A DNA stretch of 64,000 nucleotides from Xestospongia bergquistia (taxonomy: Eukaryota > Porifera > Demospongiae > Haplosclerida > Petrosiidae), in assembly GCA_963965975.1 (NCBI GenBank), contig OZ014422.1, positions 2,999,155 through 3,063,154 on the forward strand. The letters are read 5' to 3'. The first letter of the stretch is position 1. Every line of letters starts with the position of its first letter. Of this stretch, positions 1 to 64,000 are shown piece after piece. The notes below the pieces were generated by a model. That model did not search any database and was not told where the DNA came from. It saw nothing but the letters and a program-made list of their open reading frames with translations. A program made the translations under genes and the position numbers.

Positions 1-3000
1 TTAGCTTTGGTCCCTCAACTGTTTTTTCTTCATCCAACCATTTATAGTAAGCAGGTAAATCTAGCTCAGTTTCAATGTTTTTTAATACTTTCATAACATG
101 ATGGATGTTGTTAAGAATAACGCAAAGCTAAAACATTTAAGATCATAACATGCAAAGTATTGTGTACTAGTGTTATTTTACCTTGTCAGTGACTATGAAA
201 TGTCCATCTTTATCAGTATAACATTCAGGATTTATCTTATCAAACATCAGCTCAGTATAGCAAGTAGACAGTTCACACAGGTTCTAAATAGTAGGTCATT
301 TATACTATATTCACAATGATATGTACCTGAACAACTGTAACAAAATAACCTATAGATTCTTCTCTGTCTGGCCATTTTACATTATTCCAGAAGGAAATTA
401 CCTAATATAATAAAGATGATAAATATCTAAGTTAGATTTACATACTTGCACAAAGAAGGCATGAGCATCTACAGCAGAGGATGAAAAAGATGCTCTGTCT
501 GTACACTTGACAATAGTGTCTAGTTCAACAGCTTTTAACAGCTTCTCTTTAGCTTTAGATTGTGCAAGTTGTATCCACTTTGAAACAAAACGTTTGAACC
601 AAAGATGGTAGGAGATAATTTTAAGCTTATCAACTTTTTGCTTTCTTAAAAACCTAGGTATATTATTAAATGAATTTGAATACATGGAATGTTAGAATAG
701 ATAAATACATATCACTGTATAACTAAGATGTTATTTTAACAACTAATTTGTTGCTACATGTATAGAATATTATACATTTAAAAATTCATGTGAATTATTT
801 ACTCTAAGATTTATTGCTTTGTAACAATATACCATACCAAAAAAATTATAGCAAGTAACCGACATGAATTCTAGATTCCATAATAATCCATTCCATATAA
901 GATACAAATGGATTATTAAAATAACTAAATAATTTGTACATTGAATATTTGGATGAATAGTACAATCAATGAATGTGTATTCTGTGTTTAATGTGTTGGT
1001 AATGAGACTTACTCAGAATTAACATTGTTAGCAAATACAACCAGCTCTTGAACAATTTGATAAATTTCATATGTAACAAGAACAATATCTGGATTGTCTT
1101 CTTCAAATTCAAATCGACTCTCAACCTCACTATGTAGCTAAGTACAGAGTTAGAAAATGTGAAGTCAGTTAGGACTAACCAGTTTATCCAAAGAGGTGAA
1201 GAAAGGAGAGAAATAGTCCACATCTACTCTAATGAAGGATAAAATTATGGCATGAGGTTTGAGGTTTTACTTACTCCATAAAAACAGGATGGATTTTATT
1301 ATATCCTTGTTCACACTGTTTTAAACAATGAGAACACAGTGCTTTAAAGGCAACCATGTTTTCTTTAATACACTATATATAGTTAGGTAGGTGAGTTTAC
1401 AGTATAATAACACTACACTTACACTATGTGGTGGCATTAGATTTCCTGATTGTGGAACAGCAGTCTAACCAGTTAATGTCAATACTAATATAGTAACAAC
1501 ATCATTGACAGTACCTGTATAGTTGATGTCAATAGAGTTTTATAATTTAAATCTTCTGGATGTTGTCGAACTTTAAAAAGCCGAATCTGGTAAACTTCAT
1601 AGAGTACCCTTTAAATAAGATTATAATAATTACTATAAAACTTTCAATAAAAATACATGGAAATAGAAAGGTAACACAAGCTGAAATATAGTGTAGCAAC
1701 ATAATTATTAATAACATATAATCTAAGGACTGCAACATGAAGTAAATATCAGGCAATTATGTTACATCATATAAGTGTGCCCTTACTGGAGATGCTTCTG
1801 TAATTTCTTAATATCATTGTCTGACTTCAGATCAAACATATTCAAGTGATGTTTCACATGGTTAATTATATGTGAAACTAACCCTTTAAGATTTTCAATG
1901 AGAGTTAGAACCTATATAAATAAATGTCACAAATACAAGTGATTGTACCATTTAAAGTGATGTAAACAAAGTACTTAAATGTAGAAAAAGGCAGAGGGTA
2001 GTACTGTCTATATAGAGATTACCCAGAATGTCTCCTGAAATGTACTGGCAAAAAATTTAGTATCTCATCACTATAGTGATCAGAACCTCTCAATACTATG
2101 TAGTGTTTCTTTTTACAACAATACAAAAAGTGACTGAATCACAAGTTAAGAATCATAGTGTAAACTTAGTAAACACTGAATTTCTTTGATCTTTTTTGTA
2201 GTTGAGACAAAAACTATGTTGACTATAATTTCATTTAGTCACCAAGGCAACATGATTTAAACATAGCACGAGTTTGCTTCAGCAAACGTTTTGTCAGTGC
2301 AATCTACGTTGACTCTTATAAATTATATATATAAGTGCATTCTATCTGTAACTGTTTTATCATGTAGAGATGATACAAATATAATCCCTATAATCTTGTT
2401 TGCATTTTCAGCAATAGGCTAACCTTAGCTATTTCTACATTCTACCTCATTTTTAAAAAAATGACCTTTGTATATGGAAAAAAAACATACCCATGATGGA
2501 GATCCAGATGTGCCATTGGTAAAATTTTGTACTGGTGTTCCTTTGATACTTCTCTCTGAGTCAGGTATTTCAGCTTCATAGTGCTGTATATTTTGTAGTA
2601 CATCCAATAATGCAACAATATCAATAGCAGATGCTTTAGCATAGTCCAAGAGGACAGACAGCCGACTAATAATTAATAGGTGAAGTTTATACACATGATG
2701 ATCAGTTATAACATTAATAACACGTACAGTGCAGATTGTTGTAATGGAGTAATATGATGAAGAGAGGAATGTTGAGTCAACAACTTTTCAGCAATGGGTG
2801 GCAAAATGGCATTCCAATGTCTAGTATATTCTTGACTGTCCTACATTCAAACAGTCTATAAATTAATACAAAATACAATACAAACTAACTTTTTTACTTT
2901 CTGTTTCCATGATGCATTGCAGTAACTGCTTGTAATACAAGTGAACTTTATGTTCGGATTTAACCTAAAAAAATTACACAAGATAACTTCTACTCATTTA

Positions 3001-5866
3001 TACATTTATAACCTTCTTTCTTGCAATATCTAACCAGACTGTTAGTGTTCCTCGAGAATGTTTTCCAGAATGAGATAAGACATCAAATATTCTTTCTCCA
3101 CCACCAACAAGTGTATGCTAAAAATATAAAATATTACCAAATACTCCATAAAATGACCATCCACTATACATATCATGTCTATCTATATAAAGGAATGTGA
3201 ATGCCAATAATATTTTAGTATAGGGCAGTCTTAGGTAAAGAAGGAAACTTAGTTCTAACAGGTATAAGACAATTTGTCAGTGGTTGAAGCTAAAGGTAAT
3301 GTTATATGAGTGAAATTCAAATAGCCTTTTTAGAAGATTATAGTTATAGGCCATACAACAAAGAGCACCTGTAGTAAAAAGACTACTCTGCCCAGAAAAC
3401 AATTTTTTTTAGGATCAGAAAGTAATCCTCTGAATCCTTTTGATTTTTCTTTGTGAGTTTTGTCAGAGTTCCTATAATAATTCCAAAATTAAGACAATTT
3501 TACCATGTACTTACCATAATTCAATAACTAGATATTGATCTTTTGCATTGGTAATATCTCTAGATATAGTTGTTAGAACTAAGCTTTAATAGCAAATATA
3601 CTTACAGTTCAAATGTTTCGTTCCATTCTGGGTCTACCGTCTTCTCTTTTACACTAGATCTGTAGATGTTACTAATGTGTTCCTGTTCTTCCCAATCAAG
3701 TAAATTATGATGAACTATCATAGAGTCATATTGCTTTTTATCAAGGACAGCAAGTACACAACAGGGATCTAAAAATAGAATTATCTTCATTATATTGAAT
3801 TGAAATTATTTTCACACATGTACATGCACATACATATACAAAGACTTGAGCACACATACATGTATATCCTATCAGAAATATAGAATTAAGGAATAAAATT
3901 GGTTGTTAAATGTAAACAGTTATATTGCAGTAATAGTAATAGATTTATGTTTTCATTTGTCCATAATTCAAGTGATGGGACTTGCAGATGATGTTTCAAT
4001 ACCATATCAGTTAATTTTTATCACTATTGGAAAACTGGAAGAATTAATTAAAGACTATTTAAAGATAAATGAACTAACTTCCTTCAAAATAAATAATGTA
4101 GTGAATTTACAGACGGACACATATATAATGTATTTGAAATTCATGGTCACAATTCATTATTGTGTGCCATAACCTCAAACTATCACTCTGAAGTTAAAAT
4201 GACACACATTTTTTATTAGCAATGTAATGGTTTATTATTTAAGGATATCATTATTAGATTACAAAAACAAAAAGTAAAGACTATGAATCAATCTGAACAT
4301 AAAAATGATAATATGATGTAAATAATATAATTTTAGAGTATAGTTAACACGACTAGGGCATATTTAATTTAAAGTTTTGTGGTTCTCCTATTAAATGCCA
4401 TGTAACCATCATAATTTTGGATTGAAATATCCTATTGCTTATTGCAGCATAGTTTAGTATGTTTAGCTAACAGATACAAAATGATATAGAAACTATTTTA
4501 TAATCAATAGAGCTTTTTGCTACAAAATGCTCATTCCTGGTAGTGTCCATTTAGGGAAATCTATTTAATTAACAAATATTAACATGTATATTGCATGCAT
4601 TTCTGAACATGATATAGACTAATAATTAATAGGGAACAGGTTTGGACAATCCTCCAGTAGCCACTCTAACAAATTGTATGTGTATTGTGAAAGTAAAAGA
4701 TGTCATCAATTATAGTCATCACTTTTCTTTGATTTAATATCCATAATGAAACATGCACAAAACTGGTAAAGTAACATTAACTACTGTAATTGTTGATGTC
4801 TGTACACACATGAGTATTATTCAACATGTCTACATGTCAATATATTCATGTCTGTACTATGTTAATATACATACCATTAGTACTTTTTGCTTGTAGCCCA
4901 TTTGCTTTAATAACTGAAGGAAGATTGTACAACACTTATAGTCAATCTATAAACTTACGTTTACATTTCAAGGTTAGTGCTCTCTCCTATAAAATATATT
5001 TAAATATATAAAGTAGTGGGGCATGTTCTATCTTACTCTGGTAGCTGCATTTTTTCTTGCAATTTCATCAAATGAGGTAAATTTCTCTTCTGTTGTATTA
5101 AAAATCTAATGGAATTGTTAAAGTGGAACAAAAAAATGCAACACTAGTGTAGTAAATGGATTGAAATTTAAAAATTATAATTAGACTGATTGATTTATAA
5201 TTTCTTATTACTGAACAAATTCAGACACAGCAACAATACTTATTAGGTATTAATTGTAAACAAAGTTATAAAGCAATTGTTTTACCTGTTTAATATAATC
5301 AAATGTTGTCTTGTTATCCTGGTCACTATGTAACAGCTCTAGATCATAAAATAACTCGAGTGTATCACAACATACATCCTCTATCTACAAAATACACACA
5401 AAGTTAATATCTAGTATCAAAAGTACAGTATCAAGTTCTAACTATACCTAACCTGACTTGGTAACAGTTCATGGAAGGTAACATCACTACCACATAAATG
5501 ATCCTTCATACTGTCCTGATCGACCTGTAATTGAATTTGAAAGATTACAATGCTAACCAACTATTAGTGCATTTATAAAATATAAACTGAATTTAATGTC
5601 ATCTAATTCAAAAATGCTTTTGGATTACAATAATTGTTTTATCACATTTATTACATATAATATAATATAGGCCTTTATATACTTGTTCAATTGGTGATTC
5701 TTCAACAGATGAAAGTATAGTACTGTCATGATCATGATCATTTAAAAGATCTTCATTATCAAAACTGTCAAAGGGGAATATATATTATATATTTAAAACA
5801 AACAGACTTGTGAATATGATCGCCTATGTTTAGCTTCGATTGTTTTCTGAGAATCAGTTTTTTCAT
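1..5866 (-). CDS. UNC13D/BAIAP3-like protein, copy A (3' part outside window)
   Basis: Munc13-4/BAIAP3-type protein, a family that tethers and primes vesicles for SNARE-driven exocytosis at the plasma membrane. The start MKKLILRKQ is the ATG at 5864-5866 and matches copies C and E. Exons then run leftwards through the C2A domain (around 3500-3790, motif [10 protein letters not shown], first loop DPCCVLAVL) into the MUN domain (2500-2680 and on to position 1). The C-terminal C2B lies outside the window, so its type is unknown. Compared with copy D, the exon at about 1441-1470 lacks 15 bases, an in-frame loss of five residues (WILIL). I saw no clear disabling change but did not verify every splice site. 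The block A+B mirrors C+D. Family call is firm; orthology to UNC13D versus BAIAP3 is not resolved. Confidence 0.75.
713..895. repeat. Degenerate MITE-like repeat in copy A intron
   Basis: AT-rich intron segment with the words ttattttaacaact and gattccataataatcca. It matches the same intron of copy C (about 12725-12895) and resembles the better preserved palindromic element at 38045-38258. It probably entered before A and C separated. Confidence 0.4.
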
Positions 5867-6964
5867 TTTGAAGTCAAAGACCAGGTCATGTATCAGAAAA
5901 GTCTGTAAGATCTTTTACAATGGTTGTCGTGGTGCCTCAAGTAGTACGCAACCGTATTTCTAAAGATACGAACAACGGGTATTATACGGAAAGTAATGAA
6001 TAATGATTATTAAAATTATATAAATTAAATATAAATTATAAATTGTAATTTAGTAAGAATCAGATTTCCACTAGTCACTGTACAGAAGCATGTACTACTG
6101 ATACTAGTGATACTATCTAATGATAGTACAAATAACAGACAATTAAATTTTGTTAACTGAGGTGTTTCGTTGTTATGGCGCTTGCAAGATCAGCTGAAGT
6201 ATTTTCATCATAAAAGATTGCTTAGTTTAGAGACAGTACTCAAATAGTTATCTAAAGGATGAGTTTAGGGTGACATATAATTATAAACTGTCAAATGAGA
6301 TATTACCTTCATACTCTTTGTGGTGTCATCTTTAGTACTCTTTTAATGGTATCAATATAAATAAATCAAATTGTCACTTTTTTGTTTCTGTTTCAGTATT
6401 TTTAAAGCATTTAAATGAAGTTCTGTGTTTGAATTAAATAGTTTGTTTATAATTAGTTTATTTGTTGTGTTATGTATTTTTTATATTCATAGTTACTGTA
6501 GGTGTCCCATTTCCCAAAATCTATGAATACTAACAATACAATAATATTATTCATATACTGACACCATAAACAAGTCATTGTTATTTAATAGATTAAAAAT
6601 CAATCTGATTATTATTGTCTTTGTATGTATACTAAGAGGAGCAAGAGAGAAGGGAGCAATGGCATAGTGAGGAAATATGTATTAGTAGGACAAGGGCTAT
6701 ATGACTCTGATGACTATCCCAGGATTGTCCTGGAATAATCAATGAAATATCTCAATTGTAATGCTAGCCAGATTGATTGGTCAATCCCACCATTTACCTA
6801 ACTTGTACAATTATAATTTTAGTATCTGTCTATGTTGTCATGTAGAACTGTAAATCTTTGAAAACTACTACACATAAACACAGAAACAAACAATCATTGC
6901 AAGTTTTTGTAGAAGACAAAAGATAATGAAAATAAGACACAAAGCAGTGTGTGTCACAATTTTA
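5867..6964. other. Intergenic, copy A promoter side / copy B downstream
   Basis: No gene seen. About 5950-6600 is similar to the upstream flank of copy C (18740-19280), including the shared phrase tgtcccatttcccaaaatct. About 6680-6960 is similar to the region downstream of copy D (20870-21127). The duplicated block therefore included flanking DNA. Confidence 0.55.
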
Positions 6965-8050
6965 TTATTTGTGAGACCGATGAAAATGAGAACTGAGTTG
7001 AAAGGAATGTCCAACATGGGTTTGTCTCTTGAATTTTTTAATACTTTTCATAAAATTGTGAGCCATTGGTTCAGTAATCCTATTCTCTAGTTCTTTAAAG
7101 GCAAGAGTGTTCTGGTAGTGAAAGAGGTTTAAATACTCTATTTTACGTTCATCTCCTTCCAGAGGTGTTGTATTACAAGGTACAAGAGTAATACCAGCCA
7201 AATCATCACTACCAAATGTATCATGATCAAACATAGCAAGAAGAAGAATAGCACCATCTTGTTTGAGTTTTGAGGGATCAGCAGTCCTAGTTATATAACA
7301 TTAATATAATAATATTATTATGTATAATTACTGTAGCGTTTTTGTCTTTACATATTTTGTAGAGATGAAAATGTTGGAGCTTATAATTCAAATGTCTTGT
7401 TGAAGATTGGATCTAATGTTTTCTTCTGCACAGTGGTCTTGAGGGCTTTGTGTTTAGTAGCAGTAAATATTGTTACTGGTAATAGGTATAGCTTGATATA
7501 AGGGTCACTTTTCCCTAAATTATTATTAGTTATATTATACTAGATTAATCAACTCACCACTACGATCTAGTCCAGGTATATGCTCAGCAAACAATACTTC
7601 AACTACTAATGCCTTCTTTGTAGAGTCATAAATATGACTTATATGAAGAACACCAAATTGATCCTTTGATTGAGCCTTCAATGTATATATAAGTATTATT
7701 GTACAAATATAATAATACCTCAATACCTGTTGTTTTACTAAGTCATGACAAAATTTCTTTATAATATCTTCTGTTGATTACACAGAGAGACTAAGATCAT
7801 CCAACAAGGTCTACAAAGAAATTTATTACATGTCATAAGCTTAGCTACTCACTTTGTAGTCCTCTGTCTCCAGTTCAGTATGTGATAATCCATTTCCATC
7901 AGCTTCAAAAAAGTCACCAAGTGTAGTTAGAGTTATCCTCAACTGCTTATAATTATGACGATTAACAGCTGATTTGTGTGACAACTTGATATCTTCTCCC
8001 TTTAAACCATTGATAACATCAAGCCATATGCCCTTCATAATACTGGTATA
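6965..8050 (-). pseudogene. UNC13D/BAIAP3-like, copy B: 5'-truncated fragment with C2B only
   Basis: Holds the last exons of a copy of the D type: the end of MUN (7841-8038), then C2B exons (about 7680-7550, 7510-7390, 7290-6965) with loop 3 DHDTFGSDDLAG and the same 17-residue basic/histidine tail as copy D. Homology with copy D stops abruptly at about 8050, just after the words cataatactggtat. An in-frame stop (TAA, complement of 7778-7780) replaces the LPTED motif seen in copy D. No N-terminal half, C2A or promoter is present, so this is a dead duplicate. It shows that the A+B block once had the same layout as C+D and then lost most of B. Confidence 0.8.
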
Positions 8051-8060
8051 CTAAGTAATG

Positions 8061-8225
8061 TTGGACAGCAAGGCCAGACTTATCAGGGTTATCGAAAACT
8101 GGTATGATACTATGCCAACAGCCATCACTTGGAAGACAATACTTGATGCAGTTGAGGGATCCATAGTGGATAATTGTGCCATGGGATTGAAGATTCGTGA
8201 ATATCTAGGAGTCCCAAGCAAGTAA
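8061..8225 (+). pseudogene. Orphan Death-domain exon
   Basis: Open stretch on the plus strand ending at TAA (8223-8225). The translation contains RVIENWYDTMPTAITW and ends KIREYLGVPSK. The spacing of WY, TW and the closing KIREYL is that of a Death-fold C-terminal half common in invertebrate Death-domain proteins. No upstream exons or start codon are evident, because the sequence to the left is truncated copy B on the opposite strand. It is probably a last exon left by the rearrangement at about 8050. The Death-domain call rests on pattern only. Confidence 0.5.
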
Positions 8226-9634
8226 CTTGGTTTTAGCAGTAACAGGACTAAGTCTAGAATTTTTGTCTTATTATTATGTTAATTCAATTGCATAATTATA
8301 GGTGCACTTTTTTGTTGCTTTTTTTTAAATAAGAAAGTGATGATAACATGCTTCTAGTAAAATATTAAATTATTACTACTATTGGTATGTGAAAGGCTGT
8401 CACTCTCTACTTGATACAACTCAGCTAATCTTATTTAGAGTGTCTCAACTTAATCAGTCTAGTTTTAGCAATCCTTAGCACACAACTGGCTTGACAATAT
8501 CAAATATCTTACCTTCAGAAATCCATTACCAAGGAGTAGTCAGGTGAATTGTCAAATGGAGGAGATAGGAATAGGTGGCTGGCCGATAATATGAATACCT
8601 GCATTGATAAATAAATGTTTATTTGATAAATTAAATATTAACCTGTTTTTTAAAGTGATTATATATAATGCAAATTGCTGCAACAAAATCTATGAAATAT
8701 TGGGATGGATGTACATAATATAAGTAGAAATTCAATTAAACTTAAAGCATTATACTTTTTTTAGTATAGGCTGCTAGCTGGTTGCACTTATCAGAGCTCT
8801 ATAAATGCAAAGAAGGTCGAGAGAAGGCAACTCTTTGACTGTGGGGGTTAGAACCTGACCAAGGCATGTTTTAATTGACTTTATTTCAGATGTAGTATCC
8901 AAACAAAAAGCTCAGTTACATAATGGTGGAACACAGATTAAAGATGATGGGGATTGTGCTGCTATGTCACCACTTTTATTAATTTTTATTATTTAAATTC
9001 TTTCTTCTATATAATTGTTACATATATCAACCAAGGGCCCAATATGACTCTTAATTAACTAATGAGTATGACTATCATATTAAGCTATTACCCATTTATT
9101 TTTAATCTATTATTGTATCATTACATTATTTATGATAATATTGCTGAGTACAGACAAGAATATGAATTTATACAAGCTATAGTATTTAAGGAAAAAATGC
9201 ATGCATAGTAAATATAGTATACTAGCAGTTGTAGACCTCAGTTTATTGGAGTGGTTATACTTTGCTATATATGTTATATTGCTAATGTTTAGCCACTTTC
9301 TGGATACTTATTAAAATACATATTGTTCAAGCACTTTATATTCTATTCCTTTAAAGAGAAATTACTGTTTATTTATTCAGAATATCTTCTCAATCTGTAA
9401 AGAGAGATTTCTTCACATTTCACTTTACATAAATTAGATATTGTGTTTCTCTTAGGATTATTAATTATTTGACTGCTATTAGCTTTCAAAAAGTATGTAA
9501 TAATACATTTCATTGTAATACTAATATAAGTTATGTTTAAAAAGTAACTAAAAAAATTCATTTTATGTAGTATGAACAACTATTCTAATGAAGATACACA
9601 AAAAGAGACAATAAAATGGATGTCCAATATGAGT
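8226..9634. other. Intergenic, no gene recognised
   Basis: AT-rich sequence with scattered stops in all frames. Some words (e.g. ggtggctggccgat near 8575 and the stretch 8760-8960) look like degenerate coding or repeat remnants, but I cannot assign them. Confidence 0.4.
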
Positions 9635-12600
9635 CTATTTTTTAAAAACCAATTTCTTCATAGTTTTCATGAACTTTTGAGCCATAGGTTCAGTCATTCT
9701 GCTCTCTAGTTCTTTAAAGGCAAGAGAATGATCATAGTGAAAGAGGTTTAAATGCTGCATTTTACGTTCTCTTCCTATTAGAGGTGTTGTATTACAAGGT
9801 ACAACACATATACCAATAAAGCGACGACCAAATTTATCATGATCATACATAGCAAGAAGAAGAATAGTGTCATCTTGTTTGAGCTGTGAGGGATCAGCAG
9901 TCCTAATGATAAGTATTAAATATATATTTAATTGACAAAATGTCACTACTAACAATTCAAATGTCTCATTGAAGATTGGATCTAATGTCTGCTTCTGTAC
10001 AGTGGTCCTGAGAGATTTGTGTTTAACAGCAGTAAATATTGTTGCTGGTAGTAGGTACAGCTTGACATAAGGGTCACTTTTTCCTTATTAATATTAGTAA
10101 CAATTATATAAGATTAATCAACTTACCACTACGATTCAGTCCAGGTATATGCTCAGCAGATAATACTTCAACTATTACTGCTTTCTTTGTAGAGTCATAA
10201 ATATGACTTAAATGGAGAACACCAAATTGATCTTTTGATTGAGCCTTCAAAATATATATTTGTATAATTGTACAACTATATATATAAGTAAATAAAAATA
10301 TTTTCTAGAAATGAAGTAAATGTAGGGATTGGTAATATCAGTCTAATACAAAGAGTGCAAACAAGATAGTAGTGATGGCAATTACATCATCCTTACATAA
10401 TAGCACAGTCATAGAATGCAACAACATATAATTATTAAGTAATTTAGATAGTTACTACATATCATTACTTGCTAGTGCAATGATGTAATTGCCATCTCTA
10501 CTATCCTCTACATTTATTTCATTTTTAGAAAATATTTTACTTATTTGCTTAATTTTTTAAATGCAAGTGTTTTGATAGCCAAGAGAGGTTTCATATTCAA
10601 ACAGATTACAAAAAGTATTAATGTTCTTATATATATTTTATATTGTGATGAAGATATTATTATTAATGACTAATTAAGGAAGATAGCTAGGAGCTTAAAA
10701 TTATTCCATCATGGATGAGTTCTGAACGAACAGGATGTCCTCAGAATACAATATAAAAGTTTGTAATGATACTTTTCATATTAGTCAATGCATCATAGCT
10801 AAGCTTATAGTCACTGGGTTATCAGTTATACAATCTTAATTTTAGGTGAAAATCAAAGTAGGAAAGTCTATACTTACTGCCAGAAGAGGACTATGGTTGT
10901 AGATCTATTTTTTGTCTTCATTAAAATTAACTAATTATTTATAAAAATGGCTTTTCTAAGATAGCTCTTGATAATAAACTACTGAAATCACTACTTTTCT
11001 CTGAAGTTGGTTTCCGAAAACTTTATGGTTACTGAGTTATTGTGAGCTCTAAAACTAAGGAGGCAGATGAAAGGTGAACAAATCCAACATTTGAACAGTG
11101 ATGTCTGTGATGTTATTAACTTATAACTAAGACATGATGAAAGGATTAGCATAGAAAAAAATATAGTAAAGAATTGAAAGATTTGATCAGTTTTGAGGAC
11201 AATATTCATTGTTGTCTGCCAATACATGTCAAAGAACAATCTGTACCATCCCTATATATAGCTACATGCATATGCACTGCTTCTGTGTGCCTGATAGCAA
11301 TACTTTAGTACCTGTTGTTTTCTTAAATCATGACAGACCTTCTTTATAATATCTTCTGTTGGTAACACAGAGAGACTAAGTTTATCCAACAAGATCTACA
11401 AAGAAACTTATCATATGTAATAACTTTAGCTACTCACTTTGTAGTCCTCTGTCTCCAGTTCAGTACGTGATAATCCATTTCCATCAGCTTCAAAAAAGTC
11501 ACCAAGTGTAGTTAGGGTTATCCTCAACTGTTTATAATTATGACGATTAACAGCTGATTTGTGTGACAATTTGATATATTCTCCCTTCAATTCATTGATA
11601 ATATCAAGCCATATGTCCTTCATAATACTGGTATGAAAATAGTAACAGTATTGTATAGATATAATTATTTGTTACCTTAGGAAAATTGGAGTCAATAAAG
11701 CTTGTCCCAATTTGCCCATATTAGTAGCAATATAGTCCAATAATGTTTCTAACACCTAACACACAGTATTGATATTATAATGACATCTCCTGACTTAACT
11801 AACTTTGTCTGAAGGCATATCATCACTAGCTTCTATAATACTAGCTAAAAAAGCCAATATACTTGGTGACAACTAGAGAGACAATGTTTCTATCTCTGTA
11901 TATAATATATGTACCACACCTTTTCCTTGATCATCTTCACTATTGAATCAATTTTGTTGAAGATGTCTTTATCAGCATTATCCAAAACACCCCAAATCAA
12001 AGAACGAGCGTGTTCACTTAGTTTTGGTCCCTCAACTGTTTTTTCTTTATCCAACCATTTATAGTAAGCAGGTAAATCTAACTCAGTTTCATTGTTTTTT
12101 AATACTTGCTTAATGTAGTGGATGTTATGAAGAGTTATACAAAGCTAAAAATTTAAGATCATAACACACAGAGGATTGTGTAATAGTGCTATGTTACTTT
12201 GTCAGTGACTATGAAACGTCCATCTTTATCAGTGTAACATTCAGGATTTATCTTGTTAAACATGAGCTCAGTATAGCAAGCAGACAGTTCACACAGGTTC
12301 TAAATAGTAGGTCATTTATAATATATTCACAATGATGTGTACCTGAACAACTGTAACAAAGTAACTTATAGATTCTTCTCTGTCTGGCCACTTTACATCA
12401 TTCCAGAAGGAAATTACCTAGTATAATAAAGATGATAAATATCTAAGTTAGATTTACATACTTGCACAAAGAAGGTGTGAGCATCTACAGCAGAGGATGA
12501 AAAAGATGCTCTGTCTGTATACTTGACAATAGTGTCTAATTCAACAGCTTTTAACAGCTTCTCTTTAGCTTTAGATTGTGCAAGATGTATCCACTTTGAA

Positions 12601-15197
12601 AGAAAACGTTTGAACCAAAGATGGTAGGAAATAATTTTAAGTTTATCAACTTTTTGCTTTTTAAAAAACCTAGATGTATTATTAAATGAATTTGAGTACA
12701 TGGAATGTTAGAATGGATAAATATATACTGTAAAACTATGTTATTTTAACAACTACATGTGTGAAATATTTTGCAATCTATAATTTTTTTGAATTATTTA
12801 CTCTATAATTGTTGCTTTGCAATATTATACCAAAAAGTTTATAGTGAGTAACTGATGTGAATTTTAGATTCCATAATAATCCATCCCATATAAGATACAA
12901 ATTGATTATTACAATAACTGAATAATTTGTACATTATTATTTGGATGAATAGTACAATCAATGAATGTGTATTCTGTGTTCAATATATTGGTAATGAGAC
13001 TTACTCAGAATTAACATTGTTAGCAAATACAAACAGCTCTTGAAAAATTTGATATATTTCATATGCAACATGGACAATATCTGGATTATCTTCTTCAAAT
13101 TCAAATCGACTCTCAACCTCACTATGTAGCTAAGTACAGAGTTAGGAAATGTGAAGTTAGATAGAACTAACCAGTTCATCCAAAGAGGTGAAGAAAGGAG
13201 AGAAATAGTCCACATCTACTCTAATGAAGGATAAAAATAATATGGCTTGAGGTTTTCAGGTTTTACTTACTCCATAAAGACAGGATGGATTTTATTATAT
13301 CCTTGTTCACACTGTTTTAAACAACGAGAACACAGTGCTTCAAAGGCAAGCATATTTTCTTTGATACCCTATATATAGTTAGGTAGGTGGGTTTACAGTA
13401 TAATAACACTATACTTACACTATGTGGAGGCATTAGATTTCCTGACAATATTAATATCCATTGTGGAACAGCAATCTAACCAGTTAATGTCAATACTAAT
13501 ATAGTAACAACATCATTGACAGTACCTGTATAGCTGATGTCAATAGAGTTTTATAATTTAGATCTTCTGGACATTGTTGAACTTTAAAAAGCTGAATCTG
13601 GTAAACTTCATAGAGTACCCTTTAAATAAGATTATAATAATTACTATAAAACTTTCAATAAAGATGCATGGAAATGAAAAAGTAGCATAAGCTGAAATAT
13701 AGTGTGGCAACATAATTATTCATAACATATAATCTAAAAACTGCAACATGAAATATATACAAAGTGAAAAAATGAACTTATATTAGAGTATATAGGTGTG
13801 GCCTTACTGGAGATGTTTCTGTAATTTCTTAATTCCATTGTCTGACTTCAGATTAAAAATATTCAAGTGATCTTTCACAAGGTCTATTATATATGAAACT
13901 AAATCTTTAAGGTTTTTGATGAGAGTTAGAACCTGTATAAATAAATGTCATAAATATAACTAGTGTTTGTGCCATTTAAAGTGATATAAACAAAGTGATT
14001 AAATGTAGAAAAAGGTAAGGGGTAACATTGCCTATGTAGGGATTGCCCAGATTGTCTACTGAAATGTACTGGCAAAAAATCAAAGTATCTCATCCCTATA
14101 ACTGATAAGAACCTCTCAATACTATGTAGTGTTTCTTTCAATAACAATACTGAAGTGACTCAGTCACAAGTTAAGTATTATAGTGAAAATTTAATAAGCA
14201 TTGAATTTCTTTGATCTTCTTTGTAGTTGAGACAAAAATTATGTTGACTGTAATAATTTCATTCAGTGACTGAGGTGACAATTAAAAACAGTACTAGTTT
14301 GTTTTTATGTAAGAATTATTTTAATTGAGTGCTTCTGTAACCATTTTGTCATCACAATGTATAAAAGGGTAGGGATGTAGGGATAATACAACTGTAATCC
14401 CTACTATCTTGTTTGCATTCTTAGCAACAGGCAAACTTTAGTTATCTCTATGTTCTACTTCACTTAAAAAAAAGATTTGTGTACATGCTTAAAAGTAAAA
14501 CACATACCCATGATGAAGGTCCAGATGTACCATCAGTAAAATCCTGTACTGGTGTTCCTTTGATACTTCTCTCTGAGTCATGTAGTTCAGCTTCATAGTG
14601 CTGTATATTTTGTAGTACATCCAATAAAGCAGTTATATCAATAGCATATGCTTTATTATAGTCCAAGAGGACAGAAAGACGACTAATAATTAATGGGTGG
14701 GGTTTGTATAAATGAGGATCCAACAATGATATCAATAACACTTACAGTGCAGATTGTTGTAATGGAGTAATGTGATGATGATAGGAATGTTGGGTCAGCA
14801 ATTTTTCTGCAATGGGTGGCAAAATGGCATTCCAATGTCTAGTATATTCTTGACTGTCCTACATTCAAACAGACTCTAAACTAGGTACAAAATGCAATAC
14901 AAGCTAACTTTTTTACTTTCTTCTTCCATGATGCATTGCAGTAGCTGCTTGTAGCATAAGAGAACTTCATGTTCAGATTCAGATTTAGCCTCCTACGATT
15001 ACACAAGATAGCTTCCACTCATTTATACATTTATAACCTTCTTTCTTGCAATATCTAACCAGACTGTTAGTGTTCCTCGAGAATGTCTTCCAGAATGACA
15101 CAAGACATCAAGTGTCCTTTCTCCACCACCAACAGGGGAATGCTAAAAATACAAAATAATATCAAAAACACCATAAAAAGCGACTATCCACTATATG

Positions 15198-15237
<40 letters not shown>

Positions 15238-18200
15238 AACTGAGAGCAGACTCTGTGATTACTAGATTATGATTTGACGTTGACACCTATTACATAGTGT
15301 GTGAAGAACTTGTCACGTTATGCTTTCAATCTCACTTCCATTCGTACGAAGTTATGCACAAGGAATCTATGACTTTCTCTATTTCTAAAACATCTAGTCT
15401 TATTGATCATAATGTAATTGGTTTATACAACAGATCAGGTTCTAATTTTGTAACACTTAAATATTACCTTGTTGAAAAGATATAAATTAACTTTGTGAAC
15501 AATACCAGTAAGGTGGTAGTCACACTAAGTGTTTAGAGCACACTATTAGTGTGCCAGAGCAAAATATTAGTGTGCTCTGCACACTAATAGTGTGCAGAGC
15601 ACACGATGTGTCCTACCACACCATTGGTGTGCCAAGTGAAGAGTGTGCAGCAAACACTCCTCTTTTTACAGTGCAAAATTCATCTTTGGCAGGTTATAGT
15701 TAATGTCGATAGAACAGAGAGTACCTGTAACAAAAAGATTACTCTGCCAAGAAAATGATTTTTTTTAGGATCAGGAAGTAATCTTCTGAGTCCCTTCACT
15801 CTGTCTTTGCGAGTTTTGTCAGAATTCCTATAATAATTCTTAAGTAAAGACAATTTTACAGTGTACTTACCATAGTTCAATAACCAGATATTGATCTTGG
15901 GGATCAGTGATATCTCTATATATAGATGTCAAAACTAAGCTTTAATAGCCAATATACTTACAGTTCAAATGTTTCATTCCATTCTGGCTCTAGTGTTTTC
16001 TCTTTTACACTAGATCTGTAGATGTTACTAATGAGTTGCTGTTCTTCCCAATCAACTAAATTATGATGAGCTACCATAGAATCAAATTGCTTTTTATCAA
16101 GGAGAGCAAGTAGACAACAGGGATCTGAAAATAATTATCTTCATAATACTGGTAATGATATTATTTTCATACATACATTCACACATGTACATGCATACAC
16201 TTGAGCACATATGTATGCATATCCTACCAGAAAGACAGAATTACGGAACACATTTGGTTGTAAATATAAACAGATATATTCCAGTAGTAGTAATAGATTT
16301 GGGTATTCATTTTGTCAAATGAGGAGACTTACTACCACGCAGATGATGGTTCAATGCCAGTGCCATAACCCTAAACCATCATGCACTTAGAAGTTTAAAT
16401 GACACATATTTTCATTACCAAATATAATGGATTTAGCCATCCAATTTTGGATTGAAGTATCATATTCACTATTGCAGCATAATTTAGTATGTTTAGCTAA
16501 CAGATATACAAAATGAAACTATTTTATACTCAATTATATCAATAGGGAAATTTGTGTAATGAACAAAAATTATACATAGATATATTGCATGCATTTCTGG
16601 ACATGATGTAGAAAAACAAACAGGGGAACACTATCCTTCAGTAGCCATGTCCATTGTGAAAGTAAAAGATAAATAAATAGGCATCCAATAGTGGTTGTCA
16701 TTCAACAACACTTCTAATGTTATGGGTAAACATTATAGCTAACATGTGATGCTTCTTTCGTGTATTGATTTTAGTATTAATTGAAAGCTTTATTTGTCCT
16801 TTTTATGTGTGTCAATCTTGCATATTGGAGGTCAAATTATAATTTAGAGAAATCCATTTTCTTTGTCCTGACTTTGCACATGCTTGATAGAAACTACTTA
16901 TTGAGATCTAGACCCCTACTATTTTTTATAATCAAAGTAAATGAGTGATAGGTTTATAGAGCTAAAATTGTAAACACCAATTGCTTTATTTGCAATTATA
17001 CAGATTTGACCTCTAATACAGTGTGTAAGTTGATTCCATGCACTTAGAAGTTATTTCCATGAGTTGCAGGTAGTCTATATTACTTACACTTTTCTGCTGA
17101 AAGAGATTTTTCATGAGTTAAATTGTTACAATTGTACATAAAAAATGCACTACCATCATTTTGACCATAACATGGACATAAATATAATATGCATTATTAT
17201 TCCTGACTATGGTTTCATATACATAATCTGATGTTATCAATTATAGCCATCCCCTCTTCTTGCTTTGATATCCATAATGAAACACACACTAAACTGATAA
17301 GGTAACATTAACTACTGTAATCCTTGATGACTATACAAACATAAGGATTATTCAAAGTGTCTACATGTCAACATATGCATGTCTGTACTATATTAGTATA
17401 CATACCATTAGTAGTTTTTGCTGGTAACCTATTTGCTTTAATAACTGAAGAAAGATTATATATATGACACGACAATTATAATCAACCTATAAACTTACGT
17501 TTACATTTCAAGATTAGTGCTCTCTCCTATAAAATATACTTAACAAAGTACTGGGACATGTTCTATCTTACTTTAGTAGCTACACTTTTTCTTGCAATTT
17601 CATCAAATGAGGCAAATTTCTCTTCTGTTATTTTAAATACCTAATGGAATTATTATAAAGTGGAACCAATAAATTACAACACTAGTGTACTAACTGGATT
17701 GAATTTTAAAATTATGATTAGACTGAATAATTTATAATTTTCTATTACAGAACAAACTTAGACACACCAACAATAATTGTAAGGTATTATTGGCAAACAA
17801 GATTTTTAAAAAAACTTTTTTCACCTGCTTAATGTAATCAAATGTTGCTTTGTTATCCTGGTCACTATGAAACAGTTTTAGATCATAAAATAACTTGAGT
17901 GTATCACAACATACATCCTCTATCTACAAGATACACACAAAGTCAATATCTTGTATCAAAAGTACTGTAACAAGTTCTGACTAACCTGACTTGGTAACAG
18001 TTCATGGAAAGTTGCATCACTACCACATATATCATCTTTCATACTGTGCTGGTCCTATAATTGAATTTGAAAGATTATAATGCTAACCAACTATTAGTGC
18101 ATTTAAATGTAATCTGCTTGAGTTATAACAAAAAACGCAATAATAATATACTAATGAAAAATCCACTTATGAAAATCGATATCTACTTAAATACAAAATC

Positions 18201-18679
18201 ATACAGAACATTCTAAAGAGTTCTAGAGATTACACAACATTTCACACATCGATATAGTATTATATAACACAATGGTTTCCAACAGACAAGGTTTGTTGTA
18301 ATACACTCGTTACATAAATATAAAAATAATGTCAAAATGCTCACCACCACTACTACTCTTATTACATATAATATAAATCTATATACCTGTTCAATTGGTG
18401 ATCCTTCAACAGATGAAAGTACAGTACTGTCATGATCAGTTAAAAGATAGTCACTATCAAATCTGGCAAAGGAGATGAGGTAGATTATTAATAGACATAC
18501 ATAAATGGCACCCTATGCATTATACATATATACATAGATACATACATATATACATAGATACATACATATATATTATATATATTATAGTTATAGCCTATAG
18601 TATATTTGAAACAAACTGACTTGTGAATGCGATCGCCTATCTTTAGCATCGATTGTTTTCGTAGATTCAGTTTTTTCAT
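9635..18679 (-). CDS. UNC13D/BAIAP3-like protein, copy C
   Basis: Appears to be a whole gene: start MKKLNLRKQ (ATG 18677-18679), C2A near 15700-16130, MUN exons from about 15150 to 11430, C2B from about 11390 to 9635. Introns match those of copy E in position and largely in sequence. C2B has loop 1 GLNRSG and loop 3 DHDKFGRRFIG, so two usual calcium-binding aspartates are replaced, as in copy E but not in B/D. The intron at about 10246-11310 carries a 1 kb insertion shared with E and absent from D. The intron at about 15144-15725 is enlarged by (TA)n and a palindromic satellite. It probably acts in vesicle priming at membranes. No disabling change was noticed, though not every junction was checked. 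Confidence 0.75.
10297..10530. mobile_element. Inverted-repeat (MITE-like) element in copy C intron
   Basis: Left arm begins attttctagaaatgaagt and right arm ends tttcatttttagaaaat; the arms pair over about 50 bp, including gatggcaattacatcat. The left arm has about 37 extra bases. Related single-arm copies lie at 20205-20345 and 44675-44812. No transposase is present. Confidence 0.6.
12725..12895. repeat. Degenerate MITE-like repeat in copy C intron
   Basis: Counterpart of the repeat in the same intron of copy A (713-895), sharing ttattttaacaactac and gattccataataatcca. Inherited through the gene duplication. Confidence 0.4.
15195..15233. repeat. (TA)n microsatellite
   Basis: Uninterrupted TA dinucleotides inside an intron of copy C, at the left edge of sequence absent from the same intron of copies A and E. 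Confidence 0.85.
15530..15625. repeat. Palindromic AGTGTG-rich satellite
   Basis: Alternating cacact and agtgtg words. The core at 15570-15604 is a perfect palindrome with 17-bp arms and a single-base centre. Lies in the enlarged copy C intron. Confidence 0.75.
18517..18585. repeat. Microsatellite-like tandem repeat (catatatacatagata unit)
   Basis: Roughly 18-bp AT-rich unit repeated about three times inside the first intron of copy C. Confidence 0.65.
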
Positions 18680-19350
18680 TTTGAAGTCAAAGACCACGTC
18701 CTGTATCGGAAAATCTGTAAGATCTGTGGTTGTCGTGGTGTTTCGAATAGTACGCAACCGTATAGGTGCGAATAAACGGAGATTATACGGAAGTAATGAA
18801 TAATCATGGGAGTATAATATAATTAATTTATGTCAATTAATCGTAATTTTGATTTTTAGGGTTATCCAAACAAACAAAAAGTCTGAAATGTCCTTTCATA
18901 TCTATTATCCCTCTGCCTAAGACTTGTCAACAATGTACTACTGATACTTGTGATGCTATCAAATGAAAAACAGGTAGCACTTTTGTTGTCATATATAATG
19001 AGTACAAATAGCAGGCAATTAAATTCTATATAAATCAAATTGTCACTTTTTTGTCTCTGTTTCAGCATTTTTAAAACAATGAAGATCTGTGTAAGAACTA
19101 CACCATTTGTTTATTATTTGTTATGTATTTTATTTTATATTCATAGTCACTATAGGTGTCCCCATTTCCCAAAATCTATGAATACTAATATTGTAAAATA
19201 TTATTCATATACTGACTCTATAAACAAGTCATTGTTATTTAATAGATTAAAAATCAATCTGAATACAATTGTCTTTTCTTTACAATAAAACATAGGAACC
19301 AATTCATTAGTCTTGAGTGCATACATATATATATACATATTATATAAATT
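18680..19350. other. Upstream region of copy C
   Basis: No gene. Similar to the upstream flank of copy A (5950-6600), so it marks the extent of the duplicated unit and probably holds the copy C promoter. No specific site can be named. Confidence 0.45.
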
Positions 19351-19407
19351 CTAACAATCTTTTAATGAATCTTGGAATATATGTTCCAAGATTCACTTAA
19401 AGATTAG
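19350..19407. repeat. Imperfect inverted repeat
   Basis: Left arm contains aatgaatcttggaa and right arm ttccaagattcactt, separated by a few bases. It sits at the edge of a repeat-rich intergenic block. Confidence 0.6.
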
Positions 19408-19431
19408 ACTTGGCCAAAAGTTAGGGGGGAG

Positions 19432-19967
19432 GAATGAGTCAAAAAGCCACCACATGCAGTTTGTCTATGTTTATAGTACACATGCCCTCTGTTTACAAGC
19501 TGTAGCTCTCTACTTTACCATATATCTGACATCTTAAATATATATCCGACATTTTATATGTATACGACATCTGATATAGACTATAATATCTGACCTTGAA
19601 ATACACATCTGATGTCTGATATCTAACATCTGATATATATATATCCGAACTCTAAAATATATATCGGAGGTTGAATATATATATCCAAGGTTATATATAT
19701 ATGTGACCTGATTTGCAAAAAGGGACCACTTCTGTCACAACATTTGTGACCTGATTTGTGAAAAAAACACTGTTAAAACATAACAATAAACAGTTTTACA
19801 TACATGTAGAATAGTTATGCATATGTATCAACTGTATGTATAAAAAACTGAGATGTTTTAACAGAAGTTTGTTCAAAAGTCACAAATATTTTGACAGAAG
19901 TGGTCCCTTTTTGCAAATCAGGTCACATATAGATAGATTAGATGTTGTGGTGGCTTTTTGACTTATT
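19432..19967. mobile_element. Nested inverted-repeat element (outer pair)
   Basis: The outer arms carry gtcaaaaagccaccaca near 19437 and its complement tgtggtggctttttgac near 19946. Between them lie an AT-rich satellite of atctga/atccga words (19525-19690) and a separate MITE. No coding capacity was seen; it looks like a non-autonomous DNA element that was itself invaded. Confidence 0.55.
19701..19928. mobile_element. MITE with long terminal inverted repeats
   Basis: Begins atgtgacctgatttgcaa and ends with the matching complement; the arms pair over about 45 bp, including agggaccacttctgtca. About 228 bp long, non-coding, flanked by TATA-rich DNA that may include the target duplication. Confidence 0.75.
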
Positions 19968-20204
19968 TGGCACCCCATAAAGAGTGATCATAACATTGAC
20001 AGAATCTAATCTAGCCACACCCTGGCTTTCCTAAAACAGTACACTGATGTAAATACATATGCTCTATTGGCTGCAAATAGTAACCATTCTCTTTCCTAGA
20101 ACATTGGAGTATGCTGGACACTTTGTACTGAGAGGAGACGATAGCACAGGTAGCACAAACAACTAAGGATATTTACCAACTATCAAAATCACTTAATTAA
20201 TATC

Positions 20205-20345
20205 ACTGATATGTTGTTGCATTCTATGCCTGTGCTATTATGTAAGGATGATGCAATTGCCATCTCTACTATCTTGTTTGCATTCTTTGTATTGCACTGA
20301 TATTATATTACCCATCCCTACATTTACTTTATTTTTTAGAAAAAT
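20205..20345 (+). repeat. Dispersed repeat, third copy of intronic family
   Basis: Starts near atgttgttgcattctatg and ends at ttagaaaaatatttt. Close to 44675-44812 in copy E and to the complement of 10300-10440 in copy C, but here it is intergenic. Confidence 0.65.
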
Positions 20346-20651
20346 ATTTTCATTTACTTATATATAATAAAGTTATTAATATGATTTATAATGACAAATT
20401 TAACATGATCAAAGTTGAATGACCTAGTCAGTAGATAGGTAGAGTAGTAAGTACTTTATAATGTATAATATAATTAAAAACATAAGAGATAATGGATAAG
20501 AATATTAGATATGTTAGACAAACTGTTTAGTTATATATACTTTAGTTTCTGTTTCCATGTGTTTCTTCCTTTTACATATTAAACTGATTTATATAATAAT
20601 AATATCTAAAGAGCTAGAAGAAATAAATGACAAGTAACAAATGATTTATAC

Positions 20652-20751
20652 CTGAGGGTTTCTGTCAAGTATTGGTTTTAATAATGGTTCTGTTAATGTC
20701 GTCAGCAGTTCTTTATATGCTATCATGATCAGTTCATCAGTACTATCAGTA
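20652..20751 (-). other. Possible orphan exon
   Basis: On the minus strand an acceptor (ctgtatcacag) precedes a 100-nt open stretch ending before a donor (gtataaat). It encodes DELIMIAYKELLTTLTEP followed by LLKPILDRNPQ. It does not match the UNC13-like copies. The amphipathic, low-stop character looks coding, but no partner exons were found. May be a relic or part of an unannotated gene. Confidence 0.35.
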
Positions 20752-21127
20752 CTGTGATACAGTATATATATTATAGTTAGGATACTTTAAAGCAAGTGTT
20801 ATTGCTGAAATGATCATTTTAGGATTACAGTAGAATAGTCATAGTAACAACAGTGTTCTAGGATACTTTGATACAAGAGCTATGACTCTGATGACTATTC
20901 CAGGATTGTCCTGGGATAAGCAATAAATATCAATATTCTAATACTGACTGGTCAACCACACCCATTTATCCAACTAGTACAATTGTAATTCTAGTATCTA
21001 TGTTGTCATGTAGAACTGTAAATTTTTGAAAATTTCTACACATAAACACAGAAACAAACAATTATTGCAAGATCTTGTAAAAAAAAAGATAATGCAAAAA
21101 AACATGAAGCAATGTGTCACAATTTTA

Positions 21128-24100
21128 TTATTTGTGAGACCGATGAAAATGAGAACTGAATTGAAAGGAATGTCCAACATGGGTTTGTCTCTTGAATTTT
21201 TTAATACTTTTCATAAATTTCTGAGCCATTGGTTCAGTAATCCTATTCTCTAGTTCTTTAAAGGCAAAAGTGTGCTGATAGTGAAAGAGGTTTAAATGCT
21301 CTATTTTACGTTCATCTCCTTCCAGAGGTGTTGTATTACAAGGTACAACAGTAATACCAGCCAAATCATCACTACTAAATGTATCATGATCAAACATAGC
21401 AAGAAGAAGAATAGCACCATCTTGTTTGAGTTTTGAGGGATCAGCAGTCCTAGTTATATAACATTAATATAATAATATTATTATGTATAATTACTGTAGC
21501 GTTTTTGTCTTTACATATCTTGTAGAGATGAAAATGTTGGAGCTTACAATTCAAATGTTTCATTGAAGATTGGATCTAATGTTTTCTTCTGCACATGGGT
21601 CTTGAGGGCTTTGTGTTTAGTAGCAGTAAATATTGTTGCTGGTAGTAGGTATAGTTTGACATAAGGGTCACTTTTCCCTAAATCATTATTAGTTATATTA
21701 TACTAGATTAATCAACTCACCACTACGATCTAGTCCAGGTATATGCTCAGCAAACAATACTTCAACTACTAATGCCTTCTTTGTAGAGTCATAAATATGA
21801 CTTATATGAAGGACACCAAGTTGATCCTTTGATTGAGCCTTCAATATATATATATAAGTATTATTGTACAAATATAACAAACACTTCAATACCTGTTGTT
21901 TTACTAAATCATTACAAAATTTCTTTATAATATCTTCTGTTGGTAACACAGAAAGACTAAGATCATCCAACAAGATCTACAAAGAAATTTATTACATGTC
22001 ATAACTTTAACTGCTCACTTTGTAGTCCTCTGTCTCCAGTTCAGTACGTGATAATCCATTTCCATCTGCTTCAAAAAAGTCACCAAGTGTAGTTAGAGTT
22101 ATCCTCAACTGTTTATAATTATGACGATTAACAGCTGATTTGTGTGACAATTCGATATATTCTCCCTTCAATTCATTGATAATATCAAGCCATATGTCCT
22201 TCATAATACTGGTATGAAAATAGTAACAGTACTGTATAGATATGATAGTTATTTGTTACCTTAGGAAGATTGGAGTCAATAAAGCTTCTCCCAATTTACC
22301 CATATTAGTAGCAATATAGTCCAATAATGGCTCTAATACCTAACAAACAGTATTGATATTATATTGACATCTCCTGACTTAACTAACTTTGTCTGAAGGC
22401 ATATCATCACTAGCTTCCATAATACCAGGCAAATAAGCCAGTATACTTGGTGACAACTAGAGAGACAATGTTTCTATCTCTGTATATAATATATGTACCA
22501 CACCTTTTCCTTGATAATCTTCACTATTGAGTCAATTTTGTTGAACATGTCTCTATCAGCATTATCCAATACATCAAGTATCAAAGTACGAGCATGTTCA
22601 CTTAGCTTTGGTCCCTCAACTGTTTTTTCTTCATCCAACCATTTATAGTAAGCAGGTAAGTCTAGCTCAGTTTCGCTATTTTGCAACACTTGCTCAACAT
22701 GATGGATGTTATTAAGAGTGATGCAAAGCTAAAAACATCAGATCATAACACACAGAGGATTGTGTAATAGTGTTATTTTACTTTGTCAGTGACTATGAAA
22801 TGTCCATCTTCATCAATATAATAATCAGGCTGAATTTTGTCAAACATCAGCTCAGCATAGTAAGTAGACAGTTCACACAGATTCTAAATAGTAGATTATT
22901 TATAATGTATTCACAATGATGTGTACCTGAACAACTGCAACAAAGTAACCTATAGACTGTTCCCTGTCTGGCCACTTTACATCATTCCAGAAGGAAATTA
23001 CCTAGTACAAAAAAGATGATATAAAGCCTAACTTAAATTTTTCATACTTGCAAGAAGAAGGCATGAGCATCTACAGCAGAGGATGAGAAAGATGCTCTGT
23101 CTGTATACTTGACAATAGTGTCTAATTCAACAGCTTTTAACAGCCTCTCCTTTGCTATAGATTGCGCAACATGTATCCACTTTGAAAGAAAAGGTCTGAA
23201 CCAAAGATGGTAAGAGATAATTTCAAGCTTATCAACTTTCTGCTTTCTTAAAAACCTAGGTATATAAATAAATGAATACAGGAGTGGTAGAATAAAAAAT
23301 GAATGTATATATGTATATATATATATATTTTTTTAAAACTTACTCAGAATTAACATAGTTAGCAAATACAACCAGTTCTTGAAAAATTTGATAAATTTCA
23401 TACGTAACAAGAGCAATATCTGGATTGTCTTCTTCAAATTCAAATCGACTCTCAACCTCACTATGTAGCTATGTACAGAGTTAGGAAATGTTAAGTTAGG
23501 TAGGACTAACCACTTTATCCAAAGAGGTGAAGAAAGGAGAGAAATAGTCCACACCCACTCTAGCAAGGTAAAAGTCACTGATAAATTGCTGGAGTGTAAT
23601 CTTATACTTACTCCATAAAGATAGGATGAATGTTATTGTATCCTCGTTCACACTGTTTTAAACAATGAGAACACAGTGCTTTAAAGGCAAGCATGTTTTC
23701 CTCTATACCCTATATATATTAGGTAGGTGGGTTTACAGTATAATAACACAACACTTACACTATGTGGAGGCATTAGATTTCCTGACAATATTAGTATCCA
23801 TTGTGGAACAGCAGTCTAACCAGTTAATGTCAATACTAATATAGTAACAATAACATTGATAGTACCTGTATAGCTGATGTCAAAAGATTTTTATAATTTA
23901 GATCTTCTGGATGTTGTCGAACTTTAAAAAGCCGAATCTGGTAAACTTCATAGAGTACCCTTTAAATAAGATTATAATAATTACTATAAAACTTTCAATG
24001 AAGGCACATGGAAATAGAAAGGTAGCACAAGCTGAAATGTAGTGTGGGAACATAATTATACAAACATATAATTTAAAGACTGCAACATGAAGTATATACC

Positions 24101-25972
24101 AAGCCAAAAAATGCACTTATATTATAGAATATAGGTGTGGCCTTACTGGAGATGCTTCTGCAATTGCTTGATGCCATTGTCTGATTTCAGATTGAATATA
24201 TTCAAATGATCTTTCATCAGGTTAATTATATACGAAGCTAAATCTTTGAGATTTTGAACTAGATTTATAACCTGTACAAAGATGTTTGATAGTGTCTTAA
24301 AATACAAGTGTGGATATTATAACAAAGTACATAAAATGTATTGCTAATAAAAGTTATACTTTTAACACACAAAGTAATCATATAAAGTACTATATGTTAA
24401 ATTGAAAAGTACAAAATTGTATATCATACTATGTGGCCAATCTAATCAACTCAGATCTAATAATTCGGTAATTTATGTGTATAGTTTATACATTCTGCAA
24501 GCATTTACAGTTGTAAAGTATTTCATTAACATTCTCTTGTCATATACAACTATACAGTGTGAAAGACTTGCTCTTTTAGCTCACACACAGGCCACATACC
24601 ATACTACATGTGTAATGCATACCCATGATGGAGGTCCAGATGTACCATCAGTAAAATCCTGTACTGATGTTCCTTTGATACTTCTCTCTGAGTCAGGTAT
24701 TTCAGCTTCATAGTGCTGTATATTTTGTAGTACATCCAATAAAGCAGTTATATCAATACCATATGCTTTATTATAGTCCAAGAGGACAGACAGACGACTA
24801 ATAATTAGTGGGTGGAGTTTAAATATATGAGGATCCAGTAATAATATTGATAACACTTACAGTGCAGATTGTTGTAATGGAGTAATGCGATGAAGAGAGG
24901 AATGTTGAGTCAATAGTTTTTCAGCAATGGATGGCAAAATGGCATTCCAATGTCTAGTATATTCTTGACTGTCCTACATTCAAACAGTCTATAAATTAGG
25001 TACAAAATACAATAAAAACTAACATTTTTGCTTTCTATTTCCATGATGCATTGCAGTAACTGCTTGTAGTATAAGTGAGCTTCATGTTCAGATTTAGCCT
25101 CCTAAAGATAAGATAACATTACTCAATCATTCCTTCTTATTTAACCTTCTTTCTAGCAACATCAAGCCAGACAGTTAGTCTTCCCTGTGAAAGCTTTCCA
25201 GAGTGAGACAATACATCATATGTCATTTCCCCACCACCAACAGGGGCATACTAAAAATAAAATGATATCACATACTATATAAATTATTATTATTAAAGAA
25301 ATTTATGTTAATCGTATCTTATCAACAAAAATGAATGCGTGCTATTATGTAACAAATAGCATACCAAGAATATTTTAGATAATCACTTCAAAAAAAAATA
25401 GTGTAGAAGTTATATCTAAAATTAGCTATGAGAAATTCAATAGTCTTTGGCAGAATATAATAGATAATAGAATATAAAGCACCTGTAACAAAATGAATAC
25501 TCTGCCAAGAAAATTATCTTTAGCATTTGCAAATAGTTTTCTGAAAAGCTTCACTTTGCTTGTCTGACTTTTATCAAAGTTCCTATAATATTTCTTAAGT
25601 AAAGACACTTTTACAGTGTACTTACCATAGTTCAATAACTAGATATTGATCTTGGGGATCAGTAATATCTCTATAATATAGACATCAAACCTAAGCTTTA
25701 ATAGCCAATATACTTACAGTTCAAATGTTTCGTTCCATTCTGGGTCTAGTGTCTGCTCTTTTACACTGGATCTGTAGATGTTGCTAATGAGTTGCTGTTC
25801 TTCCCAATCTTGTAGATTAAGATTACGAACAACTTTAGATTCAATGTGTTCTTTATCAAGGATACCAAGCAGACAATAAGGGTCTGAAAACAAAATAATA
25901 TTCGAATTTAAATGAATATTTGCACACATACCTGTACATACACATACATTGTACACTCACACACACACACAC

Positions 25973-26029
<57 letters not shown>

Positions 26030-27196
26030 CACACACACATGCATACACGCACACCAAAGGAAAAGGATTAAAGAACAAAATTGGTGAAATTATTAATGCA
26101 AATAGATATTGTAATAATAAATTCTGGTTGTCATTTGTTCCATAATCCTGGTATTGTCTACATATTTTAATCAACATGTCTGTATTGTATTAGTATGCAT
26201 ACCATTAGTATCTTTTGCTGGTAACCTGTTTGCTTTAATAACTGAAGAAAGATGTGATATAACATTTATAATCAACTATAAACTTACGTTTACATTTCAA
26301 GATAAGTGCTCTCTCCTATAAAAATATACTTAACAAAGTACTGGGACATGTTCTATCTTACTTTGGTAGCTACGTCTTTTGCAATTTCATCAAATGAAGC
26401 AAATTTCTCTTCCACTATATTAAAAACCTAATTACAGTGAAATGAATAAAAAGGAATAATTAATTTTATAGCCTAAAAACTCAGATAAAGTAGCAGTAAG
26501 TAATTCAAATGTCTCTTTAATTATCAAATTATTAATGGCAAAATATTGTTACAAAAATAATTGTCATGCATACCTGTTTAATGTAATCATATGTTGCTTT
26601 GTTATCCTGGCTAGTTTGTAATGGTTTTAGATCATGAAATAACTTGAGAGTATCAAGACATATATCCTCTATCTGTAAAATATTAATAAACCAATAACTT
26701 GTATCAAGTGAAGTGCAGTAACAAGTTCTAACTATACCTGACTAAGTGACAGTTCGTGGAAGGTAATATCACTACCACATGTATGATCTTTCATACTGTC
26801 CTCCTATCAAAAATTTGAAACAAGATTACTATATTGACCAAATATTTATATAAATAAACAGACTTTAATCTAATTATAATGAAAAGTTTTATTTGCAATT
26901 GACTTATTAAATGGTTGTTTGTCCACCCTTATAATTATATATATATAAACACACACACACACATATATAATATACCTGTTCAACTTCTTCAGACTCACTA
27001 ACATATGAAACTTTAGATTTGTCAATTAAAATATGGTCATTATCAAATCTAGAAAAAGGAAAAGATAAACTAGCATATACAACATATCTTTAAAGGAGCA
27101 TACAATCATATGTATAAATTATTTTAAGCAATTTTACTTGTTAATATGATCGCCTAAGTTTAGATGGAACTGCTTTTTTAGATTTAAAGATGCCAT
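21128..27196 (-). CDS. UNC13D/BAIAP3-like protein, copy D
   Basis: Complete-looking gene: start [17 protein letters not shown] (ATG 27194-27196), C2A around 25426-25890 ([22 protein letters not shown]), MUN domain from about 25250 to 22010 with [13 protein letters not shown] near 23520, C2B at 21970-21128. C2B loop 1 is GLDRSG and loop 3 DHDTFGSDDLAG, so the calcium-site acids are kept, unlike C and E. It ends in a basic, histidine-rich tail ([10 protein letters not shown]) shared only with B. The family primes vesicle fusion through the MUN domain. It shares a promoter of about 160 bp with LIG1 and lacks the large insertions seen in introns of C and E, so it may be nearest the ancestral form. 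Confidence 0.78.
25952..26048. repeat. (CA)n microsatellite
   Basis: Long CA tract with a few interruptions, in the intron just upstream of the C2A exons of copy D. It creates spurious His/Thr and Cys/Val reading frames. Confidence 0.95.
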
Positions 27197-27291
27197 TTTG
27201 ATTCCACCAAGACTGAGATGAAGTTGACGACATTGACCATTTAAAGGCTTGCAATTATTTAATATATTCGTGGGCGTTTAGTAATAGGCTA

Positions 27292-27313
27292 TTCCCGCCC
27301 ATTTTAGCGGGAA
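27292..27313. promoter_or_regulatory. Paired E2F-like sites in copy D / LIG1 promoter
   Basis: ttcccgcc at 27292-27299 and its inverted partner agcgggaa at 27306-27313, only 42-63 bp before the LIG1 ATG. TTCCCGCC/GGCGGGAA is the E2F-DP consensus, and LIG1 is a known S-phase E2F target in animals. The whole divergent spacer is only about 160 bp. Confidence 0.6.
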
Positions 27314-27354
27314 TTGATAACTCACACTGGTGACAAAAATCTAGATTCAGTAAA

Positions 27355-30300
27355 ATGCCACAGAAAGGAATATTGTAAGTATCTTCTATAATAAATACAA
27401 CGAAATGATATTGCACACTCTAATATAAGGAACTTCTTCAGTAAGAAGGATGAAGTAAAGATTGAAAGTTCAGCTAGTGATGGTGAAGGTGTGTCTGGAA
27501 CAGTTTCTGAAGAAGATGAAGAATCATTAATAGTTACTCAGGGACCTGCTAAGAAACGACGTGTTATAACTGACAGTGACAATGAGGAGGAGACTGTTAA
27601 GCAGATGAACACAGAATCTAGCCAATCCACTAGTCATAAATGCACTGATATAGTTGGAGAAGAGAAGATAGACAACAATAAAGGAGAAACACATGTCTCT
27701 ATTGATGGGAATATGACATTACTTAAAACTCCTCCCAAGAGAGCAACAGGTAGGTCTTGGTTGTACAAGTAGTCACTTTGGTTTTGAGAGTAGAGGTTTC
27801 TTCTGATTGTTTGATTGTAGAATTGTAGTCAATGCATGGGGCACAGTACTAGTGGACCAGTTTTGGTTGCAAAGAATAGCCTGAATGGAATATTTTTGGT
27901 AAAAGAGGACCACTTTTAGCCTAAAAGCTTGAGGAAGTATTTTGGCTACCAAAATCGGTCCTCGGATCAGCCTGGGGTAAGACTGTTTTTGCCATAACAG
28001 GTCTAAACATGGCACCTAGAGTACATTACTATCTTTGACAGTCATACACTCCTGCTAATAACTTTATGATCTAATAAAATAATATCTTATGACCATTCCT
28101 CATGCTACATAAATTCTAGCGAGAAAACACACTGGAAAAAGAGCCAGTATTCCTCCTTCATCGTTTTGGTCTCCAGCAACTAAGAAGATTAAAAAGGACA
28201 CAACAATGGAAACATATAGTTCAGTTATAGAAACAAAACTAGAAAATGAGGTCTCTAAAGATACTACTGATATGAAAGAAGAAGTATTGAAAAATGTACA
28301 CCCAACTCAGAGTGAAGATGACGAGGAAAAAACACAGCAAGGAAATGAAAATAAACAGGAGTTAATACAGTCAAAGAAACAGACAGAACACAATCAACAT
28401 GAAGACAAACTAACTTCTCTCGATAGTAACATACAAGCTGGTTGCAAAAACCTACAAGAAGCGTCAAGTAAGATCACATTTCTATTATTTGCTGAGTTAT
28501 TTTTGTAACAGGAACCGTTTCTGTTAAAGAAAAGTCAAGGTAAAAAGATGAAAAAAAGAGTGTTATTGTAGTAAGAAAAAAAAATGTTGATAGCAGAGGA
28601 TGGTTTCGATCCATCGACCTCTGGGTTATGAGCCCAGCACGCTCCCGCTGCGCCACTCTGCTACCTCACGGAGAAGCTTGTGCTAATGATTGATTTTATC
28701 CTTGTACCGCATGCTCGCTTAGCTTCTCGTTATGATAGTAGCCAAATATAGCAAATTTTTGTTTAGTTTTAAACACTCTCATTTATTTAGTTCATATATA
28801 AGGTTTGTGTCTTTTCAAAAAAGCTTGTTTCATACACTATATTTGTGATAGATTGAGAAGTACTACTGGCACTTACAAGAGTACTAATGCTGAAAAATGT
28901 CCTCAATATGATCCATCGAAGACACAGTATGATCCTATTGAAGATGCTTGTTGGAGTAAAGATCAAAAGTAACTAATGTTAACATTGATTTTAGTTATAT
29001 TATTGCTATCTATTTTAGAGTACCTTATCTTGCCATTGCTAAGACTTTTGAACAGATTGAACAAGTCACTGGAAGGTAGGTATAAAAAGTTGTTGATTAA
29101 GTTCTTGCTTTTTGTTTTCCAGAATAAAGATCATTGGCATATTAGCTAACTTTCTGCGCTCTGTGATAACTTTGTCTCCACAAGAGACAGTCAAGTGTGT
29201 GTATTTGTGTCTAAATAAAGTAGGTTAATATCAATTGATAGTAATCTATAATCTTCATATAGCTGGGTCCTGCTTATGAAGGAGTTGAGCTTGGTATTGG
29301 TGATAATATTCTTATTAAAGCTCTCTCCAGTGCCACAGGTTTAATTATATTGTTGTGGATCACATTATAATTTTAATCTTTTAGGTCGTAATCCTCTACA
29401 GATTAAAGCTGAAGTAGCTGAGAAAGGTGATCTTGGTTTGGTAGCAGAAGGAAGTCGGACCACTCAACGTACTATGTTTACACCTCCTCCTCTTACTGTT
29501 GTAGGTGTATTTAATAAACTAACAGATATCGCCAAATTAACTGGTCACTCTGTAAGTATCTAATTATTAAATTATAAATATTTACAATTTTCTCTAGTCT
29601 CAGAACAAGAAAGTAGAAATTATTAAAACATTACTTGTAGCTTGTAAGCAATCTGAAACAAAGTATTTGATTAGGTAAATATAATCAAATTATAATTATT
29701 AAATAAAATATTACTCATTTTAGGTCACTGGAAGGGAAGTTAAGGATTGGTTTAGCAGAGCAATCTGTCCTTACTGCTTTAGCTCATGCCATAGTCCATA
29801 CTCCTCCTAGCAAAGGTATACATATAGAAACTGACACCTGTGAGTATATGTATTTTACAGAATGGCCGCCACAAACTACCGATGCTAGCCAAGGGGTTAG
29901 TGCTGAAAAATTCCGTAAAGAATTGGAATCAGCTACAGCCATTGTCAAGAATGCATACTGGTATTGAGTTTTAACTTAAGTGATTATCCTCATTAGTATG
30001 TGATATCTAGATTATTAGTAGGGTTTGCACAAAGCATTATATGGCTTCACTCACTCACAATCTCATTTCCTCTCCTTTTTTTAGTGAATTACCAAACTAC
30101 GATATTCTTATACCAGCTTTGCTAGAACATGGAATAGATAATCTCTCATCTCATTGTTCTTTAACTCCTGGCATTCCACTTAAACCAATGTTAGCTCATC
30201 CTACTAAAGGTATCCAGGAAGTACTTCAAAGATTTGATCAAGCTGAATTCAGTTGTGAATGGAAGTATGATGGAGAGAGAGCTCAGGTGGGTGTGGCTTA

Positions 30301-31791
30301 TAACAACTTGGGTGTGGTTACTGACAACTATAGATTCATTTATTAAAGAACAAAGAGATTCAAATATATAGCCGGAATCAAGAAAATAATACTTCCAAGT
30401 ATCCAGATATCATTGCCCGTATGCCAAAAGTAATTAATGAAGGGGTGTGGTCATTTGTGATCGATGCAGAAGCTGTAGCTTGGGATATAGAGAAGAAACA
30501 GATACTTCCATTTCAAATTCTCAGTACTAGAAAGAGAAAGGTAAAATTGATTAGTTTTAAAGATCATTTTATATCTCCTCTGTAGGATGCTAATGTTAGT
30601 GATATCAAAGTACAAGTTTGTGTGTTCCCTTTTGATCTCCTTTACATAAATGGAGAGAGTCTAGTTCGAGAGACTTTCAGAAGAAGAAGAGAATTGCTGA
30701 AATCTTCATTTAAGGAGATTGAAGGAGTAAGTTATCATTTTGCAAATTTGCATACTTTTATTGTTCACAACTTGTATCTCAGGAGTTCATGTTTGTTCAA
30801 GCCATTGACACAAATAACATTGAAGATATTCAGACCTTTATGGAAGAATCTATAAAAGGTTAGAACAATGGTTACATTCTAGTAACATACATAAATGTAA
30901 ATGGTACAACTCAATATGCTGTACCTTTGTGTATATAGGATATTGTGAAGGTTTAATGGTCAAGACACTTGACAAGGATGCTTCATATGAGATAGCAAAA
31001 CGGTCACACAACTGGTTGAAAGTAAGTTGTTTGTGATTCAAGATTATAGTCACTGTCCCTCCCAGCTCAAGAAAGATTACTTGGATGGAGTGGGAGATAC
31101 TTTGGATTTGGTAGTTGTTGGAGGATATCATGGAACAGGAAAAAGAACGGGGAAATATGGTGGATTTTTGTTGGCCTGTTTTGATCCAGAGAATGAAGAA
31201 TTTCAAGTGATTTGTAAGGTATACAACCCTCCAACTATTTCATAGCATTGGTATGACTTCCTTTGTGTATTTCCAATCTATTTTCTTGTCTCCTTTAGTC
31301 CTATATCTCTTTTCTCTATCTATAGATTGGTACTGGTTTCAAAGATGACCAATTAGATCAACACACTGATTTTTTCAATAATCACATTATTGACACACCC
31401 AAACCATACTACTCTTATAGTGATAATGTCATTCCTGATCGCTGGTTTGATGCAGTTCAAGTCTGGGAAGTCAAGACTGCAGATCTTTCTATATCACCAG
31501 TCTACCCAGCAGCTGCTGGTATTGTAAGTGTCAATGGACTTAAGTGACTGTGATCTTGTTTTATTGGAAATAGGTTGATCCTGAAAAGGGTATTTCCCTT
31601 AGATTTCCTCGTTTCTTGCGTATAAGAGATGACAAGAAACCAGAACAGGCCACAACTAGTCAACAAGTAAAATTAAAAATACTTTGTAATAATTTTGTCA
31701 TTTCCTGTAATAGGTTGCTGATTTGTATCGACAACAACAGAATACTGGTAAACAAAGTGGGGAGACCCCTGAACTTGAAGACTTTTATTAA
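27355..31791 (+). CDS. LIG1: DNA ligase 1 (ATP-dependent replicative ligase)
   Basis: Seals Okazaki fragments and repair nicks in the nucleus. By eye 21 exons give 909 codons, near the human 919. The N-terminus MPQKGILNFFSKK is a textbook PCNA-binding PIP box (Q3, I6, F9, F10), followed by an acidic/lysine-rich disordered region (27430-28539). The DNA-binding domain spans 28852-30100. The adenylation motif [10 protein letters not shown] holds the catalytic lysine (exon 30085-30286), followed by [31 protein letters not shown] and GFLLA motifs. The OB-fold ends in [20 protein letters not shown]. Exon 30334 restores the conserved [16 protein letters not shown]. An initiator tRNA gene lies antisense in the intron 28540-28851. 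Its 3' end faces RPP21, 80 bp away. Confidence 0.96.
28576..28584 (-). terminator. Pol III terminator of tRNA-iMet
   Basis: Nine A on the plus strand read as nine T on the minus strand, starting six bases past the tRNA 3' end: a strong RNA polymerase III stop. Confidence 0.8.
28591..28662 (-). tRNA. Initiator tRNA-Met (CAT)
   Basis: 72 nt on the minus strand, beginning agcagagtggcgcag and ending catcctctgcta. Anticodon CAT is the complement of 28628-28630. Eukaryotic initiator hallmarks are visible: A1:U72 closing pair, three G:C pairs at the anticodon stem, and the T-loop with atcgaaa (A54) instead of TTC. It differs from the human initiator at only two positions that I could spot. Internal A box (tggcgcagcgg) and B box (ggatcgaaacc) are intact and a T-run follows. 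It is nested antisense in a LIG1 intron. Confidence 0.96.
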
Positions 31792-31871
31792 ATACTTAGT
31801 TGGTTCATCAAAAATTTAACAAAATGTTATATTCTCTATTCTTGTGGTAATCTTATTTTAGCTCTACATGA

Positions 31872-32577
31872 TTAAACAATGTTCTCAGTTCTTTCTGACC
31901 ACAATTCAAAGTCTCTACGAGCTAGAAATCGTTTCAATTTACCACATGTTAAACATCGAACAACTATATGTTTTTCACGATGAGCTAAAAATGGGTTAAA
32001 AATAAAATAAATATGGTCTGCCAAATGTAATCCAATACTTTAAAATCTTTTTCTTTGGTAACAAGTAATGCTTTAATGAGTTACTTACATCACAAAATAA
32101 TATTTATAAACAAAGCAGTTAATAAACAAAAACAATTTACATACAAAATATTTTTATTCTTAAATATAATTTTTTTAACAAGGGGTTGATATCAATTTTT
32201 ACATCACAATTAATAGATGGTTACCTCTTATTCTTTGAGTGCTAGTAAGTCCTGGTATCAATAGAGTATCACAGGACTTGCATATACTTCGTTTGATAGC
32301 TGGGTCCCTAGAATATAACATTAATAATATAGTACTGTGATGTAGCAGTCACACATTTTAAGGACTAGCTTTTTACTAATAGATTTCATTGTATGAATAT
32401 AAAATCTTGATAATTGCAATTGATATGGAGTTTGTGAGAGGACAGCTATTGCTGCCTACAAAATACAAATACATAGCGATACATTAAGTAATTCATTACT
32501 TGATAGAGAAAATTCATTCTCATAAAAACTTCTCTTTGAGGAAGAGTAGTCTGCTGCTTTTTATTTTTCTTACCCAT
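31872..32577 (-). CDS. RPP21: Ribonuclease P protein subunit p21
   Basis: Zinc-binding subunit of RNase P/MRP, which trims 5' leaders from precursor tRNAs in the nucleus. Four exons (32500-32577, 32355-32455, 32225-32307, 31872-31984) sum to 124 codons. The start MGKKNKKQQ leads into REVFMRMNFLYQAA, like vertebrate RPP21. The Rpr2/Snm1 core follows: KSISKKLVLKMDPAIKRSIC, then CKSC, LLIPGLTSTQRIR, then CLTCGKLKRFL. The four cysteines (CKSC and CLTC) form the zinc site. Shorter than human (154) because the C-terminal tail is reduced. Convergent with LIG1. Its promoter side now faces a broken gene block (see the COX10 promoter entry). Confidence 0.92.
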
Positions 32578-32605
32578 TTTGAAACTCCACCCAATAGCAC
32601 AGATC
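32578..32605. promoter_or_regulatory. RPP21 start-proximal region, duplicated near COX10
   Basis: Bases just upstream of the RPP21 ATG (tttgaaactccacccaatag) recur with two mismatches over 23 bp next to a matching inverted ATG at 46635-46660. Confidence 0.55.
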
Positions 32606-32982
32606 ATAATTAGTCATTCAAAATACCCCACCCAATATGCTAAAATGAATTTTTTTCCAGGAAATAATACTAATCAAGTTTACTTAGTTCTGTGAGCTCA
32701 TTAGTTCAATCATTTCAGGTGGAGGGCAAAATTTTGTACAATCCTCTGTAGGAGATAAGTCTTTCACACCTTCCTTTGTAATTACTCCATGGCACAGTTG
32801 GACGTATTTTAGACATGGTGCTAAAAAAGTTCTAAAAATTTTTAAAATGTGCTAAATAATAATTTCTAGTGCTAAAATGATGCTAAAAGTCTTGCTCATG
32901 TGCTAAATTTAGCAGTGTTTGTGGCTAGTAACACTGATTTGTATTATAACTTTGCCGGTGTGGTCAAAGGTGGAGCTCTAGC

Positions 32983-34350
32983 ATGATGAGCGGCAGTTCA
33001 GTTGGACCAGTTCATGGTTCTGCCAATTTTCCAGAAGTCTCTAAATATGAAAAACTAGCTAAAGTTGGTTAAGGAACATTTGGGTAAGTCATGAACACGA
33101 AAGATCTTTTATTTGAATAAATATAAGTTATCTATAAATTAATTGAATCTTGATATATTTTTAGGGAGGTATTCAAGGCATGAGATTGCAAGACAAGTCG
33201 TCTTGTAGCTTTAAAGAAAGTATGTATGGACAACGAGAAAAAAGGGGTAAGTATAAACATTATAGTAATTCTGGCAATATTTGAATGGCCTTAAATTCTA
33301 ATTAATTTGGAATGTAACTGTATTAATTAATGTTACATTAAAGCATATTTCTATCTGCTAGGACTAGGACTCAATCCACAGTGTATATAATATCACTTGA
33401 TGTGATGACAATTTTTAGAGTTAATATAGTCATGATGTTTACTCTATGTAGTACACACGACCACATAATGTGATCTGTGGGTATCCTACCTCTTCCTATT
33501 TAAAAATACACCTGCACTTGAAAACAGACTAGTTTGCAGTGAGCATACAACACATGGATGAAGTATAGTGTAATATATTGAAATATTGTCTAATAATGAC
33601 GGTAGTTTGTGCTAACAACATGGTCTTATAATTTAATAACTAGTTATAACTTAATGAGCTAACCTATTTAGTTTCCACTAACTGTCAAATGTATTGTAAG
33701 GCACTAGACAAGTACTAATACTTACTATATTGAGGTTACTATAATTATGTACATGTTATTAATAAATTTCCTTAATATTAGTTTCTGATGACAGCATTGA
33801 GAAATACATATACTACAGCTAGTAAAACACAAAAACATCATCAATTTGGTTGAAATATGTCGTGCCAAAGGTAACCCTTACTACACACAAAGACACCATT
33901 GTTGTTATGATTACATCTTTTCTACAGCTACTCCCTATAATAGAGACAAAGGAAGTATTTACTTGGTGTTGGATTTCTGTGAACATGATTTGGCTGGTCT
34001 TCTTGAATGTAAAGAAATCCATTTCTCTCTGGGTGAAATCAAAAATATTATGCAAAAACTCTTTAATGCTCTTTCTTATATACATGGTAATAACATACTA
34101 CATCACATACTACATCTCGACATGAAGTCATATAATATTTTGATGACACGTATTCAGAGAACTGAAGCTTGCAGACTTTGGACTAGCTCGTGCATTAAAC
34201 AAAGGCCAAAATCAACATTACACTAACAGAGTAGTAACATTGTGGTATTGTCCTCCTGAACTCTTCTTGGGTGAACAAAATTATTGCCCTCCAGTTGATA
34301 TGTGGGGTGCTGGATGTATTATGGCCGAGATGCTGGCTCAAACATACTAG
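32983..34350 (+). pseudogene. CDK9-like kinase, broken duplicate with introns
   Basis: Clear match to cyclin-dependent kinase 9 (P-TEFb kinase): KYEKLAKVG then GTFG, VALKKVCMDNEKKG, INLVEICRAKGNPY, GSIYLVLDFCEHDLAGLL, LKLADFGLARA, VVTLWYCPPELFLG, DMWGAGCIMAEM. It is dead. TAA replaces the glutamine of the glycine loop (33070-33072), TGA interrupts the next exon after VFKA, and the frame shifts before IINLVEIC and again after the catalytic loop, where HRD reads HLD with a small duplication. The C-terminal lobe stops at 34348-34350. Introns with GT-AG ends persist (33084-33164, 33247-33780), so it arose by DNA duplication, not retrotransposition. An intact parent must lie elsewhere. Confidence 0.9.
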
Positions 34351-34507
34351 TTATTTCTTCAGAGCTTGAGTCAGAAGACTCAATTTCAACTTAATTTCCC
34401 ACTAAAGTATGGCATTCTATTACCGATACTCTAAACATTGCCTTGATTCAAAGCCATCCCTTCAATTACTTCAAATCTTAATCTATAATACATATTTCTA
34501 ATAATAG

Positions 34508-35345
34508 GTATTCAAGAAATTGAGTCTGATTCATGGAATGAATTCCTTCTTTGGAAAACGAGGAACTGAAATACCAATTACTGACATACAGGTACTATAT
34601 GCTTATATGTAACTAATGATTTCACTTTAAAATTGTTCATAGTCTATTGAAGCTCATATCTTGAAAGTTAAAAGTCAAACAAACAAAACAGCTGATGGTT
34701 ATTCTGTTGTAATGACAAATCAAACTTGTCAAGATGGTACCTGTCAGTTCAAATGCTCTAAACCAGCTTGTCTGAACCTCTGTAGACATATGAATAGCTG
34801 TGAATGATATGACTATGTCAACGGACATATTTGTAAGCATCTTCATGCACTTCACACTTGTCTGAACCTCTGTAGACATATGAATAGCTATGAATGGTAT
34901 GACTATGTCAACGGACATATTTGTAAGCATCTTCATGCACTTCACATGCTGAACAACCAACAGCGTAATAGCAGTAATGAAAAACCTATAATGCTCAATG
35001 AAGGAATGGCAACAATCTTGAATCAGTCACCTAGAGAATTGCGGCACTGGTTGTTTGTTAGTAATATGATTAAAATTTTATATTATCTATTATTTGTATA
35101 GATCCCACATCTCAACTAGCATTAAGTTCTCAGTAAACTTACTAACTGTTTAGAACAAAGGTGTCCACCCATATCTCCAGTCAATTAATTCTCTCTTATA
35201 TAAAGCCGTACTAACTACACGGACAAGTACAAAAGAAGAAGTACAACCATTTACTGTAAACAATTTTGTTGCTCCTGGCAAGAAAAATGAAACACAACCA
35301 AAATTCCATTTTACTTGCCAGAAGCCAGGTAGAAAATGTAAGGGT
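34508..35345 (+). pseudogene. SWIM zinc-finger protein fragment
   Basis: Two exon-like pieces: 34508-34593 (HGMNSFFGKRGTEIP) and from 34642 on. The second contains a SWIM-like metal site, CSKPACLNLCRHMNSCE, then DYVNGHICKHLHALH. A 90-bp in-frame tandem copy follows directly, and the first copy carries an in-frame stop after NSCE. Further right, 35200-35340 encodes NNFVAPGKKNETQPKFHF, the type of C-terminal tail seen in SWIM proteins related to MULE-type transposases. The N-terminal part is missing. Probably a dead fragment; the transposase link is inference. Confidence 0.5.
34767..34946 (+). repeat. 90-bp tandem duplication within SWIM fragment
   Basis: Two adjacent 90-bp units (34767-34856, 34857-34946) differing at about two bases. 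90 is a multiple of three, so the metal-binding motif is duplicated in frame. Confidence 0.9.
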
Positions 35346-36312
35346 AATATACTCGAGTAAGTTATTAATAGATAATATCAATTAAGTCAATTATGCAATT
35401 ATAAAATTATTGATATCTTAATTTATAAAGTTCTTATGGCTTTATTTTGTTATTGTACAGGCCTGCATCCATGGATAATATATATATATATATATTAACC
35501 TTTAACCTACAAGATGGATTTAGTGTTTCTATCTCATACACTATTAATGGCTTATTTAATTGTAACACAATTACACTTACAAATGAATTTTGGAAAGAAG
35601 TCAACGGTAAGTCGGTAACAATAAAAAAAATTGCGTGTACTTATCAGCACTCAACTTTAAAAGACAAAATCACTGATCTGGATTCGAACCTGTAGTCTCT
35701 CAAAATTCTGAGTTAACAGGAAGCGTTGATAAAAGTAATCAGAAAACGGGGTTTTACATTTGTTCTGCTGCTCACAACAGCTGTAGTTCAACGTTTTGAA
35801 GTCAGTTAATGTTGTTACTTTAGAAATTGGTAATTTAATTTTACTTTTATGATTACAAGGACCTTCGCTACACTGAACTAAGAAGGAAACTAATTTGAAG
35901 AGCTACTTCTTAAACTGGGGACATCTTTGATCTTCATTGAGAGACAATCTAGAACCTTGAAAGTTTGCCTGTTTTGTGACACTATACTGAAGTATACTAA
36001 CCTCAAATATCCTTCAATACTTGTCAACATAAATTTTAGGGTACACTAATTATTTTTTCACCACAATCAATCCTTTTTGCATCCAAATTTTGAAGATTCC
36101 TATAAATTGTAGTCAACAACCACATTGATCATGAATGTTATTTGTAACACACATGTAGGAAAAAAGCCACGAAACGTTTATCCAAGACACCTTTGTAGTC
36201 AATGATTCATATCTGTAGTAAATACGATTGTGTACTTGAAACAGCACAACAACCATTGTAAAACCAGATCTTTATAGACTTTTTGATTAAGGAGCTGGTC
36301 ATTGAATTCAAA
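35346..36312. other. Intergenic with COX10-start remnant and tRNA-like piece
   Basis: 35486-35535 carries ttaacctttaacctacaag followed by ATG and tagtgtttctatctc, matching the COX10 first-exon region at 46676-46730. On the minus strand at 35680-35690 there is a perfect Pol III B box (ggttcgaatcc) preceded by aactcagaattttgaga: a tRNA relic or tRNA-derived SINE. The 36150-36312 part resembles the region upstream of copy A's start. No intact gene. Confidence 0.5.
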
Positions 36313-39300
36313 ATGAAAAAACTGAAACTACGAAAGCAATTGAAGCTAATTGTGGGAGATCATATTCACAAGTCAGTTTGTTTGAGTATTATATATATTG
36401 TTTATCCTGCTAAAAGTGATTTGTCATTTTAACTTGTTAAATTTATAACAATTTTCACATATGACTATGACACTCATTAGTTTCTATTGTGGTGATGTGG
36501 ACTAGTAAATATGTGTAAGAATAATATCTGTTATAGCCATATGCATGAAGAATCAATTTAGTATCTGTAAAATGTTTGCTAGGAAGTCATATAAACAATT
36601 AGTTGAAGTCATTAGTCTAGACAACTGTTGAAGTGAAAGTTAATTATAAATGAGGAAATGATAATTATGCATTCACATTGTATGAAGTAAACACTAGTAT
36701 CCATAAGATGAAGTCATTAGTCTAGATAACTATTGGAGTGAAAGTTAATTATAAATGAGGAAATGATAATTATGCATTCACATTGTATGAAGTAAACACT
36801 AGTATCCATAAGATGAAGTCATTAGTCTAGATAACTATTGGAGTGAAAGTTAATTATAAATGAGGAAATGATAATTATGCATTCACATTGTATGATGTCT
36901 ATTTACTAAACACTAACCATCATCACATAGAAAAAGGAAAACTGATGAGTGACATGAAACTCAAAGAACGAGTTGATGTATTAAATGGTCATCAATATTA
37001 GCAGTGTGGGTGTGTCCTTTAAAAGTTATGTATGTCTCATTTCCTTTGCCAGATTTGATAGTAAACATCTTTTAAGTGATCATGACAGTACTATACTTTC
37101 ATCTGTTGAAGGATCACCAATTGAACAAGTATATAAAGATCTAAATTATATTATATGTAATGAGAGTGGTAAAACATTTACTGTAATCCAAAAGCATTGT
37201 TGAATTTAATTACATTCTGTTTATATTTTAATTGCTTACAATTGTAATCTTATAATTTGTGTGACTGACAGGACCAGAACTATATGAGAGATCATTTATG
37301 TGGTAGTGATGTTGCCTTCCATGAACTGTTACCAAGTCAGGTCAGGTATTGTTAGAACTTGTTACTGTACAATACATTGATTGACCTTGTGTGTATCTTG
37401 TAGATAGAGGATGTATGTTGTGATACACTCGAGTTATTTTATGATCTAGAGCGACTACATAGTGATCAGGATAACAAAGCAACTTTTGATTACATTAAAC
37501 AGGTAAAGCAATTATTTTAATAATCTTGTATGCCATAAAATACCTTGTAAGTATTGTTTTTGTGTCAGAGTTTGTTCAGTAGTAGAAAATTATAAATCAA
37601 TCAGTCTGATTGCAATTTTAACCAGTTAGAAACTAGTGTTGTAATTTATTGGTTCTGCTTTAATAATTCCATTAGATTTTTAAAACAACAGAAGAAAAAT
37701 TTGCCTCATTTGATGAAATTGGAAAAAATGTAGCTACCAAAGTAAGATAGAACATATCTCAGTACTTTGTTAAGTATATTTTTATAGGAGAGAGCACTTA
37801 TCTTGAAATGTAAACGTAAGTTTATAGGTTGATTATAGTTGTGTCATATGAACAATCTTTTTTCAGTTATTAAAGCAAATGGGATACCAGCAAAAGATAC
37901 TAATAGTATGTATATTAATGCAGTACAAACATGTTGATTAATATACATAGTTGATTAATTCTTGTGTGTGTATGCCTGCTGTTACTTTGTTAGTTTACTA
38001 TGTCTATCAATATGAATACTAAAGCAAGAAAAATGGATGACTGTACTGTAAAAATTCAATTGTTATTTTAACAATTACTTTGTAGTCTACATTGATATAA
38101 TTTTTGTGAATTATTCATTGTGTAATTTCTCAGTATGTTGTACTTTTAAATGTCAACAAATTACGCAATGAGTAATTCACATAAATTCTACATTCCATAG
38201 TAACCCACTGATGTAAACTACAAAGTAATTGTTAAAATAACAATTTAATTTTTACAGTGTGTATGTACCCTATATGAAATTGATGATCATGAATGAATAA
38301 TTACATATATTTTTATATCCATTTTATGGTCAAAGACATGGCCATTAAGAGCAGTTATAACTTAAGTGAAGCAGTAATATAGACCACTTTAACCCACAGA
38401 AATAACTATATACTAACTACAAGGCCTAAGTTATACTGATAAAATAAATTGGTTGTTTAAACCAATTCATCTACATTTTGATTGTATGTGCCTCTACAAA
38501 GTGCATTGAAGTGTGTGCATGAATTACATAGTAACAGCCCTGGTCCATCACTTTATTATCATAAATGAAAACTGTACATGAAGTTTACTTTATTGCATCA
38601 AACAATTTGATTTGTACACCAACTTGTGTAGCCATATATTGGATAATCACTTTATATAGTGAAATACTGTATAGGTCAAATTTGTATATTTGCAATTTCC
38701 AATTTAGGTATAGGATTATGACTCATTTACTTTACTTATAAGCATAGTAGTCAGTCTATAAAGAGCTTATGTTAAGTATATGCTAGATCAGGATTTAGAC
38801 AATGGATTTCTTCTATTTATAATTTGACCTCCAACATGGTAAACACATGTAATTAAGCAACTATGTAAGCAGTCTTTAATGTAATGCATGCTCCTTCTAT
38901 ACAGTAACAATGCTACAAACCACATATAATGATGATATAATGATGATCTGTGATCGCAAATTTCAATGTATATATATATATATATTTAGAAAACATTTTT
39001 AAAACCTGTCCGTTTGATAACATTAAATTCACTATACATTATCCATTTTAAAGCTTTGTAAGTTAGTTCATGATCATTCATCTTTAAATGACCTTCAGCT
39101 TCCAGTTTTTCTGATGCGAATAGTGATGAGAGTTAATTGATATAGCAATGAAATATCTTGTACATGGTAGTCAGCCCTATGACTTGAAATATTGGACAAA
39201 TGAACACCCAAATCTATCACTATTACTGCAATATATCTGTTTACATTTACAACCAATTTCATTCCTTAATTTTGTGTTTCTGACAGGATATGCATGTATG

Positions 39301-42300
39301 TGTGCTCAAGTGTATGCATGTACATGTGTGAAAATAATTTCAATTCCAGTATAATGAAGATAATTCCATTTTCAGACCCTTGTTGTCTACTTGCAATTCT
39401 TGATAAAAAGCAATTTGATTTTATGGCAGTTCATGATAATTTACAAGATTTGGAAGAACAGCAACAAATTAATAACATCTACAAATCTAGTGTAAAAGAG
39501 AAAACACTAGAGCCAGAATGGAATGAAACATTTGAACTGTAAGTATAGTGACTATTAAAGCTTAGTTTTGACATCTATATATAGAGATATTACTGATCCC
39601 CAAGATCAATATCTCGTTATTGAACTATGGTAAGTACACTGTAAAATTGTCTTTACTTAAGAATTATTATAGGAACTCTGACAAAACTCGCAAAGACAAA
39701 GTGAAGGGACTCAGAAGATTACTTGCTGATCCTAAAAAAAATCCTTTTCTTGGCAGAGTAATCTTTTTGTTACAGGTACTCTCTGTTCTATTGGCATTAA
39801 CTATAATCTGCCAAAGATGAATTTTGCTTATATATATATAGTGGATAGTCGCCTTTTATGGTGTTTTTGATGTTATTTTGTATTTTTAGCATTCCCCTGT
39901 TGGTGGTGGAGAAAGAATATTTGATGTCTTATCTCATTCTGGAAAACATTCTCGAGGAACACTAATAGTCTGGTTAGATATTGCAAGAAAGAAGGTTATA
40001 AATGTATAAATGAGTGGAAGTTATCTTGTATAATTGTAGGAGGCTAAATCTGAACATGAAGTTCTCTTATGTTACAAACAGTTACTGCAATGCATCATGG
40101 AAGCAGAGAGTAAAAAAGTTAGTTTGTATTACATTTTGTACCTAATTTATAGTCTGTTTGAATGTAGGACAGTCAAGAATATACTAGACATTGGAATGCC
40201 ATTTTACCACCCGTTGCTGAAAAATTATTGACTCAACATTCCTCTCTTCATCGCATTACTCCATTACAACAATCTGCACTGTAAGTGTTATCAGTATCAT
40301 TACTTTTCCTTCATCTATATAAACTCCACCCATTAATTATTAGTCGTTTGTCTGTCCTCTTGGACTATAATAAAGCATATGGTATTGATATAACTGCTTT
40401 ATTGGATGTACTACAAAATATACAGCACTATGAAGCTGAAATACCTGACTCAGAGAGAAGTATCAAAGGAACACCAGTACAGGATTTTACTGATGGTACA
40501 TCTGGACCTCCATCATGGGTATGTGTTTTAAACATGTATGCAAGTCATTTGTTTAAAAAATGAAGCAGAATGCAGAGATCAATAGCTAAAGTTGGCCTAT
40601 TGCTAAGAATGATAAGAAGATAGTAAAGATTATAGTTGTATTAACTCTACAAAATAGAACAGCTGTAGATAGAATGGACTATATAAATATAATATATAAG
40701 AGTCAACTTAGATTGTCCTGACAAAATGGTTACTGAATCATTCAAATAATTCTTATAGCTATATATCAAGCACTATGTTTTTAACTGTGTTACTTTAGTC
40801 ACTGAGCAAAGTTACATTCAACATCATGTTAATTTTTAGTTGAGTTATCCACAACTAGAAAGATCAAAGAAATTCAATGTTTATTAAGTTTTCACTGTGA
40901 TACTTAACTTGTGACTCAGTCACTTCAGTGTTGTAGAACTCAACTCAACATAATATTGAGAGGGTTTGATCAGCTGAAGTGATTTTCATTTCACTGGATA
41001 ATCTGAGTAATCCCTACATAGGCAGTGTTATCCCCTGCCTTTTCTGCATTTTTTATATCACTTTGTTTATAATCACTTTAAGTGGCAGATACAACACACA
41101 CTTTGCAATATTTAATTATACAGGTTCTAACTCTCATTAAGAATCTTAAAGATTTAGCTTCATATATAATAAACCTTGTGAAAGATCACTTGAATATATT
41201 CAATCTGAAGTTAGATGATGACATCAAGCAATTACAGAAACACCTCCAGTAAGACCACTTCTATTTACTCTAGTACAAATGATAACAGGTTGATTTGCCA
41301 AAAATTGCCAAATCCCAAAATAAAAACCTTCACCAATTTTCTCCTCTATATGTTATAAGTATATCCTGGCATAAAATTTATGTGACAGCACTCCCTAAGA
41401 TTTTTGGACCATGTGTTATATACATGGTAATGTATATACTGTCACACTATATTACAGGTTATCATGATGTATCTTTATAAGAATATTTTTATTTGGTTTC
41501 ATGCAGCCTGATAATTGTTTTGAACCACATATTACACATCTATATATTATATAGATATTTTGGTTTGCATTACTTTATTCTATTTGTTGTATATGACATA
41601 CAGTGTAAAGGAACAAATAAAATTTAACTGTTGATACACATGACAACCAATAAAATTTATTATTGTATCTTTATTGTGAGTACTACAATGATAGATATGG
41701 CTGATAAAGCTTCAAACCTTGTAGACTACTAATTTAATATTCTGCCTTTTGATATTTTTTGTATAACTAAAAAAAATTTCCCAATGATCTAATATTTTAT
41801 CATAACATTAACATCTTCAAAAGCAATTGTAGGAAGATTTTAAATAATAATCTTGTCACAGTTATTATTATAATTTTGGTTAAAGGGTACTCTATGAAAT
41901 TTATCAGATTAAGTTTTTTAAAGCTCAACAACATCCAGATGATCTAAATTATGATCATCTATTGACATCAGCTATACAGGTACTATCAATAGTTGTTACT
42001 ATATTAGTATTTACATTAACTGGTTAGACTGCTGTTCCACAATGGATACTGACATTGTCAAGAAATCTAATGCCAGCACATAGTGTAAGTGTAGTATTTT
42101 GTAACTGTGTAAGACCTCTCTAACTATAATTACATAGGGTGTTATGGAAAACATGCTTGCCTTTAAAAAACAGTGTTCTCATTGTTTAAAACAGTGTGAA
42201 CAAGGATATAATAACATTCATCCTATCTTTATGGAGTAAGTATAAGATTACATTCCACCAATTTATCAGTGACTTTTACCTTGCTAGAGTGGGTGTGGAC

Positions 42301-45300
42301 TATTTCTCTCCTTTCTTCACCTCTTTGGATAAAGTGGTTAGTCCTACCTAACTTAACATTTCCTAACTCTGTACATAGCTACATAGTGAGGTTGAAAGTC
42401 GATTTGAATTTGAAGAAGACAATCCAGATATTATTATTGTTACATATGAAATTTATCAAATATTTCAAGAACTGTTTGTATTTGCTAACTATGTTAATTC
42501 AGAGTAAGTCTCACTACCATTGCCAACACATCCATTGGTATACTATTTAGTTCAGTTTTAGTTCATTGATCTATCCTTTCAAATAATCTACTCTTTTTTT
42601 CTCACTTAAATAGGTACTTAACAAAGCAACAAGTTACTAAGCTTGCAATTATCTCTTACCATCTGTGGTTTAATCATTTCTTTTTGAAGTGGATACATCT
42701 TGCACAATTTAAAGCCAAAGAGAGGTTGTTAAAAGCTGTTGAATTAGACACTATTGCTGAGTACACAAACAGCACATGTTTTTCATCCTCTGCTGTGGAT
42801 GCTCATGCCTTCTTTGTGCAAGTATGTAAATCTAACTTAGATATAGATTAGTACTATTAAACTAGGTAATTTCCTTCTGGAATAATGTAAAGTGGCCAGA
42901 CAGAGAACAGTCTATAGGTTACTTTATTGCAGTTGTTCAGGTAAACATCACTGTGAATATATTATAAATAATCTACTATTTAGAACCTGTGTGAACTGTC
43001 TACTTACTATGCTGAGCTGATTTTTCATAAAGTTAAACCCGAATATTACAGTGATAAAGATGGTTGTTTCGTAGTCACTGACAAAGTAAATTAAACAAAC
43101 CTCTGTGTATTGTGAACTGATATTTTTTAGCTTTGCATCACTCTTAACAACATCCATCATGTTAAGGAAGTGTTGAAAAACATAGAAACTGAGCTAGACT
43201 TACCTGGTTATTATAAATGGTTGGATGAAGACAAAACAGTTGAAGGACCAAAGTTAAGCAAACATGCTCGTACTTTGATTGTTGGTGTATTGGATAGTGC
43301 TGATGAAGACATGTTCAAAAAAATTGATTCAATAGTGAAGATCATCAAAGAAAAGGTGTGGTACATATATTATATACAGAGATAGAAACATTGTCTCTAT
43401 AGTTGTCACTAAGTATATTGGCTTTATTGCCTTGTATTATGGAAGCTAGTGATGATATGCCTTCAGACAAAGTTAGTTAAGTCAGGAGATGTCAACATAA
43501 TATCAATACTATGTGTTAGGCATTAGAGCCACTGTTGGATTATATTGCTACTAATATGGGTAAATTGGGACAAGCTTTATTGACTCCAATCTTCCTAAGG
43601 TAACAAATAATTATATATATACAGTACTGTTACTATTTTCATACCAGTATTATGAAGGACATATGGCTTGATATTATCAATGAATTGAAGGGAGAATATA
43701 TCAAATTATCACACAAATCAGCTGTTAATCATCATAATTATAAACGCTTGAGAGTAACTCTAACTACACTTGGTGACTTTTTTGAAGCTGATGGAAATGG
43801 ATTATCACGTACTGAACTGGAGACAGAGGACTACAAAGTGAGTAGCTAAAGTTATTAAATATGATAAGTTTCTTTGTAGATCTTGTTGGATAAACTAAAT
43901 CTCTCTGTGTTACCAACACAAGATGTTATAAAGAAGGTCTGTCATGATTTAAGAAAACAACAGGTACTAAAATATTGCTATCAGGCACACAGAAGCAGTG
44001 CATATGTAGCTATATATAGGGATGGTACAGATTGTTCTATGACATGTATTGACAGACAACAATGAATATTTCCCTCAAAAGTGATCAAATCTTTCAATTC
44101 TTTACTGTACTTTTTTCTATGCTAATCCTTTCATTATGTCTTAGTTATAGGTTAATAACATCACAGACATCACTGTTTAAATGTTGGATTTGTTCACCTT
44201 TCATCTGCCTCCTTAGTTTTAGAGCTCACAATAACTCAGTAACCATAAAGTTTTCGGACACCATCTTCAGAGAAAAGTAGTGATTTCATTAGTTTATTAT
44301 CAAGAGCTATCTTAGACAAGCCATTTTTATGAATAATTAGTTAATTTTAATGAAGACAAAAAATAGATCTACAACCATAGTCCTCTTCTGGCAGTAAGTA
44401 TAGACTTTCCTACTTTGATTTTCACCTAAAAATTAAGATTGTATAACTGATAACCCAGTGACTATAAGCTTAGCTATGATGCATTGACCAAAATGAAAAG
44501 TATCATTACAAACTTTTATATTGTATTCTGGAGGACATCCTGTTTGTTCAGAACTCATCCATGATGGAATAATTTTAAGCTCCTAGCTATATCTCCCTGT
44601 AACAGTGATGTCTGTGATGTTATTAACTAAGACATAATGAAAGGATTAGCATAGAAAAAAATTACTTAATAATTATATGTTGTTGCATTCTATGCCTGTG
44701 CTATTATGTAAGGATGATACAATTGCCATCTCTACTATCTTGTTTGCATTCTTTGTATTAGACTGATATTACCAATCCCTACAATTTACTTCATTTCTAG
44801 AAAAAAAATTATTTGTATATATACTTCTACAATTATACAAATATATATTTTGAAGGCTCAATCAAAAGATCAATTTGGTGTTCTTCATATAAGTCATATT
44901 TATGACTCTACAAAGAAAGCAGTAATAGTTGAAGTATTGTTTGCTGAGCATATACCTGGACTGAATCGTAATGGTAAGTTAATTATTAATCTTGTATAAT
45001 TGTTACTAATATTAATAAGGAAAAAGTGACCCTTATGTCAAGCTGTACCTACTACCAGCAACAATATTTAAACACAAATCTCTCAGGACAACTGTACAGA
45101 AGCAGACATTAGATCCAATCTTCAATGAGACATTTGAATTGTTAGTAGTGACATTTTGTCAATTAAATATATATTTAATACTTATCATTAGGACTGCTGA
45201 TCCCTCACAGCTCAAACAAGATGACACTATTCTTCTTCTTGCTATGTATGATCATGATAAATTTGGTCGTCGGTTTATTGGTATATGTGTTGTACCTTGT

Positions 45301-45453
45301 AATACAACACCTCTGATAGGAAGAGAACGTAAAATGGAGCATTTAAACCTCTTTCACTATGAACACACTCTTGCCTTTAAAGAACTAGAGAGCAGAATGA
45401 CTGAACCTATGGCTCAAAAGTTCATGAAAACTATGAAAAAATTCATTTTTTAA
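36313..45453 (+). CDS. UNC13D/BAIAP3-like protein, copy E (inverted)
   Basis: About 31 exons and roughly 1,100 residues, close to human UNC13D (1,090). Exon 1 36313-36371 (MKKLKLRKQ), exon 2 37053-37128, C2A in exons 39376-39538, 39585-39629 and 39673-39775 ([29 protein letters not shown]), MUN from 40168 to about 43960 including [15 protein letters not shown] and [14 protein letters not shown]2B is in 44854-44972, 45019-45140 and 45193-45453 with GLNRNG and DHDKFGRRFIG. Nearly identical to copy C in C2B and sharing its intron insertion, but on the opposite strand. The reading frame looks open throughout. It likely supports vesicle priming with a calcium-insensitive C2B. Confidence 0.75.
36605..36895. 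repeat. 105-bp tandem repeat, 2.8 copies
   Basis: Units start at gaagtcattagtctaga at 36605, 36710 and 36815. Copies 2 and 3 are almost identical. Located in intron 1 of copy E. Absent from copies A, C and D as far as I could see. Confidence 0.9.
38045..38258. mobile_element. Palindromic MITE in copy E intron
   Basis: Begins actgtaaaaattcaattgt and ends with the complement, aacaatttaatttttacagt; the arms pair over about 45 bp, including ttattttaacaattacttt. 214 bp, non-coding. Related decayed copies lie in other introns of copies A and C. Confidence 0.8.
41290..41840. other. Insertion in copy E intron, no gene recognised
   Basis: The intron 41249-41885 is about 450 bp longer than the same intron of copy D (186 bp). 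The extra AT-rich DNA has no clear ends or coding frame. Confidence 0.4.
44105..44664. mobile_element. Foldback-like element in copy E intron
   Basis: Left arm 44105-44177 (ttttttctatgctaatcc through aacatcacagacatcac) recurs inverted at 44602-44664. The left arm and interior are present in the same intron of copy C, but the second arm is not. Non-coding. Confidence 0.65.
44675..44812 (+). repeat. Dispersed repeat, copy E intron member
   Basis: Same family as 20205-20345 and the complement of 10300-10440, with the shared phrase tgcctgtgctattatgtaag. Confidence 0.65.
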
Positions 45454-46560
45454 AGATAGACTCATATTGAATATCCATTAATTTTTGTCACCTTTTGTGT
45501 ATAGTTTTCAGTTAATTTGCGTATTTGTAAAGTCACGCCCATATCAATTAACTATAATACTATTACTGGACTATTATTATGGAGCAAGTTCAGCAGTGAG
45601 ATTCAGTTCACAATGTTGAAAGAGAATCAAAGGAAGAAGATGATACCACAGATTCTTTAACCCTTTGTACTGTCAATATGCTGAAGCAATGAAAATGTTC
45701 AATAAGTACTTGATATGATCATGAATGCAACATCAACCCAAGGCTTCCTCATACAACACGAGTGTCTTATCTTTATAAGACAATTAGCTGCAAAGAAGGT
45801 ATTCTCTCAACTTAAACAGTCAACTAGAGGAGTGGCTCAATAATCAGCCAGACACTAATCTTCGACACTATCTGCAAATGTCCCAATCATCAATATATTG
45901 ATGGCAAAGAGAAATAATGAAAAAGAATTCTCTTTGTGTAATCCACAAGTATTTATCTTGTATACTCAAATTAATGATGACACAGACATTATTATGACAA
46001 TATGAATGTTGACTACACTGCTGTAATCATTATATATAGTCCGAACATGCTCTCTGAATGTATGAACTGCATAATTTGTAAGAATAACTGTCAAAATTGG
46101 AAAAAGTTCATATAAATGGTACTAGATATAAAATTCCATCAAAAACATTTAATAATGTAATAATAAACGAACATTACAACAATGAGGAGTTTACTTGTCC
46201 AAAGCATGTGATGAATATTTCTTATTTATTTACTCAAATAAATACTCAGAATTTGCCACTACTTTTAGTAGATGTGAAATGCTTGGACATTTGAAAGTGC
46301 TCATGAACCACTCTTTAAACAAAACACTTTTCTTGAATATAGGATTTTTAGAGATTCTTGGCAACATTATTGAGAAAGATGATTGTGCTGACCAAGCTCT
46401 TGCAGCAGATTTGATTACTAAGCTACTAGAAGAAAATGAAGTGGAATCTTCAAAGGATGGTTTCATTCCTAGGCATTCAAAGACCAAATCTTCCTAACTA
46501 GGTAAAGTCACAATGACCATACTTATTACACATGTGGTAGCTCTATATGATAATCCAGTT
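45454..46560. other. Intergenic with degenerate gene remnant
   Basis: Homology to copy C's downstream flank ends near 45475. 45570-46500 looks like a decayed coding region: pieces such as EEWLNNQPDTNLRHY and an open 100-codon stretch at 46195-46497 (with NIIEKDDCADQALAAD), but the pieces are in different frames and no family is recognised. 45501-45586 contains a dispersed repeat. Confidence 0.35.
45501..45586 (+). repeat. Dispersed repeat, copy 1
   Basis: Contains ttttcagttaatttgcgtat and gtaaagtcacgcccat. The complement of 49246-49322 matches over about 75 bp. Confidence 0.65.
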
Positions 46561-46634
46561 CCACCTTGTTTTTTTCAGTTTTTATATTTCTTAATATAAG
46601 AAATAAATAACACAAATCTATATCATTTCTTACC

Positions 46635-46699
46635 CATTTTGAAGCTCCACCCACTAGCACCTGTTCGAATATAATTATATTAACCTTTAACCTTACAAG
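46635..46699. promoter_or_regulatory. Probable ancestral RPP21-COX10 divergent promoter
   Basis: Begins with an inverted ATG (46635-46637) in the context cttacccattttgaagctcc, matching the RPP21 start at 32575-32600, and ends at the COX10 ATG (46700). This suggests the two genes were once about 62 bp apart. Confidence 0.5.
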
Positions 46700-48233
46700 A
46701 TGGAGTTACTTTGCAGTTAGTGTTTCTATCTCGTACATATATTTAAATTTCATTTCTTTTTCTTTGTACAGTACATTGTAGAGCTAGATTCGTTCCTAAT
46801 ATAACCAGACAACACAAAGGAATAATCTCTCATCCTCTCATTCAAAGTCATTTCAGGACTCACAGTAGCAATGTCACTCCCCACCACCAGCTGGAGGAAG
46901 AAGAGGAAGTCAGAGCTTTAAAGATTACACGTCCACCTTTTAACTCTAAGTTAAATGTAAGATATATCTAAATCTATTGTTTGTAATATTATTTAATAAC
47001 ATGAAAGACTTTATCATATTTATTGATTATAGTATTTCTATATTAAACTAATTCGTAATATATTGTGATGTCTGTTTTCATTGTATACATTTAGGTGACC
47101 TCTCCTCCTCCTATTGTCTCAGTATTAAATATAGAGGATAAAGATACCCTGACTAGTGAAGATCCTATCACATCTGAAGAGTGGAAAGAGCAACGTATAC
47201 AACTGAAACAACTACCATATATATACTTAAAACTCTCCAAGTATCGACTAACATGTAAGTAGTATTATGACTGGAGATTGCAGTCTCTGTTTCTCTGTAC
47301 AATAGCTTTAGTGGTTCTTACAACTCTTGCTGGTTATGCAATGGCTCCTGCTCCTTTCTCATCTACAATTCTTCTTTGTGGTTGTCTTGGTACAGCACTT
47401 TGCTCTGCTGCAGCAAATACATTCAATCAAGTAAAGTATTTCGTTTAGTTTATTTGTGATGATGTCCTTCTATTAGTGGATAGAAGTTCCATTTGACTCT
47501 CAAATGGCTCGGACAAGAAATCGTGTATTAGTCAGAGGACAAGTTAGGTCTGTAATACCATACTTATTGCTCATTGAGCCATTTCTTCTTTAGTCCTCTA
47601 CATGCAATGTCATTTGGTGTAGTCTCAGGGATAACTGGTTCAGCCATTCTTATGTTAGGAGTTAATCCTCTTACTGCATCTCTAGGAATCTTTAATATAG
47701 GCCTCTATAGTGCTATCTATACACCTATGAAACGACTAAGTATTACTAACACTTGGGTGGGATCAGTTGTAGGTGCTATCCCTCCAGTTATGGGTTGGAC
47801 AGCATGTACTGGCAGTTTATCACCAGCTGCACTGATATTAGGAGCAGTACTCTATGCATGGCAATTTCCTCACTTCAATGCTTTAAGTTGGAGCCACAGA
47901 GCAGATTATTCTCGAGGTGGTTATCGTATGATGTCAGTCACTAATCCTGGTCTTTGTCGGAGAGTAGCTCTCAGATATTGTTTGGCTTTGATACCAATAT
48001 GTACTATAGCTCCATTTTGTGGTTTAACAACTTGGTGGTTTGCAGTTGATTCTGCTCCACTTAATATATGGTTCTCTTATCTAGGATGGCGTTTCTATCA
48101 TGATGCAGACTTCAAATCAGCTAAGAAATTATTTCACTTCTCATTATTTCATTTGCCACTTCTCTTAGCATTAATGCTGCTAAACAAAACAGATTTGAGT
48201 GACAAGAAAGATAAATCTGTAGACATCAGTTAG
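46700..48233 (+). CDS. COX10: Protoheme IX farnesyltransferase (heme A synthesis)
   Basis: Adds a farnesyl group to heme b to make heme O, the first step to heme A of cytochrome oxidase, in the mitochondrial inner membrane. Six exons (46700-46715, 46772-46956, 47095-47254, 47306-47430, 47477-47547, 47594-48233) sum to 398 codons; human has 443. The UbiA-family prenyl-diphosphate motif [20 protein letters not shown] is present across the exon 4/5 join, and the second motif region reads [20 protein letters not shown]. Multiple membrane segments follow. The N-terminus (MELLC, then [17 protein letters not shown]) is basic as expected for mitochondrial import. The first exon is short, so that start is less certain. 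Convergent with INTS15, 87 bp apart. Confidence 0.95.
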
Positions 48234-48320
48234 CATTGTCATTTCTTCATAGTTCATTTCTTTAGATTGGAATTGTATTATAATTGTGTTATTATCATAA
48301 ATAAATAAAATATGGTATTT

Positions 48321-50866
48321 TCATTTCTTATTGTAACTTTTTCTGTAATTTGTACATACAAGAGTTAGTAGTCTGTTTTTGGGAAGAGGAGATATAATAG
48401 AAAACAGGTCATCTACAAAATTAGAGCAGAAAAAATAAAGGACAATGTCTAAGAATAAGTACATATTTTTATACAAAACAAATGACTTCAAATTCTTCAG
48501 TAAAAAGTAGAAAGTATAAAAAATACCTGGTTTCAATGTGACAGCATTAATGTGTAAACAAATTTGTAATACTTGAGCCAATCGATCCAGTGATATCTCT
48601 AGCTTAGCAACTCTTTCATCTTTTCCTAACCCATGTTGTAAATCTAGTATAGTAGTTACCATTATTGCAAGATCATTTGCAGTAAGATTCATTCTAATGG
48701 ATGGTTCAGTAAGAGAAATAACAGCTGCAAGAAGATTAGCATGAAATCTTGATACTTCAGTACGATACTGAGCGACCCCATCTACAGTATTAACTGTTGA
48801 TTGGATTAGATTAGAATCTGGAATTAAAGGTTCTAAGACACTCCATTGAGTCAGTCCAGTTAAAGGAACATTGCTATAATTACGATTAGGTTGAGAGCGC
48901 AGAAGTATAATGTTATCTCTAGTATCTGCTGACAATGGCAATGAGGTCAGGTAGTTTGGGTTATTGGCCAGCCAATGTGAAACCAATTGAATAAGTTTTA
49001 TTGGTGGACAGTCTTTGTAAGTAATTTTATCCTTCACTGCAAAAAAAGAATATAGACTTAGTTATATAAAGTAATCATTACTTGAATTGTATAGTTTCAT
49101 GATTATTTAACTCGTGACATTTGAAACAATTATACAGTCTTTTTGTTTGTGTAAACATGTCAGAAATTAGTTGAATGTCTATTAATTATATTGCAAATAA
49201 AACGAAATGCACTAAAGTGCAGAGCCCTCACCACAGTAGTAGTACAGTAATAGTAACATTATAGTTCATTAACATGGGCATGACTTTACAAATACTCGAA
49301 TTAACTGAAAAATTACAATAACATTTATTATCCTCTACTGCCACTGAGAATTTGCTCAAAAATTATAACAAAATAAGCTACAAACATTGTTTCAGTCAAA
49401 ACTCAAGATATGATCAGAAATCATTTTCAATGGCAAAAATAGCTCACAAGTCACACAGCTAGGACAGACAAATCTCTAAGATGAACACGTGCAACCAGAC
49501 GATCACATGATCTACATCATTGTCAAATAGATATAGATGCAAAGTGTCAGATGAGTAGCAATAAATCTAAAATATCCATAACTTCAGAACAAAAACATTT
49601 TTGACAAAAATTCTCATGATGAATTTTTAGATAATTGGATGTTGTATACACAGTGATTTTAGGAAGCAATAAACTTTACCATATTGCTGGTGCTATTTTT
49701 ACAGACACACACACACACAAAGCAAGTACTGTAGTGCGCAGTGAATGTTAAATATGCACCGTCTAGAAATGAATAAAGATATCCAATCTATAGTTCAGTA
49801 TTAATTTCCTACTGAAGTGTGACATTTGTACTTATTATGAGACTATTTAGGAAAATAAGTGGCAGCACATTCAACAATAATGATAGTCTGTATAACAATG
49901 TGTTAAAATACATTTATTCCACAAACCTAAATACATTGGATAGCATGAAGTGAGAAGATGCATTACCAATTTTGCAAGTGAAGGATAACTAGTTCCTAGT
50001 TGTAACAGAGGGTCCATGGCATTTGGTAAAAACTCACAAAATTCAAAATAAATAGTTTGAGCTAAATCTGTGGCTTGAGAAGGATATAACTATACAAGAC
50101 ATTATTAATTGATACAGCAATACACATACCTCCATCCAATATGCCGTACAGTGTAATATAGTGCCATTACCTAGACCTGATATGGCTAGTGAAACTAATT
50201 TTTTTAAAATAGTCAACCTATGTTCTGATGTAACCTTCAAAAAGACATATTAATGAATGAAAACAAGAATATAACAATAACTACCTTGTCATCTTTAGCT
50301 ATACCAAATATGGCATCAAATAATGCCATTTGGATATCTCTGGTCTGTCTCTCTTCAACTTGTATTCTCAACGATTCCAATAGCTCTAATTCTTCAAATA
50401 CACTAAAAGGCCAGACATTTTCTGTTTTTGTTTGATATGAAGGTGGAATGTTTAGTATATAGGTATCAATTAGTGACATCAGTGCTTCTTTACTGGGTAA
50501 AGATGAAGTTAATAGGTCACGTGATGTCAAGGAACGAATGTATCTATAAAATGGTAATCAATTATGACAATAGCACTTACTAGTTAGTCTGGTGTTACAA
50601 CTCTTCATATGAAGAACTAGAACATCAGACTGGGTACTTACCGTTCTACCATACTAAGGACAAAGCTACAAGCAGCAGGACGTTGAAGTGATTTCAGTCT
50701 TTGTTCAATTTCGGGGTCACAAGCATCATCATCAGTTCTCATCTGAACAACTAAGCAAATAATAAATTATTATAATTATCATGTAACAAAAATTATGTCG
50801 TTTATTTGACTTGTAATGCAATTTACCTCGTGTTTTTTGCCTCTTTGTAGAACCTCTAGTAGCCAT
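48321..50866 (-). CDS. INTS15: Integrator complex subunit 15 (C7orf26 homologue)
   Basis: Helical-repeat subunit of the nuclear Integrator complex, which cleaves nascent RNA at snRNA and paused protein-coding genes. Seven exons (50827-50866, 50642-50750, 50285-50543, 50130-50234, 49927-50089, 48527-49036, 48321-48412) sum to 425 codons; human C7orf26 has 449. Diagnostic matches: FEELELLESLRIQVEERQT, LTILKKLVSLAISGLGNGT with CTAYWME, and near the end LEISLDRLAQVLQI, then DDLFSIISPLPKNRLLTLV, which parallels the human C-terminal core. The long human proline-rich tail is absent. The intron 49037-49926 is unusually long and filled with repeats. Shares an 86-bp promoter with GGA. Confidence 0.88.
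49037..49926. other. Repeat-filled INTS15 intron
   Basis: 890 bp in a gene whose other introns are 40-115 bp. It contains the inverted partner of the 45501-45586 repeat (49246-49322) and a short CA tract at about 49705-49719. No coding sequence was recognised. Probably one or two inserted non-autonomous elements. Confidence 0.55.
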
Positions 50867-50873
50867 TACAAAA

Positions 50874-50937
50874 ATTACACGTGTAATGGGCGTACACAAG
50901 CGAACTCGAGTCATGAATCTACTTCCTGTCACGTGAT
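50874..50937. promoter_or_regulatory. INTS15/GGA bidirectional promoter with two E-boxes
   Basis: Between start codons 86 bp apart: a perfect 14-bp palindrome attacacgtgtaat (50874-50887), an ETS-like acttcctg (50921-50928) and gtcacgtgat (50928-50937). The last resembles a CLEAR/TFEB-MITF site. Confidence 0.5.
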
Positions 50938-50952
50938 AGAGACAACTTCAAG

Positions 50953-53900
50953 ATGGATGACTCGTTAGAGGCATTGTTGGGTAAGTTGTTTATCGATTTA
51001 ATGAAGTACGTGCCTTATATATTCATCAATACTTTAAAAGATAAGTTTTGAAATGCAGTAAAGATCATTACAAAGCTATATTTTTATAATGTTTTATTGA
51101 GACTTCCTAATATCATAGAATATTCATATTATTGTACTCATTATAGAGAAAGCTACTAACCCAAAAAATCGCTATGAAGATTGGGAATTCATTATGGCAT
51201 TCTGTGATAAAGTCAATGCAGAAGTAGAAGGGTAAAGACATGATATGAAGTGTAACAGTTACACCCTCAGCCCCACCCTCTTTTTAGACCTCAGGTAGCT
51301 TTACGTATCATTGTACCAAAGATTCAAAATGAAAATGAGAAAGTGGCATTATTAGCACTTGCTGTAAGTTACTAGAGATAAAGGATGTGTATTCTGTCAG
51401 AAAGTGGTCAGTATATACTTAGATAGTAGAGTAGTCTATTATCTATGGTATATATAGTAACATATAGTGGAGGTGGTTGAAAGGATATTGACTAAGGTAC
51501 AAATATAGTATGATGAATATTCAGTACCTCAGTAGATATTTGTAAGGATGTGGCTTTTTTGATTTGATGGTGAGTTTGGTAACAAAAACACCTCTTTAAC
51601 TTCTTTTTGAGTTTCATAATGCTTAAGGAGAGGATAATAATGTATTAACATTGCTATATCTCTTTGTGAGCATTGTTACTAACTTACTAGTTTAGTTGGA
51701 CTATTGTCCCTGTGTTCATGTTGTCTGTTATAAGGTTAACATTCCTCTACTTGAAAATTTGAACAATTTACAGTATGTGTTCAACTTCTAACTTTGGTTA
51801 GAAAAAATTATAATGAGTTCCATTATTTTTATTTAATGAAACTAGCACAAGTCTTCATTAGCTGTAGCAAAAATGTTTAGAAACAATAGATAATATGTTT
51901 TATAGCAAAAGTAAGAAAGACTAACAAGAAAACAACATAAAATAATGAAATTTTTCAATGAGACTAAAGACTACAATGTCACACCCAACATTTGAGGATG
52001 ACATTTTTCATTATCAAAATCTAATTCATTGTCAAACTGAAAGTGGTCTAAATTTAAGCCATATTATTTTCTTGAATATAATTTAAAACAAAGTTTAGTA
52101 AAAATTGGTTAGATGCCACAAAGTAAGTGGCATAGCCTTAACCATGTGTTGTAAATCGAAAGTCCTAAGACTTTTCTCGTCCTTATCGAGGGAGATGCTA
52201 ACCTTCTCTCGGCTCATACAACACAGTAAGAGATTACATAGAAGCTCTTTTATATTTTCTTCATATTTTGAATCAATACTCTTGTGGGTTGATCTATGAA
52301 TCTAATTATACACCCACGTATTTCCTGTGATATGCATTGTATTGTTTTAGCTTCTTGAAGCTTGTGTAAAGAACTGTGGTCGTAAATTTCATCAAGAGTT
52401 GGGCAAATTTCGTTTTCTCAATGAACTAATACGTATGATTTCACCCAAGGTATAATTATAACAATATTCATCTGATTACTGTGTTGTCATAGTATTTAGG
52501 TGATACTATTTCAGAACAAGTTCAAACAAAGATCAAACAGTTATTGTATAGCTGGAAAGTAGGCCTACCAAATGAGCCTAAGATAGCAGAAGCCTATGAG
52601 ATGCTCAAGAAACAAGGTAGACTATTGTGGTTTGCACACTTGGTTATTAAATATGTAGGTCTAATATTTGATGAGTCAGCTCCTCGTGATCCAACTCTTG
52701 AAGTCACACCTCCTAAAGCTAAAGTGTCATTAAAAGAAGATCCAAGACAGTCTGAAGTAATAAACTAATAACATTTTTAAATTATAGGATATTCTCTAAG
52801 ATGTTAGGAAAATTAATTAAGAGCAAAAATCCTGAAGATTTGAGAGCAGCAAATAGACTTATCCGAGAAATGGTTCGTAGGGTATGTTACAAATATTTTT
52901 TGGTGTAATTTGTAAATGTTGATAGGATGAGAAGAGAATGGAGAAATTAAAGAAACGTTTGGATGACTTAGAATTAATTAATAACAATGTAAAACTTCTT
53001 AATGAAATGTTGTCCCATTACAAGCCAGATGCTGCTGAACATGAAAAACAAATCATAGAGGTTAGTTGTCCTCTAAATTCAATTTTCTATTAGTCAACCT
53101 CCTTCCCCCCCCCCCTCTCTCTCTCTCTCTCGCACACAGGAGTTGCATTCTTCTGTAGAAAAGATGCGTCCTCAACTCTTTAGGATGGCTAGTGAACTTC
53201 AACAAAATGAAGAGGGAATGACTGAAATCTTACAAGCCAATGACGCTTTAATAAGGGTCTTAGACTTATATAAGAGAACTGTTGGGACCACATCTTCACC
53301 TAAACCATCACAGGATGAAGAAAAATCATCTACACAGCCCAACAATGAGCCTGTTAATGACACCTCAACTCAATCTGGGACAAATGACTTCCTCTTAGAT
53401 TTGGCAGATTTGAATTTTGGCAACCCTCCTACACCTCCCACTTCTCTTCAAAATACTGTTAATAGTGGAAGTGGTATAAACTTACTAGATGATCTAGGTC
53501 TTGGATTACCAGGTTAGTTTGAAATACCAACATCTGCCTCTCACATATTATCAAAATATTACCTTTTGTTGTCAGATTCACTCATTTTATATCTTTATAA
53601 AAGTACTGTAATATTGTAGACTTTAATGTATAGTTCAAAATTTGAGACTATAACTATAAATTTTGAATTCCCAAACTTTTCATCGACAAAATCATGTACA
53701 CAATAATAAAGCTACAGTTTTTGTATTTGTTATTGAATAAAATTTTTCAGTATATCAAAATAATAATTATGTTATTCATACTCTTTTGTAGTACTTCCTG
53801 CTATGAATACATCGTCAATGAACAATACATCATTTTCTGCAATATTGCCAACACTGGTAAGTAATGAATTACTGTATTGTAATTGTTATGTAATCTTCAT

Positions 53901-54792
53901 ATAAGCCACCTATGGATATTACTTCTGTTACGTTGACAACAACTCCAACATCATCTGGTTTGTTTGAAACAAGTCAAACTGAATCTACTGGTTTTGATTT
54001 ATTGGGAGACCTAAATTTATTAAGTCTAAGTCCAACTCCAACTTTGAATATGCCTGGTCCTGGTCCTACTCCTACTTCTCTCCCTGTCCTGGATCCTGTC
54101 CCACCCTCTATGCAACCAAAAAAAGATCCTCTAGATGTGTTGGACACTTTAAATATTCCAATAGAATCAATAAAACCAGGTATTTGAATACCTAATACAT
54201 TATATATACCAACATATCATGATAACTCCATAAATAATCAGAAGTTTGTTTGCTGAAAGTCACTCTCTTTTTTTGTTCAGGCAATAATGCTTCAATACAA
54301 GTTCTCAATAAAGGTGGTATTACTGTATCACTTTATTTTACTCAGGTTAGAGAGAGTGCTTTATACCTTATCATCAATTACTTGCTCTATTCACTTAGAA
54401 CAACCCTGCACCTGATGTTGTTGTCATGGTAATATCTTCCATTAATATGAACCCATTTCCTATTACAAACTTCCTTATCCAAGCAGCAGCCCCAAAAGTA
54501 GAAAGGACTAGTTGTAGATATCATTATATCTATTATTGTTAGGTCATGAGGGTTAAATTACAGCCACCAACTAACACAGAATTATTAGCTTTTAATCCAT
54601 TGACTCCACCTGCTAGTGTCTCTCAGATCATCTTGCTAGCTAATCCATCAAAGGTAAGTAATTATTAAGTAACCGTCTTTATTATTTTATACATAGGCAC
54701 CTATTCGATTGAAGTTTCGTATCAGTTACATACCTCAAGGAGGAACTGAAGTGGTAGAATTAGCTGAAGCATCTGATTTCCCTTCATTTTAG
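50953..54792 (+). CDS. GGA: GGA: Golgi-localised, gamma-ear, ARF-binding clathrin adaptor
   Basis: Monomeric adaptor sorting cargo from the trans-Golgi to endosomes. Fifteen exons sum to 602 codons (human GGA1 639). The VHS domain (residues about 1-145) starts MDDSLEALLEKATNPKN and includes AYEMLKKQG. The GAT domain (about 165-330) starts MLGKLIKSKNPEDLRAANRL and includes NNNVKLLNEML. The hinge carries repeated acidic/leucine clathrin-box-like motifs (FLLDLADL, INLLDDLGL, FDLLGDLNLL). The gamma-adaptin ear at the C-terminus has VVVMVISSINMNPFPI and VMRVKLQPPTNTELLAFNP. One exon (53140) is preceded by an extreme C/CT tract. A single GGA, as in most invertebrates, is likely. Divergent from INTS15 and convergent with LAMTOR2. 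Confidence 0.95.
53103..53139 (+). repeat. Poly-C/(CT)n tract forming a 3' splice site
   Basis: About 13 C, then about eight CT units, then cgcacacag before the GGA exon at 53140. A length-variable pyrimidine tract at a constitutive acceptor. Confidence 0.85.
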
Positions 54793-55020
54793 TTCACATT
54801 GTTTGTTATATTGTGTTGCTAGTGTAATGCTGATTTTGTACAATAATTTTTACTTGACAGCCTGCTGTAAAAATAATATTTAATATTAGACTTTAATTTG
54901 CAATTTGCAATATTACACCACATCAATCAGCTTTATGACATAAATGTAACATAATTATAGATAATGTTAATAAGAAAAATGCACAATTATAAACTGTAAT
55001 AACTATGATCTAGTTGTATC

Positions 55021-56229
55021 TTATGACGGTGATGCTATCTGTAGTAGTGGTCCCTCTAAGTAGCCTGCTAAAGTTTCTGCCTGTAATGGAACCCATGAAA
55101 TCTGTAATCTCACATTATATCTCTTACTTTGGCTTTTAACATTCCTAATCCAACACCTTTTTGAGCATAAATACAAAGGAGAAGATTTGCAACTTTTCTA
55201 ATAACTACACAACCATCCTATATAAAAAATAATCACAGTAAATCAGTGTTTAACATATATTGATTAATGATGATAATGATGAAGCTCTTTCATTACAATG
55301 TCACCTAAAAAGGTATGGAACAAGAAGGTTTCATTGTTGTGCTATAATAAGAGATAGTTGGTATTAATTTCATTATCACGCACTACGTTTTGCATTGGAA
55401 ATATGGTCACTTTTGCCCAGCATGTAAAGTGTACGGGACTATGTGGTAGGTATATATATATATATATATAAACAGGTGTGTTTATTTCTATGTTATTATT
55501 GTACTGTTTTGTGCAACTATTAATTACAAAATTAGTCCTCACACATTGACCACCACTACATGTAGGCAAACATGATTAGTTTATCATGAGCACCGATGTT
55601 GGGCATGACTGTTCAAAGAATTCTCTAACTTAAGACAACACTTCTTAGCAACATTACAGCCTCTATAAACTCCTTAGTCTTTTAACTTACACCATCAAAA
55701 AGAATATTAGGAAATTACAACAACTATGATCTTGTTTACTATTATTTTGACCTCTTTAAAGATAACACAGAACATTGGAGCCTTCAAAAGCAAAACAATG
55801 TATTAATGTGTGGTAATAACAATGACATAATCTGATTCTAGATTACGGGGTAAACTTTGACTACACACAGCAAAAACATTCTGTATATTTTAGGGCCAAA
55901 ATAATTAACACTTTCACTTCATCTTTTAATAGTTTTATGCACTGACCTCACAATGGAGTACTATCAGTTGTAATGGCTTATCTTCCATTGCAGTACGTGC
56001 ATTTTTATCATAGGACATCCATATGTTTGCAGCAATAGCAGCAGTTACATGTTCCTTCTTTTCACTTTTGCCAGCATATGCCATTAAAGAACCTTCTAGG
56101 TTTAGTAATCTATAAAGGCACACCCATATCACACAACCACTTATTCATAGACAACTCACAATGTACAGTTTATCCCTCCAGTATTAGCCTGTTCTAATAC
56201 ACGAGTTAATGCTTTAGGTTTTAACATTT
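55021..56229 (-). CDS. LAMTOR2: Ragulator subunit LAMTOR2 (p14/ROBLD3), apparent frame break near start
   Basis: Roadblock-fold subunit of the lysosomal Ragulator that anchors Rag GTPases and mTORC1. Four exons: 56160-56229, 55947-56109, 55128-55217, 55021-55080. The translation matches the human protein end to end (PKALTRVLEQANTGGINCTL, NLEGSLMAYAGKSEKKEHV, TAAIAANIWMSYDKNA, VIRKVANLLLCIYAQKGVGL, GYLEGPLLQIASPS) and would be about 127 residues (human 125). However, the only ATG in a suitable place (56227-56229) is out of frame with PKALT across a six-T run at 56219-56224, and the exons sum to 383 nt. One more base there would restore MLKKPKALT. A sequence error is most likely. The last intron is only 47 bp. 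Confidence 0.9.
55218..55946. other. Long LAMTOR2 intron
   Basis: 729 bp, much longer than its neighbours, with a (TA)n tract near 55451-55470. No coding sequence or element ends recognised. Confidence 0.5.
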
Positions 56230-56280
56230 TCAGCAGGAACTAGCTCCAGCTTTCTTTATCTATTTTGATCTCCCAACTGA

Positions 56281-56315
56281 TTCACGTGACAAAAAACTCC
56301 GCCTACAACCACGTG
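56281..56315. promoter_or_regulatory. LAMTOR2/RRS1 bidirectional promoter with two CACGTG boxes
   Basis: Start codons are 90 bp apart. ttcacgtgac at 56281-56290 is one base from the CLEAR consensus GTCACGTGAC bound by TFEB/MITF factors. ccacgtgg at 56309-56316 is a second, MYC/USF-type E-box five bases before the RRS1 ATG. Confidence 0.55.
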
Positions 56316-56319
56316 GAAG

Positions 56320-57969
56320 ATGGACGTAGATGCTATTTTATCTGCTCATCAAAGCAAATACAAACCCACAGATGTGTCTAAAGAAATAGAACTACAATTT
56401 GACCTAGGTAATCTTCTAGTGACAGATCTCAATAACATTGACACGGAGTCTTTGAGGTAGACTTACATAAAAATATATTAATAAGTATTATATTATTTGA
56501 ATATAGAAAAAATAAAAATGAGTATCTTCATCAAATCATGCGGGATAATACTCAGTTATTGATCAATGAAATATGGAAGGTATTAGATAATGAGTTTCAT
56601 CAATATTGTTATTGTGATATAGCTACCCATTGAGAGAGAGAATGATGCTATTGTAGCCCAGGTATTTAGTATTCTACTTTATTTATAAACATTACTGACC
56701 ATTGTTATATTATAGCTACCTCTACCCAAAACCATATTACCTCGAGAAAAACCAGTAAGATGTTTTATTTTCAAAAATCATTTAATATTTCTTTCAAGAT
56801 TCCTAAAGCCAAACCTCCTACTAAGTGGGAACAGTTTGCTAAAGTTAAAGTATGCTTTCTGTTATCATGTGATAGTCACATGATTAAATACATTTTTGTA
56901 GGGTATCAACAAGAAAAGAAGATCAAGGATGGTGTTTGATGAAAAAGCACAGGTATTGATAACTGTTGCTAGTAGTTGTGTGATATACTATAGGAGTGGA
57001 AACCACGATGGGGTTATAAGAGAATTAATGACCCAAAAGAAGAATGGCTAATAGAAGTTCCAAAAAATTCAAGTTTGTTGGTTACCTAGGTAACAGGTAG
57101 ACATTATTCTCACCAGATCCTTATGAAGATCCTTTTGAGAAAAAATCAGAAGCTAGAAAAGAAAGGATAGCAAAAAATGAGTATCAAAGATTATGTAATA
57201 TTGCTAGATCTGAAAAGAGTGGAAAAGTCAAAGGTATGACAGACACTATTACTTGTAATAGTTTTATATTGTATAATATAGTTCCTTTACCTCCTGCTGG
57301 TACAAAGAACTTAAACAAACATCAAGTAACAGATAAATATTACAGTCTATGAAATCTATTATTGTTTAGATGGTACAAGCAATGACTATGGCTAGAAAGT
57401 CAACTGCATCTATTGGAAAATTCACTCCACAACTAGTTAGTTTTGCCTAAAATACTCATTGTTTTATTGTTGTTTGTAGTCCTCTGAACCTACTGCTAAA
57501 CATAGTGGCAAGAAAAACAAGGTTGATTACATTGTATATACAGTGATCAAAATATGTTTTCTGTAGTTCCAGCCACTTGTCAGTAAACCAGGAGAAGAGA
57601 AAGAACTTGGTTTAAGTGTTTTGAAAAAGATATCCAAGAAAACAGAGATTTTAGATACCACTAAAGCTGCTAATAAATTAATGGCTGCAGAACAACAAAG
57701 GTAAAAGGAAGAGGTAACAGTAGTTGTGTATACTGGTACAGTTGCTATGATTAAAGCATTAACAATGACATCTATAAGGTGTACAACAGTGGATGACACA
57801 AAGACTGTATTATATATATGTACTATTTTTTAGAACACATAAACGTAAGCTAGCTGAGAATGAGGAAGGCATAAAGAGAAAGAAATCAAAGAAAGGTGTC
57901 AGTCGTAAAGCTGCTCCCAAACCAACAAAATTAATGAAACAAAGAGTAAAGAAAAGAAAGAGAAGATGA
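56320..57969 (+). CDS. RRS1: Ribosome biogenesis regulatory protein RRS1
   Basis: Nucleolar factor that, with RPF2 and the 5S RNP, is needed for 60S subunit assembly. Thirteen small exons sum to 335 codons (human 365). Conserved block: KEIELQFDLGNLLVTD, RDNTQLLINEIWKLPIE, LPREKPIPKAKPPTKWEQFA, WKPRWGYKRINDPKEEWLIE, then VPKNSNPYEDPFEKKS, where a short intron (57073-57116) restores the frame. FQPLVSKPGEEKELGL and a lysine/arginine-rich tail (MKQRVKKRKRR) end the protein, typical of nucleolar targeting. Shares its promoter with LAMTOR2. Its stop is 21 bp from the POLG2 stop on the other strand. Confidence 0.95.
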
Positions 57970-57990
57970 CTTTAGTATTATTGAATGTCT

Positions 57991-60059
57991 TTATGATATC
58001 TCTGATACATCCTTAGAACAGTATGTAATAGTGATTCACATTCCATTGGTTCCTACAATGTACTCCAAATAAACAACAACACAATTTAAACATACTGATA
58101 ATCCTGAGTCTCTGTCCTGTAGATAAATAATGCCAGTTGCTAGTGTGTCATCATCTAGTAGTACACGAGATGGAGTACCTATGATATCTTGACTATACAT
58201 ATATTACAAGGAGAGTACTGCTATATTAAATATTACTGTGCTAGTCTTCTCTCTAAAGAGCCTTCTTTTGGACAATGAGCTATAATTCCAACATAATTTA
58301 ACTCCTCAGCAATCTTGTCACAGAACTGAGACAACTATAATGTTGGGGTGAATATCTACTTACTAATTGTTGATCTGATGATGTTTCTTGTGACAATAGA
58401 GCTACTTTGACTGGAGACAATCTCCTGTGTAGCTTTAAAAGAGCCTACATGCACTAAATTAAGAATAAGCCAGTTAACATTTCTCTTACATTAGGTGGTT
58501 GTTCTCCCCACTGTCTGTAGTCACCAAGGAAAGCATCCACTAAAATACTCCATAAACCTATTATTATTAACTTATAATAATATTGAATACAATATATTTT
58601 ACACACTGTTATTTAGTCTGGTAGAGACGGTGATTACAGACATGGTTTGGTCTATACCTAATGACTGGAGTATGTCGACATTAATATCTTCTACAATCAT
58701 TTCTTCTTTGATAGTTGGCAATACATACTATATATCAAAGATAGAAATATTAATTGAAGCATTTATATTACCTTGATTGTGAGAAGTGACTGATTCTCTT
58801 CAATGACAAAATTTTCAGGGCATCTAGCAAACTAAAATTGTCATATTAACATTTAAAGTAGACTTGTTGTGTCTGACTTGTTTCCACCATTTTAATCGTC
58901 TTCGTTGCCAGTAAACCATCCATTGTTGGTGTAATGAATGATGGCAAAAGAAAGACAAAGTCATTTTTTCTGAACAAGGATTCTGAGTTGTACTTTGTTG
59001 CAATGTAGAACTATCTAAATGAAGGTATAATCCATAATTTTAATACACAGCTATATAAATATATATACCTTATAGTATACCAAGTCTAATTATGTTCATA
59101 AGGTCACACTAATTCATGTGTTAACAGTTATTACTAATATGACACAGTCACTCCTTTTACAACAAGAGGTGGAGCATGGTGACATACATATACCAAACTT
59201 ATTTTCTGCTTGAGTGTAACAATTAACCTGTCATATTATGTGGGGTTGGCCTTATAAATGAACTTTATTTATATCACTCATTTTGATAAGTAATGTAAGT
59301 ATTCACTTTTAGTCTGAACATCACTGAGCTAATTTGCTAGGCATATTTGTCAATGATATATTCATGACAAAAGAATACAGTTATATATGCCACAGAATGA
59401 GTTTGATATACAAATGTTGTAAGACCATTGTAAAAGGAAGCTACACAAGATTAAGTTTATTGAAACAGAATGATGTAATCAAAGTTATAACAAATTAATG
59501 TTTCTTTAAATGCATTTTGATTAATGTTAATGCTTTTTTATTTATTTACCAATAGTGGAGTATGTTAGACCAAATGGTAATGTAATCTCCATCTGGATAG
59601 CATAGTCTACTATCCATTGTATAGTATTATCTAGTAATATAACATTAATGGATATGTCATTTAAACTATCTCACTTACTGTGTTTTGTATTATTGGAATC
59701 AACATAACAGATATCCTACAAAAAAGTGCATTTTCATTACAGGATGGTATCTTACCGGATAATGGATGGATTGAACATTAGCATGACAAGTTGTTACAAT
59801 AGAATATTGCCTAATAAAAGGTATGTCATTACATTGGTGAAACTTGAATTGTTCACCACTCTTCAAGTAGATTTCTTCTTAATGCAGTACCTAATGGACC
59901 ATAACCAATAATTCCATTTAATATGCCAGGAATTTTATCTATAGGTGACGTTGATTTTGTTATAAAGAAACCATTCCTACAACAGAGTGAAAAAATCTTT
60001 GACAGTACGTGTATCTCCTTCACCACGCCCATGATTTTTTTAACCCTTAAGCTCTGCAT
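57991..60059 (-). CDS. POLG2: DNA polymerase gamma accessory subunit
   Basis: Processivity subunit of the mitochondrial DNA polymerase, derived from a class II aminoacyl-tRNA synthetase fold. Twelve exons sum to 346 codons. Matches to human POLG2: YGPLGTALRRNLLEEWQ, LPFGLTYSTI, QQWMVYWQRRRLKWWKQFA (human NQWLDFWLRHRLQWWRKFA), RLSPVKVALL (human CLAPIKVALD), then LERRLAHQDIIGTP and LATGIIYLQDRDSGLS. Shorter than human (485): the internal region is compact, and the C-terminus stops at SEIS, about a dozen residues before the human end. The first Met used (60057-60059) leaves only 13 bp to the GID4 start. An internal Met (MGVVKEIH) is an alternative. No catalytic tRNA-synthetase motifs are expected or seen. 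Confidence 0.88.
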
Positions 60060-60072
60060 ACAATCGATTAAT
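60060..60072. promoter_or_regulatory. 13-bp spacer between POLG2 and GID4 start codons
   Basis: The two start codons point away from each other with 13 bp between, so each promoter must lie inside the other gene's 5' region or the 5' UTRs overlap. ccacgccc at 60022-60029 is the only GC-box-like word nearby. Confidence 0.5.
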
Positions 60073-61051
60073 ATGGAGATGGATATAGACGACAGAAGAG
60101 TAGAAGTGATTGGCGTTGGTAAACAATTAGGATACCCCTCTACTTCATTTCAAAGTGGAAGTTGTTTTAAAGGTTACCAACAAAGTAAAGGGAATAAATA
60201 TCACGTTGACGTCATCATTCAGGTTGGTGTTTCATTAAAGAAACGATAAAACGTGTCTTGTCTTATAGCATATCGATTATGATAATGATCTACTTTCCGG
60301 GTATTTGAAAATACAAGGACTCACTGAGGTATTAGTAGGTGCTTCATTGACAATATTGTTTGGATTTACTTCAGGAATTTCCTACTTTGACCACGTTCTT
60401 TGAAGGAGAGATAATTGGTGGAAAACATCCTTTTCTCACTAGAAAATGGGATGCCTCAGAAGAAGTAGACAGAAAACATTGGGGAAAGTTTTTAGCTTTT
60501 CGAAATTTTTCAAAGTGCTTCAACTCAGATAAATTTGATTACAAACAATTAAAAGACAGCGATCATATCTTTATGAGATGGAAGGTTAAACCCTATTATT
60601 ATCATTACTATCACCTCTCATGACACACACAAAGACTATAAACAAGTTGAGGGAGCATGCAATCAGCTAATGAAAAATAACAACAATCCAATAATTAATT
60701 TTAGACAATAATTACTTCACATTGCTGTCATGCTCTCCCCCACATTTGCTTTGCATGCACTTTACACAAAATAAGACATGTGTTATTACTATTTCTATTT
60801 CTCTCTATTTTAGGAATTATTCTTAGTTCCTGATCATCGAATTACCGATATTAATGGTGCATCTTTAGCAGGATTTTATTACATATGTCTGCATCAGTCT
60901 ACGGGAACAATAGATGGATTTTATTATCATCGTCTATCTGACTGGTAACATAAGTCTTTTTCTCAGTGGTCATGATATTTTGTTTAGGTTCCAGTCAATT
61001 TCATTGCAGCAAGTTCCTCAAAGTGGCCTGTCCACATTCCAGTTCCATTGA
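60073..61051 (+). CDS. GID4: GID4/Vid24: substrate receptor of the CTLH (GID) E3 ligase
   Basis: Beta-barrel receptor that binds N-terminal Pro (Pro/N-degron) substrates for the CTLH ubiquitin ligase. Five exons (60073-60222, 60269-60328, 60375-60584, 60814-60944, 60988-61051) sum to 204 codons, covering the barrel without the long low-complexity N-terminus of the human protein (300). Matches: [80 protein letters not shown] and the closing [11 protein letters not shown]. The conserved EGEI, KHPF and FYYI strands around the binding pocket are present. Divergent from POLG2 and convergent with the MARF1-like gene. Confidence 0.95.
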
Positions 61052-61244
61052 TAACTGGTTTCTGTCTTGGTAGCTCCTCCCCTCCATACAACTTCACTTG
61101 TGTTCACAAATGTATGTTTTAAAGATCAAATCACATCTTTTAATAATAATTTATTATTATTTCATCTCAAAGTAATAATCAAATCCAAGTTGGTTAGGGT
61201 TATAGCTTTACATCTATAAAAATACTGTGTGTATTGTGAGTTCC

Positions 61245-64000
61245 TTAAAGGTTGGGCCACTCAGTGGGACCAGACATAGGTGAGTCAAGCAAAGTGTCTA
61301 CACTGGCTTGTGGAATGACAAGAGTTTCATTTTCTGGAGGAAATGAGTCATTGTCTTCAGATTGCTCGGGTACCACCTCCACAACAGAAGGCGGCTCTGA
61401 CATAGGCTGCCCTTGAAAATGACAAGCGAGTTCTAGTTTACGTTTATTTTTAGATCTTTGTTTTGGTGGTCCCTCTACTCGCTCTATCTCACGAGCAGAA
61501 AGCTCACCAAAATATTCAAAGTATGTGTCCATGAGTTTGACTTTACTCTGGGTGTCTGAAGTACTTCGAATATCTTCTTTCATCAATTCAACGACGGCCT
61601 CTGGTGCCATACCCGCAAACTGCCCATAATCAAGACCAAGTGCAGGATTAAGGCTCCTATCATGAGCAACTGATAAGTTGTCAGGTATACAGTTTTCATC
61701 AGGTGAGACAACATTATTGTCTATAGCTGTCTCAACTGTATGATTACTGTGTGCTTTTGTTTTGGAAATGGTTTCTTCTTCTGCACCACTGCCTTGACTA
61801 ACAATCGCTTTCAATAAATCTTCATCAATAAAATCAAGAGTGATTGAGTCGGGTAGTGGATCTTCCACCATTTGTCGATAATGAGCATATAACTCTTCTG
61901 GAACTGACATCAACTCATCATCATCTGCCTTTAGATAATCAGGAGCAATACATGATTGCTCCTCCATTCTTGTATTAGGATAAGGATGGCCTGTAGGAGC
62001 CCAAATCACGAGATCCTCTGCTGCAAGATGAATTACATGATTAGCTTGACGCAAAGGTTTTCTTATCCAGTTATAAATGTTAGGGTCTTGTGGTTTATGG
62101 AACATAGAGAGAAAAAGTGTGGGTAGCATGTCAAGACCAATCTGACCATTATGAGCTGTTAGGAGGTGGCGGAGTTGCTCACAGAAGAGCCCTCGAGATG
62201 TGAGAGAGAGATAAGGTTGAGGCTCAGATACAGCCTAAAAAATGAAAGTGATTCAGCATTATGTCAATTAAATTAGTAGCTCTTAGTTATATCATGCCTA
62301 ATTACTTACTTTAATGAAAGGAGATATTTCATTTATCAAAACAAGCGATTCTAAAGTCTCCATACCCAACTGTTCTAACAACAAAGGAATACCAAAATAA
62401 TGTCGATAATGTTCCATGAACAGATCCATTGACGTGCATTCTTCTCCTTTACGAAATAGTAGCTCACAGGCCAATAAACTGAAGACTTCGTATCGTGCCT
62501 TCATTGACAGTGCTATACAACTATTTTGTTCATCAAACTACATGACAGATCAATCATTAAAATCATGACCAATGGGCGTGGCTTACTTTGATCACTGTTT
62601 TTATACTCTTGTGTTTAAGTAGTTTCTCAACTCGATCATGGGCATATACTAAAGGATTAAGTTTGTGAGCATGACATTCTAAGTAGAGAGCTCTCATATC
62701 CTCTAAAGACAATGTGAAGTTGACATTAGGACGATATACAAAAAGATATTGAATATCTTTGCTAAGTTTCCAGAGAGCATCAGAAGGTACTAAAGATACT
62801 AGAACAATATCAGGGGTTGGTTTGGTGATCTAGGGTTTAAATATTACAGAAGATCAAACATTTATAGCTAATTCTTCCATTATTTATTAAATATCAACTA
62901 ACCATAAAACGATGAGGGCTTTTCTTTCCACCATAAGTATTGATACAATATAATAAATCTTTTAGTTGTGGGTTGGATGGATCAAATGTCTTTTCAAATG
63001 CTTCACAGAGTTCACTGAGTGTCATAGCATGCTCTGGATGTGAGAGAAGAAGACGATGAATTTCTGAACACAATCGTAAACAAGTAGATTCTGACATCTT
63101 GATAGAAAATCCTTTTAACTCTTCCTCATTGACTGAGTCATGTTTTACTTGTTCTCCAGAGTTAGTTTGTGTCTTATCTGTCTGCAATGGTTCTGTCTGC
63201 ATTGGCCCAGCCTGTGGAGGCTCTGTTTGTAATACCTCAGTCAGTATGGGCTCTCTCTGCAACAGCTCTGGTTGTGTGGTCTTTGTCTGTAGTGGATCTG
63301 CTTGTAATGAAATACCCTGTAATGATGGTGTCTTTGGTATTGGTAACTGTGACTTCTGTTCCGTCTCTCCTAATGATGACTGCCTTTGTCTACGACTCTT
63401 CTTTGGTTCAACAACAGTTGCAGTAAGTAATTGTATTTCTAAGCTAGCACCTTGTCCAGATACCTACATGTAATCAAGAATATTTGAGATCTCTGCAGAC
63501 TACACCACCTACCTTGACATTAGGAAGCTCTTTGACAGCTTCATTCACTGAGGAATAACCAAGTTGGTTAAGATTAATTTGATTTTTAAATGTTGCATAA
63601 TATGATGTTGTGAGTGCCTCTAACGTCATTTTATGACCTGCACAGTCCAACAAGAGACAGGTTACTTGGTCTAGAAACACTTGGCGTGCTTGTTCCATAG
63701 CTGGAGTAGGAACATGAGTAGCTATTGCAATTGAAGTTTTGGGAACCAATTTTTTTAGATGAGCTACTCGCCTTGCTCCTTCACCTGTCAACTATAAGGG
63801 ATAGATAACTTCTGATAAGTAATTTAGATTGACTAACCATAACCACATCAGGAATAGCCTCTAATACTTGGATCAACTTTTTCTTGCCATAAAATTTAGC
63901 ATCAAATTCTTTTTTATACATTCCCTTATACTCAGGAACTATTTGAGTGAGAAGAAGACCTTGTGGGTACTTTACAAGAATATTTCTAAGTTCACAGGCA
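61245..64000 (-). CDS. MARF1-like protein with tandem LOTUS/OST-HTH domains (5' end outside)
   Basis: C-terminal about 820 residues in six exons (63838->64000, 63513-63791, 62903-63463, 62587-62829, 62310-62537, 61245-62234), all phase 0. At least four winged-helix LOTUS repeats are seen: one ending KKKLIQVLEAIPDVVM, one with CAGHKMTLEALTTSYYATF, one with HPEHAMTLSELCEAFEKTF, one with TSMDLFMEHYRHYFGIPL, and possibly another in HNGQIGLDMLPTLFLSMF. LOTUS domains bind RNA (G4) or partner helicases in germline RNA regulation. The repeat number and the APTGHPYPNT segment suggest MARF1 (limkain-b1); TDRD5/7 is less likely because no Tudor domain is seen. A Q/T/P-rich linker separates two domains. 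The NYN nuclease and RRM regions would lie outside. Confidence 0.7.

Follow-up and report, generated by a model that had tools for sequence, protein, structure and literature searches.

A tandem array of UNC13D-like genes differing in their calcium ligands in a sponge genome

We describe in a sponge genome a cluster of seven UNC13D-like loci, comprising five intact genes, one broken gene and one fragment within approximately 80 kb, in which the C2 domains of the different copies range from those that keep every alignable calcium ligand to those that keep only three out of nine. This graded loss of ligands is the unexpected part of our results, and was absent from the original prediction for this DNA. 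We consider it probable that a single gene of the UNC13D/BAIAP3 clade expanded into a tandem array, and that the copies diverged in their calcium control.

The UNC13D-like cluster and its host

The window, i.e. the whole stretch of 64,000 nucleotides that was analysed, corresponds to positions 2,999,155-3,063,154 of contig C12, in an assembly of 146.46 Mb and 21 contigs. The mitochondrial genome (contig C21, 18,997 bp) contains 25 predicted tRNAs, which share a single strand, as well as an atp9 gene (L045:5785-6021; named by eye), a combination that we take to be a demosponge signature and that points to a demosponge as the host. The original suggestion that the DNA came from a nerveless animal is, by this mitochondrial gene set, very likely right.

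Five UNC13D-like loci had been predicted in the window, four on the minus strand (A, B, C and D) and one on the plus strand (E), and all five were found in place. This count is correct for the window but not for the cluster, which has seven members, because two further intact copies, designated Y1 and Y2, lie outside the window. We assembled the model of copy C by hand, and the other copies were modelled against it using a spliced protein-to-genome aligner. Copy C (9635..18679, minus strand) is intact and shows a C2A-MUN-C2B organization, with 31 exons and a product of 1097 aa; its 30 introns are all of the GT-AG type, and the 1097 codons run from an ATG to a TAG. Copy D (21128..27196, minus strand) and the inverted copy E (36313..45453, plus strand) are also intact and contain 31 exons each, and all three genes are full-length, with around 1,100 codons free of stops and frameshifts. 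A DNA-ligase gene, LIG1-like by eye (27395..31819, plus strand, its extent set by eye from the open reading frames; PF01068 on 30011-30346), lies in the gap separating D from E and is oriented head to head with D. To the left of the window, Y2 occupies C12:2,977,690-2,987,349 and Y1 occupies C12:2,964,377-2,972,324, both as modelled, 12-21 and 27-35 kb, respectively, before the window begins. Y1 does not have the start codon of the other copies, but an upstream in-frame ATG is present and the frame reaches its own stop.

The remaining two loci are incomplete. Copy A was traced by spliced alignment on the minus strand from 5866 to 1, and on to contig position 2,998,177, and contains the 5' and middle parts of the gene. 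A blastn comparison with C indicated that exons 25-28 were removed by a deletion of around 1.4 kb, located outside the window; as a result, the sequence following exon 24 is joined to intron 28 at its middle. Copy A is probably a pseudogene or a truncated gene. Copy B (6965..8050, minus strand) is a 3' fragment containing the end of MUN and C2B; it spans only columns 833-1092 of C, contains two internal in-frame stops, and is closest to D (90.4% amino acid identity).

The claim that the copies share their intron positions was confirmed, because D and E coincide with C in 30 out of 30 introns, in both position and phase, A coincides in 24 of the 26 modelled, and B in all four; likewise, Y1 and Y2 have 30 introns each, 29 of them at positions of C. 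An intron insertion had also been proposed to link E and C. The insertion is real, although it is not exclusive to these two copies: intron 28 is large, 892-1,357 bp, in C (10245..11311, minus strand; 1,067 bp), E (43964..44855, plus strand) and Y2, with a remnant in A, while its length is only 51-54 bp in the other copies, D, Y1 and B. The large intron of C, E, Y2 and A holds a dispersed repeat, which is the same in C and E and has many matches across the genome. Additionally, an extra C-terminal tail of around 21 residues, similar in Y1, D and B, is absent from C, E and Y2.

Similarity to UNC13D and to other MUN proteins

The best solved relative of the C protein is human UNC13D (Munc13-4; PDB 9la9_A), with E=3e-50 over C residues 180-1049. 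Y1 is more similar to the same chain (E=6.4e-71), with Y1 residues 66-1064 matching chain residues 84-1060, and in both cases the similarity extends beyond the C2 domains. Synaptotagmin and PKC were discarded as candidates, because UNC13D ranks first and is followed, among the PDB matches listed, only by C2-type matches. BAIAP3 did not appear among the matches listed for C (the best 60 of 73), in any of the eight PDB matches of Y1, or among the best 60 of 69 matches in a further PDB search. Y1 also reached 36.4 bits with the Pfam MUN model (PF06292; cut-off of 24.2), for which a 971-residue piece of human UNC13D scored 36.6 bits; C, D and E gave no match to this model at E≤1, and two of these three matched weakly a PATROL1-like model (best E of 0.002). 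The domain searches identified two C2 stretches in the 1097 aa of C, and C2, in three stretches, plus MUN in Y1.

The C1 domain is a defining part of the neuronal Munc13 proteins, UNC13A-C. Since no C1 match was found at E≤1 in either C or Y1, these two proteins do not look like members of this group. Conversely, a C2 domain, a MUN region and a C2 domain, in this order, in approximately 1,100 aa and with no C1, is the organization of the Munc13-4 clade, and BAIAP3 is the sister of UNC13D with the same domain plan. Judged by these similarities, the cluster genes are UNC13D/BAIAP3-like, as originally proposed, and the similarity of Y1 to human UNC13D covers the greater part of the protein. Human UNC13D shares with the sponge copies the C2A-MUN-C2B order without a C1 match, but its C2 domains are only 28-37% identical to those of the six cluster copies compared, and the single UNC13D gene that we take humans to have contrasts with five intact paralogues in the sponge.

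The genome contains, in contig C15, a further gene of MUN type (Pfam MUN, 32.2 bits), named by eye as CAPS/CADPS-like, which differs from the cluster genes in having a PH-like segment, also recognized by eye, beside MUN; the C protein had no match in 30 kb around this gene. The Pfam search of the genome handles each exon separately, and it failed to detect even the copies of the cluster. A C2 match located 43 kb past the window end corresponds to a PKC-like gene, named by eye. Scans of prokaryote and viral contig collections, each with two short peptide patterns and with little bearing on other sponges, did not confirm any relative.

Graded loss of calcium ligands in the C2 domains

We aligned the C2 domains with those of human UNC13D and with synaptotagmin-1 C2A, and scored nine ligand positions, four in C2A and five in C2B; the fifth ligand of C2A was left out, because an insertion precedes it and it could not be aligned. 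Human UNC13D displays aspartates throughout (DDDD in the first four positions of C2A and DDDDD in C2B), and Y1 agrees with it at all nine positions (9/9), despite an identity of only 34-37% between their C2 domains. Copy D keeps 8/9 ligands (DDND and DDDDD). Copies E and C keep 5/9 each, with DNND and TDND in C2A, respectively, and the same NDDDR in C2B, whereas Y2 (NGNE and NDDDR) and A (SDND and NDNER) are reduced to 3/9. Fragment B conserves DDDDD in its C2B. In copy C, C2A is encoded by exons 6-10 (15725..17526, minus strand) and C2B by exons 29-31 (9635..10244, minus strand). Y1 also has a longer loop 1 in C2A, by three residues, than the other five copies.

These changes affect residues with a known role in the human protein. 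As reported in PMC6080937, the double change D127N plus D133N in C2A of human UNC13D inhibits its calcium-dependent interaction with SNAREs, and D941N plus D947N in C2B prevents calcium-stimulated membrane binding. By our own count, these four aspartates map to positions in loop 1, and their numbers differ from those of the chain by a constant offset of 28. Several sponge copies are altered at the positions of D127, D133 or D941: asparagine occupies the D941 position, with D947 kept, in C, E, Y2 and A, the D127 position in Y2, and the D133 position in E. Nevertheless, the human mutants are double and no sponge copy reproduces exactly either pair. The identity of C2A to that of Y1 is only 65-77% (69% for C), so the ligand positions are not clearly changing faster than the surrounding C2 sequence. 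Also, the aspartates remaining in the ligand-poor copies could still bind calcium.

Degenerate copies elsewhere in the genome

We searched the genome with a 2.1 kb MUN segment of a degenerate copy, and grouped the resulting 27 rows into 20 places; all these counts are lower bounds. Beyond the seven cluster loci there are at least 13 matching places, of which nine are on C12 (3.38-4.12 Mb), two on C7, one on C13 and one, a piece of only 520 bp, on C1. The proposed expansion of an UNC13D-like gene in this genome stands, and comprises a seven-member cluster plus at least 13 further places.

All seven of the dispersed copies examined, out of these 13, contained in-frame stops and six of them also showed frameshifts. 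A stop near column 465 of C was present in six of the seven, and another at column 964 in five. Their long DNA matches are 91.5-99.5% identical, introns included, with a short internal repeat at 70-75%; for instance, the copies at 3.38 and 3.79 Mb are 99.5% identical over 8.3 kb, and the copy at 3.63 Mb scores nearly the same as that at 3.38 Mb. These near-identical copies could be assembly duplicates.

All the copies examined retain introns, with 11-15 matched introns in the seven dispersed ones, which rules out that they are retrocopies. As the similarity of the dispersed copies extends past the gene, we also considered a transposon with the gene as captured cargo; the stretch tested, the repeat in intron 15 of these copies, also occurs on contigs where our search found no copy of the gene. 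Segmental duplication is a simpler reading than transposition, and the simplest one is that a single broken gene segment, bearing transposable elements or repeats, was copied as DNA together with its introns. The degenerate copies would then be by-products of the copying of a segment that was already broken.

History and mosaicism of the cluster copies

Copies C, E, Y2 and A form a group with ultrafast-bootstrap values of 97 (N-terminus plus C2A) and 98 (C2B), and a moderate 89 with the whole protein, and the large intron 28 is common to them. The branching of Y1 and D with respect to this group was supported by values of only 42-48. In turn, the MUN tree did not recover the C group and associated E with Y1 (60) and D (79).

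E had been described as closest to C in C2B, and this proved to be so (95.2% amino acid identity; dS of 0.069). In the MUN core, E is nearer to D than to C, so the gene has C-like ends and a D-like middle. At sites that differ between C and D, E follows C in 128/161 cases within columns 1-285 and in 55/64 within columns 927-1097, compared to 32/93 within columns 451-795. None of 5,000 shuffles reached the clustering observed for E (C vs D) with all sites, and the silent sites gave p=0.04. The all-site clustering was significant in seven out of seven comparisons, including those without suspected exchange, indicating that differing constraint along the gene contributes to it. With silent sites, clustering passed p=0.05 in three of seven comparisons (E vs C/D, 0.040; E vs C/Y1, 0.0016; A vs C/D, 0.031), and the comparisons of Y2 with C/D and with C/Y1 both gave 0.13. 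An exchange of the MUN core of E by gene conversion fits these results, but is not proven.

Divergence and constraint

The ten pairs among Y1, Y2, C, D and E all show dS values of 0.18-0.32 and dN/dS values of 0.34-0.43, with bootstrap upper limits of 0.44-0.51 in the six intact pairs tested. Pairwise dN/dS averages over time and is no proof of present-day constraint on each copy, since the 15 comparisons of the broken copies L042, L053 and L054 with the five intact ones are also low (0.39-0.48). Among the 21 pairs of broken copies, 11 have dN/dS values of 0.66-1.21 and the other ten, which pair L052 or L055 with another copy, have values of 0.41-0.59, near those of the intact pairs. The values thus show that selection acted on the family during much of its past, and the intact frames are stronger evidence than pairwise dN/dS.

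It might be argued that only one or two copies work (Y1 and perhaps D), and that C, E and Y2, as recent duplicates, are on their way to becoming pseudogenes, the loss of ligands being an early sign of decay. Decay is indeed common in this family, because A, B and all seven dispersed copies examined are broken, and the low values between broken and intact copies mean that dN/dS does not separate working genes from recently dead ones. In the C/E/Y2 group, dN/dS of C2B is 0.30-0.52, and ligand loss parallels the general divergence of the C2 domains. Nevertheless, around 1,100 codons and 30 introns remain intact in each of the five copies at dS values of up to 0.32, and MUNb has lower dN/dS values (0.25-0.28, for C vs D, E, Y1 and Y2). 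Additionally, an identical NDDDR is found in C2B of three intact copies, although this could also be due to common descent or to exchange. On this evidence, we find generalized decay of C, E and Y2 rather doubtful, and favour the expansion of a gene whose copies diverged in calcium control.

The genes might also be working, but outside calcium-linked exocytosis, for instance in constitutive tethering or in the recycling of endosomes, in which case the changes in ligands would be neutral. Endosome recycling is reported for BAIAP3, the cluster genes may belong with either UNC13D or BAIAP3, and dN of the MUN core is lower than that of C2A among intact copies. We regard this option as unlikely, because Y1 keeps the nine alignable ligands with such a low C2 identity to human UNC13D, suggesting that the ancestral protein had a role involving calcium.

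Finally, the copies might represent a smaller number of genes, present more than once as haplotypes or through duplication in the assembly. This possibility, already raised in the original prediction and reinforced by the near identity of the dispersed copies at 3.38, 3.63 and 3.79 Mb, is highly improbable for the cluster, whose intact copies differ by dS of 0.18-0.32, have long DNA matches of only around 73% to 94% identity and are arranged in series on one contig, one of them inverted; this rejection does not extend to the dispersed copies with 99.5% identity.

A putative set of primers with different calcium dependence

According to PMC6080937, UNC13D acts in the exocytosis of granules and exosomes in non-neuronal cells, so the existence of these copies in a nerveless animal is no paradox in itself. 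By analogy with UNC13D, each of the sponge proteins would prime or tether secretory vesicles, with the MUN rod promoting SNARE assembly and the two C2 domains attaching the protein to SNAREs and to the membrane. This attachment would follow calcium in Y1 and, by means of its C2B, in D. In C, E and Y2 it would be weaker or calcium-independent, and these copies might be active at the resting level of calcium, or else be competitors of the triggered ones. The sponge would thus have several primers that depend on calcium to different degrees.

From their sequences, we infer that the five intact copies may all have retained function, and that some of them might be calcium-regulated primers and others calcium-insensitive ones. 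Present-day selection, expression, response to calcium and division of labour are the steps of this scheme that we infer. We propose only tentatively, with chances that we place somewhat short of even, that the cluster displays, as a natural series, the loss of a calcium sensor, from fully ligated to ligand-poor copies working side by side, in which at least one MUN core was gene-converted while the C2 ends stayed distinct. If true, the cluster would offer ready-made natural counterparts of the human UNC13D mutants D127N/D133N and D941N/D947N.

The family was already known, and what we add to the original prediction is a larger array and the series of calcium ligands. These bear on the question of how regulated secretion was tuned before the appearance of nervous systems; as the copies differ at residues on which the calcium dependence of human UNC13D rests, it becomes testable which secretory cells use triggered or untriggered priming. 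If most copies prove to be silent, the cluster would represent an ordinary tandem expansion. Also, a search for a single orthologue of UNC13D in sponges could miss paralogues with different calcium control.

In the open-licence literature we found no paper joining munc13-4, porifera and evolution, and an expansion of UNC13D in sponges is mentioned in no title or opening abstract among the open-licence papers listed. Gene expansion in sponges is likewise described for families such as the SRCR receptors (PMC10855680); these are receptors, whereas the UNC13D-like copies would encode an intracellular trafficking factor.

Dispersed UNC13D-like segments

Outside the cluster, nine UNC13D-like segments in both orientations (for instance, stretches L052, L055, L053 and L056) lie inside a 0.75 Mb stretch in the middle of the same contig, C12 (OZ014422.1), at 3.38–4.12 Mb. 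All four of the nine that were examined are broken, and two of the segments are mutually inverted, with 99.5% identity across 8.3 kb. A pericentromeric zone of segmental duplication may explain this arrangement, as may an assembly duplication. On contig C13, a degenerate UNC13D-like copy adjoins a LINE-type element, recognised by eye from a reverse-transcriptase-like peptide at ca. 2,843,400 (L043, C13:2833500-2843499). Elsewhere, contig C6 carries partial nuclear COX1-like pieces (C6:3154917-3155898 and C6:3199148-3200446), which are likely mitochondrial insertions into the nuclear genome.

Genes neighbouring copy E

Between the ligase gene and copy E, the intact plus-strand UNC13D-like gene, lies a protein-kinase fragment (window 33801-34226; Pfam Pkinase, 54 bits), CDK-like by eye and with a disturbed catalytic-loop reading, which is possibly a broken gene. 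To the right of copy E, window 46186-64000 has an ordinary housekeeping content: Pfam matches identified a UbiA transferase (47556; COX10-like by eye), INTS15 (48321, minus strand), a weak VHS match under the cut-off (52493) and a GID4/VID24-type gene (60351), while a MARF1-like gene (61245-63791), comprising two ORFs, both without a Pfam match, was named by eye only. Approximately 43 kb past the window end, a PKC-like gene (C12:3106346, in L003) shows, also by eye, C1-type, C2 and kinase segments.
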